Part shown: piece by piece, positions 1 to 64,000 of the stretch
How the letters are laid out: each line of letters begins with the position of its first letter
How positions within the stretch are numbered: position 1 is the stretch's first letter
NCBI RefSeq assembly: GCF_001540865.1
Contig: NC_033635.1
Coordinates: forward strand, 8,803,959-8,867,958
DNA length: 64,000 nt
Direction of reading: 5' to 3'
DNA from: Ananas comosus
Lineage: Eukaryota > Streptophyta > Magnoliopsida > Poales > Bromeliaceae
Notes under the pieces: model-generated
What the model saw: the letters and a program-made list of their open reading frames with translations, nothing else
Told to the model about the DNA's origin: nothing
Databases searched by the model: none
Program-made: the position numbers and the translations under genes

Positions 1-1031
1 CGAGCCGGCTCGGTCTGGGCTGACCCGAGCTGGCTGCAGGGAGCCGGGGTGGCTCCGGCGGCGTTCGAGGGTGGCCGGGGCCGGCGGGGGAGGACGCCGG
101 AGGGGAGTCTCGGCCAGGGGAGGGGGAGGCTCGGCTATGAAGCTTTCCCGAGCACAACAAACAAAAAATACGGCAGGTCGGGCTAGGGGAGAGCTAAGAG
201 GTGGCCGGGGTGACTTTTCCGGCGGCCGGAGCAGCCTGCCGGCGGCCGGGGCGTGAGCACGAGTTGGGCAAGGAGAAGGTGGGGTGGTTAGGGCAGCTGG
301 GGAAAATTAGGGTTAGGGTTTCCTTGGCTGAACCCTAAAACCTCACTTTATATCATATGACTAATTGTAGAAAACCCCTCCTAGTCCAATACCCTTTTTA
401 CCAAGCCCCCCGCCAACATGTGGATTATCCGTATAGGTCCCTCGACATTCGAATTCGCGCAAGATCGCGAATAAAATATTGGACCTTTTCGCGATTAATC
501 GGTTTTGCCAACTTGACCTCTAAGCGGACTTTTCACGATTCCCGAAGATCCGTCCGTCGGATTTCCGAACGTATTGCGCCAGCGCGTTCAGCACGACTGG
601 GGTATCGAATCCAGCATTTTACTTTGTCCGATCTGGTCTCCGATCAGCGTCAAAACCAGCCCTCTTTGATTCCACCCATATAACCATTTATATTAATATA
701 TGTAATTTCCATTAAACCCCTTTTTCTCGACAACCGTGCGTCAGAACCCAATTCCGTCAGTGCCATTGGGTCCAGGATAGTCGAGCGGTTGAAAATGAGC
801 TATTGGAAGGCTATGAACGGAGTCTGATACGCGGAGAAAGCCAACTATACTCCGTGGCTTCACCGAAAAATCGGAGTTACTATTCACTTAAGTGAAAACT
901 AATAATCGCGTAACTCCTCCGTTTTAGCTCATTTTGTCCTGAAACTTGACGAGTACTTATATAATTAAATTACACACATAAACATCATCAACAGAGAGTT
1001 TAGTTGCACTGTAAAAATCTCAGTCCTTACA
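1..1031 (-). mobile_element. Gypsy-type LTR, 5' portion, cut by window edge
   Basis: Read on the minus strand, an LTR-like sequence starts at 1031 with TGTAAGGACTGAG and runs leftward past base 1. About 90 bp of this start match the plus-strand LTR start at 63131 (TGTGAGGACTGAG). Bases 420-620 also resemble 61890-62040, inside another LTR, in the same orientation. A GC-rich leader (1-300) lies downstream of a TATA-like box. The assignment to Ty3/gypsy rests on the polypurine tract next to the copy at 63131. No coding sequence is present; the short open frames here are chance. Confidence 0.6.
303..354 (-). promoter_or_regulatory. Putative LTR promoter: TATA-like box and telobox repeats
   Basis: On the minus strand GATATAAAG (346-354) is followed about 20 bp downstream by tandem telobox-like AAACCCTAACCCTAA (about 308-322), then by a GC-rich leader. 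TATA plus teloboxes is a common plant promoter layout. Its place inside the LTR suggests the element's own promoter. This is inference from motifs only. Confidence 0.35.
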
Positions 1032-3797
1032 GCTTATTTGCAAATGTAACAGCCTATATAAACCCCCAACCTCTCTTTTCTCTTGTTCCTAACTAAGAAC
1101 TCATCTCCTCTCCTATTTTCTCCCTCTCCCTCTCTAGAAACTCTACTCCAAGGTGGAAATGAGGAGATCAAGAGGAGGATTTGGAGGAGATTTTGGAGAT
1201 TGGAAGATCTAAAGCTCTCCTACAAGGTGGAGCTTGTGGAGTCCATTGGCTAAGGTGAGGTTTCTTCTAAGACTGATTTTAGGGTTTGGTTTTGCACCCT
1301 AGAACACTTGATTTTGATCTTCTTACATGAGAGGAAATCTAATAGTGGCCATAGAACACATGAAAACTATGTTTTCTTCATGGTGCTCTCATGGTGGATT
1401 TCTAGGGTTTATTCTAAACACCCTAAGAATGGTTTAAATGGTTCTAGATGGATTCCTAGAGGTTCAACAAGCTTGCATTTGCTTGTTTTAGAGATCAAAA
1501 TGGTATATTGGCCAAATGGCATTGTTAGGGCACCAAAATTAGGACTTTTGTCATAAATGGGTTTAAATGTAAATTGACCCTATGTAAACCTAATTGAAGG
1601 TATTTTCGACGCGTTGGCGAAGTCGGTTTGGCGATTCGTCGAGCCTACGCGAAGATATTGAAGAAACGAACGTTTTGCCTTCATTTCTGCCTGGAAGGCC
1701 GAGGCAACGTCCAAAAATCACAAGAACGGATCCGAAGCATCGTGGCATCAAGTTATAGACCGTTAATTTTCGGATTGTGGATTGGTGGCCGTTTGGTGGT
1801 CGAGTGCGAGTTCGGGCCGAACCGAGCAATGGGTACCGCGGGAGGCCGATTGTAAGTGACTACAAGCAATCGGAAAGCGATTTGAGGTGGGTTGTGCTCA
1901 CCGAAGCGACTAGGTCGCCTTCATGTCAAAGAAAATATGGTTTCATATTGATGCATATAATGGTAGCTAGCGATACAATATATGAATGCATGAGGTGAAT
2001 GTTAAATAGGCTACCAAAGAATGCATGATGACATAATGTGAATGATGCTAGTTGAGAGCAAAAGAGAAATGACCTATGCATGTAAACATTATAAGAACAT
2101 GCTAGTCGGAATGCATAATGACATGTTGTAGAGAATGCTGATTGAGATATGCATGTTGTAATATATGCTAGATGAAATGCATATTGATATAAGATAAAAA
2201 TGCTAAATAACAAGCAAGTTGGCAAGTTGTATATTATACTTGATTCATATGAGTTGAACACAGGTCGATAACTTTAGGTGTATTAGGGAATGCGACATTA
2301 GAAAATAAGAATGTGTAAACTATGATACTCGATGTGGATAAGTAGAGTGTCAAGTAGATCGAGTGGTATTGAACTTAGAGTTGTGAACCTAGGATGGATA
2401 TGTGTGGCATTTAACCTAGTGTTAGTAAACATAGGTTAGACAAGAGTAGCATTGAACCTAGTGTTAAAGAATATAGGTTGAGAATTGAACCTAGAATCAT
2501 GTAAACCTAAGTTATGTGATAAAAGCATTAAATCTAGGGTCAAATGGACCTAGGATGGAAAGGATATTAGACCTAGATAGGTCGACACTATAGGGTTAAG
2601 ACCAACCCTTGAGCTATGTGAAATGGATTCCGGAATCCCAGAACTTATGGATCATACCGAGAGGGGTATGGGGCGTGTGCGACGATTTCGCCGCCCGGGG
2701 CTAAACCATTGTCGTGGCGTGTGCGACGATTTCGCCGCCGGAAGGTTAAGCCGATTTGTGGATTATACCGCCGGTTGACTTGAGCCATTGTCGTGGCATG
2801 TGCGACGATTTCGCCACCGGGTGGCTAAGTCATGGAGCACGGTAGGCTGTGGTTGGCTGAGGTGCATGTGAGAGTTCCTTCACCTCGAGCCGGACAGAGC
2901 GCGGATTATCCGCAGTTGATTGACTCAAGACCGAGTAGAGTGGCATAGTGTGACTAAGGTAAGAGTACCTTAGGAAAGAATGATAAATGAGCATAATATG
3001 GCTAAGGTGTGAGTACCCTTAGTACGGAATAAAGAATAGCTAAGAATAAAGAATGGCTAAGAATAAACAGTGGTTAATAAGAAAGGATTGCAAGTAGTAA
3101 AGAATGGCTAACAATAAAAGAGTGGCAAATGATAGAGAGTAAAACCATTAAATCTACTTGCATAGTTGTATGAACTTCATGTTGCATGTTTTGAGGCACA
3201 TTCATGTATTTTAATGTTGCATAAAATACTTGTGGATATTGTTGGACTAACATGATTGCAGTGCCTCCTTGGACCTGGTGGGTCAAGCTTTTCCCTTGGG
3301 TGGCCGTACCCACTGGGAACTATATTTATATAGTTCTCACCCCCGTGTTATTTTTTGGGTACAGGTTCACACGCGAGCGGCGCGGCGGCGCGAGGAAAGG
3401 GCGTAGCTCCGTAGTTAGCGCCCTACCACCGAGATTAGAGATAGCGGTACCCTGAGTCGGCTACTTAGGGATGTAAGGAAACGAAAAGAATAAGATTGTA
3501 ATAATTTGTAACAATTTGGATTGTATTTGGAAGACTAAAATGTAAGATGCATGTAATATGTAAAATTTCAGATGAATGCTTGTAATAGCATAGTTGTATT
3601 TATATTTTTGATACTTTCTTATGCAATCCTTGTTTGAATACTATTCCTGGTTGGAACCTCGTGTATTGCATTATTTGGATTGTGACGCCTTGGACGTACA
3701 GGGGAGACTCTGTCCGCGGTATAGGAAAAACCCTGTCCGTTCGGCGGTCTGTTGGCGTGCCCGAAACCGACCAAATAGGCGGGCTCGGGGCGTGACA
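1032..3797 (+). mobile_element. Long gypsy-type LTR, 3' portion, plus orientation
   Basis: The right edge is GGGGCGTGACA at 3797. Related LTRs in this window start TGTGACGCCCC and end GGGCGTGACA (58453-62080, minus). The block near 3,300 (CACTGGGAACTATA then AGTTCTCACCCC) matches the minus strand of 58,820-58,860, so the two LTRs are diverged relatives. A TATA-like TATATAAACCCCC lies at about 1056-1068, followed by a pyrimidine-rich leader. The left edge is unclear because it abuts the oppositely oriented LTR piece at 1031. There is no protein coding. Confidence 0.55.
2674..2820 (+). repeat. Three short tandem units inside the LTR
   Basis: A unit with core TGTGCGACGATTTCGCC begins near 2674, 2718 and 2797 (spacing 44 and 79 bp). 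The last two are preceded by CATTGTCGTGGC. Repeated blocks of this kind are often found in LTR U3 regions. Confidence 0.75.
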
Positions 3798-3833
3798 CGA
3801 TAGCATAGTAGCCGGACTGACTATATATATTAT

Positions 3834-3876
<43 letters not shown>

Positions 3877-4169
3877 TAGGCTACTATACTATACTTATAA
3901 CCGGTGCTCCGGTATATAGTCTTGTTTTCAATCTTAGGGTGTCAAAATTAACGATCCACAACGTTAAAATTATTTAGGCCCCGTTTGGATACCTCTAAAT
4001 ATGTATATAGTTAAACTATGCTACGCCGGTAGAAAATAATCCTATAAGCGTTGGAAGAAGAAAAATAGACGTAATTTTGGAGTATAGTCATACTATACCC
4101 AAAAAATGGGTAAACTTACAATCCACTTAACCAAAGAAAAAAATTCCACCATTTTGGGCTCCCAAAATA
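3798..4169. repeat. TA microsatellite and duplicated 90-bp block
   Basis: A (TA)n run at about 3830-3871 is followed by a block (3872-3960) that recurs at 5636-5725 on the far side of the gap. Both read GAATTAGGCTACTATA, then a TGCTCCGG hairpin-like motif, then TTAACGATCCACAACGTTAAA. TTAGGCCCCGTTTGGATA at about 3974 looks like a Tourist-type MITE end, whose partner is not visible. No gene was seen. Confidence 0.5.
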
Positions 4170-4737
4170 TATCAATTTCTAAATTTTAAATTTCAACATA
4201 AAATTTTAAATTTCAAATTTAAAATTTAAAATTCAATTTTAAATTTTGATTTTAAATTTCAAATTTCAAAATTTCAATAAGTTCAAATATCAAATTTCAA
4301 ATTTCAAATTTGAAATTTCAACTTTCAATTTCAAAGTTTCAACTTTCAAATTTCAAATTTCAAATTTCAAAAAGTCAAATTTCAAACTTCAAACTTCAAA
4401 CTCAAATTTCAAATTTCAAATTTCAACTTTCAAATTTCAACTTTCAAATTTCAACTTTCAAATTTCAAATTTCAAAAAGTTCAAATTTCAAATTCAATTT
4501 CAAATTTCAACTTTCAACTTTCAATTTCAAAAAGTACAAATTTCAACTTTCAAATTTTCAAATTTCAAAAAGTTCAAATTTTTAAATTTTAAATTTCAAA
4601 AAGTTCAAATTTCAAATTTTAAATTTCAAATTTTAAATTAATTTCTAATTTTTTAATTTTAATTTTCAAATTTAAATTTAAACTTAAATTTAAATTTGTA
4701 AATTAATAAAATATGTAAATTTATAATTATTATTCTT
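4170..4737. repeat. CAAATTT-type heptamer array
   Basis: Dense degenerate tandem repeats of AAATTTC/CAAATTT, broken by CAACTTT and AAAAAGT variants, run up to the assembly gap. The long open frames here (up to 131 codons of K/F/Q/S/N) are by-products of the heptamer lacking stops and are not genes. Confidence 0.85.
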
Positions 4738-5615
4738 NNNNNNNNNNNNNNNNNNNNNNNNNNNNNNNNNNNNNNNNNNNNNNNNNNNNNNNNNNNNNNN
4801 NNNNNNNNNNNNNNNNNNNNNNNNNNNNNNNNNNNNNNNNNNNNNNNNNNNNNNNNNNNNNNNNNNNNNNNNNNNNNNNNNNNNNNNNNNNNNNNNNNNN
4901 NNNNNNNNNNNNNNNNNNNNNNNNNNNNNNNNNNNNNNNNNNNNNNNNNNNNNNNNNNNNNNNNNNNNNNNNNNNNNNNNNNNNNNNNNNNNNNNNNNNN
5001 NNNNNNNNNNNNNNNNNNNNNNNNNNNNNNNNNNNNNNNNNNNNNNNNNNNNNNNNNNNNNNNNNNNNNNNNNNNNNNNNNNNNNNNNNNNNNNNNNNNN
5101 NNNNNNNNNNNNNNNNNNNNNNNNNNNNNNNNNNNNNNNNNNNNNNNNNNNNNNNNNNNNNNNNNNNNNNNNNNNNNNNNNNNNNNNNNNNNNNNNNNNN
5201 NNNNNNNNNNNNNNNNNNNNNNNNNNNNNNNNNNNNNNNNNNNNNNNNNNNNNNNNNNNNNNNNNNNNNNNNNNNNNNNNNNNNNNNNNNNNNNNNNNNN
5301 NNNNNNNNNNNNNNNNNNNNNNNNNNNNNNNNNNNNNNNNNNNNNNNNNNNNNNNNNNNNNNNNNNNNNNNNNNNNNNNNNNNNNNNNNNNNNNNNNNNN
5401 NNNNNNNNNNNNNNNNNNNNNNNNNNNNNNNNNNNNNNNNNNNNNNNNNNNNNNNNNNNNNNNNNNNNNNNNNNNNNNNNNNNNNNNNNNNNNNNNNNNN
5501 NNNNNNNNNNNNNNNNNNNNNNNNNNNNNNNNNNNNNNNNNNNNNNNNNNNNNNNNNNNNNNNNNNNNNNNNNNNNNNNNNNNNNNNNNNNNNNNNNNNN
5601 NNNNNNNNNNNNNNN
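4738..5615. other. Assembly gap (878 N)
   Basis: A run of N lies between the heptamer array and a (TA)n run. Low-complexity sequence on both sides explains why it was not assembled. Confidence 0.99.
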
Positions 5616-6486
5616 TATATATATATATATATATATAGAATTAGGCTACTATATATGCTCCGGTACTATAGTCTTGTTTTCGATCTTAGGGTGTTCAAAT
5701 TAACGATCCACAACGTTAAATATGATTTAGGGTATACGCATATAAGAATTCTGACAATGACAGACGGAATCCAAAAATCTATACTATATATAAAAATGTA
5801 TAAGAATTCCGATAATGACAGACGGAATCCAAAAAAGAATAAAATAATATTCTCTACGAATTGTTATGATTAATTTGTTAAAAATATCTCAAATAAAAAC
5901 GAATGATTATGATCAACAAATAGTTATGATCAATTTGTTTAAAAACTATCTCAAAATAAGAACAGTGATGATTAATCCATTAAAAAATAGCATTTCTATT
6001 TATCTATAAATTCATTCCTACAAATCATTATAATTAATTTGTTAAAAAATACCTCAAATAAAAACAAACGGTTATGATCAATTTGTTAAAAAATAGTATT
6101 TTTTATCCATATATTTTACATTAAAATTAGAATTTGAGTTTAAATTATGAATTAAATTTAATTTTTGATATCAAGTTTGAATTAACAATTATTTTTTTTA
6201 TTATAGTGGATTAAAATTAAATTTTAAAGTAAACGTGAATTAAATTTTGATGTTTTTAATTTCAAACACATATTTAAATTTGATTCATCAAAAATTAAGA
6301 AGTATATAAAAATGTTCGATGTATGTAAAAAAAAGAACACTGTAGGATATTGTAAATATTTTCTAATAAAATATAACATATTAATTTATAAATATAATTT
6401 TTATTGTAAAACTTTGAATATATATAATGTACAAATTTATATTGATTTGAAATAAATTATAATAATTATTAGTACAATCAACTAGC

Positions 6487-6519
<33 letters not shown>
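5616..6519. repeat. AT-rich DNA with short direct repeats
   Basis: After (TA)n and the copy of the 3872-3960 block, a roughly 33-bp unit with core GACAGACGGAATCCAAAAA occurs twice (about 5747-5779 and 5806-5838). Degenerate units containing TTATGATCAATTTGTT and CTCAAATAAAAAC repeat through 5860-6100. The stretch ends in (GT)n(TA)n at 6487-6519. No gene was seen. Confidence 0.6.
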
Positions 6520-7072
6520 GTTGAGCTAGAATACTATCGATAGCAAACGGGCTCCGTTGCCATCCATTTATTTTCGATGATAGAGCCTCCAAATCGACGA
6601 TCGGCACTGTTGAATATGATCTATCCTATTTGAAGTATTTAGAAATCAAATTTCAAATCTTTTCGCCATCATTTGCCTAATGATCAAAGGGTTTCAAAAT
6701 TTGTAATTTTAATGGTTGATGTGAGGCGTTTTCTCGTTTTCAAGGGTCTACAAGATTATCCAAATCAATTTGATCTCTCTCGCTTAGACAATTTTTAACT
6801 ATTAAAACAAATCTATACTCTTTGATACTTGACTACAAGACTACTATCATCATTTTTTTTAAAGAATATTCATTTCAGCAGTTCATATTTTTGTGTTACC
6901 ACGTCGATGGCATAAGAAAACAATATCAAAAAAGTATGAAAATTTTGATTTCTAAGATACTTCAAGTGTTATAGATCATTGTTACGGGATGCCGATCATC
7001 GATTTGGAAGGCTCCGAATCGAAAACAATGGGTGGCAACGCAACCCGTTTGCTACAAGTATTCTAGCTCAAC
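6520..7072. mobile_element. MITE of about 553 bp with long TIRs, in TA microsatellite
   Basis: Left end GTTGAGCTAGAATACT with AGCAAACGGG; right end CCCGTTTGCTACAAGTATT then CTAGCTCAAC. The two are inverted repeats of about 45 bp. TATATA flanks both sides, so the target was a TA run. The interior (6590-7020) contains a second, looser inverted pair around AATCGACGATCGGCA. No coding capacity. It resembles in style the rice Micron elements, which insert in (TA)n; I claim no homology. Confidence 0.75.
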
Positions 7073-7357
7073 TATATCATACACTATACTATATGTACAA
7101 AACTATACTATATCATCATATTATGGATATATATATATATATATGTATGTATATATATATATTACTATATATCGTATATATGTATGTATATATATAATAT
7201 ATTATATATATGTATTATGTATATATGTATAATATATATATATATATGTATGATATATATGTATATATATATATGTATATGTATGATATTATTTGTAAAA
7301 TTATATGTATATATATATATATATATATTATAATGATATAGACTAATATATATATTA
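7073..7357. repeat. TA-rich microsatellite block
   Basis: Mostly (TA)n with TATG interruptions between two MITEs. Short open frames of Y/I/M are artefacts of the repeat. Confidence 0.85.
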
Positions 7358-7615
7358 GTAGAGCATACTGATGCTATCGAGTAAGTATAGAGGATCTGGT
7401 GTTCTGATTTTTTTGGCCTTAGTCACCCTTTTAATCATTTCTCACACCTACTAATTAATACTATTAATCTATGGAGACCACTCAACCTAGGGGTACTACT
7501 CAATCCTGAAAGATTCGACACAAATACATCTCAACCCGTATAATTTTTTAACCAATGGTCAAAAAAGTTGGAAGCATCAGATCCATCATTGCTTCTAGTA
7601 GCATAATAGCTCTAC
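7358..7615. mobile_element. MITE of about 258 bp, same family as 48785-49037
   Basis: Terminal inverted repeats are TAGTAGAGC...GCTATCG on the left and AGCATAATAGCTCTA on the right. The interior contains GGGGTACTACTCAA and CCAATGGTCAAAAAAGTTGG. The copy at 48785-49037 matches along its full length in the same polarity. TA runs flank both copies. Confidence 0.75.
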
Positions 7616-7765
7616 ACTATACTATATATAATAATATATATATACTATATATATTAGAGAGAGAGAGATCTGAGAGAGAGAGGCGTGAGATACTTCGGGA
7701 GAGGAGACTACTATGCTCATCAATCCACGAGCGGTCCCCTGCACTAGAGAGAGAAGAGAGAGAGT

Positions 7766-8017
7766 TGACTGGCTACTATTAGTAGCAAAATCCCATGTGC
7801 TACAGTTTTTTATACTTGGATCAACTCTTTTCATCATTATCTAACCATTTAGATTAAATACTGTAAATTCACTAGTGGGCGAACCACTGCACCCTAGGGG
7901 GAGCCCCACTCAACTTCTAAGTGACTAAATATTCATACTAGACCCTATAATCTTTTCATCCAAGGTGTTAAATCTTGATAGCCAAAAGACGATTTTACTA
8001 TTAATAGTATCCAGTCT
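7766..8017. mobile_element. MITE of about 250 bp with GACTGGCTACTATTAGTAG ends
   Basis: Left end GACTGGCTACTATTAGTAG; right end TACTATTAATAGTATCCAG. These form an inverted repeat with an internal palindrome in each arm. Flanked by GA-rich and TA-rich runs. Relatives lie at 8262-8430 and, polarity-inverted, at 22058-22320. Confidence 0.7.
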
Positions 8018-8462
8018 ATTCTTATATATATATTATTATATAATATATATATATATAATAATAATATATAGGAAACCACTAAGAACACCTATAACATACT
8101 AATGATTGCTAACCTTAGATCTCTAGAACATGATCTAGACTTTAATTTAAAAGAATCTGACAGCATAAATTTGCTGATGACTATATATATTTTATTTATC
8201 GAGATATATCTTACTTCCGAAAAAAAATAATTACAACGTTAAAATATTAATATAAATGTAGTGGAATACTAAATAATAGATAAACGCTCTTTTTAGCCTA
8301 ATCAAGTTTTTTAACCCTTGGCATGAAAAATTGTAGGGTCGGGATTATATTAGACAGGTTAGAGTTGGTAAGCTCTCCTAGGTTGAGTGGCCCCCACTGG
8401 CGTTATAGTATTTAATCATATAGTTTAGAATAATATATAATATATACTATATATATCATAGA
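8018..8462. repeat. Intergenic DNA with partial MITE (about 8262-8430)
   Basis: 8306-8420 carries TTTTTAACCCTTGG, GAAAAATTGTAGGGTC and CCCACTGGCGTTATAGTA, shared with the 7766-8017 family on the opposite strand. This copy is a key control: the sequence at 22109-22230 aligns with it only after plain complementing. The rest (8018-8260) is AT-rich with nothing recognised. Confidence 0.6.
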
Positions 8463-9014
8463 GTCCGGCTACTATCACTGATCGTAGCAACGGACTGCTC
8501 AGATGTACCAAGTTGTTTCGATTATGTGGCTTCCAAATCGAGCGACGGCTCCGTTAGACTTGATCTTACACTATTAAAAGTATTATTGGAAATAAATTTC
8601 AGATTTTTTTGACATCAATTTGACTTAGTTGATCAAAAGATCTCAAAATTGACAATTTTAATGGCCGACTTGGTGTGTTTTGTGAGTTTTAACGGTTATA
8701 AAACATCAATATCCGTATTGAAAATTTATATAGAAAATTCTTTTCACTTATTTAGACGTAAGATCAATATATCTAATCATGAATTGTCTTTTATCATCAT
8801 TTTTCATTGAGATTTTTATTTGCAGCCTTCAATTTTAGACTACTTGTCTTGATAGGTAATATATCGAACAAATTTGAAATTTAGTTATCTAATACTTTCA
8901 ATAGATAGAATCAAGTCTAATGGAGCTACTCGATTTGAAAGCCGATCATCCGTAACAATTTGGTAGCACGGACAGCCCTCCGTGCTACCGCATGCATATT
9001 AGTAGCCTTTTCTA
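8463..9014. mobile_element. MITE of about 550 bp with palindromic ends
   Basis: Left end TCCGGCTACTATCACTG then CGTAGCAACGGA. Right end contains GGTAGCACGGA...TCCGTGCTACC (itself a hairpin) then TTAGTAGCC. The interior shows the AAATCGAGCGACGG motif and its inverse, as in the element at 6520. (TA)n flanks both sides. Confidence 0.6.
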
Positions 9015-9655
9015 AGTATATATTATATATATATATATATATATAATGTATTTGATTATATTACTTATCTATCAAAAGTTACATTTTTTTTTTAAGAAAG
9101 AGTAAAATATAAATGCTCTGAAAAAGATGTATCGCACGTCCAAACAGGCCCTAGGCGCGCGCATGCATGTCCGTTGGATTAAACACCCGGCCTCGTATAC
9201 GACTAACTATGAAGGTTAATGGGGACTACTAGGCAGCGGCAGGCGACGCAGCGCACCGGGTGCAGGCAATAATTTGGTGTTGTGATAGTGGTGGTGCATG
9301 GCATCATTTGGATCTTTAGAATGTGGGGTAGGGTGAGGCAAAAGGGATAAAAAGGGAAGCCGAAGAGGGGACCAAATCCAGCGCATTGTGCGCGACCATC
9401 CAAAACCATAGGGGTTGAACGATTTCATGGGCAATTAAAAGTTAAAATGCTACCCAGGAGTTGTAATTACACCTATTTTTATCGCAAAATGATATAAAAT
9501 TTTACCACTACTAGATCTCTTCTGTTTTTCTGTGGTAATCAAAATTGTGTGTGGAATAAATTCGTAGAAAAATTTCAAATACACCCCTTGTGGTTTCACT
9601 CTTTCTCACTTTAGGATCCAGCGGTTTAAAGTGTATCAAGTTAGTACCCTGTCGT
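9015..9655. other. Intergenic, no gene recognised
   Basis: A TA run (9016-9045) is followed by unique-looking sequence. GTCCAAACAGGCCCTAG near 9137-9153 resembles the end of a Tourist-type MITE. Two overlapping minus-strand open frames of about 70 codons at 9203-9434 have no recognisable domain and I do not call them genes. From about 9575 the sequence forms the left arm of the foldback repeat described at 10236. Confidence 0.5.
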
Positions 9656-10235
9656 TGGGGTGTAAACGAGCCGAACAGGAGCGAGCTAGGGCCGGCTCAT
9701 TTTCGGCTCGTTTTATAAACGAGCCGAACACGTGCTGGTTCGTTAAAGTATTGAGTCGAAAAATTCAGCTCGTGTTCGGTCTGTTTATTAACAAGTCGAA
9801 CATGAGCTAGCTCGCGAACAAAAAATTAACAGGATTAGAGAGAGTATATAAAAAAATATATTTATAAGTTTTTTTATCCGTTAGAATTTAATTTAATAGT
9901 AAAAATTTTGTATATAAATTGGTCTTTTTATAATTGAGTTAGTCTTTATATTTAAGTTGGGCTAAAAATTAAATAATAAAATATCTATATATATATAATT
10001 ATTATTATATATAAATAATATAAATTATATAAATTAATATAAATATAGAAATATATGTACCGAGCTGTTATCGACCAACACGAGCGACGACCTCAACTCA
10101 GTTTTCAGCACGTTGATAAACGACCCGAAAATTCAGCTCATGTTCCTGTTTACTAACGAGCGGCACGAATTCAGCTTATTCGAAGTCGAAACACTAAGCT
10201 AGCTCTCCGTCAACAGCGAGTGGTTGCCACCCCTA
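9656..10235. mobile_element. hAT-like non-autonomous element (GTAAACGAGCCG family)
   Basis: Left end TGGGGTGTAAACGAGCCGAA; right end GGTTGCCACCCCTA. The interior is built of GAGCCGAAC/GCTCGTGTTCGG palindromic blocks, a pattern common in plant hAT-derived repeats. No clean 8-bp target duplication was seen. Relatives appear polarity-inverted at 38161-38600 and 48301-48490. Confidence 0.6.
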
Positions 10236-10515
10236 CAGGTTTCGCCACTTTCCACTTATTACTCCTGTGTTAATATTATTAAGGAGAAAAATTAAAACCA
10301 CAGTACTAAACTTGATTACAAATATAAAACACATTGTACTAACTTATCGTACAAAATAATAACCACATATAAGCACTACTACTAACTTATTACACCTTTA
10401 AACCACAGGCTCTACTAAGTGAGAAATGCAAACCACAGATGCGTACAACTTGATACACTTATAAACCACAGAGACGCTCACTAAATAAAAATGTGCAAAA
10501 CCACAGATTTTTAAG
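10236..10515. repeat. Right arm of a foldback repeat split by the hAT-like element
   Basis: Motifs AAACCACAG, GTGAGAAATGCAAACCACAG and TTGATACACTTATAAACC recur. On the opposite strand they match the left arm at about 9585-9650 (CTTGTGGTTTCACTCTTTC, TTTAAAGTGTATCAAGTTAG). Left and right arms are thus inverted copies, and the element at 9656-10235 inserted between them. Confidence 0.5.
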
Positions 10516-11499
10516 TTTTCCTAAATCATCAACACTAAATGCAACCACATCATGACATACAAAATATTTTAAACAACGCCGTTTATACGACCTTCTCTTC
10601 AATTGCATGTGCTGACACCATCATTAACGTTTACAATAATGTATTTTCTATCAGAATATTGCATAAAAAATTCCGCCTATATTAAACATAGGTAATATTC
10701 TATTCTCCGACCCATATTTAATCTTAACACTCTACTACTGACGCAGAAGCATCGAGTTATTTTTGCAGCGTATTTTAAAGCGTCGCATTATAAATAAAGC
10801 CTTAAGTTATAAATTTATGTTAGACTTACTTAGTAATCATAATTATCCTCTTTTCGCTCACAAAATAATATAAGAAGTTCAATTCTTTCCTCTCAATTCG
10901 GACCGGTTCACGCAACTATCTAGGCTATAATTTTCTTCTTTTATTAAAAAAAATATAATGCTCACTTACACACTCGTTCTCTTACTATATACATCTAGAT
11001 ATAAAGATTTAATAATTTATTAGGCGTTCGTGCAGTTAAGAATGAGGAATAAGATCTAAACTTATAGATAAATTATAATTATTATTAAAAAAATAGAGTA
11101 ATTAAAAGAAATACTATTATTAGGCTCATTATAAAAATTCTATTAGCGTGTCAAATTTTTTTTTACTTTTTTGAAAACAATTCTTAAACACATACAACAA
11201 AATTAGGTATACGACACGAATGTTGAACACTTTTAACTAAGATGTCCCATTTATGCTAAAAACTTAAAAAAACCATTCTACTATATGCCTAAATATAAAA
11301 GCCCAATCTAATAAAAAAATAAAAAGATTACTCAACTCAACCCACCACACCCAGTCCATTGGCCTGCATTATCAACACAGAACAAGATAAAAAAAAAAGA
11401 AAAATCAATTACCATCTTTTCTTCTCTCTTCACTCAATTCACTAAAATTCTAGACGAAGAGCCTTTCCTGTCGTCCTCCTCCGCCACCGTAGCCAACGA
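10516..11499. other. Intergenic, no gene recognised
   Basis: AT-rich sequence without convincing open frames. 10,760-10,790 contains TTTTAAAGCGTCGCATTATA, similar to CACTA subterminal motifs, and may be a degenerate left part of the element ending at 11714. Confidence 0.4.
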
Positions 11500-11714
11500 G
11501 ATAGAGTTTCGACGGTTGCTAAATGCTTAAATAAGTGTTGGTAAATTAGCAGCACTCTTTTAGGTTATAGCGACACTCTTTAACTGTCACTATATACCTA
11601 GCGACCCCACATATAGCAACACTTTTTAAAAGTGTCGGTAATTTTAGCTAGCAGCACTTTTTTGACATGTACCTACATTTAAAAGTGTCGCTATAGATCG
11701 TTTTTGTTGTAGTG
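11500..11714 (-). mobile_element. CACTA transposon terminus
   Basis: On the minus strand the sequence from 11714 begins CACTACAACAAAAACG, the typical plant CACTA (En/Spm) terminus. It is followed by repeated subterminal motifs of the form AGCGACACTTTTAA in both orientations (about 11540-11690). The opposite terminus and any transposase were not found, so this is a fragment or non-autonomous copy. Confidence 0.7.
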
Positions 11715-12091
11715 AAATTCTATAGACACCCCAAAGTTTTTAGTTTGAAATTTCATGAAACTTAATGATGATTTTATTCTGCAATTCAGCTGGGAAATTA
11801 AGGTGCAGGTTGTGTCAAAAGTTAACAGCAAATAGCTAATAAAACTAACTGTTAGTTTAACTATAATCTCCTATTCGTTTAATAAAAATAACTCAACTCG
11901 CGAGAAATAAAAGTTCATGCAGCAAGTGAAAATAAAAAAAAATAATCAGAGATTTACAAATTTAAGAAGAGAAACGCTAGGTTTACAACCCAAAATGGGT
12001 TGTAATTTCACAACACTCTTATCCAAATGCCAATTTTTCTCCACTAGTTGTATCACTCTTCTTTTTTTAAAACAAAAAACAAAAACCAAAA
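11715..12091. other. Intergenic, no gene recognised
   Basis: AT-rich. AGAGAAACGCTAGGTTTACAA near 11966 resembles the TIR of the neighbouring MITE and may be a partial copy. The 71-codon plus-strand frame at 11917 is low complexity and not called. Confidence 0.4.
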
Positions 12092-12373
12092 GAGAAATGC
12101 TAAATCTAGCACCAAAAAGGGGTCATAATTAATCATAATTACAACCCCTCATCCAATGGTTCCTAGGGTTTATTAATCCTTTTGTTTTTTGGTTAAAGAA
12201 AAGAGACTAAAAAGATTAGTAAAATAATAATAATAATAATATCTAGATGAGGATGTCGTATTATATATTACAATCCATTATGGATAGTAAACCAAAGGGG
12301 TTAATTAGTAATCCCTGCAATGAGTAGTTGTAGGGATTACAATTCTATTTTGATTGTATACTTAGCATTTCTC
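12092..12373. mobile_element. MITE of 282 bp with GAGAAATGCTAA ends
   Basis: Begins GAGAAATGCTAAATCTAG and ends TATACTTAGCATTTCTC. These are inverted repeats of about 12-18 bp. The interior has inverted blocks AATTACAACCCCTCATC and GATGAGGATGTC. Non-coding. Confidence 0.6.
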
Positions 12374-13218
12374 ATTTCAGAATATGAAAGGATCGTCCTA
12401 CGTATTTATCTTTCCAGAATTAAGAATTTGATCGAGGGTCTTTTTTATTAGGGTGGTGGTAAATTAATCTTCAAAAAAGTACTGCACCTATTAGCACAGC
12501 GCCTGCATGTGGTTGGCGCTCTCATCGGATAATATATATCCAAAAGTTTTTTCATGAAAAATCTACAAAAGTTATGCATGGATACAGTGGTTGACAATTC
12601 GAGATGAGACAACCAATTGAGCTACGGAACATTGAATTGAAACTATAAAGTCTCTGAACCATTTTCTTACAGAATAGTTTGTAGAGATCGAATTCGCTCC
12701 TCTTTTGACTTAATTACCCATAGTGAATAAATAGTTATTGGTTGGTCCTCTTGACTACTTCTTATCCTTTTGTCCCAATGTCGCGCGTTTTAGCTAAAAT
12801 TTTCATGTTTCACGCATGAATGATATAAAAAGTTCGTTCTAGCAGCTGGATGCTAATTTGTTTGTTAAGCCCTCACTCCTAGAGATTTTGACAAACAAAA
12901 AAGTTGAGAGTTTTCGCTGTAACGAAAAACAGTAATATAATTTTGAGATGCAAAATCTGATGCTTCAGGTATATATTTTCCTATTATGTGCAATACAAAT
13001 CAAGGATGAATTGATTAGAAGCCCTAAGTGATACTAGAAGTTCTAATTTTGCTTTGCGAATAAGTTAATTTTGCTGTGGCAAGTTGTTAAAAGGATTCCA
13101 ATATAATGATTCTTCTAATATCCAGTACAACTCAAATGACACTGCTTCATCAAACAGCATCATACCCTAAAATAAAGCCAAATTGAACAAGCTGCGAGTG
13201 CTATTTTTAGGGGTTTTT
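12374..13218. other. Intergenic, no gene recognised
   Basis: Unique-looking AT-rich sequence that runs into the copia target site. No domain, RNA gene or repeat was recognised. Confidence 0.4.
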
Positions 13219-13223
13219 TGTTC

Positions 13224-13823
13224 TGTAGCCATATGGCGTGTCCACATTAGCGGGTTTTAATTTAACCCGATCCACTAAGATGTAGATTGAAATTTATCCT
13301 AATAAGTTTAGGATAAGAATAAATCATATGTTTCTTATTAGTTAAGAAACGTATCTATTAGTGGATATCTATTATATGTTAATAGATATCCTGATCCTTA
13401 TCCTAATCTATATGAGATTCAGGATATTTAGGGGTTTCGTTATTCTATATATACGCCCCCTTTTTCTCTCCGGAAAAGAGACGATCGCATACAATCAAAT
13501 TCGTAAGAACCCACGAAATATCTTCCTTATTCTCTCTCTTCTTCCTCTCTGGGATTTCCACCTACGTTCCCGGGGTTTTGGAGTGTGGACATAGAAGAGG
13601 ACTCTGGTAGCCCTCCTCGATTGGCATCCATCGCATCAGATCCGCATCCGATCCGTGGCGTAAAGCGTATGCGAAGGAGAAGGCGAGAAACGTGGGAGAT
13701 CCAGAAGTTTCAAGGCAAGAACGATCCAAGAAGGCTTGTAAAACAAGCAATCCGATCCGATTTGGGTTCCCGGATACGTTGACTATCCGGTTTGTAAGTT
13801 TCTGCTACCTATTATTTCCAACA
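13224..13823 (+). repeat. 5' LTR of copia element
   Basis: Starts TGTAGCCATATGG and ends TTATTTCCAACA. It contains TATATATACGCCCCC at about 13446, a likely core promoter, then a pyrimidine-rich stretch. Matches 20375-20975. Confidence 0.95.
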
Positions 13824-13825
13824 AT

Positions 13826-13837
13826 TGGTATCAGAGA
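13826..13837 (+). other. Primer binding site (initiator tRNA-Met type)
   Basis: TGGTATCAGAGA lies 2 bp after the 5' LTR. It matches the common plant copia primer site TGGTATCAGAGC except for the last base. Confidence 0.9.
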
Positions 13838-14049
13838 CTGCATGCTTGTTTTCGCCTTGTGATCATGCCTGTGATGTTTTTATATCGCATTCGTTGATCA
13901 ATTTTTTTAGGTAGATTGGTTCTACAATTTCTTTCGTTTTCTATGTGAAATCGATGAAAGAAAACTAAATTAGTTTTAGTTCTCTCATTTTGATCATAAA
14001 TTCATAATGCGGTTTTTTTATTTTATTTTCGTAATTATAAAAAAAAAAA

Positions 14050-14650
14050 TTGCTGGTGGTGGCCAAGGGGCTCGACGCGACCCGCTACGGACGGCGGAGC
14101 GCACCTGCGTGCAGCGCGGTGGCTCGGCCCGCTGCGGACGCATGCGCGCGCCTGCGCACATCATGCTGGCTCGGCTCGCTGCGGGCGCGGTGCGCACCCG
14201 CGTGCATCGCGCAGGCCCGACCCGCTCCGGGCACGATGCTCACTCGCCCGCGCGGGCTCGCGGCTCTCGCGCCCGCGCGGCTTTGGCCTGGCTGCGGGCG
14301 GCTGCCGCGCAACCCGCCCGCGAGGCCGCGCACGCTGCAGACGCAGGCGTATGCCCGCCGCTCACCTCGCCTGGTGCGCTGCGGTGTGCACACCCAGCGA
14401 ACGCACGGCCGGCTGCTCGGGGGCGGGGGCACGCCCGCCCGCACTGCCGGGCCCGGCCCTGCTGGTGGGGCCGGGGGGCGCAGCGCCACTCGCGTGGCAC
14501 GCGCCGCTGACGTGGGGGGGCGCGCACGCCAGCTCTCAGCGGCCTCCCGGCCCCTTGCGGCGGCGGGCGCGCCGCCAGCTCCGTGCTGCCCGGCCCGCTG
14601 CGGGTTGGTACCCTGCAGCAGTGCGGGGGGCCTGCAGGCCGCGCGCAATT
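14050..14650. other. GC-rich block in the copia leader
   Basis: About 600 bp of very GC-rich sequence, rich in GCGC, GGCTCGGC and CCCGCC blocks, bounded by A-runs (14040-14050 and 14653-14663) inside otherwise AT-rich leader DNA. Open frames exist on both strands and several frames (up to 266 codons) because stops are rare at this composition. None shows a domain or consistent coding pattern. It could be a captured host fragment or a structured leader. Confidence 0.6.
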
Positions 14651-15310
14651 CAAAAAAAAAAAATCCTATGTGGATATTTCCTGCATATTTTTTTTGGAAT
14701 ATATATATTTTTTTTCCATGCAATTTTTTGAATATGCATGTATTGTTTATCCTATGTGGGTGTTTTTTTTACTTATGTAGCATCATATTTTATTGGCATA
14801 TAATTACTTATGTTATGTCGGTGATTTTCTCAACAAAATTTAATTTTTAGAAAAACGGGTTCGACGTGTGCAACATTCCTATAGAATATTATTTTTTTCT
14901 GATGTACATCTTGTAGTGATGTAGTAGGTTTTAATTATGCAAAAGTGATGTAATAATTAAGGCCATGTAAAGGAATGTGTTTTGCGCAGCGTCGACGTTT
15001 TTCAAATTAAATTTTGGCATAAGTACTTATTTTTTATCTGTGCGATGATATTATGAGATTAGTTCTCCTCGTATGAATGTTTTTTCAAGAAAAGATATGT
15101 TCTTCAATATGGATGAGTTCCAAATTTTGGATAAGTTTCAAAATTAATAGAAAATTAATAAGATTGTAGTATTTTGAACCGACATTGGGGTGATGATTAC
15201 GAGCATAGCGAAGTTTTCGATCCCGTTGTGTCGAGGATAATGTTCCAATCTTGTTAATTTTTTGGGAATATGTGCCTAATGTCCAAACCTATTTTTTTTA
15301 ATGTAGTGAA

Positions 15311-16216
15311 ATGACTTCCAAGAACATCATAACTGATCTCACCAGGGGTAATAAGCTAGATGGAAAGAATTATGATATCTGGCATAGAAAAATGCAATAC
15401 CTGCTCAATGAACAAGGGGTTCTAGAAACCCTTTCTGTCAAAAGAGTTCTGCCTGCCGAAGGCACTGCTTCTGAGCATGATAAAGAGATCTATAACAAGT
15501 GGGTCAAGGAGGATCGAACTGCTCGGTATACTTTGTTGTGTGCCATGCAAGACGACCTCATTGGACAGTTTGAGATCTTTGAAACTGCCAAGAACATGTG
15601 GGACAATTTGAAGTTTACTTTTGGTCAAACTTCATCTACGAGGCTACGTGCCTTAAATCTCAAGATTCTACAGTATATTAAAGACATGAAGCATTCAATG
15701 GCTGAGCACCTTCGTGTGATGAGCGCCATGATTCGGGACCTTAAGACTGCTGGAAACGAGCTCACTGATGAGCAACAAGTTCTAGCAGTGATTCGTTCAC
15801 TGCCTGATACTGAATGGTCCCAGATGAAGCTTCTGATAGCGCACAGCGAGAACATTAAAACGTTTAATGACATCTCGCGCCATCTCAAGCTCGAGGCAGA
15901 GCACTTAGAAGTGAACCGTTCTGTCGCTCTTGTTGCACGCTCCGAGAAGCGCAGTGGGATTGCACCCAAGCGCAAAAAGCATCACAACAATAGAGCGCAG
16001 AAGAAATGGAATCAAGCTCCTCAGGATGGAGTTGGAAAGCGCTGCAGAGGCAAGCGCGCTGGCAATAAGGATGCTACAAAACTAAAATGCTACAATTGCA
16101 AGAAGAAGGGTCATTTCGCTCAGAATTGTCCTGAGCCGAAAAAGGTAACCCTACCACTCAACTCACACTGTTTTGTTTGCTCTCATGCTTTAGTAGCTCA
16201 TTCTCTTCCGAATTAG
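15311..16216 (+). CDS. gag: Copia gag polyprotein
   Basis: A 301-residue open frame with the layout of plant copia Gag. It has an N-terminal region with the KLDGKNYDIWHRKM motif, then a UBN2/retrotran_gag-type helical region (about residues 60-200), then a basic stretch (about 215-255). A CCHC zinc knuckle CYNCKKKGHFAQNC lies at about 260-273 and binds the element RNA. Gag forms the virus-like particle in the cytoplasm. The ATG at 15311 is the first in frame and precedes the conserved N-terminal motif. The frame ends in TAG at 16214-16216, directly before the protease in the same frame. That stop could be a natural gag/pol boundary or a mutation; most copia elements have one uninterrupted gag-pol frame. 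Gag itself looks intact. Confidence 0.92.
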   Translation: MTSKNIITDLTRGNKLDGKNYDIWHRKMQYLLNEQGVLETLSVKRVLPAEGTASEHDKEIYNKWVKEDRTARYTLLCAMQDDLIGQFEIFETAKNMWDNLKFTFGQTSSTRLRALNLKILQYIKDMKHSMAEHLRVMSAMIRDLKTAGNELTDEQQVLAVIRSLPDTEWSQMKLLIAHSENIKTFNDISRHLKLEAEHLEVNRSVALVARSEKRSGIAPKRKKHHNNRAQKKWNQAPQDGVGKRCRGKRAGNKDATKLKCYNCKKKGHFAQNCPEPKKVTLPLNSHCFVCSHALVAHSLPN

Positions 16217-19200
16217 ATTGTGGATACAGGAGCAAACAAACACGTAGTTCGTGACCGAATGGGGTTTGTAGATTATCATCGAGTACCGTCTCGTACACAG
16301 TTTGTCACCCTTGGGAATGGCACGAAGGAAGAAGTCCTAGGAGTCGGTTCATACCAACTCAAGTTGCGTGGTGGCCGCACTTTACATCTTCAGGACGTGC
16401 TATATGCATCCGGAATTCGATGTAATCTATGTTCAGTTTTAGCTTTGTTGCATCTAGGATATTCATTTCATTTTGACAGAGACTATCTTGATATTTCCTT
16501 TTATGGTACTTTATTTGGATATGGTACATTAGTTGATGGTTTCTTTAAATTAGATTTGGAGGATGATTCGTTTGCATTTGCTTCTTCTTCTTCTTCATCT
16601 ATTCTCTGTGATGAATCCGTTAAATGGCATACCAGATTGGGCCATATAGGTCAAGAAAGAATGAATAGACTGGCTTGAGAAGGCCTTTTGGGGTCTTTCG
16701 CCAAAGTTGACCTATCTGTGTGCGAGCCTTGTCTGGCTGGGAAGGCATGTAGAAAGCCTTTCGGTAAGGCTACTCGTGCCTCTCATCCTTTAGAGCTAAT
16801 CCACTCAGACATTTGTGGGCCAATGAATGTGAGGGCCCGGCATGGTGCTTGCTATTTTCTCACATTCATTAATGATTATTCTCGTTATGGATATGTGTAT
16901 TTGCTTTCTCGCCGATCTGAAGCTTTAGATTGCTTCAAGCGCTTCATTGCGGAGGCTGAGAATCAAATAGAAAGAAGTGTAAAGGTGCTTCGCACTGACC
17001 GAGGTCATGAGTACTTGTCTGATCAGTTCAAGGCTTACTGTGAGCAAAAGGGCATTAATAGACAGCTCACTATTCCTAGTACTCCGCAACAAAATGGTGT
17101 TGCAGAGCGAAGGAACCATACTCTATTAGACATGGTTAGGTCGATGATGGCGCAAGCACAACTTCCCATAAATTTTTGGGAAAATGCTCTTTTGACTGCA
17201 GCCTACATCCTTAATCGAGTCCTAGCAAATCAGTGCCTACCACCCCATATGAGTTGCAGAGCGGTAGAAAGCCAAATTTACACTACTTACGCCCTTGGGG
17301 TTCGGCTTGATATGTTCATAGCCTCTCACATAGATTCGGAAAACTCGGCCCTAGAGAGAGCAAGCATGTGTTCATCAGATACGCTGAAAATTCGAAGGGC
17401 TATGTAATGTATGGTGAACACCCAGATGGTGGTATAACCGAGATTGAGTCTTGTGATGTGAAATTCCTAGAAGGGGACTTTCCAAGCATTGGTGAAATGC
17501 GAAGAGACGTCGGATTGTATGAGTTACAGGACGACGCTACCCCATCTGCGGTTGAGGGTGATCGATCACTTCCCGAAGTCGCTGGAGGAAGTGGTAGCGA
17601 TCCTCCGGCTAGTGGGAGTGCTTCTTTGAGTGATAGCATACTCTTGGAAGTCGGCAGATTAGACCATCCATTACGCAGAAGTGAACGTGGACATATTTCC
17701 CGTCGACATTTTGAGATCAAAGGGGATATTTTCATGTGCACTCCGCTCGATGATGATGAACCTACTTCTTATAAAGAAGTATTACAGATGTCAGCTTGCA
17801 GTAAGTGGATGGCTGCTATGAAAGATGAGATGGACTCCATGAGCAAGAACCAAGTATGGGAATTAGTTGACCTTCCGCCTGGGCGCAAGTCTATTGGAAA
17901 TAAATGGGTTTTAAAAATTAAGAGCAAGGCAGATGGCTGAATCGATAAATACAAGGCTCGGCTCGTGGCTAAGGGCTGCACTCATAGGCAAGGGGTGGAT
18001 TACAACGAGACGTTTGCTCCCGTTGTGCGATTTGCCTCTATTCGTTTGATTCTAGCCTTAGTGGCACACCTAGATTTGGAGTTGTTCCAAATGGATGTCA
18101 AGACAGCTTTTCTCAATGGAGAATTGGCAGAGGAGATCTATATGGATCAACCTGAGGGTTTTGTACTCAAAGGTCAAGAAGACAAAGTTTGTCATCTTAA
18201 AAGATCCATTTACGGTCTCAAGCAGTCGTCGAGACAGTGGTATTTCAGGTTTCATGAAGCCATCACCTCTATCGGTATGTCCATGATAGAGGATGATCAC
18301 TGTGTATATATCAAGAAGACAGAGAATGGGATTTTGTTTCTCTTTCTATACGTCGACGATATACTCTTGGCTGGAAATGACATGGAGTTAATAAATACTA
18401 CTAAGGAGTGGTTGTCGCTCAATTTTGAAATGAAAGACATGGGTGAGGCGAGCTATGTGCTTGGAGTGAAGGTCATCCGTGATCGCTCTAGAAAGCTTCT
18501 TGATTTGTCGCAAGAAACTTATATTAAAAAGATTCTAGAGCGTTTTAGGATGCATAATTGTAAACCCATTGACACTCCAGTGAAAAAGAATCACACTCTG
18601 AGTCTTGATCAGTGCCCTAAAACGGATAAAGAAAAGGAGGAAATGAGTAAGGTTCCTTATGCGAGTGCAATTGGCAGTTTGATGTGCGCTATGATGTGTA
18701 CTCGACCTGACATTTGCTTTGCTGTTAGCTTGGTAAGTCGTTACCAGAGCAACCTAGGACCTATTCATTGGCAAGCGGTCAAGAGAATCCTTCGATATTT
18801 AAAAGAAACCAGTAATCTCGTTCTCTGTTTTCAAGGTGGGAATTTGAGATTGAAAGGATATAGTGATGCTGATTGGGGTGGTGATAGAGATGAGCGCAGG
18901 TCCACTTCAGGCTATGTGTTTATGCTTGGAGGTGGTGCAATTTCCTGGTGCAGTAAGAAGCAGAGCTGTATTGCCTTGTCAACCATAGAAGCGGAGTACG
19001 TTGTTTGATCAGCAGCCGTTTTAGGAGGCTGTTTGGCTGAGGAGATTTCTCTAGCGACTCGACTTTGTGATTCGAGTCGATGAACCTGTTGAGATATTCT
19101 CTGACAACATAGCTGCCATGGAGTATGTGAAAGATCCAAAATATCATGGCAGGACCAAGCATATTGATATCCATTTTCACTACATTCGAGAGATGATCAG

Positions 19201-19324
19201 GCTAGGCGAGGTCATTCTTAGACACATCTCCACCACTAGGATGGTGGCTGATCCGTTGACCAAGCCGATAGCTAGGGATATGTTCCAGACCCACGTTAGG
19301 AGTTTGGGTCTTCGTAGGTTTTGA
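16217..19324 (+). pseudogene. pol: Copia pol polyprotein, broken
   Basis: Domains in order: aspartic protease (VDTGANKHV at 16220); GAG-pre-integrase zinc region (WHTRLGHIG near 16623, CEPCLAGKA near 16718); integrase core with HSDICGP, RTDRGHEYL and the E of NGVAERRN; reverse transcriptase with YVDDILLAGND near 18349; RNase H with YSDADWGG near 18861 and SDNIAAMEY near 19098. Breaks: TGA at 16676-16678, a one-base frameshift near 17220 at the end of the integrase core, TGA at 17938-17940, TGA at 19006-19008, and a frameshift between about 19010 and 19066. Catalytic motifs remain readable across frames, which fits recent decay. It can only move with enzymes supplied by another copy. Confidence 0.93.
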
Positions 19325-20363
19325 TATGGACATTATTTTGTATCTTACGCTTTATTAATGAAAATATGTTTTTCTCCTTTTAATGAGATAGCGTAATTGA
19401 TATTAGTAGGCATATATTCGTAAAGTCACCAGGCTCAAATCAGCCCACTCATATGGGTGATCGCCCTGGCACCTAAGTGGTGAGCAGGATGAGACTAGAT
19501 AATCATGTTAAACTTGAGTAGTTGTAATATGATTACTTTGTTCATATATGTTATGAATGAAGTATTGATATAATTTAAAGTCGCCTTAATTAGTTTAAGA
19601 TGGGACTCTAAAGAGTTGAATATGAAAATTTTCTCTGTAAAATTTCATATCGAGCCTGTATAGTAGCCGAACCTATGTGCTCAGGTTAGAGAGATGACTT
19701 GAGTTGTGATGGTTAGAAACGTTAGTGGTACCTAGACCAAGGTTCATATGGCGTTTTTTTTTTAGAGCGTGACATAACTCATTGAGTGGGAGCTCCGCCA
19801 TAGCATACATATCATACTGTATGTGCTTGTCGACCAGTTAGTAGAGTGAGATAAGTTCTTCCCTCCATGTCACTGTATGAGCACTAAACCTTTTTTGTGC
19901 CCTCGACTTAGAACTACGTTATGAAGTGGAGGTCCAAAGTAACTAACTTAGCATGTATCTCAGGGTCATGAGAAAATACGATCTCGCGGAGCATGTCTAG
20001 TAAAGTGCTTGGACCAATACGGATTAACGTGAGGGGCTGAGGAAGATGTTTCGATAACACACCATGTATGTCTTGTGACTCATTGCCCGGGCGGTTATCT
20101 CGGTTATGTTACTTGAGATAATCATGAGTACGAGAAATAACGGTAGGGTCGAGCCCTGTTATTACAGAAGAGGGACTTTGTGATGCTTGATCCGGTGTAT
20201 GTTGGAACGTCTAGGGCATAAACGAATTAAGTCAGTGATGTGCTATGTTAGTTGGGTGGTCACTTAATATAGCACTCCTGCATGTGTTTCTTTTCGTCAG
20301 GTTGCAGGCTCCATTACCCGTATGAAGAGATGAATGAGTGAGAGAGAATTGGCCAATATGGCC
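19325..20363 (+). other. Non-coding 3' region of the copia element
   Basis: About 1 kb between the end of pol and the polypurine tract, without open frames of note. Long 3' non-coding regions occur in some plant copia lineages. Confidence 0.6.
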
Positions 20364-20374
20364 AAGTAGGAGAT
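20364..20374 (+). other. Polypurine tract of copia element
   Basis: AAGTAGGAGAT immediately precedes the 3' LTR start TGTAGCC, the expected site for plus-strand priming. Confidence 0.7.
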
Positions 20375-20975
20375 TGTAGCCATATGGTGTGTCCACATTG
20401 GCGGGTTTTAATTTAACCCGATCCACTTAAGATGTGGATTGAAATTTATCCTAATAAGTTTAGGATAAGAATAAATCATATGTTTCTTATTAGTTAAGAA
20501 ACGTATCTACTAGTGGATATCTATTATATGTTAATAGATATCCTGATCCTTATCCTAATCTATATGAGATTCAGGATATTTAGGGGTTCTGTTATTCTAT
20601 ATATACGCCCCCTTTTTCTCTCCAGAAAAGAGACGATCGCATACGATCAAATTTGTAAGAACCCACGAAATATCTTCCTTATTCTCTCTCTTCTTCCTCT
20701 CTGGGATTTTCACCTACGTTCCCGGGGTTTTGGAGTGTGGACATAGAAGAGGACTCTGGTAGCCCTCTTCGATTGCCATCCGTCGCATCAGATCCGCATC
20801 CGATCCGTGGCGTAAAGCGTACGCAAAGGAGAAGGTGAGAAATGTGGGAGATCCAGAAGTTTCGAGGCAAGGACGATCCAAGAAGGCTTGTAAAACAAGC
20901 AATCCGATCCGATTTGGGTTCTCGGATACGTTGGCTATCCGGTTTGTAAGTTTTCGCTGCCTATTATTTCCAACA
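20375..20975 (+). repeat. 3' LTR of copia element
   Basis: TGTAGCCATATGG to TTATTTCCAACA. About 25 differences from the 5' LTR, including one 1-bp indel, most of them C/T or G/A changes. Followed by the target duplication TGTTC. Confidence 0.95.
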
Positions 20976-20980
20976 TGTTC

Positions 20981-21891
20981 AATTTTAACTAATAAATTAC
21001 CATAATTGCCTAGCTAGTTAAGTCACTTTAATACCCTAGATTTTGAAAACTCCTAAAGAGTTTCAGCCTAAAAGTGTAAGATTCCGAAACATAAAGTTCA
21101 GGTTTTGAAAACTAAGCAGAAAAAACTTGTGACGAGGGTTCTATATTTTGATGAATTGTGAACCAATATTAATTTTGGAATATGACTAAGTTCAAGAACC
21201 ATCTCATCACGGGTATTCTGATGAAGAATAATCATTAGTCCCACATCATACAGAAAAGTGTCAGAGATAGGAGGAAAAATTAGATCACCCAAGATTCGAT
21301 TAGTGACATTTAGACCACAGCCGGACTTTTCAATTTTGCAAATTAATTAAGAATTTTTTCTCTATAGCTCACTATAAGTTGTTTTCAGATTCTGTTTATA
21401 ATACTGGGAATTGATATGTGTATAATTTAATATATTTTACATACCAATATAGATCTAATGTGTGATATCTGGTATATCAGAGCTAATCCACAAAGTATTA
21501 GACGAAATGGTAATTAAATGCAGCTCATGCATTAAAATTAGAAACATACCATTCTTTTGAAGCTATATCTGATGGTATATTTTTGGCAGCCTTTTTTCAT
21601 GAAGTTTTAGGGGCTTATTTTGAAACGACTACCTAACATTTCAAAATTTTGATTTTACTATCCAAACTTTCAATTTGTTTGATTTTAGTTAGTCTCATAT
21701 TTTGACTTCAAAATTTAAACTAATTACTAACTTCAATGAATTTATAGTTTCAAAAGTTGTATAAAATATACTAACCAAACATGAAAAGATAAATCGTGCA
21801 TTAAAATTTTAAAGTCAATGTGTTGTTGACCGACTCAAATCAAGCAAATTAAAAGGATGGATAATAAACTCAAAATTTTTGGAGGGTAGGN
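20981..21891. other. Intergenic, no gene recognised, ending in a single N
   Basis: AT-rich unique-looking sequence of normal polarity (for example GGCAGCC and CAGCTCATGCATT contexts). The single N at 21891 followed by (TA)n marks a contig join and the left edge of the polarity-inverted tract. Confidence 0.5.
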
Positions 21892-21919
21892 TATATATAT
21901 ATATATATATATATTTATC

Positions 21920-22032
21920 TCTGTATGTATGAGATTTAGTATAAGTTACCTCCTTAGCAGCTAGGCCTTCGAGGTAGTAGCTTTTGTTGAATACTCATGC
22001 TACCAAGGTTATGATTATTATCATATCATCGG

Positions 22033-22070
<38 letters not shown>

Positions 22071-22460
22071 CCGACCTTATGATAATTATCAGTTTGTGAG
22101 ATAAACAATAGTTCAAAAATTGGGAACCTACTTTTTAACATCCCAGTCCTACTATAATCAGCCAATCTCAACTCACCAGGGGGATTCCAACTCACCAGGG
22201 GTGACCCAATATCATAAATTAGGTTACCAATCTTTATTACTTTTCTCAACTAGGTTTCCGATTTTTTGACCATCGTTGTTACCTTAAAAGGATGATTTTT
22301 TAATCATCGGGTCTTGTTGCCCGATATGATGAGATCTTAGAGCGATGATATGAGATATATTTATATTTTATGAAGTATGAATATATTTATATAAGTTACT
22401 ACCTCGAAGGATTAGCTGCTAGGTGAGTCAATTTATACTAAATCTCATATACTTTATTAT
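21920..22460. repeat. Foldback element, polarity inverted
   Basis: Arms at 21925-21980 and 22392-22455 are inverted copies of about 55 bp (TGAGATTTAGTATAA on the left, TTATACTAAATCTCA on the right). After complementing, the right arm contains AATCGACGATCC, like the interior of the MITE at 6520. Another MITE (22058-22320) is nested inside. Confidence 0.6.
22058..22320. mobile_element. MITE, polarity inverted, family of 7766-8017
   Basis: After plain complementing it starts GGCTGGAATACTATTAATAG next to (TA)n. It then carries TTTTTAACCCTTGGATG, GAAAAATTGTAGGGTC and CCCCACTGGGTTATAGTA, matching 8306-8420 in plus orientation. Confidence 0.75.
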
Positions 22461-22899
22461 TATTTCAAGTAGTTCGCTGATTTATTTTATTTGCCAGTTT
22501 TAGCTTGCTGCATAATATTTTAGTTACAAGCCTATTATAGTTAAATTCTAGTCTCAATAACTATTTTTTAGATATTATTACTTATTCTGTATATGATAGT
22601 TTTTAAGTTGGCATATAATTGTTATATATAAATGTGTCTATTTTATTGTTTTTCTAATATAGCCGGCAATTTTTAACAGTTAAACCACTGTAAAACTAGC
22701 AAGTTCCGTTTATTACAGCTTTTATATATTCTTTAAATAATTATAGATTTGTAATATTTATGAGATCTATTATTACATTATACCCAGTAAAGTTAAACTT
22801 TTTATATATTAGCTATTTATTGTTTACTCATGCTCCCGCTAGTATTAGTATATCTCATATTTTCGGCCTGAGATATATATATATATATATATATATAAC

Positions 22900-23200
22900 C
22901 TGACCCGATAATTTATGATATTGGGTCACCCCTGGTGAGTTGGTAATTTAATTTAGGATATTTTGTTTGTTAGTCCGTACCTTTTGATACTCATCATTTT
23001 GCGAGAAAAAGGATAGTTCATAGTTTGTGATTTGCTGCTTTTTAACATCCCAGCCCTGGTATTTTCAGGCAATCTCAAGTCACCAGTTGAACTCCACCTT
23101 GGTTTGGGTGGATTCGGATGTCATAAATTAAGTTACCAATCTTTACTATTTTTCTCTACTAGCGTTAGCTGACTTTTTGTCTATCGTTGTTACACTTACT
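22900..23200. mobile_element. Second MITE copy, polarity inverted
   Basis: Direct relative of 22058-22320. Shared blocks include CATCCCAG, ATAAATTA.GTTACCAATCTTTA and CATCGTTGTTA-like ends as printed. Flanked by (TA)n at 22870-22897. Confidence 0.6.
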
Positions 23201-24384
23201 TCGATGTTTATGTTTGGGTTAGGTTTAGTTCGATAGAGAGGTTGAGAGCGAGACCGGTTAGACTTATCCTTCGATTAGTTTGACGTTTAAAGCCAACCGG
23301 TTATTAAATAAGATTTAACAAAATGATTAACGGAAACTAACTACCTGCAAGATCGTCATAATCTCATCCTTCCTTTTTTTAATCTTTTTTCTTTTTGTTT
23401 CACGTCGGATATATGATGTAAGATACCTGTTTAATAGTTTAACTATCTCTTTCGTGGTATTTTAATTAGTAGCTCGTTACAACTCGGCTAGGTCAATTTT
23501 TGATTTATGAACGAACTGGCTTTTGAGACTTGCTATTATTAAAATATATATTCTTTTCTGTGTAAACAGCTTTAATTAGTACGATTTATTATTTATAATA
23601 AGTATTAGCGTATTACATGTACTCACCTTTTATCCGGGTTTTGATTTTTAATCACGTTCTTTTTGTCAACCCTTTCCTGCCGTATATAAAAGTAATATAA
23701 GGATTACTTTACGTGACTATTATTGGCAGTAAAAAAGATAGGGCGTTGAATTTAGAGCAGTAAAAAAGATAGGGCGCTGAATTAGAGATTAATGCATTTG
23801 TCATCAGATAATATGTTTATGAACATAGTCAATAGTTTTTTTTTTCTCACACTCTAAGGTCTATCAGAATATATATGTTATATTATTTCGATTATGAGAA
23901 TTAGGCTGAATTTGTAAAATCCACCACCGTTTCGGGCTCTACAATTATCTCAATTTATAAAATCATTTGAAAATTAGTAACAATGAAAAGTATTTATAGA
24001 ACATGGATTGTATAGATTTAAAAATTTATTTAAATGCAGTAAAAATCAGAAAAGTTATAGTGCGTGAGCCGTACGGTTTTATCTATATAGAATTAAGTTT
24101 TTAAGTTTTTAAACACGAAGTTTAATTTATCTTTTAATATAAATTTATACTTAAGTTAAAATTTATTTTTAAAATTAAAATTAAATATTTGACTTTTAAC
24201 TTGAATATAAACATTAAATGTACCGGTCGATTTTACAGCTGTAGTTGAAAATTTTTTCAGATTGTAAAGCCGTTTCAAATGTTGAATTATATTTTTGGTA
24301 AGTTTTAAAAACCTAAGTAAAAAAAAATTTTTTTTTCTTTTTCTTTTTAGTTTTGGACGTCCATCCACACATTACGACCGTGCA
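23201..24384. other. Inverted-tract intergenic DNA, no gene recognised
   Basis: Read after complementing, AT-rich plant sequence with no exon recognised. A short direct repeat AGTAAAAAAGATAGGGCG occurs at 23729 and 23760. Confidence 0.4.
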
Positions 24385-25695
24385 GGGTGTAAAAAGCCCG
24401 GCTTTGTTCGAGCCCCCGTCGGGCCGGGCCGGGCTAAATTAAAGCCCGGCCCGGCATGGCCCGGGTCGAATAGATGGGAGACCGGACCATGCCGGGAAGC
24501 CGGACCCTCCGTGCCCGGCACAAAGCCCGGCCGGATTATTTTATAAATAAAAATTAAAAAAAATTTTTTTTAGATTTTATATTTGTAGGTTATAAAAATA
24601 AATTTTAATTGTAAAACTAATTTTATTATTTTTTATATTTTTATTAATATGATTTCATTCATAAATTAAAAAAATTTTTTATTTATTTAAAAAATTTTAT
24701 TTTTCCATCTAAAATCAGGTTACCTGATTTTGTAAAACCAGGTAACCCGGTTTGACGTGGAGGGATCGTCTGGAACTCTGAACTCTCCTCGGGAGCAGGG
24801 GTCCTCGAGTCTGGTGTACCGGGTTCTGTCAACGGAACCCGGTACACCAGACCCGGGCCGACCTTGCCGGGTTCGACAAATACCTCTCAGAACTGGTTAA
24901 GCTTTCTAGTAAGCTACATCAACTTTATTGACTTAACCCCCAACAAACCAGTTCATTGCTTTTGAGTTAGTTTAAGTATTGACAGAGTTACATTAGAAAA
25001 TGAAGGAAAAAAAAAAAAGAATGAAAGAGATGGAGACTAAAAAGGTGGCTAGAACTGATATGGACTTAGATTGCCTATTGTTCCCAGTCATCAGATTAAC
25101 TATCGTATTAGATACGAGTTAAGACGATGAAGATTACCGTATAAAATCATTCAGTCGGGAACTAGGCTTTATGTCAATACCTAAGTAAAAGGTAATTATA
25201 GAGCTTTTTCTACTTAGAGACCAAACTTGAATACAAATTAGTAAGACCAGTTCTCCCTAGAAGTTTAGCTGCGATCCCGTTAAGGTATCTAAAGTTAGAT
25301 CGAGAACCGATAATCACCAAACGAAAGATTCTCCCTAACTAAGGGTCGTTGGGATGATTATTTCCCCGAACTTTCGACGTTTCCCACGTTTGAGTCCTTG
25401 TGGGATAGAATGATTATTTTTATTTCCTCGAGCTTTCGTTGTTGAGCATCTTATTTTCCCGGCTCAGCGATCGAAATGGAGCCGGGCCGTGCCGGGTCCG
25501 GGCAAAGCCCGGCACGGCACAGCCCGACAGCCCGAGGTTTTCCCGTCAGGTCGTGCCGAATCTCGGAGCCTGGTCGGACCGGCCTGTGCCCACGATATCA
25601 TGGACACGGCCTGAAATCGGGTCCGGGTCCAGCACGGCCCGGTCCGCCGGGTGCACGGCGGGCCGGGCAAAATGTCGGGATGACGTCCAACTTTA
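24385..25695. repeat. GC-rich GGCCCGGC repeats with a hairpin, polarity inverted
   Basis: Two blocks of GGGCCGGGC/GCCCGGC repeats (about 24385-24540 and 25430-25695) resemble plant hAT-derived repeats. After complementing, the second ends GGCCCGTTTTACAGCCCTA, as expected for such an element's end. A hairpin GTCTGGTGTACCGGGTTC / GAACCCGGTACACCAGAC lies at about 24811-24854. Polarity of the first block cannot be told from its own composition. Confidence 0.5.
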
Positions 25696-26811
25696 ACTAT
25701 GAGTTAAAATACCTTTTTGCATTAGCTTTCATTTGTTCCACCATAAACCACAAATAAAAATAAAGATTGAATACAAAATTTAAAAATAAAAAGTTGACCT
25801 TAAACTTAACATTTAAGTACAAATGTAATAATCGAAATTAACACTTGGGATGTTTAAATTTAATGTAAAGTCAAATGTGACCTTTACAATTAAACTTAAG
25901 TTCGAAATTCAAAATTCAAGCATAAACTTGAGTTTACATTCAAACAGGAATGTACGAATGTATTAACATTTGTCAGAACGACGTTGATCATAGAATATAT
26001 TAAGAATAGTAAGATGATTTTAATTACTTATATGTTGGTTTATGACTAACTGGTAAGGCATAATTAATTACTATTATTGTTCATGACATAATTAATTAAT
26101 ATTATTCATGTCATTCCATGTTAAGACAAGAATTAGGAAAGAAAACGAAGAGTGTGATTAATTTGTAATAATTAAATATGAATAAATAATGAGATATTTT
26201 AACAATCTTAAACTTATCTAAACATCAGTTTAAGTTCCATCTAATCCCACCTGTTACTTTAGATACGTTCTATTTAATTTATCTAAAACTTAAATTTAAT
26301 CTTATTTTGAAGATTAATTTGATCTTAACTCATGTAAATCGTTAACGACTCCTCGCTCAGATGTCACAGAACTCCCACGAAAACCCACTCGCCCATGCCG
26401 GCTAGCTCGGGGGTACCACATGCCGAGGTCGAACAGTACTACCATATGTGGACCACGTACTCACTCTCTCTTGCATGCACAGAAACCACTTGCACTAAAT
26501 AATCATATAAAATTATTTATCAATATAATAATAATTTCACCATTTACTTAATGACGGAGGTTTATTGTAAAAAATGAGTGTTACAAATTCGAAGATAGGT
26601 AGAAGAAACTTAAAGGTAGATGTTGGTTTTAAAGAGGTCCACAATCTCGTGTCTCATATAATAAATGGTATAAAATGACAAAGATTTATGCCATATTGTA
26701 AATGATGAAAATGATCTAAAGGTAGCCAAACATCTAGGAATTTTTACATCATACTGTTGTTTACGTCATCCTCTTATTTATTTACCTACTTACTAAAAAA
26801 AAAAGAAAAAC
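25696..26811. other. Inverted-tract intergenic DNA, no gene recognised
   Basis: Nothing coding was found in either the complement or the reversed reading. Confidence 0.4.
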
Positions 26812-26960
26812 TCTATATCCATCGTGCGATGGGCGAAGTAAATAAAATAAAATTTTATTTAAATCGACCTTTACACTTAGTTGATCCTAAGCTTGAATCC
26901 AGAGCCTATGGTCGGTGTTTCGGAAAACGGTAAACGAGATCTCTGTCAGCCATTACTACT
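26812..26960. repeat. Dispersed repeat, three copies in the tract
   Basis: As printed, ATCGTGCGATGGGCGAAGTAA to AACGAGATCTCTGTCAG; diverged copies lie at about 27360-27490 and 46376-46470 in the same printed orientation. After complementing it reads GGATTCGAACTTAGGTCTCG, the kind of phrase seen in plant LTR-derived repeats. Confidence 0.6.
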
Positions 26961-27582
26961 TACTAAACAACGTTAAGTAAATATCATAATATATAAAAAA
27001 TGGATACACCGTTTTAAATTTAAATAAAATATTTATTAAATTATATATATTTCAAAAAGACTCGATACTTATTTAAGTTTAAATGATAAATTAAAAAAAT
27101 TTTAAAACTAATATAATAGATTAGAAAGTTAAATAAACTAAACTTAATAAGTCGCTATAAAACAGAAATTTTAAAATTATATATCATTTATATAAAATAT
27201 ATTTAAAAATATTAATATATTAACAATTTTATTTATTAATCAATTTTTAATTTAACGTTGATAATAACAAATAAACTAAGTTAGTTTATTTAGTTATCTG
27301 CCATTTTAACTTCAAACTTTCTAATCTGTCCATTAAGTTTTAATAGTTAAAGAGATAAGAAAATTGAAAATGAAATAAATAAAATAAATTTTTATTTAAA
27401 TTAATTTTTTATATTTAAATTTTAAAAATTTAAATTTTTAAAGCCTACAGTTGGTAGTTTAATAAACGGTTAGCGAGATCTCTGCCAGGCATCAAAAAGT
27501 TTGTTGATGAAAATATTAATATTATGAAGTATTTTATTAACTTTTTTTTTTTAAAGGCTCGTGCTCGAGCTCGAGGAGTTGT

Positions 27583-30500
27583 TACAGCGCTTCGAGGAGG
27601 GAGAAGCAGGAGGAGGAGAAACAGAAGCAGAAGAAGGAGGAGCGCTTCCATAGCCTCCTCAGCTTCGCGTGCCACTCGTAGGGGCTGCTCGAGCTGCTGC
27701 ACCACCTGCTGCTCCTCCTGCTCCTTACCGCCGCCACCCCCCTCTTCGTCGCCCCTGGCGCCGCCTCGAGGAGGCTCGGGGGCGGTCTAAAGAGGGCATA
27801 CGCGGGGCGGCTCTAGGTCCGGCTCAACTACGCCTCGGTGTGGCCCGGGAGGATGCCTAAGCAGTTCGAGGCCAACCCTCAGAGCGCGAGATCCCATGCA
27901 TACCGCTAGTTACTACGGATAGCGCTTAACTAAGCAAAGGATCCTTAAAACTCATGAAAAGCTCATTTACCTCGATTTTACACTAATCTCAAAAACTCTA
28001 GTATCAAACCCCAAAGCTACGAAACAAGAATACAACTAAAACTACGCAATAACTCTCACGACACGTAAATCCAAGAACTAAAACTAGCCCTAATACCAGC
28101 AAATAACACTAAAAAGAGAACCCCTTGACAATAGAAGAACAAATAACAAACTTAATAATGATACTTGAACAGTACAACACTTATACCCCATTCTTTAAGA
28201 ATATATGTACCGCACACCCTAATTGTCCACCCTAGCTTGGGTGCTACATTGTCTTGCTTACTCAAATCCTAACAGAGACTATAGTACAATCGTTTTAAAA
28301 CTATATTCTCTTTTACTGGAACCTTATATAAATTGTTAATATAGACATTGGAAAATAAATAAGTCTTAAATCTAAAATTTAAAATCAAACCAATAGACGA
28401 AACGATAGTACTAATCGGTAAAATCAAAACCATTCTTCGCTTATGAGTAAAAGACACGCCTAATCACCGTAACTACTAAAGTCACTCACTAGTGACCAGT
28501 GACCCATTCCGGGGTAACATACGTATTACTTTGACAAAGTTGTTGATATATATAACATTCGATATGATCAGCTCCAAAACCACTAAACGGTACCTACTTA
28601 CTACCCTTTAAAACAGTAATTTGTAACAACTTACGTACTGATACTATCAAGTGACCAATTACTCTCTACAGTTGTACTCTATCGAAACGTATTGTCGTCA
28701 ATGGAATTTGTACGGTAACGTCGTTAAGTATGAGTCTTTCCGCAATTGGAAACTTCCAAATAAAGTGTTTCAAAAAAAAAAAAAGAAAAGTAGATCTAAG
28801 AAACAAAAAGTTCTTTAGAGCAACAAACTAACGTACGGTTTAAAGACCGACGCTACAAAGAGTACCACACTATACAAGATTAAATGACCCTGTATGAATA
28901 CGACTTATAGAATAAAAGGATGAAAATCACTCGAAATGAATGATACTATTAAGTTTCAAAAGAGTATACTTTTTCTAGAAATAAAGACACGACTTATAAC
29001 AGAACCAACTTTTGCTTCCGATCCCATATGGCCAAAAACCAACCACTAACCCAACCAATTTAAAAGTGATTTTAAATTCTTCACGGCCGTACTAACTTTG
29101 TATCACAATTGTCGATTTTTCCAAAATCACACGAGGTCGATTTATGTCAAAAGGCGTAGTACGCCTTGTCGAAAGTCGGGTTTTTATACCACTAATATCA
29201 ACCAGAGTAAATAGAAAAACAGTATTTAGTACAAAATTATAGATCAAAACTAACGAATCCTAAACTCCAAAAGGACAAAACTTCCAAACTAACGAACCAC
29301 AACCTGAAAACAGATATAATCTGGAAACCCGGTCATTGATAAGTAAGTATCTATTCACCTCAACGGGTAGTAAAAGGAGGAACAGATCCCGTAAAGAGTA
29401 CCTCCTAGTTATCTTGAGAAGGGAGCTAGACACTAGTAATTGGGACATGTATCAAAATCATCGAAGTATGATAGTCAAATTCAAAGTAGTCTCTTATTAG
29501 AGCAAACAACCAAAGAGTACTGGTTAATAAAGTCTAACATTCCAATTAGTGTTGACTGTTAACTAGTTCTTTATTAACTCGGTAGAACTGAGTTTTAATA
29601 CAACACCTTCTTACGAGTGTACGAATGTTGTAACAAACCGTTTCTTCTAGTGAAGAGCAGCTACAGGTTTCAAAGTATCAATGACCCGTAAACTATATCA
29701 ATCTTGATTGTAGACGTGAACATCGTGCACTGTTCTAAAACAACAAAACGATATTAAGTCAATACTTCACAACCAAAGATTAATGAACCTGAATAAATTT
29801 AATACCTACAGTTAAACAATCAAAACAACTCCTGACGTGTTCAAAAAGAAGTTGTTGAATTTGATGCTAGTCGAAACGTAATACAAAATATCTATAATTC
29901 AAAAAGTCCTACTATACTTTCTTTAAAACGAGGTATACTACAAGTTCGAAAATATAAGTGCAAAAGAGATTAAACTTTAGAAAAGTCCTCCTTTATGGAC
30001 TTTAACGATACTTTACCTCGCTTAATGACTCTTGACCGAGACACCTCTGGTTCAAGTACCGAAAGCTAGACTCATGGTAGTACAAGTGATACCTCTCCCC
30101 CGTTCTATATCTTCTCCATAACTGAATTAACCTCAGTTTGAGTTAGACTACTGGATGACGTATAGGGATTAGCACTCATCCTTAATAAACAAACCGAAAA
30201 AATAGATAGTACACCAGTCTTGATGAAAACTAGGACAAGTTTTTAAACAAAGATAGCATCATATAGGGTTATGAAGGTTGACATGCTTTGATTGCAGTAA
30301 TAAAAGTCATAATATAATAACAATTATTACATGGAAGTATCGTTTCTTTTGTTTAAGCCTCAAGGAAATAAGCCTTGAAATCTTAAATCCATGTAAGAGA
30401 ACCGTTTATAATAACTAAAATGACAGTAGGTGAACTCTAAAATCTTTTGTGTTCGTCAAGACTGAGTACTAGATAAGACATCAACTTTCTCAAACAGGAC

Positions 30501-30662
30501 TCGGTCGGCCTCCGTATACTCTACTTCTAGCCCCTAGATCAGATAGCTTCCGGACCTCTAGGAGGAGAGCTGCTTCAGTAACTCTACGACTCCTCTTTCT
30601 CCTCACAACGACTCTTGGTTCGAAGATGACTTCTAGTACAACCAATGCTTCTACTCAACATC
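27583..30662. CDS. MESD/Boca-like ER chaperone (hidden by polarity inversion)
   Basis: Found by complementing without reversing and reading left to right. Exons 27583-27894, 29988-30116 and 30483-30662 join in phase 0 to 206 residues. Both introns are GT-AG (GTACGT...TTTTCAG and GTATTG...CTGTAG). The protein has an N-terminal signal peptide (MSRSSSLFVLLLFVFVF, about residues 1-22) and an acidic stretch DELDDVVDDEEDEEW at about 36-50. A MESD-like domain follows (about 85-180: SYGFVKLRLG, EEIPEIAMKWSELLRTG, KFMAFDLSTIMF, ELKEFVLSQPEAYEM, VYRRPGDPP). The C-terminus YEDEL is a KDEL-type ER-retention signal. In animals MESD helps fold LRP-type receptors in the ER; the plant client is not known to me. 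Family identity comes from motif spacing recognised by eye. The next gene is convergent, its stop about 1.17 kb away. Confidence 0.88.
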
Positions 30663-31833
30663 TTAACGAAGCTCCGGCGGAAACACAGTGGTTATCTTTC
30701 TTCTATATTTGTTCTTAGAAATGATGCAATAACCTAATATTGTAGTATTATTATCCAACTTTAAGTTAGTTAAGAAAGGATGAAATCCAACAGTTCTCAC
30801 TTCTTACCTTCACACATGAGCGGTGATCGCTGTAACGTTAATAGTCACAACTATGATGAAACGTAGTGGAACCTTTCAACGATCGTTTTAAAACGGAGTA
30901 GAAGTTTAAGATACCAGATCTACTCTACACCCGAATGAGGAAACAAAGAAGTATCTTGTGATTGCATCAAGTTCAAGACTCAAGGAATTCGTCAAGCTCA
31001 AGGGACAAATCAATGTTGACTACGTGACCGTTTATCTATAGGTTAAGCTAACAAACGTTTATTCAGTTTTTTTTTTTTTTTTTGCGCACTTGAAGAAAAG
31101 GAAACGGATTTTTTTGACGTAACCTATAATGTCACACGTTTGTAAAACGGTAGAGGTGCCACGTGACAACATATTTTGAACCCCCGTTTCTTACATAGAC
31201 ATTGGTTTAGTCCGGGAGTCCGTACATTAACTATAGATTATAGCTAAAACTGATCATCCTAGTAAGTACTTATCCAAAAATCCCCCACAAGCCAAAGACT
31301 TTTTGTTTTATAGAGTTTTTTTATTAAAAGATAAACTTTTTAATAAAAAACAAACAAACTAACGATCCTTTTTACCAAAAAGGCTTTTTTTTTAAGGCTT
31401 AAAATACCTTTTTATCACAAAAAGAAAAAACTTAAAAAATAGGTCTTTTGTTTTTGGCGGCTTTTCTCTCAAAAGGTGTTTTTTTTTTAAAGGATTTTCT
31501 AGTAAGGGTGTAAAAAGGCTCCTTGGTTTGTCAAAAAAGTTGCTCGAGATGAGTTTGTTGAGTAACCTTTTTCGAGGCTAATCCCGGTTTGACCAATCGA
31601 CTCAACTACGGGCATCTCGAGGCACTACGTAAGGTACGATCGTTTTTAGATGTGTCTTTTGAGTTAGTGGTTGTGTTTTTTCCCTTATTGTATTTTAAGA
31701 TCTTAAACTTTACACCAAAGAGCTTTTTTTTTTTTTTTTTTTTTAAAGTAGTCCATATTAAATACACGAACGTTAACGGGTTTAGATCAACTTACTTAAC
31801 CTAAGCGTTCGCAATTGTTTCGGATTTTACGTC
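30663..31833. other. Intergenic space between two convergent hidden genes
   Basis: Should hold the 3' untranslated regions of the MESD-like and HAD-like genes. It is T/A-rich with homopolymer runs (31069-31083, 31722-31743). No other exon was recognised. Confidence 0.5.
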
Positions 31834-34800
31834 AATAAAATCGAAAAGCGACTTCAGTCACTCCAGGTTGTCCGCTTAGGAACCGTATGAAGGACGAAGG
31901 AGGGAGAGAAAGAGACACAACATAGGGGTGGAGGGACGGTTTTCTTCTGTTATAATTCTCGTTGACATTCTCTCCATGAATTGTTGGTCATGTTGTGACT
32001 TGTTCGTCTTTGTTTTTTCTAATGGTTCTATGTTTAAGGTAACTAGTTCACGCCCTAGAAACTACTGCAAGAAGTTCCAACGTTCGGATAGGAGGTGTTT
32101 TGACCGGTCCTGGTTTAATCATTTTATTCGTTTTCATAAAAGTTCTTACGTGAACAGTATCTGTTTATCCTGCCTTCTTCACGTAATGGAGGATAATATA
32201 AGGATAGTTGGGAAGATAGAATATACACGTACTAAAGTTTGAGTTTGTATCGACGGATAATTTCCTCGATTTTAGTTGAAAGAGAGTTGAGTCTATAACA
32301 AGTGGAAACCACGTAACGGGTAACCTATTAGATATACCAAACTATATGATAATGAGTAATCTGGTTCTCGATACGGTGTAAATTACCCTTACCGATGTAC
32401 GAAACCGATAGACTACTACGACCGATTTCAATTTAATCAGCGTTTGTGTTTGTAAACTTGAGAAAGTTACGTGAACCTAAACTGTAGTCTCACCCTCTTC
32501 TTTTCTTTTCTTAAGAAAAGACAACGAAAAGACTTACAGACCATTACATTGTTCATTTAGGATACGAAAGGTCACATTATCTTCATCGTGAACTCTAAGA
32601 TAAATCTCTCCTATAGCATGAAGCCATCAATCAAAACGAAAAGGAGGGGAAACAACGATTTCTAATAAACAACCCTCAGAATTTTTGGTTAACAAAATGT
32701 AAAATACTTACGCTGTTTTATACTTAATCCCCTTTTCTTGTCATTACACGTCTTATTCTATCATGATGATGAACGTTTTTCCTTGTGTACGTCATAAATC
32801 TTATACTCTACCAATGTTAACAATTAAAGTTGTACATGGTTTTTACAAGTTAACTGTGTAATGTACTTATACTTGGTGTTCTCAATCCCCTTTTCTTAGT
32901 GTTATTAGTGTTACATGTCTTATTCTCTGATGATGAACTTGTTTCCTTGTGTACGTCATGAATGTTCTTAATGTTAACAATTGAAATTGTACTTATTTTT
33001 TAACTGCGTAATGTACTTATACTTGGTGTAATCAATCTTGAATGACTTCAAAGTCTGGCAGTACGACACTGTAACTGACGTCGACAAAATCGTGAAGATG
33101 AAAACCGGACTTTTAGTTATTCTACAGTTTAGTATTTTGTTACTGAACTTTACCCTTACTGTCTTGACTTCACGTTTTTAAATATGATTGGGTCAGGGAT
33201 TCGGTATATAAGAAAGTCTTCCCTATAATTGAGGTCGCTCAAGAGCGTTGTTACGAAGCCGTTTAGACGAGACTTCGGTTGTGTTCTGGTTAATTTCTAC
33301 CTCTCTTATGTTCCTGTTTTTTACTAGGATGTTACAAAATGTCGCCATATTTATACTATCGTATACGTTGATTTAATGATTACCCTCTTGACAATCCATA
33401 ATTTCTTAAACGAAAATTTTTCTGAAACCTCAAACTGTGCTTCTCTGTTAACATCTTTGTCTTTTTTTTTAAGAATTCTTTTATTTCTGTTATGGACGAA
33501 ACATCACTGTTATATGTGAAGTCTCGAACTTTTAGAATTCCGTAGCCGATGTGGACCTATTTTAGACGTCACAGTAGATGACCAGTTATATACTTAACAG
33601 CTAAAGTAACCAATTTTATTCATATACTCATTTTCGTCGATAAATGCGTGAATGAAATCTCAGTTTCCTCCTTCGGCACATCGATATCATCTTAATTAAA
33701 GTGATCTACAACATTATCAAGTCTTTTAGAAGATAATGATAAAACAGTATTCTTGGTCGAAACCAGAATTTAACAAATTCTAATAATTTCAAACCAATTT
33801 TTAGTACTTACGTAATTTTATACCGACTGTACTTTCCGACACTCACTAACCTTTGATTTCTCTTGTCTAATGTCTGTAGCTGATAAAACGATATTATCTC
33901 TCCTACTGTTGACATTGCCTCCTCTATTGTATCAATGAAATCCTGACAGTTCTATTCTCTTAGACGATAAAATACTTTCTCTGATATTCAAGTGTGAAAA
34001 GGGGACAAAAATAAGAGTAATCAAACAAACGTTTGAGCAACAATAATGGTTACAACATTAATCTTTAGTCTCAGGTTGATGATGTGAAAGTACTCACGTT
34101 AAAGGAAGTATGAGTATTCATCAAAAACCACTGTCTCTAAAGTCTATTTGTTAGCTATGGTAATTTTTACTAAATCTTGTAAACTTGAAATGTCTTTGAC
34201 AAAGTACTAAAAAATTGTGGTATGGAATGTTAGTTTTCCGGAGTTTTAACTATTAAAATTGCTACCCTTACCCCGCGAAAGATCAAATTACAATATCTTC
34301 TTTGGTCTAGCCAACTTAAAAAATATCTTTTAAATAAGTGATAGATTTAGTTTTATTTATTGAGACTAGAAGTAAACTTCTTAGGCTAAAAGATAAACAG
34401 TTTCCAACAAGTTAAATTGGCCAGTAAAATATGGGCGAACTACCTGAAATATTATCAATGCTTCCTATTTCTTTAAATCAAAGATTTATGAAATTTACGA
34501 GCTAGTATAAATTGCAATACCTAACAGTTAAATCTTCAAGATAATAACTTTTGTTGATTATTCGTGCTTCCGAAGGTATGTGTATTTTCATATCATTCGC
34601 AATGAGATCTTTAATTATTTCAATAACTAAATAAGAGTTATAAACGAAAGGTTTCCTTTTATTCTAGACTACGTTTGGAACAATTACCCATTGATTCTTA
34701 TTGTCTTAGCTTCTTTTTGTTTTGTGTTACTTGTTGTGTGGGATGGTCAACTCCCAAAAGTAAAAACAAAAAATATTTATTACTATCTTATTAATACATA

Positions 34801-36533
34801 GAATACTTTTTTTCATTAACGGCATTTTTGAACTGTCGTGGAACTTTCGTGGTTTGTGAAAGTGTTTAATCTTAGTTACGTTACGTAGAATAACAACAAT
34901 GGTTTTAATGCGCCGATTATATCAATATTTGAAGTCAACCCCCCTTTAATACGTTATAAAAAACTGTATGTAACTATAGTAAAGAGTGATTTTACTTAAA
35001 GTATTCACTTATGAGAATTGATAATTGATAGCTTGTCACCTGAGACACGTTACGTTCTCAGCTCGTAAGCAACGTTCTCGGACATTACTTACTCTAACTT
35101 CTTTATTACCAAGCATAAATAATGGACAATCGCGGTTAGGTGGGACTTTTCAGTAAGGAATAGGTAAGTAGGGAGTGAAATGGTTTCTCTAGCTAGTTTC
35201 GTAGAGAGAGAAGTAAGGTGAGAAAGTATTACTGCCCGAAGTCAACGTTGGTCAAGAGGTTATACCGGACCTATGAGTCGGGTAGACGTTGGATCACACA
35301 TATCTTATCTTCATGTTGAAGTACTCTGTTGTGGATGACGAATCACTAAAGAAAGGTTGTAATTTCGAGACTTAATCATCTATTGTCACGAATGGCTACT
35401 AAAAGCTTAACTACCATAGACTTAAAGGTTATCGTTGGATTGTTCGTTGTCTAAAAGTATAGGTCAAAGCTGGTGTCCTGCTTCGATCGTCTTCAATTCT
35501 CTGTAAACAATCTAATCTGTCGAAATAGTGAGTTTTACTTAACAATTCCAGTACAATCCATAACTACATACAAACGACTTAAACGACTTTGTTTTGTGTT
35601 ATCATTGTATTTTAACGATCAAAAGTGTAGGTAGGTTCAAAGTGACGTTTGATAGACTGTTTCTGTTGCTATTTTCGTTCCTTAGGTGGTTGGACGTGCA
35701 GATTAGTATACCATTTAAAAAAATAAATATTTTGTTATCTGCGTTGTAGTTTGTTCCAGATTTAAAAATGAGAACGTCCTACTTCTGTTAAAAAGAAAAA
35801 AGTACGATGTAGTTATCTAATAAGGATCACCAACAATTCCGGAACGAAGTAGTATAAACTAAATTTGAGATGTTCGTTCTCTTAACCGACGGACAAACAA
35901 GGATAGTTCCGTATTTTCGTCTGCGTACAGATTTGTACCGGTGATGATATATGATAATCGTCCATTTTCTCGAGGTTTTTAACGCCTGAAATTAAATAGT
36001 TATGAAGATTATTACATCTAGTACAGATCCCTACCTCGATAACGGTCCGGGTGTCGTTGGTACCGGGGGGAGTTGAAAATTTTTTTTAATGTATTTCCAG
36101 GTATAAATACTATATCTTTTTTAATTTTATAAATATTTAAGTTTTCCAGTTTCATTTTATAAAAAGCATCTTTGGAACAAGAAATATAAGACTTGAAGAC
36201 AATATCAAATGAAATATTAAAAACCGGGGTGGTTTTTATTTAAGGCCGAAGCAAGACCAGTACAGAGTTACCTTGTTTTTTGTTCTTTTATGGAGTTTCA
36301 AGGCATGTAAGTTTCTGTTTATTTAACCCATATAAGGTATTTAACCCATATAAGGTTGTTAGAGACTACTAAACCTCATTTACTTAATACATCAAAGAGA
36401 AGGTTTTAAAATTTTTTTCTTTCTTGTTTCACTCACCGCTTCGAGTGTTACACGTAAACCAGTTATTAGGTGAGAAGGCACCTGTTGAAGTGAACTAACT
36501 TGTCTCTTCCGGTGGCTTAGAATCGTCGGATAA

Positions 36534-36570
<37 letters not shown>

Positions 36571-36725
36571 ATTTATCAATCGGATATTATTTTAATCAGA
36601 AAAAAAACTTTTTTTTAACATTTAATCTTTTACTTTTTTTTTTGGAACTCTCGCCTCTCCCTCGAGAGCGGCGTCGACAGCGTCTCCTGCGGTAGTTTCA
36701 GGTTGCGTATTTCTAGTGGAGGGTA
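31834..36725. CDS. HAD-like hydrolase, 269 aa (hidden by polarity inversion)
   Basis: Found by reading the printed letters backwards without complementing, right to left. Coding exons: 36725-36645, 36528-36448, 35484-35395, 35291-35125, 33564-33495, 33270-33191, 33107-33045, 32101-32025, 31934-31834. They join in frame to 269 residues, and all eight introns are GT-AG. HAD motifs: I, LDFDGVLCDSCGESS (D9, D11); II, YIVTTKQ (T160/T161); III, the lysine of PKVEVLKQL (K192); IV, LHFVEDRLATLKNVI (E214, D215). Conserved plant blocks include KIRWPSLF, RPVVETGYENLL, DEWIRNDFSGWIG and ERIYGLGTG. It matches a widespread, poorly characterised plant family of putative phosphatases that I recognise but cannot name with a symbol. 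No transit peptide is evident. An acceptor 5 bp before the ATG shows that a 5' UTR intron precedes it. Confidence 0.92.
32725..33035. repeat. Tandem duplication of about 150 bp in an intron of the HAD-like gene
   Basis: Two diverged copies (about 32725-32880 and 32880-33035 as printed) share TTAATCCCC/TCAATCCCC...TTTTCTT, CCTTGTGTACGTCAT and GTAATGTACTTATACTTGG. It lies wholly in the intron between coding exons 7 and 8. Confidence 0.7.
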
Positions 36726-38160
36726 GGGGCGATATTTATTTTTTTTTTTTTTTTAGTCTACAATCTATTTATCATCATACAACTTCTTGAAACAATTGTT
36801 CGACGATATATTAGATTTCGAAATCACTATCTTATTTCAGTATACGTATAAGTATTCCTTTTGTTATTACCTTAAAGTGTGTAAGTATACATCCATATAT
36901 TAAACAATCCTAGAGGATAAGGAGTAACATCGAAACTATGGTTAACTATCTAAATTTAAAGATAGCCTGCGGAGAGACGAGGTTCCATTTTTTCTTGGAG
37001 GAGAAGATTGAATCAGATTTGATTTTCGAAGTTTCTTTTAGAATCTTTTATATAGAACAAATATTGCAAGGTATGTTTTCTTCTCTCCAGGAAATAAACA
37101 TCCGGATCTTATCTTTATAATTATTAGAATGATACTATTCCTTTGATGTATCCCTTATATATTTAATTTCTGTGAGGATCAGATGGTACTATACTGTTTA
37201 TTTTAGAGAACGGATTATTAGATGATTATTTTATTAAGATATTAGATTATTACTCTTTCGATCTAGAAACCTAGCCGAGTCTTAAATTTTATTAGCGTTG
37301 TTTAGGAGAGGGAACTTCGATGTAACAGAGTGTGGAACTCCCGTTCCGTACAAAATTCGCCTTCTCTAACAACGCTAGTGAGGCTTAGAATGTTGCTAGG
37401 TCTATACTTTAGAAAAGTAATAATCTATTCTTAATAAAATGAATAATCTAGTCCTTTCTATAAAATAAACACTCTAGATGGTCTGATGTTTATAAAAGAT
37501 TCAATGTAAAAGGAATAAACCAAAAGAATAGTATAATCCTAATAATATAATTTAATTCCGGATATTTATTCTCTGAAGAGGAGAAAACATTAATCGTTAG
37601 TTAAATTAATTAATTATTTCTTCACTAAGAAGAAGACCAAAGATCAAATCTGATTCAATCCTCTCCTCTAAAGGGAAGGAGAATCTCGTTTCTCCCGAGG
37701 CTATCTCTAAATTTGATAGTTAACTCTAGTTTCGTTGTTTATCTTCATCCTCCGGGATTATATTAATAACATGAGAAATAAAAAAAACTAGATGTTCTTT
37801 ATAGAAGGTTGAAGTATTGCTAGGAGTTTAGAGTATATCTTGACTTTGACTTCCTGATGTTAACAACTGTTGTACGATTTAATGAAATCCGGGACGAACT
37901 TACGTACTTATTGAACAATCCATATAAGAGAACTAAATAAGTTCTTTTAACATGTAAACCTACTACTCTTCATACTAGTTTATAAATTTTATCTTATAAT
38001 AAAGACGGAAAGTTAAGTAAAAAAATCTTATTCTATTTAGTAGAGTATCCACTTTATACAATAGAATGGTTTAGTAGCTATCGTTCTGGAAAGTCTTCAT
38101 TTTTTAGTTTGAAAGATGAAGGTTAGTATGACTTTTTTTAAAGATTATTCATTAGGAATC

Positions 38161-38600
38161 TAATCCCGACATTTGCTCGGTTTGTGTTCATTCGAACACT
38201 GCGGGGTGAAACGTCCCCCAGTAGGTAGATTCTTAATGAGATCAAGATCGTGCGAATTGAGTGAATTGGAGAACCCAATCGGTAGCAGATTTTACGATAT
38301 CGGCCCAATTCTTAAAATCGGAATAGTATAGAATACATATCCCGATGGACCCCAGAGTGTCTCGATCTAGGTAGGACTCGAGCCGGGTTTTTACAATTTC
38401 CGACCGATCACAAGTCGAGCTCGAGCACTACTCGAGCTTCCAGATCGAGCACTAGTCGAGCGTTAAAGAAGTTCGATCTAACACAAGCCAAGCGATCGAG
38501 CTAATTAGTTACGTTGGAGCAATCAAGTAATTGAGTAATCGAGCACTGAGCCGAGCAATCGAACACAAGCACAAGCTGAACAATCAAGTTAATCTTTAAT
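38161..38600. repeat. hAT-like GTAAACGAGCC repeat, polarity inverted
   Basis: After complementing it begins TTAGGGCTGTAAACGAGCC and continues with GCTCGAGCTCGTGATGAGC blocks, the family of 9656-10235. It is interrupted by the LTR-like insert at 38196-38360. Confidence 0.7.
38196..38360. mobile_element. 165-bp LTR-like insert, polarity inverted
   Basis: After complementing it starts TGTGACGCCCCACTTTGCAG and ends CTGGGGTCTCACA, with TG...CA ends. Flanks are AAGCT and GAGCT, a 4/5 match to a 5-bp duplication. The start matches the gypsy-type LTR edge at 62080 (minus strand TGTGACGCCCCAACTT). It is probably a short solo LTR or TRIM-like relative, sitting inside the UTR intron of the HAD-like gene. 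Confidence 0.6.
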
Positions 38601-39499
38601 ATTATGTAAAATTTTCATTTTCGGTATAATCGTTGTTTTTTATCTGTCTTTTTTTAATTAGGCCTCGTTTAGTGTTGATAAATGTTCATTTGTGTTGTTA
38701 CATTTAAGGTAATGGTATATTGTTTAACAGGTTTATTTTTGTGTAGTGTTGTGTTGTTAAATTTTACATAAAATTTTATTTTTTTTAATTCTTGTTTCCA
38801 TACGTGTTTCTCTGGTTGTATGTTGCTTAGTGTTGTATTATTAAGTTTTACCTTTTCTCTATAGTTACAAGTTTAATCTTTAAACCTAGTCACAAGTTTA
38901 ATCTTTAAAACCTTTATTATTAGGTTTCCTTGTATTTTACTTTTTTTATTTTTTTTCTTCGATAGTCACTTACTTGTATGTGTGAGATTGATCACCTTAT
39001 TAGTCTTAATTTGTTACGTTACGTCGTATTTGATTACCTATATATTCATCGTTGCCACTAGTATACGACAGTTTCCTCTATGATCTTTACGTAGAACTCG
39101 TGTTATGTTTATTTCGATTTGAGTGCTTTCGGGGCTCCAGCCCCCGTCCTCTTCCTCCTCCGCGGCTCGAGCTTCCTCTCCTGCTACGCGCCTGCCCGCT
39201 AGGAAACGGAACAACCTTCGTCAGCAACCGCTTAAGGGTTGCTAGGTCGCGCTAGATGGATGGATTTAGGGACAACTTTTTAGTTGTGATCTAGGAGTAA
39301 TCTTCGGTTTGAGGCTTTATCTAGCTAGCTAGCTAGCTAGCTAGCTGCTTCGATCTCTTCAACAACCACGGACTTTATGAAGCCCGCCGCCACCCCCCTC
39401 CGCTTCCACCGGTTCACCCCTCCGCCTCTCTCTGCTCAGACGCCTCGCCACTACAACTCCCTCGGACACTTAACACTACGACCCCTCGCTCAGTCCCTC

Positions 39500-42400
39500 T
39501 CCTTACTAATTTTCCTATATTATATCCTTTATTTTAAATTAAAATTTTCTAGAACTGGAAATTTAAAACTAGGTGTTTATTTACCTAGGGACATTAAACT
39601 CAACCCGATTATGATTATTAAGTTGCTACTTTTAGATATAAAATGTGTGTATTAATATATAATTTATATATTATATAAATTTATATTTTATACACATAAG
39701 TTCAATAATAACCTGGCTCGCTTATAAACAATTTATTCAAACGCTTTGCTCATTAAGCTATAGCTTAAGTAAAGCTCGATTTGTACTAGATTTAACACTT
39801 CACGTTCAATCTAATAGCAGGGATAATATCTATTGAATAAGATTATAATTTGCTCTTGTAATCATAAACATTTTCTATGGTGTTGTTTCAATTTATTAAT
39901 AGAGATAAAAAAAGTAAAAATTATCTGATTATGCTACTTTTCCGTTTTAATGTTTAATACAACCAGAGTGGTAGAGTTTCCCTGGCAGTGGTAAACAAGA
40001 TGGGCTGATAAGAGAGAGATAGAGGAAGATGCGACCTTAAAAGTTTAAAAAATATCATATTTTTTATTATGAAGATCAGTGGTATAATGGTTTTACTTTG
40101 AATTTTGAAGAAACTTAATATATTTAATGAAACTAAATGTTTTACTCTGATTAAGTAATGGCATCTGTGGTGTTCAAATGGTTCAGAAGTTTTTAAAACT
40201 AGGATGTGTAAGGGTAAATAACTTATCGTACGCCTTTTTTCACCTTTTATTTTAGTGTTTGATGAAGATCAAGTGTTTATATAAATTTTATTGACGTATT
40301 TTAGTACAATGATTCGCGGGTGAACGTTTGTCAAAGAGTTGTGGTTGTTTAAAGAGTTGAGGTTATATCTTGTTGGCGTATAGGCCGTTTTTGTGTACGA
40401 GATTAAACACCAGCAAGCTTGTCAAGATAAATTTATTGTAAATGTTCTTCGTGATTAGTGATCAAGTCAGTTTATATAGGATTCTATTTTAATCCGTTTT
40501 TTTTTTTTTAAAATTATTTGATTCTTGTATGTAAAAATTGTCAGTGTGACAATCCCGGTTATTATTTTGCGGTGTACCGTCCAATCACGTGCTAAGTCGG
40601 CCCTTAGAATTTTCAGTCCTAATTTACCGTAAACCACGTGGCCCTCATTTTTTCCTTATTGTTTTACTCTTTACGAAGATATGTGGCCGGTTAAATTTAG
40701 GCTGGTAAGTTTAAACACTCCAATTCTAACTAAAAATATGTTACCATTGGACGAGTTGTCCAATGGTTAGTTAGTATTTCTATTATAAAATTTTATACGT
40801 AATCAATTAATGGTTTAAACTATTATAGGTTGTTTAGAAGTAAAGGATTAAATTAAAACAATGAATGGTTTAATTTATTGCTGATTAAAGTATTCACTAT
40901 TTAGAAATATTTAAGCTTAAAATTTTAAATTGAACTCAAATTTGAAATATAAATATTAACATATTTAATTTATATTTAAAATCTTTCTTATATAAATTTG
41001 CTCATTTGTAAAGTTAAGTTTAACAATTAAATTATAATTTGATTGTACTTTCAAGTTTTTACAATTATAGAAATTTTAACATTAAATTCAATATCACATA
41101 AAAATTTGAAAATAATAAATAAATTTATTTTCTAAAGATGTAAAATTTCATTCAACTTTAACAATTAAGTTATAACTTTTTCCCGTAATTTAAAGTTTTT
41201 ATAACTAGTTTAAATTTAATATTTAAACCTAAATTAAATATAATATGAATTTTTTATTTAAAACAATTGATAAATTTGTATTTCAAAGTTACAAACTTTT
41301 AATTAAAATTTAATATTTAATGATTTAAATACTGAGTTACGCTAGTATTTAATAATAATTTTAGCTGGAATTTTTACCTATTAAATTAATTTTTAAATAA
41401 AAGAGGTACTAAGTTCCCGTCATACGTTTTGAAAGGTTATAATCAATAAATTGAAAGATTATAATCGAGAAAAAAAAAGAGTTTTTTTAAGGATCTAAGT
41501 GTATGGACCACTGGCCATGGTGAACACGTTATCGTACAGTAGAAAAAAATACGTATTTAGAATTGGGAAGTAACTAATTTTTATTTGCCGATTCTAATCT
41601 TACCTCATAACTTCGTAACGAGATTGTTTTATTGGCGTTCGCCAAAACTCGCCAATCCTAGCCGAACATCACCGGGTGCTTTTGTCTCTTCACCGACTAG
41701 CACATGTATCGGTTTATTATTATTCGCCTTATATTTATCCGCTCATCGCGGACTTCTTCCCCAGAAAAAGGTCGCTTATCTTCTGGCGGAAAGACAAAGG
41801 TGTGTAAAAGAAATGAAAGAATCTTCATCAGATTGAACATTAGAAAAGGAAAAGGCGTAAATGACAAAAAGAATCCTCATCAAAATTCAATCTAAAGACC
41901 TCAGACATACGGCGTGTCCGTGTAAGAGAAAACGTGTTCAAAGGTTTAGATTAAAATTATATATTTCCGTAAGCCGAAAAGTCGGCTGGGTTTGATGACA
42001 CATAAGACATGAAAGCCGAGTAGTTGGCTTGATTAAGATGTCATTTCTAGAAGCTTGGGCCGAATAGGTTAGGGAGTAGTCGGCTTAGCAAACTAGGCAG
42101 CCTTCCGCACTTGAAGCCCCCAGTGGTGCACTTCGGCATGGATTAGGGACGTGCGAAGGGATCTTTCTAAAAACTGGTCCAGTTTCTAATTCCTTAAGCC
42201 GAGGATCGTGTGTGGTATCTCTTACAGCGTTTACTGTAGTCTATGCTTTTAACGTAGGCTTGTTCCAGATTCAGAGAATACAGAAGGTTAACTCAACCTA
42301 CCACTGTTAGAGTGGTAGAATTTACCTTTATATCTCCTAAGCACCATAGAACGTTTAATCACTTTCCTTGCTGAGGTTTGAACTTATAAGTTAGTGTATG

Positions 42401-44559
42401 CAGTAGTTTCTTTAAACAAAATAGTAAGATTTAAGATTATCTAACTCAGTTACTCCACTTAAGAAAGAAGACCGTAGAGAGAGCTAAACTGAGTGGGAAG
42501 TGCCGCCGGTTTGGTGTACCCAGTGGGCGGGAACTTGATCTGGGTTTCCTTAGACGTTCTAATTCGGGTTTTAGTAGTTCGAACTTATTGAGTAACACGA
42601 ATTAAACGGTATTAATGATTTGTGTAACGTATTAAGATGGTTTATCGATTTTTAAAATGTGATTTCCACTCTATCCTATCACTTTTAAGGACTAATAGTC
42701 AGATTACGATAATATAAACAATACAAACTCCCAGCGATAAGTCTGGTGTAAAGTACAAAACGGAGCAGAAGGTGGCCGTACCACTGTTTCCAACTATAGT
42801 CACTTTTGGATTTATTAAACGGAAAAATTCATATTAAAGGAAAAATTCATCAACAGATCTTTATATTGGTCTAAAGACCACTTACAGCAGACATGACTTC
42901 TTTTTAGTAGTTCCGACGAAGAAGCTCAATCTACATATCAGAAGGTGAAGAAAAGTTTTCTTGAAAATAAACGATTTTAACGAGGTATAATAAATAAGTT
43001 CGTCTTTGTATTGATTATAAAGTGTTTTACAAAATGTATAGTACCAATTTATTAAGATCGCGGTTTAACCTCTTGTCAAGTGAGTTATCATTTTAATCCC
43101 AATACTGTTGTGTACGTTCATCAGGGTTTTAGAGTTCAGTGGATGAAAAAAGAAAGATTTTATTCATGTAACCAGGCAATATTTTACTTGCAGATAATCA
43201 AAGAAGTATTTAATAGCACAGGTTCAGGTAAATGTAAGGAAAAGAATGAGAAGTTCGAAAATTTGAAATTAGTTACATGTGGTTCATTACGTTTTACTGT
43301 TGGAAATGGTTGTAAAAGTGTTAAATAATAAAGAAATAGAAAAAATCAAAGTATTAATATGTGACGTAGTAAGAATATAACCGAATTTAAGTTGAGTTTT
43401 GTGTTTCGAGTCGTATTATCAAGTTATCATTTTCTCAGTCAATTAATCCTTAACCATTTACGTTTAAATATCGTTTAACAACTACCGAACTACGTATAGG
43501 TGGTGTTTTTACCTTGTCTGATTTTACTCTTCCTACTTGTTTGGTAAATAAGAGATTTGAATAATCCTCTAAAAACTATTTACTACCACATGTTCGAGAT
43601 TATATTCAAGTATTTGTTTTTTACTTTGTTAGAAGTTCGTATGTACATTGTACTATGTTTGCTTGTTTACTTCTTTTTTTTGGGCGTCCAGTGTGAAGTC
43701 ATAGGAAAAAGAATGTAAGAGAGTTGGTTGTATAAATACCACGTAAACTAAACCCCTGTTGCACCTTCTATACAATAGGATGATGACAACTATTCACTTC
43801 TGTTTCAGCTAAAGGTCGAACGTTATTTCTCTACTTTAAAACTAACAATACCCCGTTAGATCCTACTTCCTTTTACCTATCGTGGTGAATCTCCACAATT
43901 GACCTTGCAGTCAAAGGTTCAAAGTGGTTTTGTTAGTAAACAGCTTGACAAAGAACACGAACCGTCTTACTCCATCAATTATACAAAAGAGAATATGGGT
44001 CTAGTTTGCATTTTTTCCATAAAAGACCCATTTAATCTTTCGGCTTTTAAAAAAATCTTCATATATTCGTTAACGGGGTTTTATTTTTAACGTTAATAGA
44101 GATTTTAACTTAACACAATCTATAAATCGTAACACTTTCTACCTTTTTTATTTAATGGGGTGTTTTGTACAAAAAAAAGTATTTTAACTTAAAACGAAAA
44201 CACGTCAACTGTACCAAAAGAAGTGAAAACGTTGTTAAGCTAAGACTTTGACATTTTAAGCGACTATTCTTAAGAAAACATATAAATCAATCACACTAAA
44301 TGAATGACATCCACATACAAACAACATTTTTTATTTTTTATTTTTTGATGTTAACTAGAGACTTTAACTTAAAACATCTATAAATCGTAAAACTTTGTAC
44401 TTTTTGGATTTAATAGAGGATTTTGTTATATATAATCTTCCTCTTCTTAATCGTTTAATAGGCGTTAAACGAAGTCGAAAAAGAAATCGACGAAGAAATA
44501 CAGTCGGATCATCTCTCATCTCTCCATTGGTAGTTAGGGTTTTCGAGTAAATTTCGTAT
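39500..44559. other. Inverted-tract intergenic DNA; one TATA-like site
   Basis: No complete exon set was found in either corrected reading. After complementing, 41731-41740 reads TATAAATAGG, a good TATA box, followed by a pyrimidine-rich leader, perhaps an LTR promoter. Reading backwards, 42760-42950 stays open for about 43 codons without a recognised domain. The plus-strand frames at 41585 and 43080 depend on the wrong polarity and are rejected. Confidence 0.4.
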
Positions 44560-45000
44560 GACTATATTATGGGTGCCTACAGCTAATACTGAGCCGGGTT
44601 GATCAGAGTGCGATGACGATTGTACTGAATCGGGTTATACCGGAGGGCGATGTCCCGTCCTACAACCGGGTAAATTCGATTGTTACTGGGGAGATCGTAA
44701 ATGTGTATAAACATCGTACCCTTTTAGTTTGGGCACTGGTGACCGATATTATAGTGAACAGCCTAACAACCGCGATTGGTAATTAGAGTTTTTGAAGTCG
44801 ACAATCTTTATATGTTGGTTAAGTGAATTTCGCATGTCTATATCGCGGGTGCCCAGAGCTAACACTGAGCTGGATTGGTCGGAGTGCGGTGAAGTTTGTA
44901 CTGAGCCGGGTGGTAGGAGTGCGGTAAAGCTTATACTGAGCTAGGTTATACCGGAGGGCGGTATTCTGCCTTACGACCAGATAAATTCGGTTGTATAAAC
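44560..45000. repeat. Duplicated repeat, polarity inverted
   Basis: Two diverged copies (about 44568-44700 and 44835-45000). After complementing they contain GATTGTGACTCGACCTAAC-type units. Between them lies AATCAAACCCGTGACC...GGATTGTTGGCGCTAACC, a phrase typical of plant dispersed repeats. Confidence 0.6.
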
Positions 45001-45239
45001 TGCAATAATCTATTTTACTTCAACACTATTTTCATATATCCTTATACAAAGATATAAGAGATTACCCTAGCGTCTTTTATATAGCATTGGCTAAGTAGCG
45101 TTATACGCCTTGTATTTTAATACATGCCTTTGTTTATCCTATAAAAGAGTAGCATGAAAGAGTGGCATGCATTGCGTTAGAGGGGGCTTAGAGTTTGATT
45201 GGGACTTAGTAGTGCTTACCGCAACTGGATACAGTCTAA

Positions 45240-45780
45240 ACCAACGCCACTCTAAGCCGGAGGAATTCCACTGCTTCCGAAGGTTGCGCGCTATTTAATC
45301 TCTCAGATTCTGACGTACTTTATATCGGTTTCACCGTTTCCGGAGTTTTCCAACCGTTTCCGGAGGTTTCCATTCTTATAAAGTGCGATAACTTCATATA
45401 TAGATCGAATGGATTGTCGAGACGCTCGCCTGACTGAAACCGGTCTAGAGCTCATGACCTTCTCTTGGGTTCACTTAATCCGGTTTTGGGATTTGGCTTT
45501 CATACGATCTTATCGAAATCGAAACCGTAACCTCCGCCCCCGTCTCCTCGTCGAGAGTTCTTCCAGTCAGCCTTAGTAGAGGATCTCATCGCCTAAACTC
45601 CTAACTTCCCTTCGGGAGATTTAAACTGCACGTGTTCTGGCGTTTCTAGCTTCTCGTTGGACTCTAAACGAGGGAAGTCGACGTTTAATTCCTCACTGAA
45701 GCTGTTCTACAACCGACTGTAGTTAAATAATCCTAAGTCGCTGGGCAGGCAGGAGAGCAACCAAGGTGTAATCTTAAAGA
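45240..45780. other. Possible exon of a third gene, polarity inverted
   Basis: After complementing, a telobox AAAACCCTAAACC (about 45485-45497) is followed by GC-richer sequence. One frame is open for roughly 57 codons, through IEGKPSKFDVHKTAKIEEQ. A second overlapping frame contains DFDKMLADINLLGFSDPS. No start, splice pattern or domain could be fixed, so this is only a candidate. Confidence 0.3.
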
Positions 45781-45959
45781 ATAGAATATCCTATAAGAAT
45801 ATACATAGATCTAGACTACTTTTAACAAATTAAGGTATCGCTTACTACTAAAATCGACCTAAAAGAAAAATAGCGAGATATATACTAGAAAGACAACTTT
45901 GTATTGTTTTTCTTATAAAAGGAAGAGAGAGTCACTATACGCCACTCAAGGAGGCATAG

Positions 45960-47888
45960 GGACAGGATGCCAAATGTTGTCACACCAAAATGTAGCATAG
46001 CTGATGGCTATAAAAAAAAACAAAATTAATTAACTTTAATGGAATTATAACTTTTTTTTTTTTTTTTGACTTCGACCCTCGACGCACTATGTGAGATACT
46101 CCAGTGGTGGAGACAACCTCACGGGATTAATTAATTAATTAAACTAAACTAAACAATCAACCTCAATAATTAAATTAAAAAATTATAATTAGAAGCTTAA
46201 TCTTCTTGAAAGAGGAATAGACAATTAACCGAATCAAAACCAAATCAAGCGTTGAAAAGAAAGATATATACGTGTTTAGCTTCAAGTATAATGGTAAATA
46301 ATTTTTGATGTTTTATGCGCCACGTTGGTTAGAAATTAATCAATAACGTAAAAGCTTAAAAGTGCGTACATAAAAAACTCTCTATCTATCGTGCGATAGG
46401 CAAAGCAAATAAAGTAAATTTTTATTTAAATCGACCTTTACACTGTTGATCTTAAGCTTGAATTCAGAGTTTAAAAGTGCGTACATAATTATAATTATGC
46501 ATCTCGTGCAAAGATAGGATAATTTAATAATTAATTTAATTTATATTATTTTAGTGTTAAACCTCACTCGCACCTCGATGGCGTAAGTCAACATAAACAC
46601 TCCCGTAAACAGAAACCATATAATGTGGTTTCTCAGATATTGGAAAAGAAAAAGAAAATTTTAACCTAGAGGCTGAATTGAAAAAAAATAATTAACTCAA
46701 AGATTAGTCGTTTTTAAAAAGTACACCCGCGACTGCACTGCCACTTAACCACATTTAAAACTAGAGGTTGAAAAAAAAAAAGTTAAAAAGTTAACCTAGA
46801 GAAAAAAAAAACTATTAATTTTTTTAAATATAAAAATAATTTTAAAAATACAATCCATTTTTACCAATTGTTTAAATCACTGCGGTAATCAAGTTGTTAA
46901 TTAGCTAAACTAAAATAAATTATTCTTTAATAATTTTGATAGTTTAAAGTATTTTTTTTTTTTGTTTAAAAATGATTAAAAAAATGAAAATAGTAAAATT
47001 TAGGTTCTTGAGTTTTCCAATTTTTTTTTTAGAGTTATTTTTTTTTTCGTTAAGGTGGACATGTGGTATTTCCCTGTATTTAGATTGTGGGAATAAATTA
47101 TCAAATATATAAACTAGGAATAAAGCGATTAAAAAAGTTTATAATTTTTAAGTTCCCGAAAATTTTAGATACTACTCCGCTACATTCTGGATGTTGTGAA
47201 AAAACTTACATGTTTATCGTAAAAATTAATTTTTTCAGAATTCTCAACTTCCCCAGTTTGTCATTTTCGTCAAATCCCTGATTTAATTTTTTAGTTTTTT
47301 TTCCAACTCTTGAGTTAGCATTTATTTATAGATCCCTGTGTTAACTTTTTATTTTTTTTCAATCTCTGGTTAATAATATGATGATTAGATTTTTTCTTAC
47401 GCTTGAATCGTGGTGCAGTCATGGGTGCACCGCTGAAGGTACTTTTAAGTGTAATCTCTGAGTTAAACTTTTTTAAAGAACTACGGAACAACCCCTGAGT
47501 TAACTGTTTTTTTATTCGATCTCTGGGTTAATTGTTTAAGTCCTTTTCCGAGCCGTGATAAAACCCCGAGAGAGAGTGACTAAAAAGACAATTAGAGAAA
47601 GAATAGAAAATGGTATGTTGGATTTATAATATTTATATTTTAAATTAAATTATGTACGTTAGATTTATTATATTTTTCTGGTACATATTTTTTAATGTCT
47701 TAAAATTCAAAAATTAATCTAAAATTTTTATGTCAGATATTTTAAATAAAAATATGATTCACTTGTCTTATAAAGAATAGGTGTTTTGAGAAATAAAAAA
47801 GAAGAGTTGACATTGTTTAATAACATTAATAGGCTAAGTAACTACGTAGCGTACGTGATGAATAAAATTTTTCAATGATATTATTTTA

Positions 47889-47927
<39 letters not shown>

Positions 47928-48300
47928 GTTTGGTACGACAGGCTTTTTAGATTTTTGTTATTAATCATCAACTTTTCCTTATGCCATTTGTTGTTGACGG
48001 TTTCGTGGTCTATGAGGATTTTGAAGTAAAGTAAAACGAAAAAGCATAACCTCGATTTTCAAATAGTGTATAATTTCGTAAAGGAAACTCCTTCATCTTC
48101 TCGGGCTTTATACTCTGGGTTAGCCAATTGTTAACTTTGTGAAATAACTTATGCTATTCATTTAGTACTTTTCTCTCTTGGTATGTAAAGCCGACCATTT
48201 TAATCTTCACTACGGAGCCTTTTAAATGTAGTATCTTTCTTCGTTGATGGTAACTGTTACCTTTCTTCATAATCTTCTCTTCTTTGGTTTTCGTTAATTC
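45960..48300. other. Inverted-tract intergenic DNA
   Basis: AT-rich. It includes the dispersed repeat copy at 46376-46470 and a (TA)n run at 47896-47926. No gene was recognised in either corrected reading. Confidence 0.4.
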
Positions 48301-48490
48301 TTATCCCGACCGTTTGCTCGCTCGGCCGAGCGCAAGCTGAGCACAAGCCGAGCTATAAACCGAGCGAGCTCGAGCTGAGCTTTAATTTACTCGGTTCGAA
48401 CTTGTTTTATTTTCCGAGCTTTAAGTAAAGTTCGGCTCGAACTCATAATGAGCCGAGCAAGCTTAATCCGAGCTTTTCGAGCTTTTCGAG
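48301..48490. repeat. hAT-like repeat at right end of inverted tract
   Basis: After complementing it starts AATAGGGCTGGCAAACGAGC and continues with GGCTCG blocks, as in 9656-10235. The following (TA)n (48493-48541) is insensitive to polarity and hides the junction. Confidence 0.65.
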
Positions 48491-48544
<54 letters not shown>

Positions 48545-48547
<3 letters not shown>

Positions 48548-48761
48548 GAGCTAGAATACTTTTAGAAGCACCAACCCTTTGGTGCTTCTAAGTTTCTAGC
48601 CCTTGGATCTACTACTTGATTACTAATAGCCCTTGGATTAAACACTATTCCACCTATCACCACCTACCACCATCATTCCAACCTCACATCTATCCATCCA
48701 ATGGCTAAAAGCTCAAAAGCACCACCCTCTTGGTACTTTTGAGAGTATTTTATCTCAACTC
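48545..48761. mobile_element. MITE of about 217 bp with hairpin ends
   Basis: Left end TTGAGCTAGAATACTTTTAG then AGAAGCACC...GGTGCTTCT, itself a hairpin. Right end CAAAAGCACC...GGTACTTTTG then TCTCAACT. The arms are inverted copies. Same outer TIR as 6520-7072 but a different interior. (TA)n on both sides. Normal polarity. Confidence 0.75.
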
Positions 48762-48784
48762 CAATATATATATATATATATATA

Positions 48785-49037
48785 GTAGAGCTACTATGCT
48801 ATCGGAAGCATAGAGGATCTGGTACTTCCGATTTTTTTACCCTTAGATCAAACTCTTTAATCATTTCTAACCTTTGGATTAATAATATTAACCTGTGGGG
48901 ACCACTCAACCCTAGGGGTACTACTCAACCCTGGGGGTACCGCAATCATTCCAACCGTATAATTTTTTATCCAATGGTCAAAAAGTTGGAAGCATCAGAT
49001 TCTCTATACTTCCGATATATAACATAGTAGCTCTAGA
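48785..49037. mobile_element. MITE of about 253 bp, family of 7358-7615
   Basis: TIR GTAGAGCTACTATG on the left and CATAGTAGCTCTA on the right, with (TA)n on both sides. The interior GGGGTACTACTCAACCC matches 7358-7615 in the same polarity, showing that normal polarity has resumed. Confidence 0.8.
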
Positions 49038-49383
49038 CTATATATATATATACTGCTTAACATAAGCATATTTGCATGTACGATTTGAAAGATTTTTTCA
49101 CACAGGTTTCTCTATAAATATATTCCCATCTATTTTGATCTTTACCAAAAATGACATAATTTCTACCCTAAACACAATAACATTCAATCTACGATCACGA
49201 TTATTTTCCTGAAAGGATTGTTTTGAAAAATACATTGCTATTAATACAAAAAACAAAAGAAGAATATATAGCACAATACGTACATATATGGTTATGGTAA
49301 TAATATATTGCCAATGAAAATTCGAGGCTATAATATAAATTTTCAATATTTTTGTATTTATACATGCCATATATGTACGCACN
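49038..49383. other. Short intergenic stretch ending in a single N
   Basis: No gene. The N at 49383 marks a join immediately before the 85-bp array. Confidence 0.5.
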
Positions 49384-49735
49384 CGGTACAAGGCCGAGCA
49401 GTAGCCAAACCCGAGAGCTGTCTCTCGGTTTTGCAGGTCTTGTACCGGTACAAGGGGACCTTGTACCGGTACAGCGCCTGGACTGCACAAACCCGAGGGC
49501 TACTGTCTCTCGGTTTCGCAGGTCTTGTACCGGTACAAGGGGACCTTGTACCGGTACAGCGCCTGGTCTGCACAAACCCGAGGGCTACTGTCTCTCGGTT
49601 TCGCAGGTCTTGTACCGGTACAAGGGGACCTTGTACCGATACAGGGCCCGGACTGCACAAACCGAGAGCTGTCGGAGCTCTGGTCAGTGGTTGTACCGGT
49701 ACAACCACCACCTTGTACCGGTACAACAACTCTAG
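49384..49735. repeat. 85-bp tandem array of TTGTACCGGTACAA palindromes
   Basis: The anchor CTGTCTCTCGG recurs at 49418, 49503 and 49588, an exact 85-bp period with a decayed fourth unit. Each unit carries two copies of the palindrome TTGTACCGGTACAA-like box around AGGGGACC. Open frames on both strands arise because 85 is not a multiple of 3 and stops are rare here; they are not genes. Confidence 0.9.
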
Positions 49736-50227
49736 ATTGCTGTTTGACTTCGATTCGGCTCAACTTCGCGCCGGTTGACGCCAAAACCATTCTAACACTT
49801 CTTTAACTCATTTTTTTCCCCTTCCAAACTCGTTGGAATGCAAGAGGAACTTGTTCATCGCTTTCGACGCTTTAACCAATTTGGTCGAAGTTTGAATATC
49901 GTTTTCGGGTTTCGATACGTTACAGCACATGTCGTATATGTTCCTTCGCATGAATAGCATGAATTCTCTTACACACCCTAAATTGTTGCCGCTTCAACTT
50001 TAGACCATCGGCGTATTCAAAATATATTCCAAAGAACCACTTTATATGTTTTGAGAGTGAAAAAAAACACTTCACGCTGATAACAACACTTCTGCCAATA
50101 TGTTAAACTAATTGATTACTATTCTGTTTCTAACGTTATGATAAAAATAATTTTGGAAAAATATACTAATTAAGATGTAGATTGATCTTCTTTTAGCACA
50201 AACATGCACTCTAGCTCCTGTTAAGGA
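49736..50227. other. Intergenic, no gene recognised
   Basis: Normal-polarity sequence between the array and the second copia element. Nothing recognised. Confidence 0.4.
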
Positions 50228-50639
50228 TGTTACGGCAGTAGGCCTCCAACAAATACGCTCTATATACTTGTTATGCTATATAGAGATCTCCACAAAAAGT
50301 AAAATAGAAAAGACAAGAGAGAGATAAAACAAATTGAAGAATCTGGTACGTTGTTGTGGAAGCAAAGCAAAACAAACTACATTGAAGACAAGTTAACATC
50401 TACCCAGCATGCGTCCGTACCCGGTGGTGACGACAACTAATTAATTAGCACCCGGCTCCGGCTTCAACTTAATTAATACTGGCTTATCTATTTATAGCTA
50501 ATTATATAGAATCCTACTCTGATTCGATTTCATCTTAATCATAATTTAAATAACCGAATATATCTTAACCATAACCGAATATAATAATGGATAAGATCAA
50601 ATAATATAATCCTAATCTCATTTGCATTATCTCTAACAC

Positions 50640-52404
50640 TCTCTAATGTTCTTCACACCGATCTTCTCTCGGCAAAATATGAATTTCTCCAATGTTAGCG
50701 ACTTTATGAAAATATCAGCTATCTGCTCCTCGGTAGCGCAGTGTATCAACTCGAACCATTCTCATACTTTTTCGATCATCAATTGAACATGTCCAATCAC
50801 TATTAAAACAACCAAAATAAAAATCGTTAGGGTTAGTATACCACAACCAGTGGTCTCTAGCTTGTTCTTTTCAAATATCTCAATATCCTCTTCGCCTTAT
50901 ATATCCACTTAAATCCAATAACTTCTTTATCTATGGGCGATTCAACAAACTCGGAGATATTATTTTTTCTTAATGCCATATTTTTTTTATTCGTAGCCTT
51001 ACACCAATCATTAGATTTTCTCGCCTTTTCGAAATTTTATGATTCTCCACATTGTGAATACATGCACTATTCGTAGATTTCACTAAGTGATCTTACTTTT
51101 CTTGGCGTCGTCTCTGGAGAAGTTTCTGGTGAACTCTGTGGTGAAGTTCGTGGTGTTGCTTTCGTACTTAGCGTACTTTCACCATTATTTCTATTTTCAG
51201 TTGCAGTTTTATTTTCAAATATCGGAAGTGGATTATCCTACACTTTTGCGCTCCAATTCCAAACTTTTTGTTCATCAAATATAGCATCACGACTTATAAT
51301 TAAAGAGTTAGTAGCAGGATTATAAAATCGATAGGCTTTACTTCTTTTGATATATACAACAAAAATACACTTCTGACTATTATCATCCAATTTTGCCTAT
51401 TTTGTGATAGGATATGAACAAAAGAAACCGATCAAAAAATTTTAAAGTGTTTTACCTTTGGTTTCCAGTCTGTCCATGCTTCATAAGGTGTAGTATTCTC
51501 CAGCGCTAAAGTTGGACTTCTATTAATTGGGAATATATGCTGCAATAGATACCGTTTCTGCCCAAAATTTGTTTGGGAGCTTTTTCGCTTTCAACATGCT
51601 TTTTGTCATCTCAACTAAACTTCGATTTTTGCACTCTGTAACACCGTTCTGCTAAGAAGTGTAACTAGTTGTCAACTATCTGTGATACCATTAGCCTTAC
51701 AAAAATTTTCAAATTTGTTAGAAATAAATTCTTCCCCTCCATCTGTACAGAGGGTCCTAATATAATAACCGGATTCGTTATCGACCAAATTTTTAAATTT
51801 CTAAAAAGCATCAAAAGCTTCAGATTTATTTTTGATAAAATAAACCCAAATCATCCGGCTATAATCATCCACGAAAACCACAAAGTAGTAATTGTTGTTG
51901 AGCGACGGTGTATGCATCGGTCCACATACAACTGCATGTATCAATTTTAATAATTCTTTGGCTCTTCAATTGCTCTTTCTAGGAAAAGAGTCCCTGTGAT
52001 GCTTTTCTAGTACACAACATTCACATTCAGAACTATTATTATACACCAAAGGTAAACCATCAATCATATTCTTTTTATGTAAATAAAGTCGCTTAAAACT
52101 CAAGTGACCATATCGATAGTGTCATAACCAATCATCATCTAGTACTACTTTCATTGCAACATGAACAGGAAAAACTTTATTTTCTGTCATCGGAACTTCA
52201 GAAAGTAAATTCTTTTTATTTTTATCTTCAAAAATTGTTCACTTAGAATCTTCAAAAATAAACGAATAATCTTCTTTCAAAAATTAACCCACACTAAAAA
52301 GATTGGAATTCAATCCTGAAATATATAAGATATTATTTATTTTTTGCATTCTATAAATATTTACTGTAATTGTAACTCTTCCGTGCACGTCATGGATATA
52401 GCCG
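50640..52404 (-). pseudogene. pol: Copia integrase / RNase H remnant with RT deletion
   Basis: Minus-strand motifs: integrase VFVDDYSRMIWVYF (near 51870), LCTDGGEEF (near 51745) with stops after it, then a linker (ETSPETTPRK) before IDKEVIGFKWIYK (near 50905), the usual RT entry. About 20 bp later the frame reads RILRYLKRTS, which belongs near the end of RT/RNase H. The catalytic RT core is therefore missing. Remnants of the RNase H tail (EEQIADIF near 50710) follow, in broken frames. Confidence 0.8.
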
Positions 52405-53470
52405 TCACCCATTGTCACACGGGCTTATAACTAATTTGTCTAAATTAATAAAGTTTTCTTCTTTTCCTATCATGTGATTGCTACAACTACTATCGACATA
52501 CCAAATATTATTAGTAGTTTTTTCTAATGAACGACATGCAAAAAGTACATTATCGTTTTCATTCTTTTCATAAGCAAAATTCGCATTCTGTTGTTTCAAT
52601 CGACAAAAGCGTTCGATATGGCCAAATTTTTTACAATAATAACATTAAATACTTTTACGATTGTGGGATTGATTGTTACCTCCGTAGGTTCTCTGATTTT
52701 GATTATTCGATCCTTCATTATTTTTGTTGTTGAACTACCTGATCTAACGCCACAGCCTCTACCACGGCCACAACCACGGCCTCTGTCACGACCTCCAAAT
52801 ACTGAAGCTTGACGATTGAAAGTATCTGAACAATCTTTTTCATCGCTTTTCAATTTGCTTTGAAAAGCGTGCTCAGAAAACTTTTCAGTTCTATCTTTTC
52901 GTTCCTCATGTGCTAAAAGAGAACCAAGAAGTTCACTACAAGATAATTTAGATAAATATTTTGCCTCTTCTATAGCAGAAACTATATCACCATATTTTTT
53001 CGTTAAATTCCTTAAAATTTTTTCGACTACTGTTTGATTAGTAATCTGTTCACCATATGTACTCATCAAGATAACTAATTCCATAACTTTAGAATAGAAA
53101 GTATGAATATTTTTATTTTCTTGCATAAAAGAAGTTTCAAATCATCTTTTTAAAGTTTGAATCTTAACTCTGAGTACCTTTTCGTTACCTTGGTATTCCT
53201 TCTGTAATATATTTCATGCTTCCTTCGATCGAGTAGCGCCGGCAATATGAGAAAATATCGAATCTCAACTGATTGCTCAATAAAGAAAAGCGCCTTTGCA
53301 TCTTTTTTTAGATTCTCTCCGGTTGTTTCCTTGCATCCTTCTTACAAAATCCCATAAATCTTGGGATCGCAGCAACGTCCGCATCTTCACGCACCAAAAA
53401 TCATAGTTGTCCCCTTTGAATATCGGGAATCCTTATGCAACTCCGTTAGCGCTGTTAAACGCCATCAACA
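52405..53470 (-). pseudogene. gag: Copia gag and protease remnant
   Basis: A 5' piece MLMAFNSANGVA lies just after the primer site, followed by decayed frames. A gag body frame at 52596-53126 includes KILRNLTKKYGDIVSAIEE and a G/R-rich stretch. After a frameshift comes a zinc knuckle CYYCKKFGHIERFC (about 52605-52650), then the protease start WYVDSSCSNHM (near 52500). The catalytic D-S-G reads D-S-S, so the protease would be dead. Confidence 0.8.
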
Positions 53471-53490
53471 TCTTCTGCTCTCGAAAACTT

Positions 53491-53504
53491 GGCTCTGATA
53501 CCAC
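53491..53504 (-). other. Primer binding site of second copia element
   Basis: The minus strand reads TGGTATCAGAGCC just inside the 5' LTR, the standard plant copia initiator-tRNA-Met primer site. Confidence 0.9.
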
Positions 53505-53915
53505 TTGTTTCGGCGGTGGGCCACCAACAAATATGCTCAATATACTTGTTATGCTATATAGAGATCTCCATAAAAAGTAAAATAGAAAAAACAAGAGAGG
53601 AATAAGGCAAATCAAAGAATCTGGTACGTTGTTGTGGAAGCAAAACAAAACAAACTATATTGAAAAAAAGTTAACATCTACCCAGCATGCGTCCGTACAC
53701 GGTGGTGACGACAACTAATTAATTAGCACCGGCTCCGGCTTCAACTTAATTAATACCGGCTTTTCTATTTATAGCTAATTACATAGAAACCTACTCTGAT
53801 TCGATTTCATCTTAATCATAATTTAAATAACCAAATATATTTTAACCATAACCGAAAATAATAATGGATAAGATCAAATAATCTAATCCTAATCTCATTA
53901 TCATTATCTCTAACA

Positions 53916-54242
53916 AATTAAGGACACTCAAAAGGAAAGTACACAATATAGAGAAAGAAAATTGCATTACCTAGAAAATGCTTAGCTTAGATTTTTATTG
54001 ATCACAAACAAAACTAATTATTAGGCCCCTATTATGGGGTATACATTTCTACTCCTCGAAAAGGCAAAGAATTTGAATGTAAATCGAATATCATACTCTA
54101 AACTTAAATTCTACTAAAAAACTAGAATCTTATTTATGGAGATTTATACTTTTCTATTAAGATTTGGACTTTAACCTTCTATATTAAATCTTCGTTAGAA
54201 AGTTAAAAGAGATATATATATAAAATATTAAGTATGTTAAGA
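53916..54242. other. Intergenic, no gene recognised
   Basis: AT-rich stretch between the copia element and the palindrome. Nothing recognised. Confidence 0.4.
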
Positions 54243-54312
54243 GGACAAAAATTTTCTGGGCACCGTGCCCAAACAAATTTGTTTGGGCACGGTGCCCAGA
54301 AAATTTTTGTCC
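54243..54312. mobile_element. Perfect 70-bp palindrome flanked by an 8-bp duplication
   Basis: Left arm GGACAAAAATTTTCTGGGCA then CCGTGCCCAAACAAA; the right arm is its exact inverse with no spacer. ATGTTAAG flanks it on both sides (54234-54241 and 54313-54320), with one extra base on the left. An 8-bp duplication is the hAT signature. This suggests a minimal foldback MITE, effectively two TIRs and nothing else. Confidence 0.75.
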
Positions 54313-54456
54313 ATGTTAAGCTATCCAATTTTGAAACCATCTTCTAATTAAATAAATAATGACAAAAAATTATGAAGTTGGTTCATAAATTATACCACTT
54401 TAATCTGTCACACCCCGGGATCCTTTTAAAGTTAATAATTGATGCGGAAGTGTCCA

Positions 54457-54642
54457 AATATATATATGATTTTGTGAAGTTAAATAAAGTATTGATGGTT
54501 TTCATGAAAGCGGAAAATCCTTTTTAAAACTGTTTCCCACACTGAAACATTTTCTTTAAAATGCTACTACAAGTTTTTTACAATTTTACATGAAAACCAT
54601 CAATACTTTATTTAACTTCACAAAATCATATATATATCCAAC
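54457..54642. repeat. Inverted repeat of about 50 bp arms
   Basis: GATTTTGTGAAGTTAAATAA at about 54469 and TTATTTAACTTCACAAAATC at about 54609 are exact inverses within roughly 50-bp arms around an 80-bp loop. It may be a natural foldback or a product of the misjoin marked by the N at 54740, since the right arm recurs at 54910-55010 and 56742-56850. Confidence 0.6.
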
Positions 54643-54909
54643 TGAAATAAAATCAACTGAACCATAAAACGTCTAAGTCAATTCATTAGAAATTGTAAGG
54701 ATAGCAATTAAACCAATTCAACCAGATCGGAAGCTCTATNTCGGCGTCGCACAAGTATAAAATACAACCACATACATATACAAACTATATGCAATCACCA
54801 CATCACAATATTATGTTCATAAATTCACATCTATTAGTTTAAAAATATTTTCCATCGGAAAACTCATTTTGAAATATTAGAATCATGAAAGCGAAAAATC
54901 CTTTTTAAA

Positions 54910-55000
54910 ACTGTTTCCCACACTGAAACATTTTCTTTAAAACGCTACTACAAGTTTTTTACAATTTTACATGAAAACCATCAGTACTTTATTTAACTTC

Positions 55001-55048
<48 letters not shown>

Positions 55049-55703
55049 AACTAAAATAAAATCAACTGAACCATAAAATGTCTAAGTGAAAATAGTAAGA
55101 ATAGCAACTAAACCAATTCAACCGGGTAGGAAGCTCTATCGATCGCTACTAACGTGTCTAACGCCTCATCTCAACCCTTACTGTCTGCATCACTTGAAAA
55201 ATTGTGGGGAGGTGAGAATATGTACACATGTCTCCCCTCCCAGTAGGTATCGCAAGCCGACGGGGGCGAGGGGTACTCACCAGTCAAGGAAGATAACTAA
55301 GGCTTCGTTTGGTTCGGGTATAAGCAAGAACAAGTTATGCCGGGGATAGGTACAAGAATGGATTTTCGTAGGAACAAGAGTATTTTTTGTTTAGATGAAA
55401 ATGTTGGTATAAGCTGGAACTAAAAAAATTATGTTTGGATGAAAATGTGAGTATAAGGTGGAATAGTTGATAGTTATAGATAAAAAATAGTGATTTTACC
55501 CCTATAATTGAATTTAAAATTTTAAACTTATAATTTTAAATTAAAAATTTTAACTTTTAAATTTTAAAATTTGAAATTAAAATTTAAAATTTTAATTTTA
55601 AAATTTAAAATTTAAAAGTTAAAATTTTTAATTTAAAATTATAAATTTAAATATTAAAAAACTAAATTATAAATTTTAGAAATTTAAATTTTTTTTAAAA
55701 AAA

Positions 55704-55736
<33 letters not shown>

Positions 55737-56663
55737 CCGGGAGGGGTGGAACAAGTTGTGGGTGGAACAAGCTGTTCCACCCTTGGGGTGGAACAGCTTG
55801 TTCCAACCCAACCCGGTACAAGAGGGCTTGTACCGGGTTGGGGTGGAACAATTGTTCCACCACCCCCAAATTTGTGTTTGGGTACAAGAGGGGGGATAAC
55901 CCCCTTATCCTTATCCCCCCTCTTGTACCCAATCCAAACACACACTAAAAGAATAAACAACAGTAATACAGTAGCAACGATAAATAAAGAAACAGGATAT
56001 ACATAAATCACTATCGCTATGTATGCATACATCAACCGGACGATAAGTCCAAAAGTACCCAATCAGAAACCTGCCATATCGGTCCGCAGACCTCAAGCCT
56101 ATGCCACTGCCACTCTACCTGCATATAACCCAGACTAGGCCATCGAGCTCACGGGTTGGCACGTCCAACCACTTTTCCGGAAAAGAACACCCCCCCCTAC
56201 AGTGGATCGTGAAATGCGTACGACTAGTGGCAATCGATGCTGATATGCTCAATAGCCAACCGTTGGCAACTAGCCAACAATCCTAACCCTCATAATATAC
56301 CGACCGTGTAGGTCACCAAGTAGTCGAACCAACCAAATAGGTCACAATCCCAGATACAATGAACCCACCAAATAGGTCACGATGCCAGGAACAAGGAACC
56401 GACCGACTAGGTCACAGATCTCACGTATAATCACAAATCCGCTCTACTTCTAAATCATGAAACTTAATATGCAACTAACCAAGTAAAGCAATAAAGAGAT
56501 AATGTCACGCCCTAGACTTCAGCGAAAGCTTACCAGTTACGTGCACAAACCCGCCGTGTACACCACAACCTCAAGTGTACACCAGGCGTCTACAAACAAT
56601 ATAGCAAAAGCATAATATTCTAACCAAGTAATCAGCGCAAGAAACTTAAAAGTTTATAAGCTT
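54910..56663. repeat. Copy 1 of a duplicated 1.8-kb segment, ends at HindIII site
   Basis: Aligns from end to end with 56742-58613, with scattered substitutions and a roughly 120-bp length difference in an AT-rich run (55490-55700 versus 57330-57665). It stops exactly at AAGCTT (56658-56663), where vector begins. Copy 2 reads through the same AAGCTT (58608-58613) into ordinary plant DNA. This is the end of a HindIII BAC insert, not a biological boundary. Confidence 0.92.
55301..55945. mobile_element. Tourist/PIF-Harbinger-like MITE
   Basis: GGCTTCGTTTGGTTCGGG at the left and CCCAATCCAAACACACAC at the right are imperfect inverted ends flanked by TAA on both sides, as expected for PIF/Harbinger. 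The interior includes an AAATTTTAAA-rich run, a (CT)n run and a set of nested hairpins (GGTGGAACAAG, GGTACAAGAGG; 55740-55930). Confidence 0.75.
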
Positions 56664-56740
56664 GCATGCCTGCAGGTCGACTCTAGAGGATCCCCGGGTA
56701 CCGAGCTCGAATTCGCCCTATAGTGAGTCGTATTACAATT
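56658..56740. other. BAC/plasmid cloning vector polylinker (contamination)
   Basis: HindIII AAGCTT is followed without a break by the pUC-type polylinker: GCATGC, CTGCAG, GTCGAC, TCTAGA, GGATCC, CCCGGG, GGTACC, GAGCTC, GAATTC. A T7 promoter and TTACAATT then precede a single N. The site order and T7 placement match pBeloBAC/pIndigoBAC-type vectors. No plant genome carries this; it is uncleaned clone-end sequence. Confidence 0.98.
56716..56735 (-). promoter_or_regulatory. Phage T7 promoter from vector
   Basis: The minus strand reads TAATACGACTCACTATAGGG, the T7 RNA polymerase consensus, directed into the insert as in BAC vectors. Confidence 0.98.
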
Positions 56741-56741
56741 N

Positions 56742-56832
56742 ACTGTTTCCCACACTGAAACATTTTCTTTAAAACGCTACTACAAGTTTTTTACAATTTT
56801 ACATGAAAACCATCAGTACTTTATTTAACTTC

Positions 56833-56880
<48 letters not shown>

Positions 56881-58613
56881 AACTAAAATAAAATCAACTG
56901 AACCATAAAATGTCTAAGTGAAAATAGTAAGAATAGCAACTAAACCAATTCAACCGGGTAGGAAGCTCTATCGATCGCTACTAACGTGTCTAACGCCTCG
57001 TCTCAACCCTTTCTGTCTGCATCACCTGAAAAATAGTGGGGAGGTGAGAACATGTACACATGTCTCCCCTCCCAGTGGGTACCGCAAGCCGACGGGGGAG
57101 AGGGGTACTCACCAGTCAAGGAGGATAACTAAGGCTTCGTTTGGTTCGGGTATAAGCAAGAACAAGTTATGCCGGGGATAGGTACAAGAATGGATTTTCG
57201 TAGAAATAAGGGTATTTTTTTGTTTAGACGAAAATGTGGGTATAAGCTGGAACTAGAAAAATTATGTTTGGATGAAAATGTGAGTATAAGGTGGAATAGT
57301 TGGTAGTTATAGATAAAAAATAGTGATTTTACCCCTATAATTGAATTTAAAATTTTAAACTTATAATTTTAAATTAAAAATTTTAAATTTTAAATTTTAA
57401 AATTTGAAATTAAAATCAAAATTTTTAATTTTTAAAATTTAAATCTTAAATATCAAATTTTAAATTTAAGATCAAATTTAAATATGAAAGATATAAAATA
57501 TCAAATTTTAAAATTTTAATCTAAAAAAATTAAATTTAAAATTTAAAAATTAAAAATATCAAATTTATAATTTAAACATTAAAATTATAATTTAAAATTA
57601 TAAATTTAAATTTTAAAAAACTAAATTATAAATTTTAAAAATTTAAATTTAAATTAAAAATCTCTCTCTCTCTCTCTCTCTCTACCCGGGAGGGGTGGAA
57701 CAAGTTGTTCCACCCACAAGTTGTTCCACCCCTTGGGGTGGAACAACTTGTTCCAACCCAACCCGGTACAAGAGGGCTTGTACCGGGTTGGGGTGAAACA
57801 ATTGTTCCACCACCCCCAAATTTGTGTTTGGGTACAAGAGGGGGTATAACCCCCTTATTCTTATCCCCCCTCTTGTACCTAATCCAAACACACACTAAAA
57901 GAATAAACAACAGTAATACAGTAGCAATAATAAATAAGGAAACAGGGTATACATAAATCACTATCGCTACGTATGCATACATCAACCGGACGATAAGTCC
58001 AAAAGTACCCAATCAGAAACCTGCCATATCGGTCCGCAGACCTCAAGCCTATGCCACTGCCACTCTACCTGCATATAACCTAGACTAGGCCATCGAGCTC
58101 ACGGGTTGGTACGTCCAACCACTTTTCCGGAAAAGAGCACCCTCCCCTACGGTGGATCGTGAAATGCGTACGACTAGTGGCGATCGATGCTGATATGCTC
58201 AATAGCCAACCGTAGGCAACTAGCCAACAATCCTAACCCTCATAATATACCGACCGCGTAGGTCACCAAGAAGTCGAACCAACCAAATAGGTCACAATCC
58301 CAGATACAATGAACCCACCAAATAGGTCACGATGCCAGGAATAAGGAACCGACCGACTAGGTCACAGATCTCGCGTATAATCACAAATCCGCTCTACTTC
58401 TAAATCATGAAACTTAATATGCAACTAACCAAGTAAAGCAATAAAGAGATAATGTCACGCCCTAGACTTCAGCGAAAGCTTACCAGTTACGTGCACAGAC
58501 CCGCCGTGTACACCACAACCTCAAGTGTACACCAGGCGTCCACAAACAATATAGCAAAAGCATAATATTCTAACCAAGTAATCAGCGCAAGAAACTTAAA
58601 AGTTTATAAGCTT
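56742..58613. repeat. Copy 2 of the duplicated segment
   Basis: Begins right after the N at 56741 with ACTGTTTCCCACACTG (as at 54910) and continues through AAGCTT at 58608 into unique sequence. Small differences from copy 1 suggest another haplotype or another clone of the same locus. Confidence 0.9.
57133..57895. mobile_element. Tourist/PIF-Harbinger-like MITE, second printed copy
   Basis: Same element as 55301-55945, TAA on both sides, about 118 bp longer because of a larger AAATTT-rich run. If the surrounding duplication is an artefact, the two are alleles of one insertion. Confidence 0.75.
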
Positions 58614-61600
58614 ATACAAATACAAACCTTAATACTACATAGAAGCAAAGTACAAAATACATTCTACATAGTTCTACTATACAACACTGAATTCAACTAG
58701 AAAAACTGGTATGGTTTTATCTATTTAACATCGAGAAGGCTCTAGCTAGCCGCTGACCCCTCGCCAGGACCTCTAGCCTTTCCCGCTGTGGAAGGCTCTG
58801 CACAAAGTCAACCAACAAAAGGGCGTGAGAACTATTAAACAATAGTTCCCAGTAGGTAAGCCGCCGAGAGTGGCGAAATACACCACTAGGTCAACTGAGG
58901 CATGAGTAAACAACAATAAGTAAGCAAAGTAAATGCAACAAGTAAATAAAATAATTCAACCATAACATGCCTTATAAGATATCTTTTCTAACATATCTGA
59001 TATACTAGTTCATCATAACAAGTTCTATATATCATATTAATTATCAGTTTAATCAGCTATATGTCATGCTATATGCAGAATATTATAATAATTTCACTAG
59101 CTAATGACATCATGTAGCTATTTTCATACACTAGCGAGAGTGTAAACGTACTGTCACTATACTACTAACTAATAGAGATGTCAACCTCCTAGTATGTCCA
59201 TTACTAGGTTTATTCAACTAATAATATAAAGTATCTTTACTACTATGTCCAAGTAAGGTTAAAGTCACTTACCATAACCCAATTAACAGGAGATTTACAC
59301 AAGGTAAAGTCCCGGCTCGTGCCGTGCCTAATGGCCCCGTGGAAGTAAACACTACCCACGGCAATCCACTTCGACACTCAGTCTCATACATAAGCGAGCG
59401 ATCTGTTGCGTAGGCCAACTCCGAAGTGCCGGCTTGTAGGGAGCGACCCTCACAAGCATGTGCGAATGAGCACATTGACAAGCAAGCGTAATCCATAGTA
59501 TAGGTATCACAAGTTCATCATGTCTCTAACATGGAATCTCAACTCAACACCAGATCGACAATTAACACTAAGTCATAACTCACTATCAACTAGTTAGTGA
59601 TATATTTCTACTAATAGATAGTATGACTTAAACAAATACATGCCTTACAACATATTGATGATTCTAACGGGCTATACCCGAATACTCATATATAATCCTC
59701 TCACTACTCCCTATACATAAGAAAAGTGGTTTACTAAGGTCATACTCAATGACTCATTCTACGGTTCATGTAACTCATGGCACATATTCTATAGGTTTAT
59801 ATAAATTTCCACTACCTGGAGTAAACAAGTATTAAGCAAGTACTTTTACTGGACTACGCAAGTATATTCTCATGTCCAATTCTAGTTATTTAACTAGATC
59901 GTATTCAATAATATAACATTCATGTTATGTTATAATGCCCAATTCTAGTTACTTGACTAGATCATAAATATACAAGAACATGAAATTCATGCTATCTTTA
60001 TTCCATGAAAGCAACAACCAATTTGTCAATACAAGTATGCGAAACATCCCCTACTGTACTTTTAACATGACTTTCATACAAATGCATAAGTAGGTAACCT
60101 CACTATACATGGTATGCTAAGAGTTCTGTCATCGTATCTAGAACATGGAATTGCATGAGTTTAACTTAAAGATGAGCCACTATAATGCATCATTCACTTA
60201 GTTGTACATCTAAGCTAAGTGTCGTAATCGTAACTTTATATCCATTCATGCTTGAATGATATCCTACTTAACTTATCTACACAAGTATACTAATATCATG
60301 TAATGCATGTGAAACAATCAAGTGATCTATATATATACGAAGCCATTTCATAAATCTCCCCTACTACATAGAGGTTTCCTTTTATCCGATATACTATGAA
60401 ACTTATGCAAGCACCAATCCATTCCAATATATCTATATTCACATGAACATGAAACCATTCCACTTTTATAATGTCAAAGAAGACATAGAGGGAATTCACC
60501 CATTTCGGTAAGGTCAAACCCACCGAATTGCTGTCGGCTCTCGTCGATCCTGCAAGCGAAAAGGTTCTCTAGCTTCCAAATGCCCTAGTAAATATATTAA
60601 TCTAGTTAGAAGTTGAACTTCAACTTTTACTAAAAATCTCATATATGCATCCAATCTAGGTAGAATCATACCTAGTTTAGAATCCGCACTTGAACATTAC
60701 TTTAAATCAGGTTGAAGCACTTCAAAACCTGCCTTTAAGGATCACCAAACTCAGTTCAAGGTGATCTGAAGCCTCCAAGCACCCTGACAAATATTCCAAA
60801 TTCAGCTAAGGGCTTAACTCCTATTTCTACATCAAAACTCATATAATCATCATATCTAGGTAAATTCTTACCTAGTTTAGAGTCAAGGCTTAAATCCTTA
60901 CTTCAGTTCATGTTGGAACACCAAAACCAACCTTTAAAAGCTCCTAAATCTTAGCCAAAGAGATTGAATAAACTGCTGCGAACCTGTTGTGAGCTAGCAT
61001 CATAAACTGCTTCACAGCTACAACAAACACATCCAACTAAAAAGCTACTAAGTAATATACCTTTCACACTGCTCCAACTTAGCTTTTCCCCTAGATTGGA
61101 GTTGCAAAACCACAGCAAGGTACATCTTCTATGGCTGCTACAACTTCCCCCAAACTAGCTGGTAATCAAAAGCAAAGAACCATGCTTAATTTCACTACTA
61201 GCATCAAACTAGAGAGAGAAATGGTATTCCTCACCTTAACAAGAGGCAACTCAATTATTTGCTGAGTTAAGGCTACAAAATTTCTCTCCCACGACTCCTT
61301 TTCCACTCTTTCTCAGCTGCTTTAAGTCCTCCAATTCAGCTAGTAACAAAAGAGGGAGAGAAATAGGCTCAAATCACATGGTTTCTACTCAAAGTGAGGG
61401 AAAACCTAGAGAGAGAGAGTAAGAAAGGTGTTCTTACCCTGTTCCTAGCCTTAAACCTGATAAGGATCAGCTAAGAGTCGAGCTGGGGAGGATAAGAGCA
61501 AAGCTGGAAGAGGAAATGACCAAAACAGCTTTGCTGCCACGCAGCTGCTGTGCTGGTACCGGTACTGGATCATGTTGGTACCGATACCCTGTACAAAGTG

Positions 61601-62080
61601 CAGAAATTGCATTTTGCAATGCACTTTTGCACTTCCGGCTATTTGATCGCTCCACTAACTTCCCGAAAACCTCTCAGCAACCCTTTAAAAGTTGTGGAAT
61701 AGTTCCAATTACTATTCTAACACTCAAACTTTACAAAGTTCAGTGTACTACAGATATAGTTATGGTGCTAGACTCAACACATAATATGCAAGGTAATAAA
61801 AAGGAAAGGGTGGAGAGAATGTCACCGAGCGTGCACCACTTGCCGACTTTGCGTCGAAGTACCTACCTGAAAGAGTAACGCACATACGCACCTCGACATT
61901 CGAAATCGCACAAAACGGTATATAAAATATGGGGCTTTTTGCGAATTTTTCGTTTTGCCACTTTCGAGCCCTCAGCGAACATTATACGATTCCTAGAGAT
62001 CCGCCCGTCAGATGTTCGATCGAACTACGCTAGCGCGTTGGATTAAAATAGGTGACCCCCTGGGAAGTTGGGGCGTCACA
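58453..62080 (-). mobile_element. Complete long gypsy-type LTR (3.6 kb), minus orientation
   Basis: On the minus strand it starts TGTGACGCCCCAACTTCCC (62080) and ends ...CTAGGGCGTGACA (58453), with TG...CA ends that are near inverses of each other. Internal landmarks: purine-rich leader blocks with AGAGAGAG (about 61405-61420), a CTGGTACCGGTACTGG box (61553-61566) and CCCAGTAGGTAAGCCGCC (58850). No 5-bp duplication was found (GATAA versus GTTGT), no primer site lies to the left and no polypurine tract to the right. It could be a solo or rearranged LTR. Open frames within it are short and not called. Confidence 0.6.
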
Positions 62081-63116
62081 GTTGTTGAGTGGCTTGAGTC
62101 TGGTTGTTGTCTCTGATTGTTGTAGTATGTGATAACATATAAGGTTTGCAACTCGGCTTATTGTGCAAACCTTAGAATAGTATGCTTGTCCGGTTATTTG
62201 GTGACAGATGTGTTTGGGCCTTAATGAGACAGGTGTTTGGTGTTGCTGGGAACATAGATCGCTAGGGCCTTTTGGGGACGGCAGCGACAGGGTCTCGTGG
62301 AGACAGGTGTTGGGCATCCTTGGTTGTTTTTTATCGCATGTTGCGATTGGCAACCCTATGCACCAAATGATGGACATGCAAGGAATGTACGTTGGTTTGA
62401 TTGAAATATTGAGCAAACAAATTATCGAGCTCAATTGGTAATGTCAGCCTTGGACCTTTTGGCTAGGCGGAAGGTGAGGTCTTGGCCTTAGGACTGTCGA
62501 AATGCCGCAGGTGGCTTTCCGCTAATGGGGATTTGACTTTGGCAGTTTGTGTGTTAAACTGGTGGAAGACTGTGGTCTCCGAGGTGAGTGTTATGGACTC
62601 AAGTTTTAGGACAACGATACGTATTCGCTCATGGTGAGCTGGTTGACGTTGTTGCTTTGTTGGCTAGTCAGAGTGTGTCGTTTCGGCCTACAAAATCATA
62701 CTCCATACTTGTGGTGTTGTCCCGTGACTTTTCTACCTGAACTTTCGACGTAGTTGAGTCGGTTACTACTACGCAAACCAAGGTTGGGTGAACTTAGAGT
62801 TTCTGAGTGGTAAGTTATTATCTTAGATTTGGCAGTTAGGGGATCGGATAATCTTGGTTGCGGCACGATTTTGTCCGTAGGTTATTGAATGGTGTTGATC
62901 CCGGTGGGTTTTGGTCCATAGATTTTGGATTGGTTGTTTTCCTTTGTCTCGCCCGAGTAGAACCACAGTTCTATTCTCCCCCACTTCGGAGGTTGATCTA
63001 TCCAGATTCAAGTAAATATGATTGATCAATACTCAAGGTGATACCACAGCATGGTTTGGTATCTGAATTATGATTATGGTAGGTGCGTAGTCAAGTTTCG
63101 GGGACGAAACTTCCTT
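62081..63116 (+). other. Decayed internal 3' region of a gypsy-type element
   Basis: Ends in TTTCGGGGACGAAACTTCC then the polypurine tract, the usual run-up to the 3' LTR in plant chromovirus (Tekay/Del-like) elements. The roughly 1 kb before it has no intact coding motif; frames at 62030 (minus) and 62208 (plus) have no recognisable domain. Confidence 0.5.
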
Positions 63117-63129
63117 TAAGGGGGGGATA
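63117..63129 (+). other. Polypurine tract of gypsy element
   Basis: AAGGGGGGGATAA, directly before TGTGAGGACTGAG at 63131. Confidence 0.85.
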
Positions 63130-63130
63130 A

Positions 63131-63265
63131 TGTGAGGACTGAGATTTTGACAGTGTAGTTAGACTTTTTGTTGATGATATTTTTGTGTGTAATTTAATTA
63201 CATAAGCACTCGTCAAATTTCAGGAGAAAACGAGTTATTATTGCTAGTAGGTTGGGTCGTTACAT
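63131..63265 (+). mobile_element. Gypsy LTR start (3' LTR), probably truncated
   Basis: TGTGAGGACTGAGATTTTGA follows the polypurine tract. About 90 bp match the LTR start at 1031 (minus). Similarity is lost near 63230, and GTCGTTACA at about 63257-63265 could be a TG...CA end or a breakpoint. Confidence 0.6.
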
Positions 63266-63639
63266 ACTCCTCCACCACCTCTATGTCGACGCTGCACTCG
63301 TTTCTTCTACCTTGCCCATACCTCCGCCAACGTCTGGAGTGGCGATGTGGTCAACTCGGATTAGGCACAGACCACAGAGGTGGAGCTACGGTGAAGGGTG
63401 TGGCTATGGACAGCGACGACAACGAGGGTGGTACAGAATTTGAGGATCGAAGAGGGAGAGCATGTTGGGGTGGGGACGGCTATTACAGCAAAGGGCGAAG
63501 GAGGAGTTAGGGTAGCAGAAAAAGACGTAAAGTAGAAGAAAAAAAAGAAAATAATAATAAAAATAAAAAATATATACTTTTTTCTTCTCCTAGGAAGGTC
63601 AGCACGTGCCGCGGTCGCTACAGGGAAGGCCAAGAAATA
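63266..63639. other. No gene recognised
   Basis: GC-richer stretch with an open frame of 89 codons on plus and 90 on minus. Neither shows a domain; both are likely chance. Confidence 0.35.
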
Positions 63640-63915
63640 GAGAAGAAATTAGATTGTTTGAAAGATGAAGTTATACTATTTGAGACTAAATTATACTATT
63701 AGAGGCTAAATTTTACCATTGAAAACTACACGTGACTAATTAAGTTGCATTGTAAAAATAGAAGTTGCAACTGTTTGAGACTGAGTTGTACTGTTTGAGA
63801 CTAAGTTGTACTGTTTGAGAAGTTGCAATTTAATCTCAAATAATTTTAAATAGTGCAACTTAAGTCTCAAATATTGCAATTTAGTTATAAATAGTACAAT
63901 TTCTATTTAATTTAT
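63640..63915. repeat. Degenerate short tandem repeats
   Basis: Units of the form AAGTTGTACTGTTTGAGACT recur in both orientations (63660-63900), giving a weak foldback. Non-coding. Confidence 0.6.
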
Positions 63916-64000
63916 TGTCACGCCTCAAAACCCGCCACTTTGGTCGGATTCGGCGTGCCAACAGACTGCCGAACTGACAGAGTTTCCTTCGTCCGTCCAA
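63916..64000 (-). mobile_element. Gypsy-type LTR 3' end, minus orientation, runs off window
   Basis: On the minus strand it ends CGGGTTTTGAGGCGTGACA at 63916, matching the LTR end at 3780-3797 (GGGCTCGGGGCGTGACA). GGCGTGCC.GAA.CCGACCAAA and GTCTGTTGGC blocks align with 3735-3790. Confidence 0.75.

Follow-up and report, generated by a model that had tools for sequence, protein, structure and literature searches.

A 26.6-kb tract in the pineapple (Ananas comosus) reference is very probably a second copy of a locus on another contig, C8, printed with its strand polarity flipped, likely derived from the other haplotype and likely inserted by a faulty contig-joining step. The tract lies in a 64,000-nucleotide stretch (hereafter the window) of contig C15 of the 381.96-Mb assembly. 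An initial annotation of the window had proposed that this segment is printed complemented but not reversed and that the cause is a sequence-handling error. The first proposal is confirmed and the second is supported: only the exchange of A with T together with C with G restores genes and repeats, an inversion does not, and the locus occurs in normal form on C8. The features of the window on which the argument draws are the following.

13223 to 20975, + strand: Ty1/copia element of the left flank, in normal polarity, an internal polarity control
21891, no strand: single N marking the left edge, where two assembled pieces were probably joined; flips occur at other single Ns
21892 to 21914, no strand: (TA)n at the left edge, reading nearly identically in both polarities
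21892 to 48540, no strand: the polarity-flipped tract, complemented without reversal, which equals reversed without complement
22034 to 22310, no strand: repeat, likely a MITE, which pairs with 7771 to 8056 after complementing only
48493 to 48542, no strand: (TA)n at the right edge, without an N
48543 to 49382, + strand: normal-polarity rest of the piece, ending at the next single N (49383)

Edges and polarity of the tract

A hexamer run placed the tract at 21883 to 48559. The borders are as first described, with a single N at the left edge (21891) and both edges in (TA)n. The right edge is bounded by the last complement-only match (48353) and the first normal match (48560), and the (TA)n at 48493 to 48542 is its natural location; that this edge is not at an N speaks against a simple N-to-N join. 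No repeat element split by a tract edge was seen in the window.

The flip itself is carried by homology. Among the matches listed, homologues of the two genes in the tract matched the complemented text in 240 of 240 cases and the printed text in none, so that a test set beforehand, namely that the complemented version should match plant sequence, came out positive. When all 24 letter permutations were tried, a single mapping, A with T and C with G, yielded all 240 homologues and all 12 flank hits described below without any reversal; the others gave weak shadows, matching 119, 25 and 1 queries or giving 1 and 2 flank hits, with a top score of 52.8 bits, as against 117. For the copia element, 120 of 7987 matches were listed, and these homologues matched the printed flanks (120/120 on the left, 26/120 on the right) and never the complemented ones. 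Its LTRs (13224 to 13823 and 20375 to 20975) are 95.8% alike. Scanning both polarities of the tract for tRNA genes gave none.

Repeats within the window behave in the same way, as the initial annotation had noticed. A blastn comparison of the tract with its flanks gave 12 hits for the complemented text and none for the printed text (E<=1e-5); at a looser limit, with the tract in four pieces, the printed text gave five rows, of which four fall in (TA)n and the fifth is 21 bases long. With the flank copy at 8306 to 8420, the complemented tract scored 143 and the printed tract 26. The repeats at 38161 and 48301 make short matches to 9656 to 9725, with a score of 34 after complementing, which none of 200 shuffles reached, whereas the printed scores of 17 and 21 were equalled by 41 and 16 of 200 shuffles, respectively.

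The CpG/GpC ratio along the window, proposed earlier as a check, is 1.42 (858/603) within 21892 to 48540 and 0.83 in each flank, the flanks having been described as normal. Of the kb bins, 22 of 26 in the tract have more CpG than GpC, as compared with 5 of 21 in the left and 4 of 15 in the right flank. The example given for 28681 to 28740 (CpG 6, GpC 0) is exact, but the wording that CpG prevails line after line was slightly strong, since four of the 26 bins lack the excess. By itself a CpG excess could be compositional; mere composition was nevertheless rejected, and an ordinary chromosomal inversion is refuted because, among the matches listed, reverse-complementing the printed text recovered 0 of 120 homologues whereas complement or reversal recovered 120 of 120. 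The probability that either accounts for the tract is negligible. Models trained on one flank alone labelled 5 or 6 kb bins of the opposite flank, out of 15 or 16, as complement-like; the hexamer model was sharper. Complementing without reversal and reversing without complement give identical text once both strands are considered, and the window alone therefore cannot tell which operation was applied.

Two genes and their normal-polarity counterpart on contig C8

Two genes conserved in plants are encoded by the complemented, unreversed tract. One is MESD-like (full protein 206 aa) and the other HAD-like (full protein 269 aa), with these exons, all in the complemented text:

27583 to 27894, + strand: MESD-like gene, exon 1
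29988 to 30116, + strand: MESD-like gene, exon 2
30483 to 30662, + strand: MESD-like gene, exon 3, including the stop
36645 to 36725, - strand: HAD-like gene, exon 1
36448 to 36528, - strand: HAD-like gene, exon 2
35395 to 35484, - strand: HAD-like gene, exon 3
35125 to 35291, - strand: HAD-like gene, exon 4
33495 to 33564, - strand: HAD-like gene, exon 5
33191 to 33270, - strand: HAD-like gene, exon 6
33045 to 33107, - strand: HAD-like gene, exon 7
32025 to 32101, - strand: HAD-like gene, exon 8
31821 to 31934, - strand: HAD-like gene, exon 9, with the stop inside

The earlier reading of two complete genes with GT-AG introns throughout agrees with these models (10 of 10 introns, GT-AG having been imposed during model building), and an independent protein record (P0003) is identical to the HAD-like product over 252 of 253 residues. 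A Pfam search with both proteins returned no family at 1e-3. The MESD name comes from PF10185, assigned to many homologues among the matches listed, and in the PDB this protein weakly matches three chains of Mesoderm development candidate 2 (E 0.003-0.005); the HAD-like name comes from the names of homologues and from PF00702 on some of them. No pineapple MESD-like protein was present among the best 120 of 334 homologues.

Reversed without complement, the tract aligns over most of its length to C8:3045363-3072090, so that relative to the + strand of C8 it is a plain reversal. Megablast against C8 gave 13 pieces for the reversed text and none for the printed text. The best piece is 96.4% identical over 11.7 kb (308 mismatches plus indels). 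When only plus-strand pieces on diagonals 4500-6900 were counted, 17 aligned pieces covered 22906 of the 26649 tract bases with 4.9% mismatch, a figure inflated by secondary repeat matches. Both genes are present at the C8 locus in normal polarity with exon lengths equal to those in the tract, from which they differ by 14 (HAD-like) and 7 (MESD-like) exon bases. Since C8 carries both, neither gene is missing from the assembly. One of them, with a single UniRef pineapple record, had been thought missing, and its presence on C8 led us to reject that idea.

From these alignments the tract is taken to be a second copy of the C8 locus. It probably represents the other haplotype, and its placement on C15, in flipped polarity, is probably wrong. 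The tract is collinear with C8 at allelic divergence, and, as pineapple accessions are 1.9-2.9% heterozygous according to PMC6139296, the best-aligned 11.7 kb fits an allele. In a plant of high heterozygosity, an allele could differ from C8 to the extent seen; a paralogue is also possible. An alternative is that the tract arose from the C8 locus by an ancient segmental duplication, lies rightly on C15 and is wrong in polarity alone; complementing or reversing it in place would then repair it. Several aligned pieces are only 88-94% identical with sizeable indels, which exceeds a typical allele, and tract and flanks have repeat families in common. We nonetheless regard a duplication as unlikely, given the heterozygosity range cited above, the single N at one edge and the homology to C8, which stops close to the tract edges while the printed window has no C8 match. 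If the tract is a displaced allele of the C8 locus, it may not belong on C15, and complementing it in place would probably be the wrong repair.

Recurrence across the assembly

The error had been presented as affecting one stretch; the tract stands, but it is not single. In the 304 kb examined with the hexamer polarity model and homology, four flipped tracts were found, the other three being:

C15:8797029-8799136: flipped tract, 58 complemented and 1 printed blastn hits
C15:8885456-8888992: flipped tract, 18 complemented and 0 printed blastn hits
C8:3005061-3006268: flipped tract, 11 complemented and 0 printed blastn hits

For the two on C15 the database had its C15 tracts masked, and for the one on C8 hits to the tract's own locus were dropped. 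As a control, 255 one-kb windows lying outside the tracts on C15 were scored with the model; one fell below -10, and it overlaps the C8 tract. This set excludes windows close to any of the three C15 tracts and windows with >100 N. All four tracts have one edge at a single N and the other without an N. Flips occur at 4 of the 20 single Ns in the 304 kb, which means that the N marks joins and is not the cause. Genome-wide, a repeat word has 2305 normal and 47 flipped copies and an LTR word 61 normal and 2 flipped copies. An error confined to one place is thereby rejected. The two words suggest that some 2.0% of the assembly may be flipped, an estimate to be read with the fact that 18 of the 47 flipped repeat-word sites lie on contigs numbered >25, so that repeats may over-sample poorly assembled DNA.

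The flips are likely a systematic contig-joining error in the public reference and not biology. The joining step would have complemented a piece without reversing it and placed it in C15; some program or script handling minus-oriented pieces may have carried out half of the reverse-complement operation. Each end of the tract lies in (TA)n, which looks the same in the two polarities, and a wrong end may in this way have passed an overlap check. We consider it very improbable that the flip arose when the analysed window or genome copy was prepared and is absent from the public record: a 3026-base genome locus spanning the left edge is letter-identical to the window, and flips occur on many contigs beside single Ns that belong to the assembly.

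Consequences and comparison with known systems

A literature search, judged from listings, brought up no report of this kind of polarity error. The accessible text of PMC7194464 does not mention one, and that of PMC8824783 is silent on it. Chimeric regions are described in pineapple F153 v7 (PMC8774480); unlike the tract, these come with no mention of polarity flips in the text available.

We lean slightly towards a wider reading with two parts: that a pineapple reference in wide use carries flipped sequence at single-N joins over about 2% of its length, or roughly 6-10 Mb, which has been hidden from all homology searches since release, and that the swinger DNA described from public databases under the same exchange rule reflects the same half-done reverse-complement error, not biology. 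Neither read mapping nor gene prediction nor homology search detects a flipped tract. With about 2% flipped, the reference would lose or double loci and lose read depth at the tracts, while false unique DNA and false synteny breaks would be added. Any assembly can be tested simply, by a hexamer log-ratio of the text against its complement or a backwards count of a common repeat word.

In haplotig misplacement, an unmerged allele is misplaced in a draft assembly. The tract resembles such a case in being a second copy of a locus, diverged by a few percent, in an assembly of a heterozygous plant from mixed data types. Ordinary haplotigs keep their correct strand polarity, whereas that of the tract is wrong.

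Swinger DNA following the rule A with T plus C with G has been ascribed to polymerases (Seligmann; PMC4942731). The same base-by-base transformation is described there in public nuclear and mitochondrial sequence, in chimeras with regular sequence as here, and, in the text available, as the sole rule reported for swinger DNA. In the tract, too, letters are exchanged systematically over a stretch that adjoins regular DNA, and one could suppose that it was made in the cell by swinger polymerisation. This seems exceedingly improbable: undoing the exchange leaves a known protein intact at 252 of 253 residues, which gives no sign of misinsertion noise, and a single N stands at one edge of each of the four tracts. 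No polymerase is known to copy in parallel polarity. A handling error also offers a concrete alternative explanation for the sequences that have been published as swinger DNA. Unlike what the swinger account describes, the tract is 26.6 kb long, adjoins a single N, is a duplicate of a normal locus and belongs to a class that recurs at single Ns; a handling error accounts for it.

Letter exchange and its specificity

Dinucleotide counts set positions 21892-48540 of the window, the 26.6-kb tract proposed to be complemented without reversal, apart from the DNA on either side. CpG/GpC is 858/603 in the tract versus 0.83 in the flanks, in agreement with the initial annotation, which had confined the CpG excess to this tract; TA/AT is 1.14 (flanks 0.89 and 1.01) and (CA+TG)/(AC+GT) is 0.80 (flanks 1.19 and 1.04). 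Trimer and tetramer polarity models trained on a single flank scored 21-25 of the 26 1-kb tract bins as complement-like, and also 5 or 6 of the 15 or 16 in the opposite flank. A hexamer model whose training DNA came from elsewhere in this assembly was sharper: all 13 2-kb tract bins were negative (mean -38.6), as were 5 of 120 control bins (mean +25.5). Four of those five lie inside or adjoining flipped tracts detected later; the fifth, C8:3084001-3086000, was uncalled in the polarity-model run search.

Repeats had been said to match the window's own DNA on complementing, and blastn of the tract against the flanks indeed rose from 0 matches as printed to 12 after complementing without reversal. 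Two gene models were built here on the complemented text:

MESD-like gene: 3 exons, 206 aa
HAD-like gene: 9 exons, 269 aa, minus strand of the complemented text

Protein homology bore out the complemented reading. In tblastn with the best 120 of 334 MESD-like and the best 120 of 1261 HAD-like homologues, 240/240 matched the complemented tract and 0/240 the printed one; the best 120 of 7987 copia homologues, used as a polarity control, matched printed flanks only. Among 24 letter permutations, complement alone recovered all homologues and all flank matches. Two others matched 119 and 25 queries weakly (best 52.8 and 47.4 bits versus 117), on the same HAD exon among the top matches listed; a further one matched 1 query, and two gave 1 and 2 flank matches. 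Reversal equalled complement, and the reverse complement gave no homologue matches.

GT-AG was imposed in gene building, so the 10/10 GT-AG introns are not independent evidence; the two genes earlier claimed stand, but not their splice sites as proof. Independent support comes from P0003, a protein record of Ananas comosus var. bracteatus agreeing with the HAD-like model at 252/253 residues, and from a copy on contig C8, where exon lengths are identical and within-gene exon borders carry AG and GT. UniRef names P0003 'Ribosomal RNA small subunit methyltransferase G', likely a carried-over misannotation. Among the matches listed, locus numbers of the two families lie close together in at least seven species (six consecutive, one three apart), and the pair is therefore likely a conserved neighbourhood.

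The normal-polarity counterpart on C8

Across the assembly (381,958,007 bases, 3128 contigs), both proteins match exon by exon at C8:3057568-3066722 (8 and 3 matches). No match was reported on C15, where the window occupies 8803959-8867958, as would follow if the search could not read the printed tract. Megablast aligned the reversed tract to C8:3045363-3072090 in 13 pieces, and the printed window to C8 in none; with blastn, 17 pieces cover 22906/26649 bases. Overall mismatch is 4.9%, inflated by secondary repeat matches, and the longest alignment, 11.7 kb, has 308 mismatches. The C8 genes are intact across the compared exons, with 5 residue changes per protein. By sequence, therefore, the tract is a second copy of the C8 locus, and likely an allele; heterozygosity of three pineapple accessions is given as 1.89-2.93% in PMC6139296. 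Complementing the tract in place would likely leave the copy on the wrong contig.

Recurrence of flipped tracts

The polarity model, run over 304 kb (C15 164 kb, C8 100 kb and four 10-kb samples), found four flipped tracts.

Flipped tracts at their model limits, with blastn matches complemented/printed
C15:8797036-8799136 (also delimited as 8797029-8799136): 58/1
C15:8825841-8852517 (model limits of the window's tract): 99/2
C15:8885459-8888992 (also delimited as 8885456-8888992): 18/0
C8:3005061-3006405 (also delimited as 3005061-3006268): 11/0

The sole printed match of the first is L027, the locus containing the flipped C8 tract. Directly after the third, C15:8888993-8891055 is normal (31 printed, 0 complemented). 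Each tract has one model edge 4-8 bases from a single N (136 bases for the C8 tract), and 4/20 single Ns have a flipped side at a mark of -10, although for the window's tract the right-hand kb, at -9.2, falls just above it. C8:3005061-3006268 has a 90.5% normal-polarity relative near C8:3013350, a few kb off, so this piece may sit near its own locus.

Genome-wide, a 22-base repeat word has 2305 normal copies and 47 reversed, uncomplemented ones on 31 contigs (chance expectation ~0.00004); an LTR word has 61 normal versus 2 flipped. The pooled flipped fraction, 49/2415 or 2.0% (1.5-2.7%), corresponds to about 7.8 Mb, on the assumption that repeats are an even sample of the assembly.

Assembly remnants and possible origin

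Other features of the window are:

13223-20975: complete-looking Ty1/copia element, LTRs 95.8% alike, coding frames broken by stops, GC-rich at ~14000-14850
54741-56740: exactly 2000 bases flanked by two single Ns, vector at its end
56658-56740: cloning-vector polylinker with T7 promoter end, a remnant in the assembly

Plasmid records match the vector region in alignments of 88 bases (98.9%) and 58 bases (100%); we presume a HindIII site and a BAC-type vector. The remnant is likely a BAC insert end; 54741-56740 is 93-95% identical to the DNA that follows, 56742-58613, and is probably a superfluous BAC-end piece set in tandem with it. According to PMC6022998, pineapple F153, the likely source, was assembled from Illumina, Moleculo and PacBio data and 9400 BACs; the vector remnant fits this.

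What is observed is the letter exchange, a second copy, single Ns and recurrence; behind this lies, probably, a joining or gap-closing step that carried out only half of the reverse complement on minus-oriented pieces. Some scaffolders put one n between abutting contigs without detected overlap. According to PMC8774480, F153 v7 contains gaps and regions that may be chimeric; our literature search, with most subscription papers outside its coverage, brought up no paper listed as describing polarity flips. DNA altered by this same exchange rule is already in the literature as swinger DNA, which PMC4942731 and PMC7027195 attribute to polymerases.
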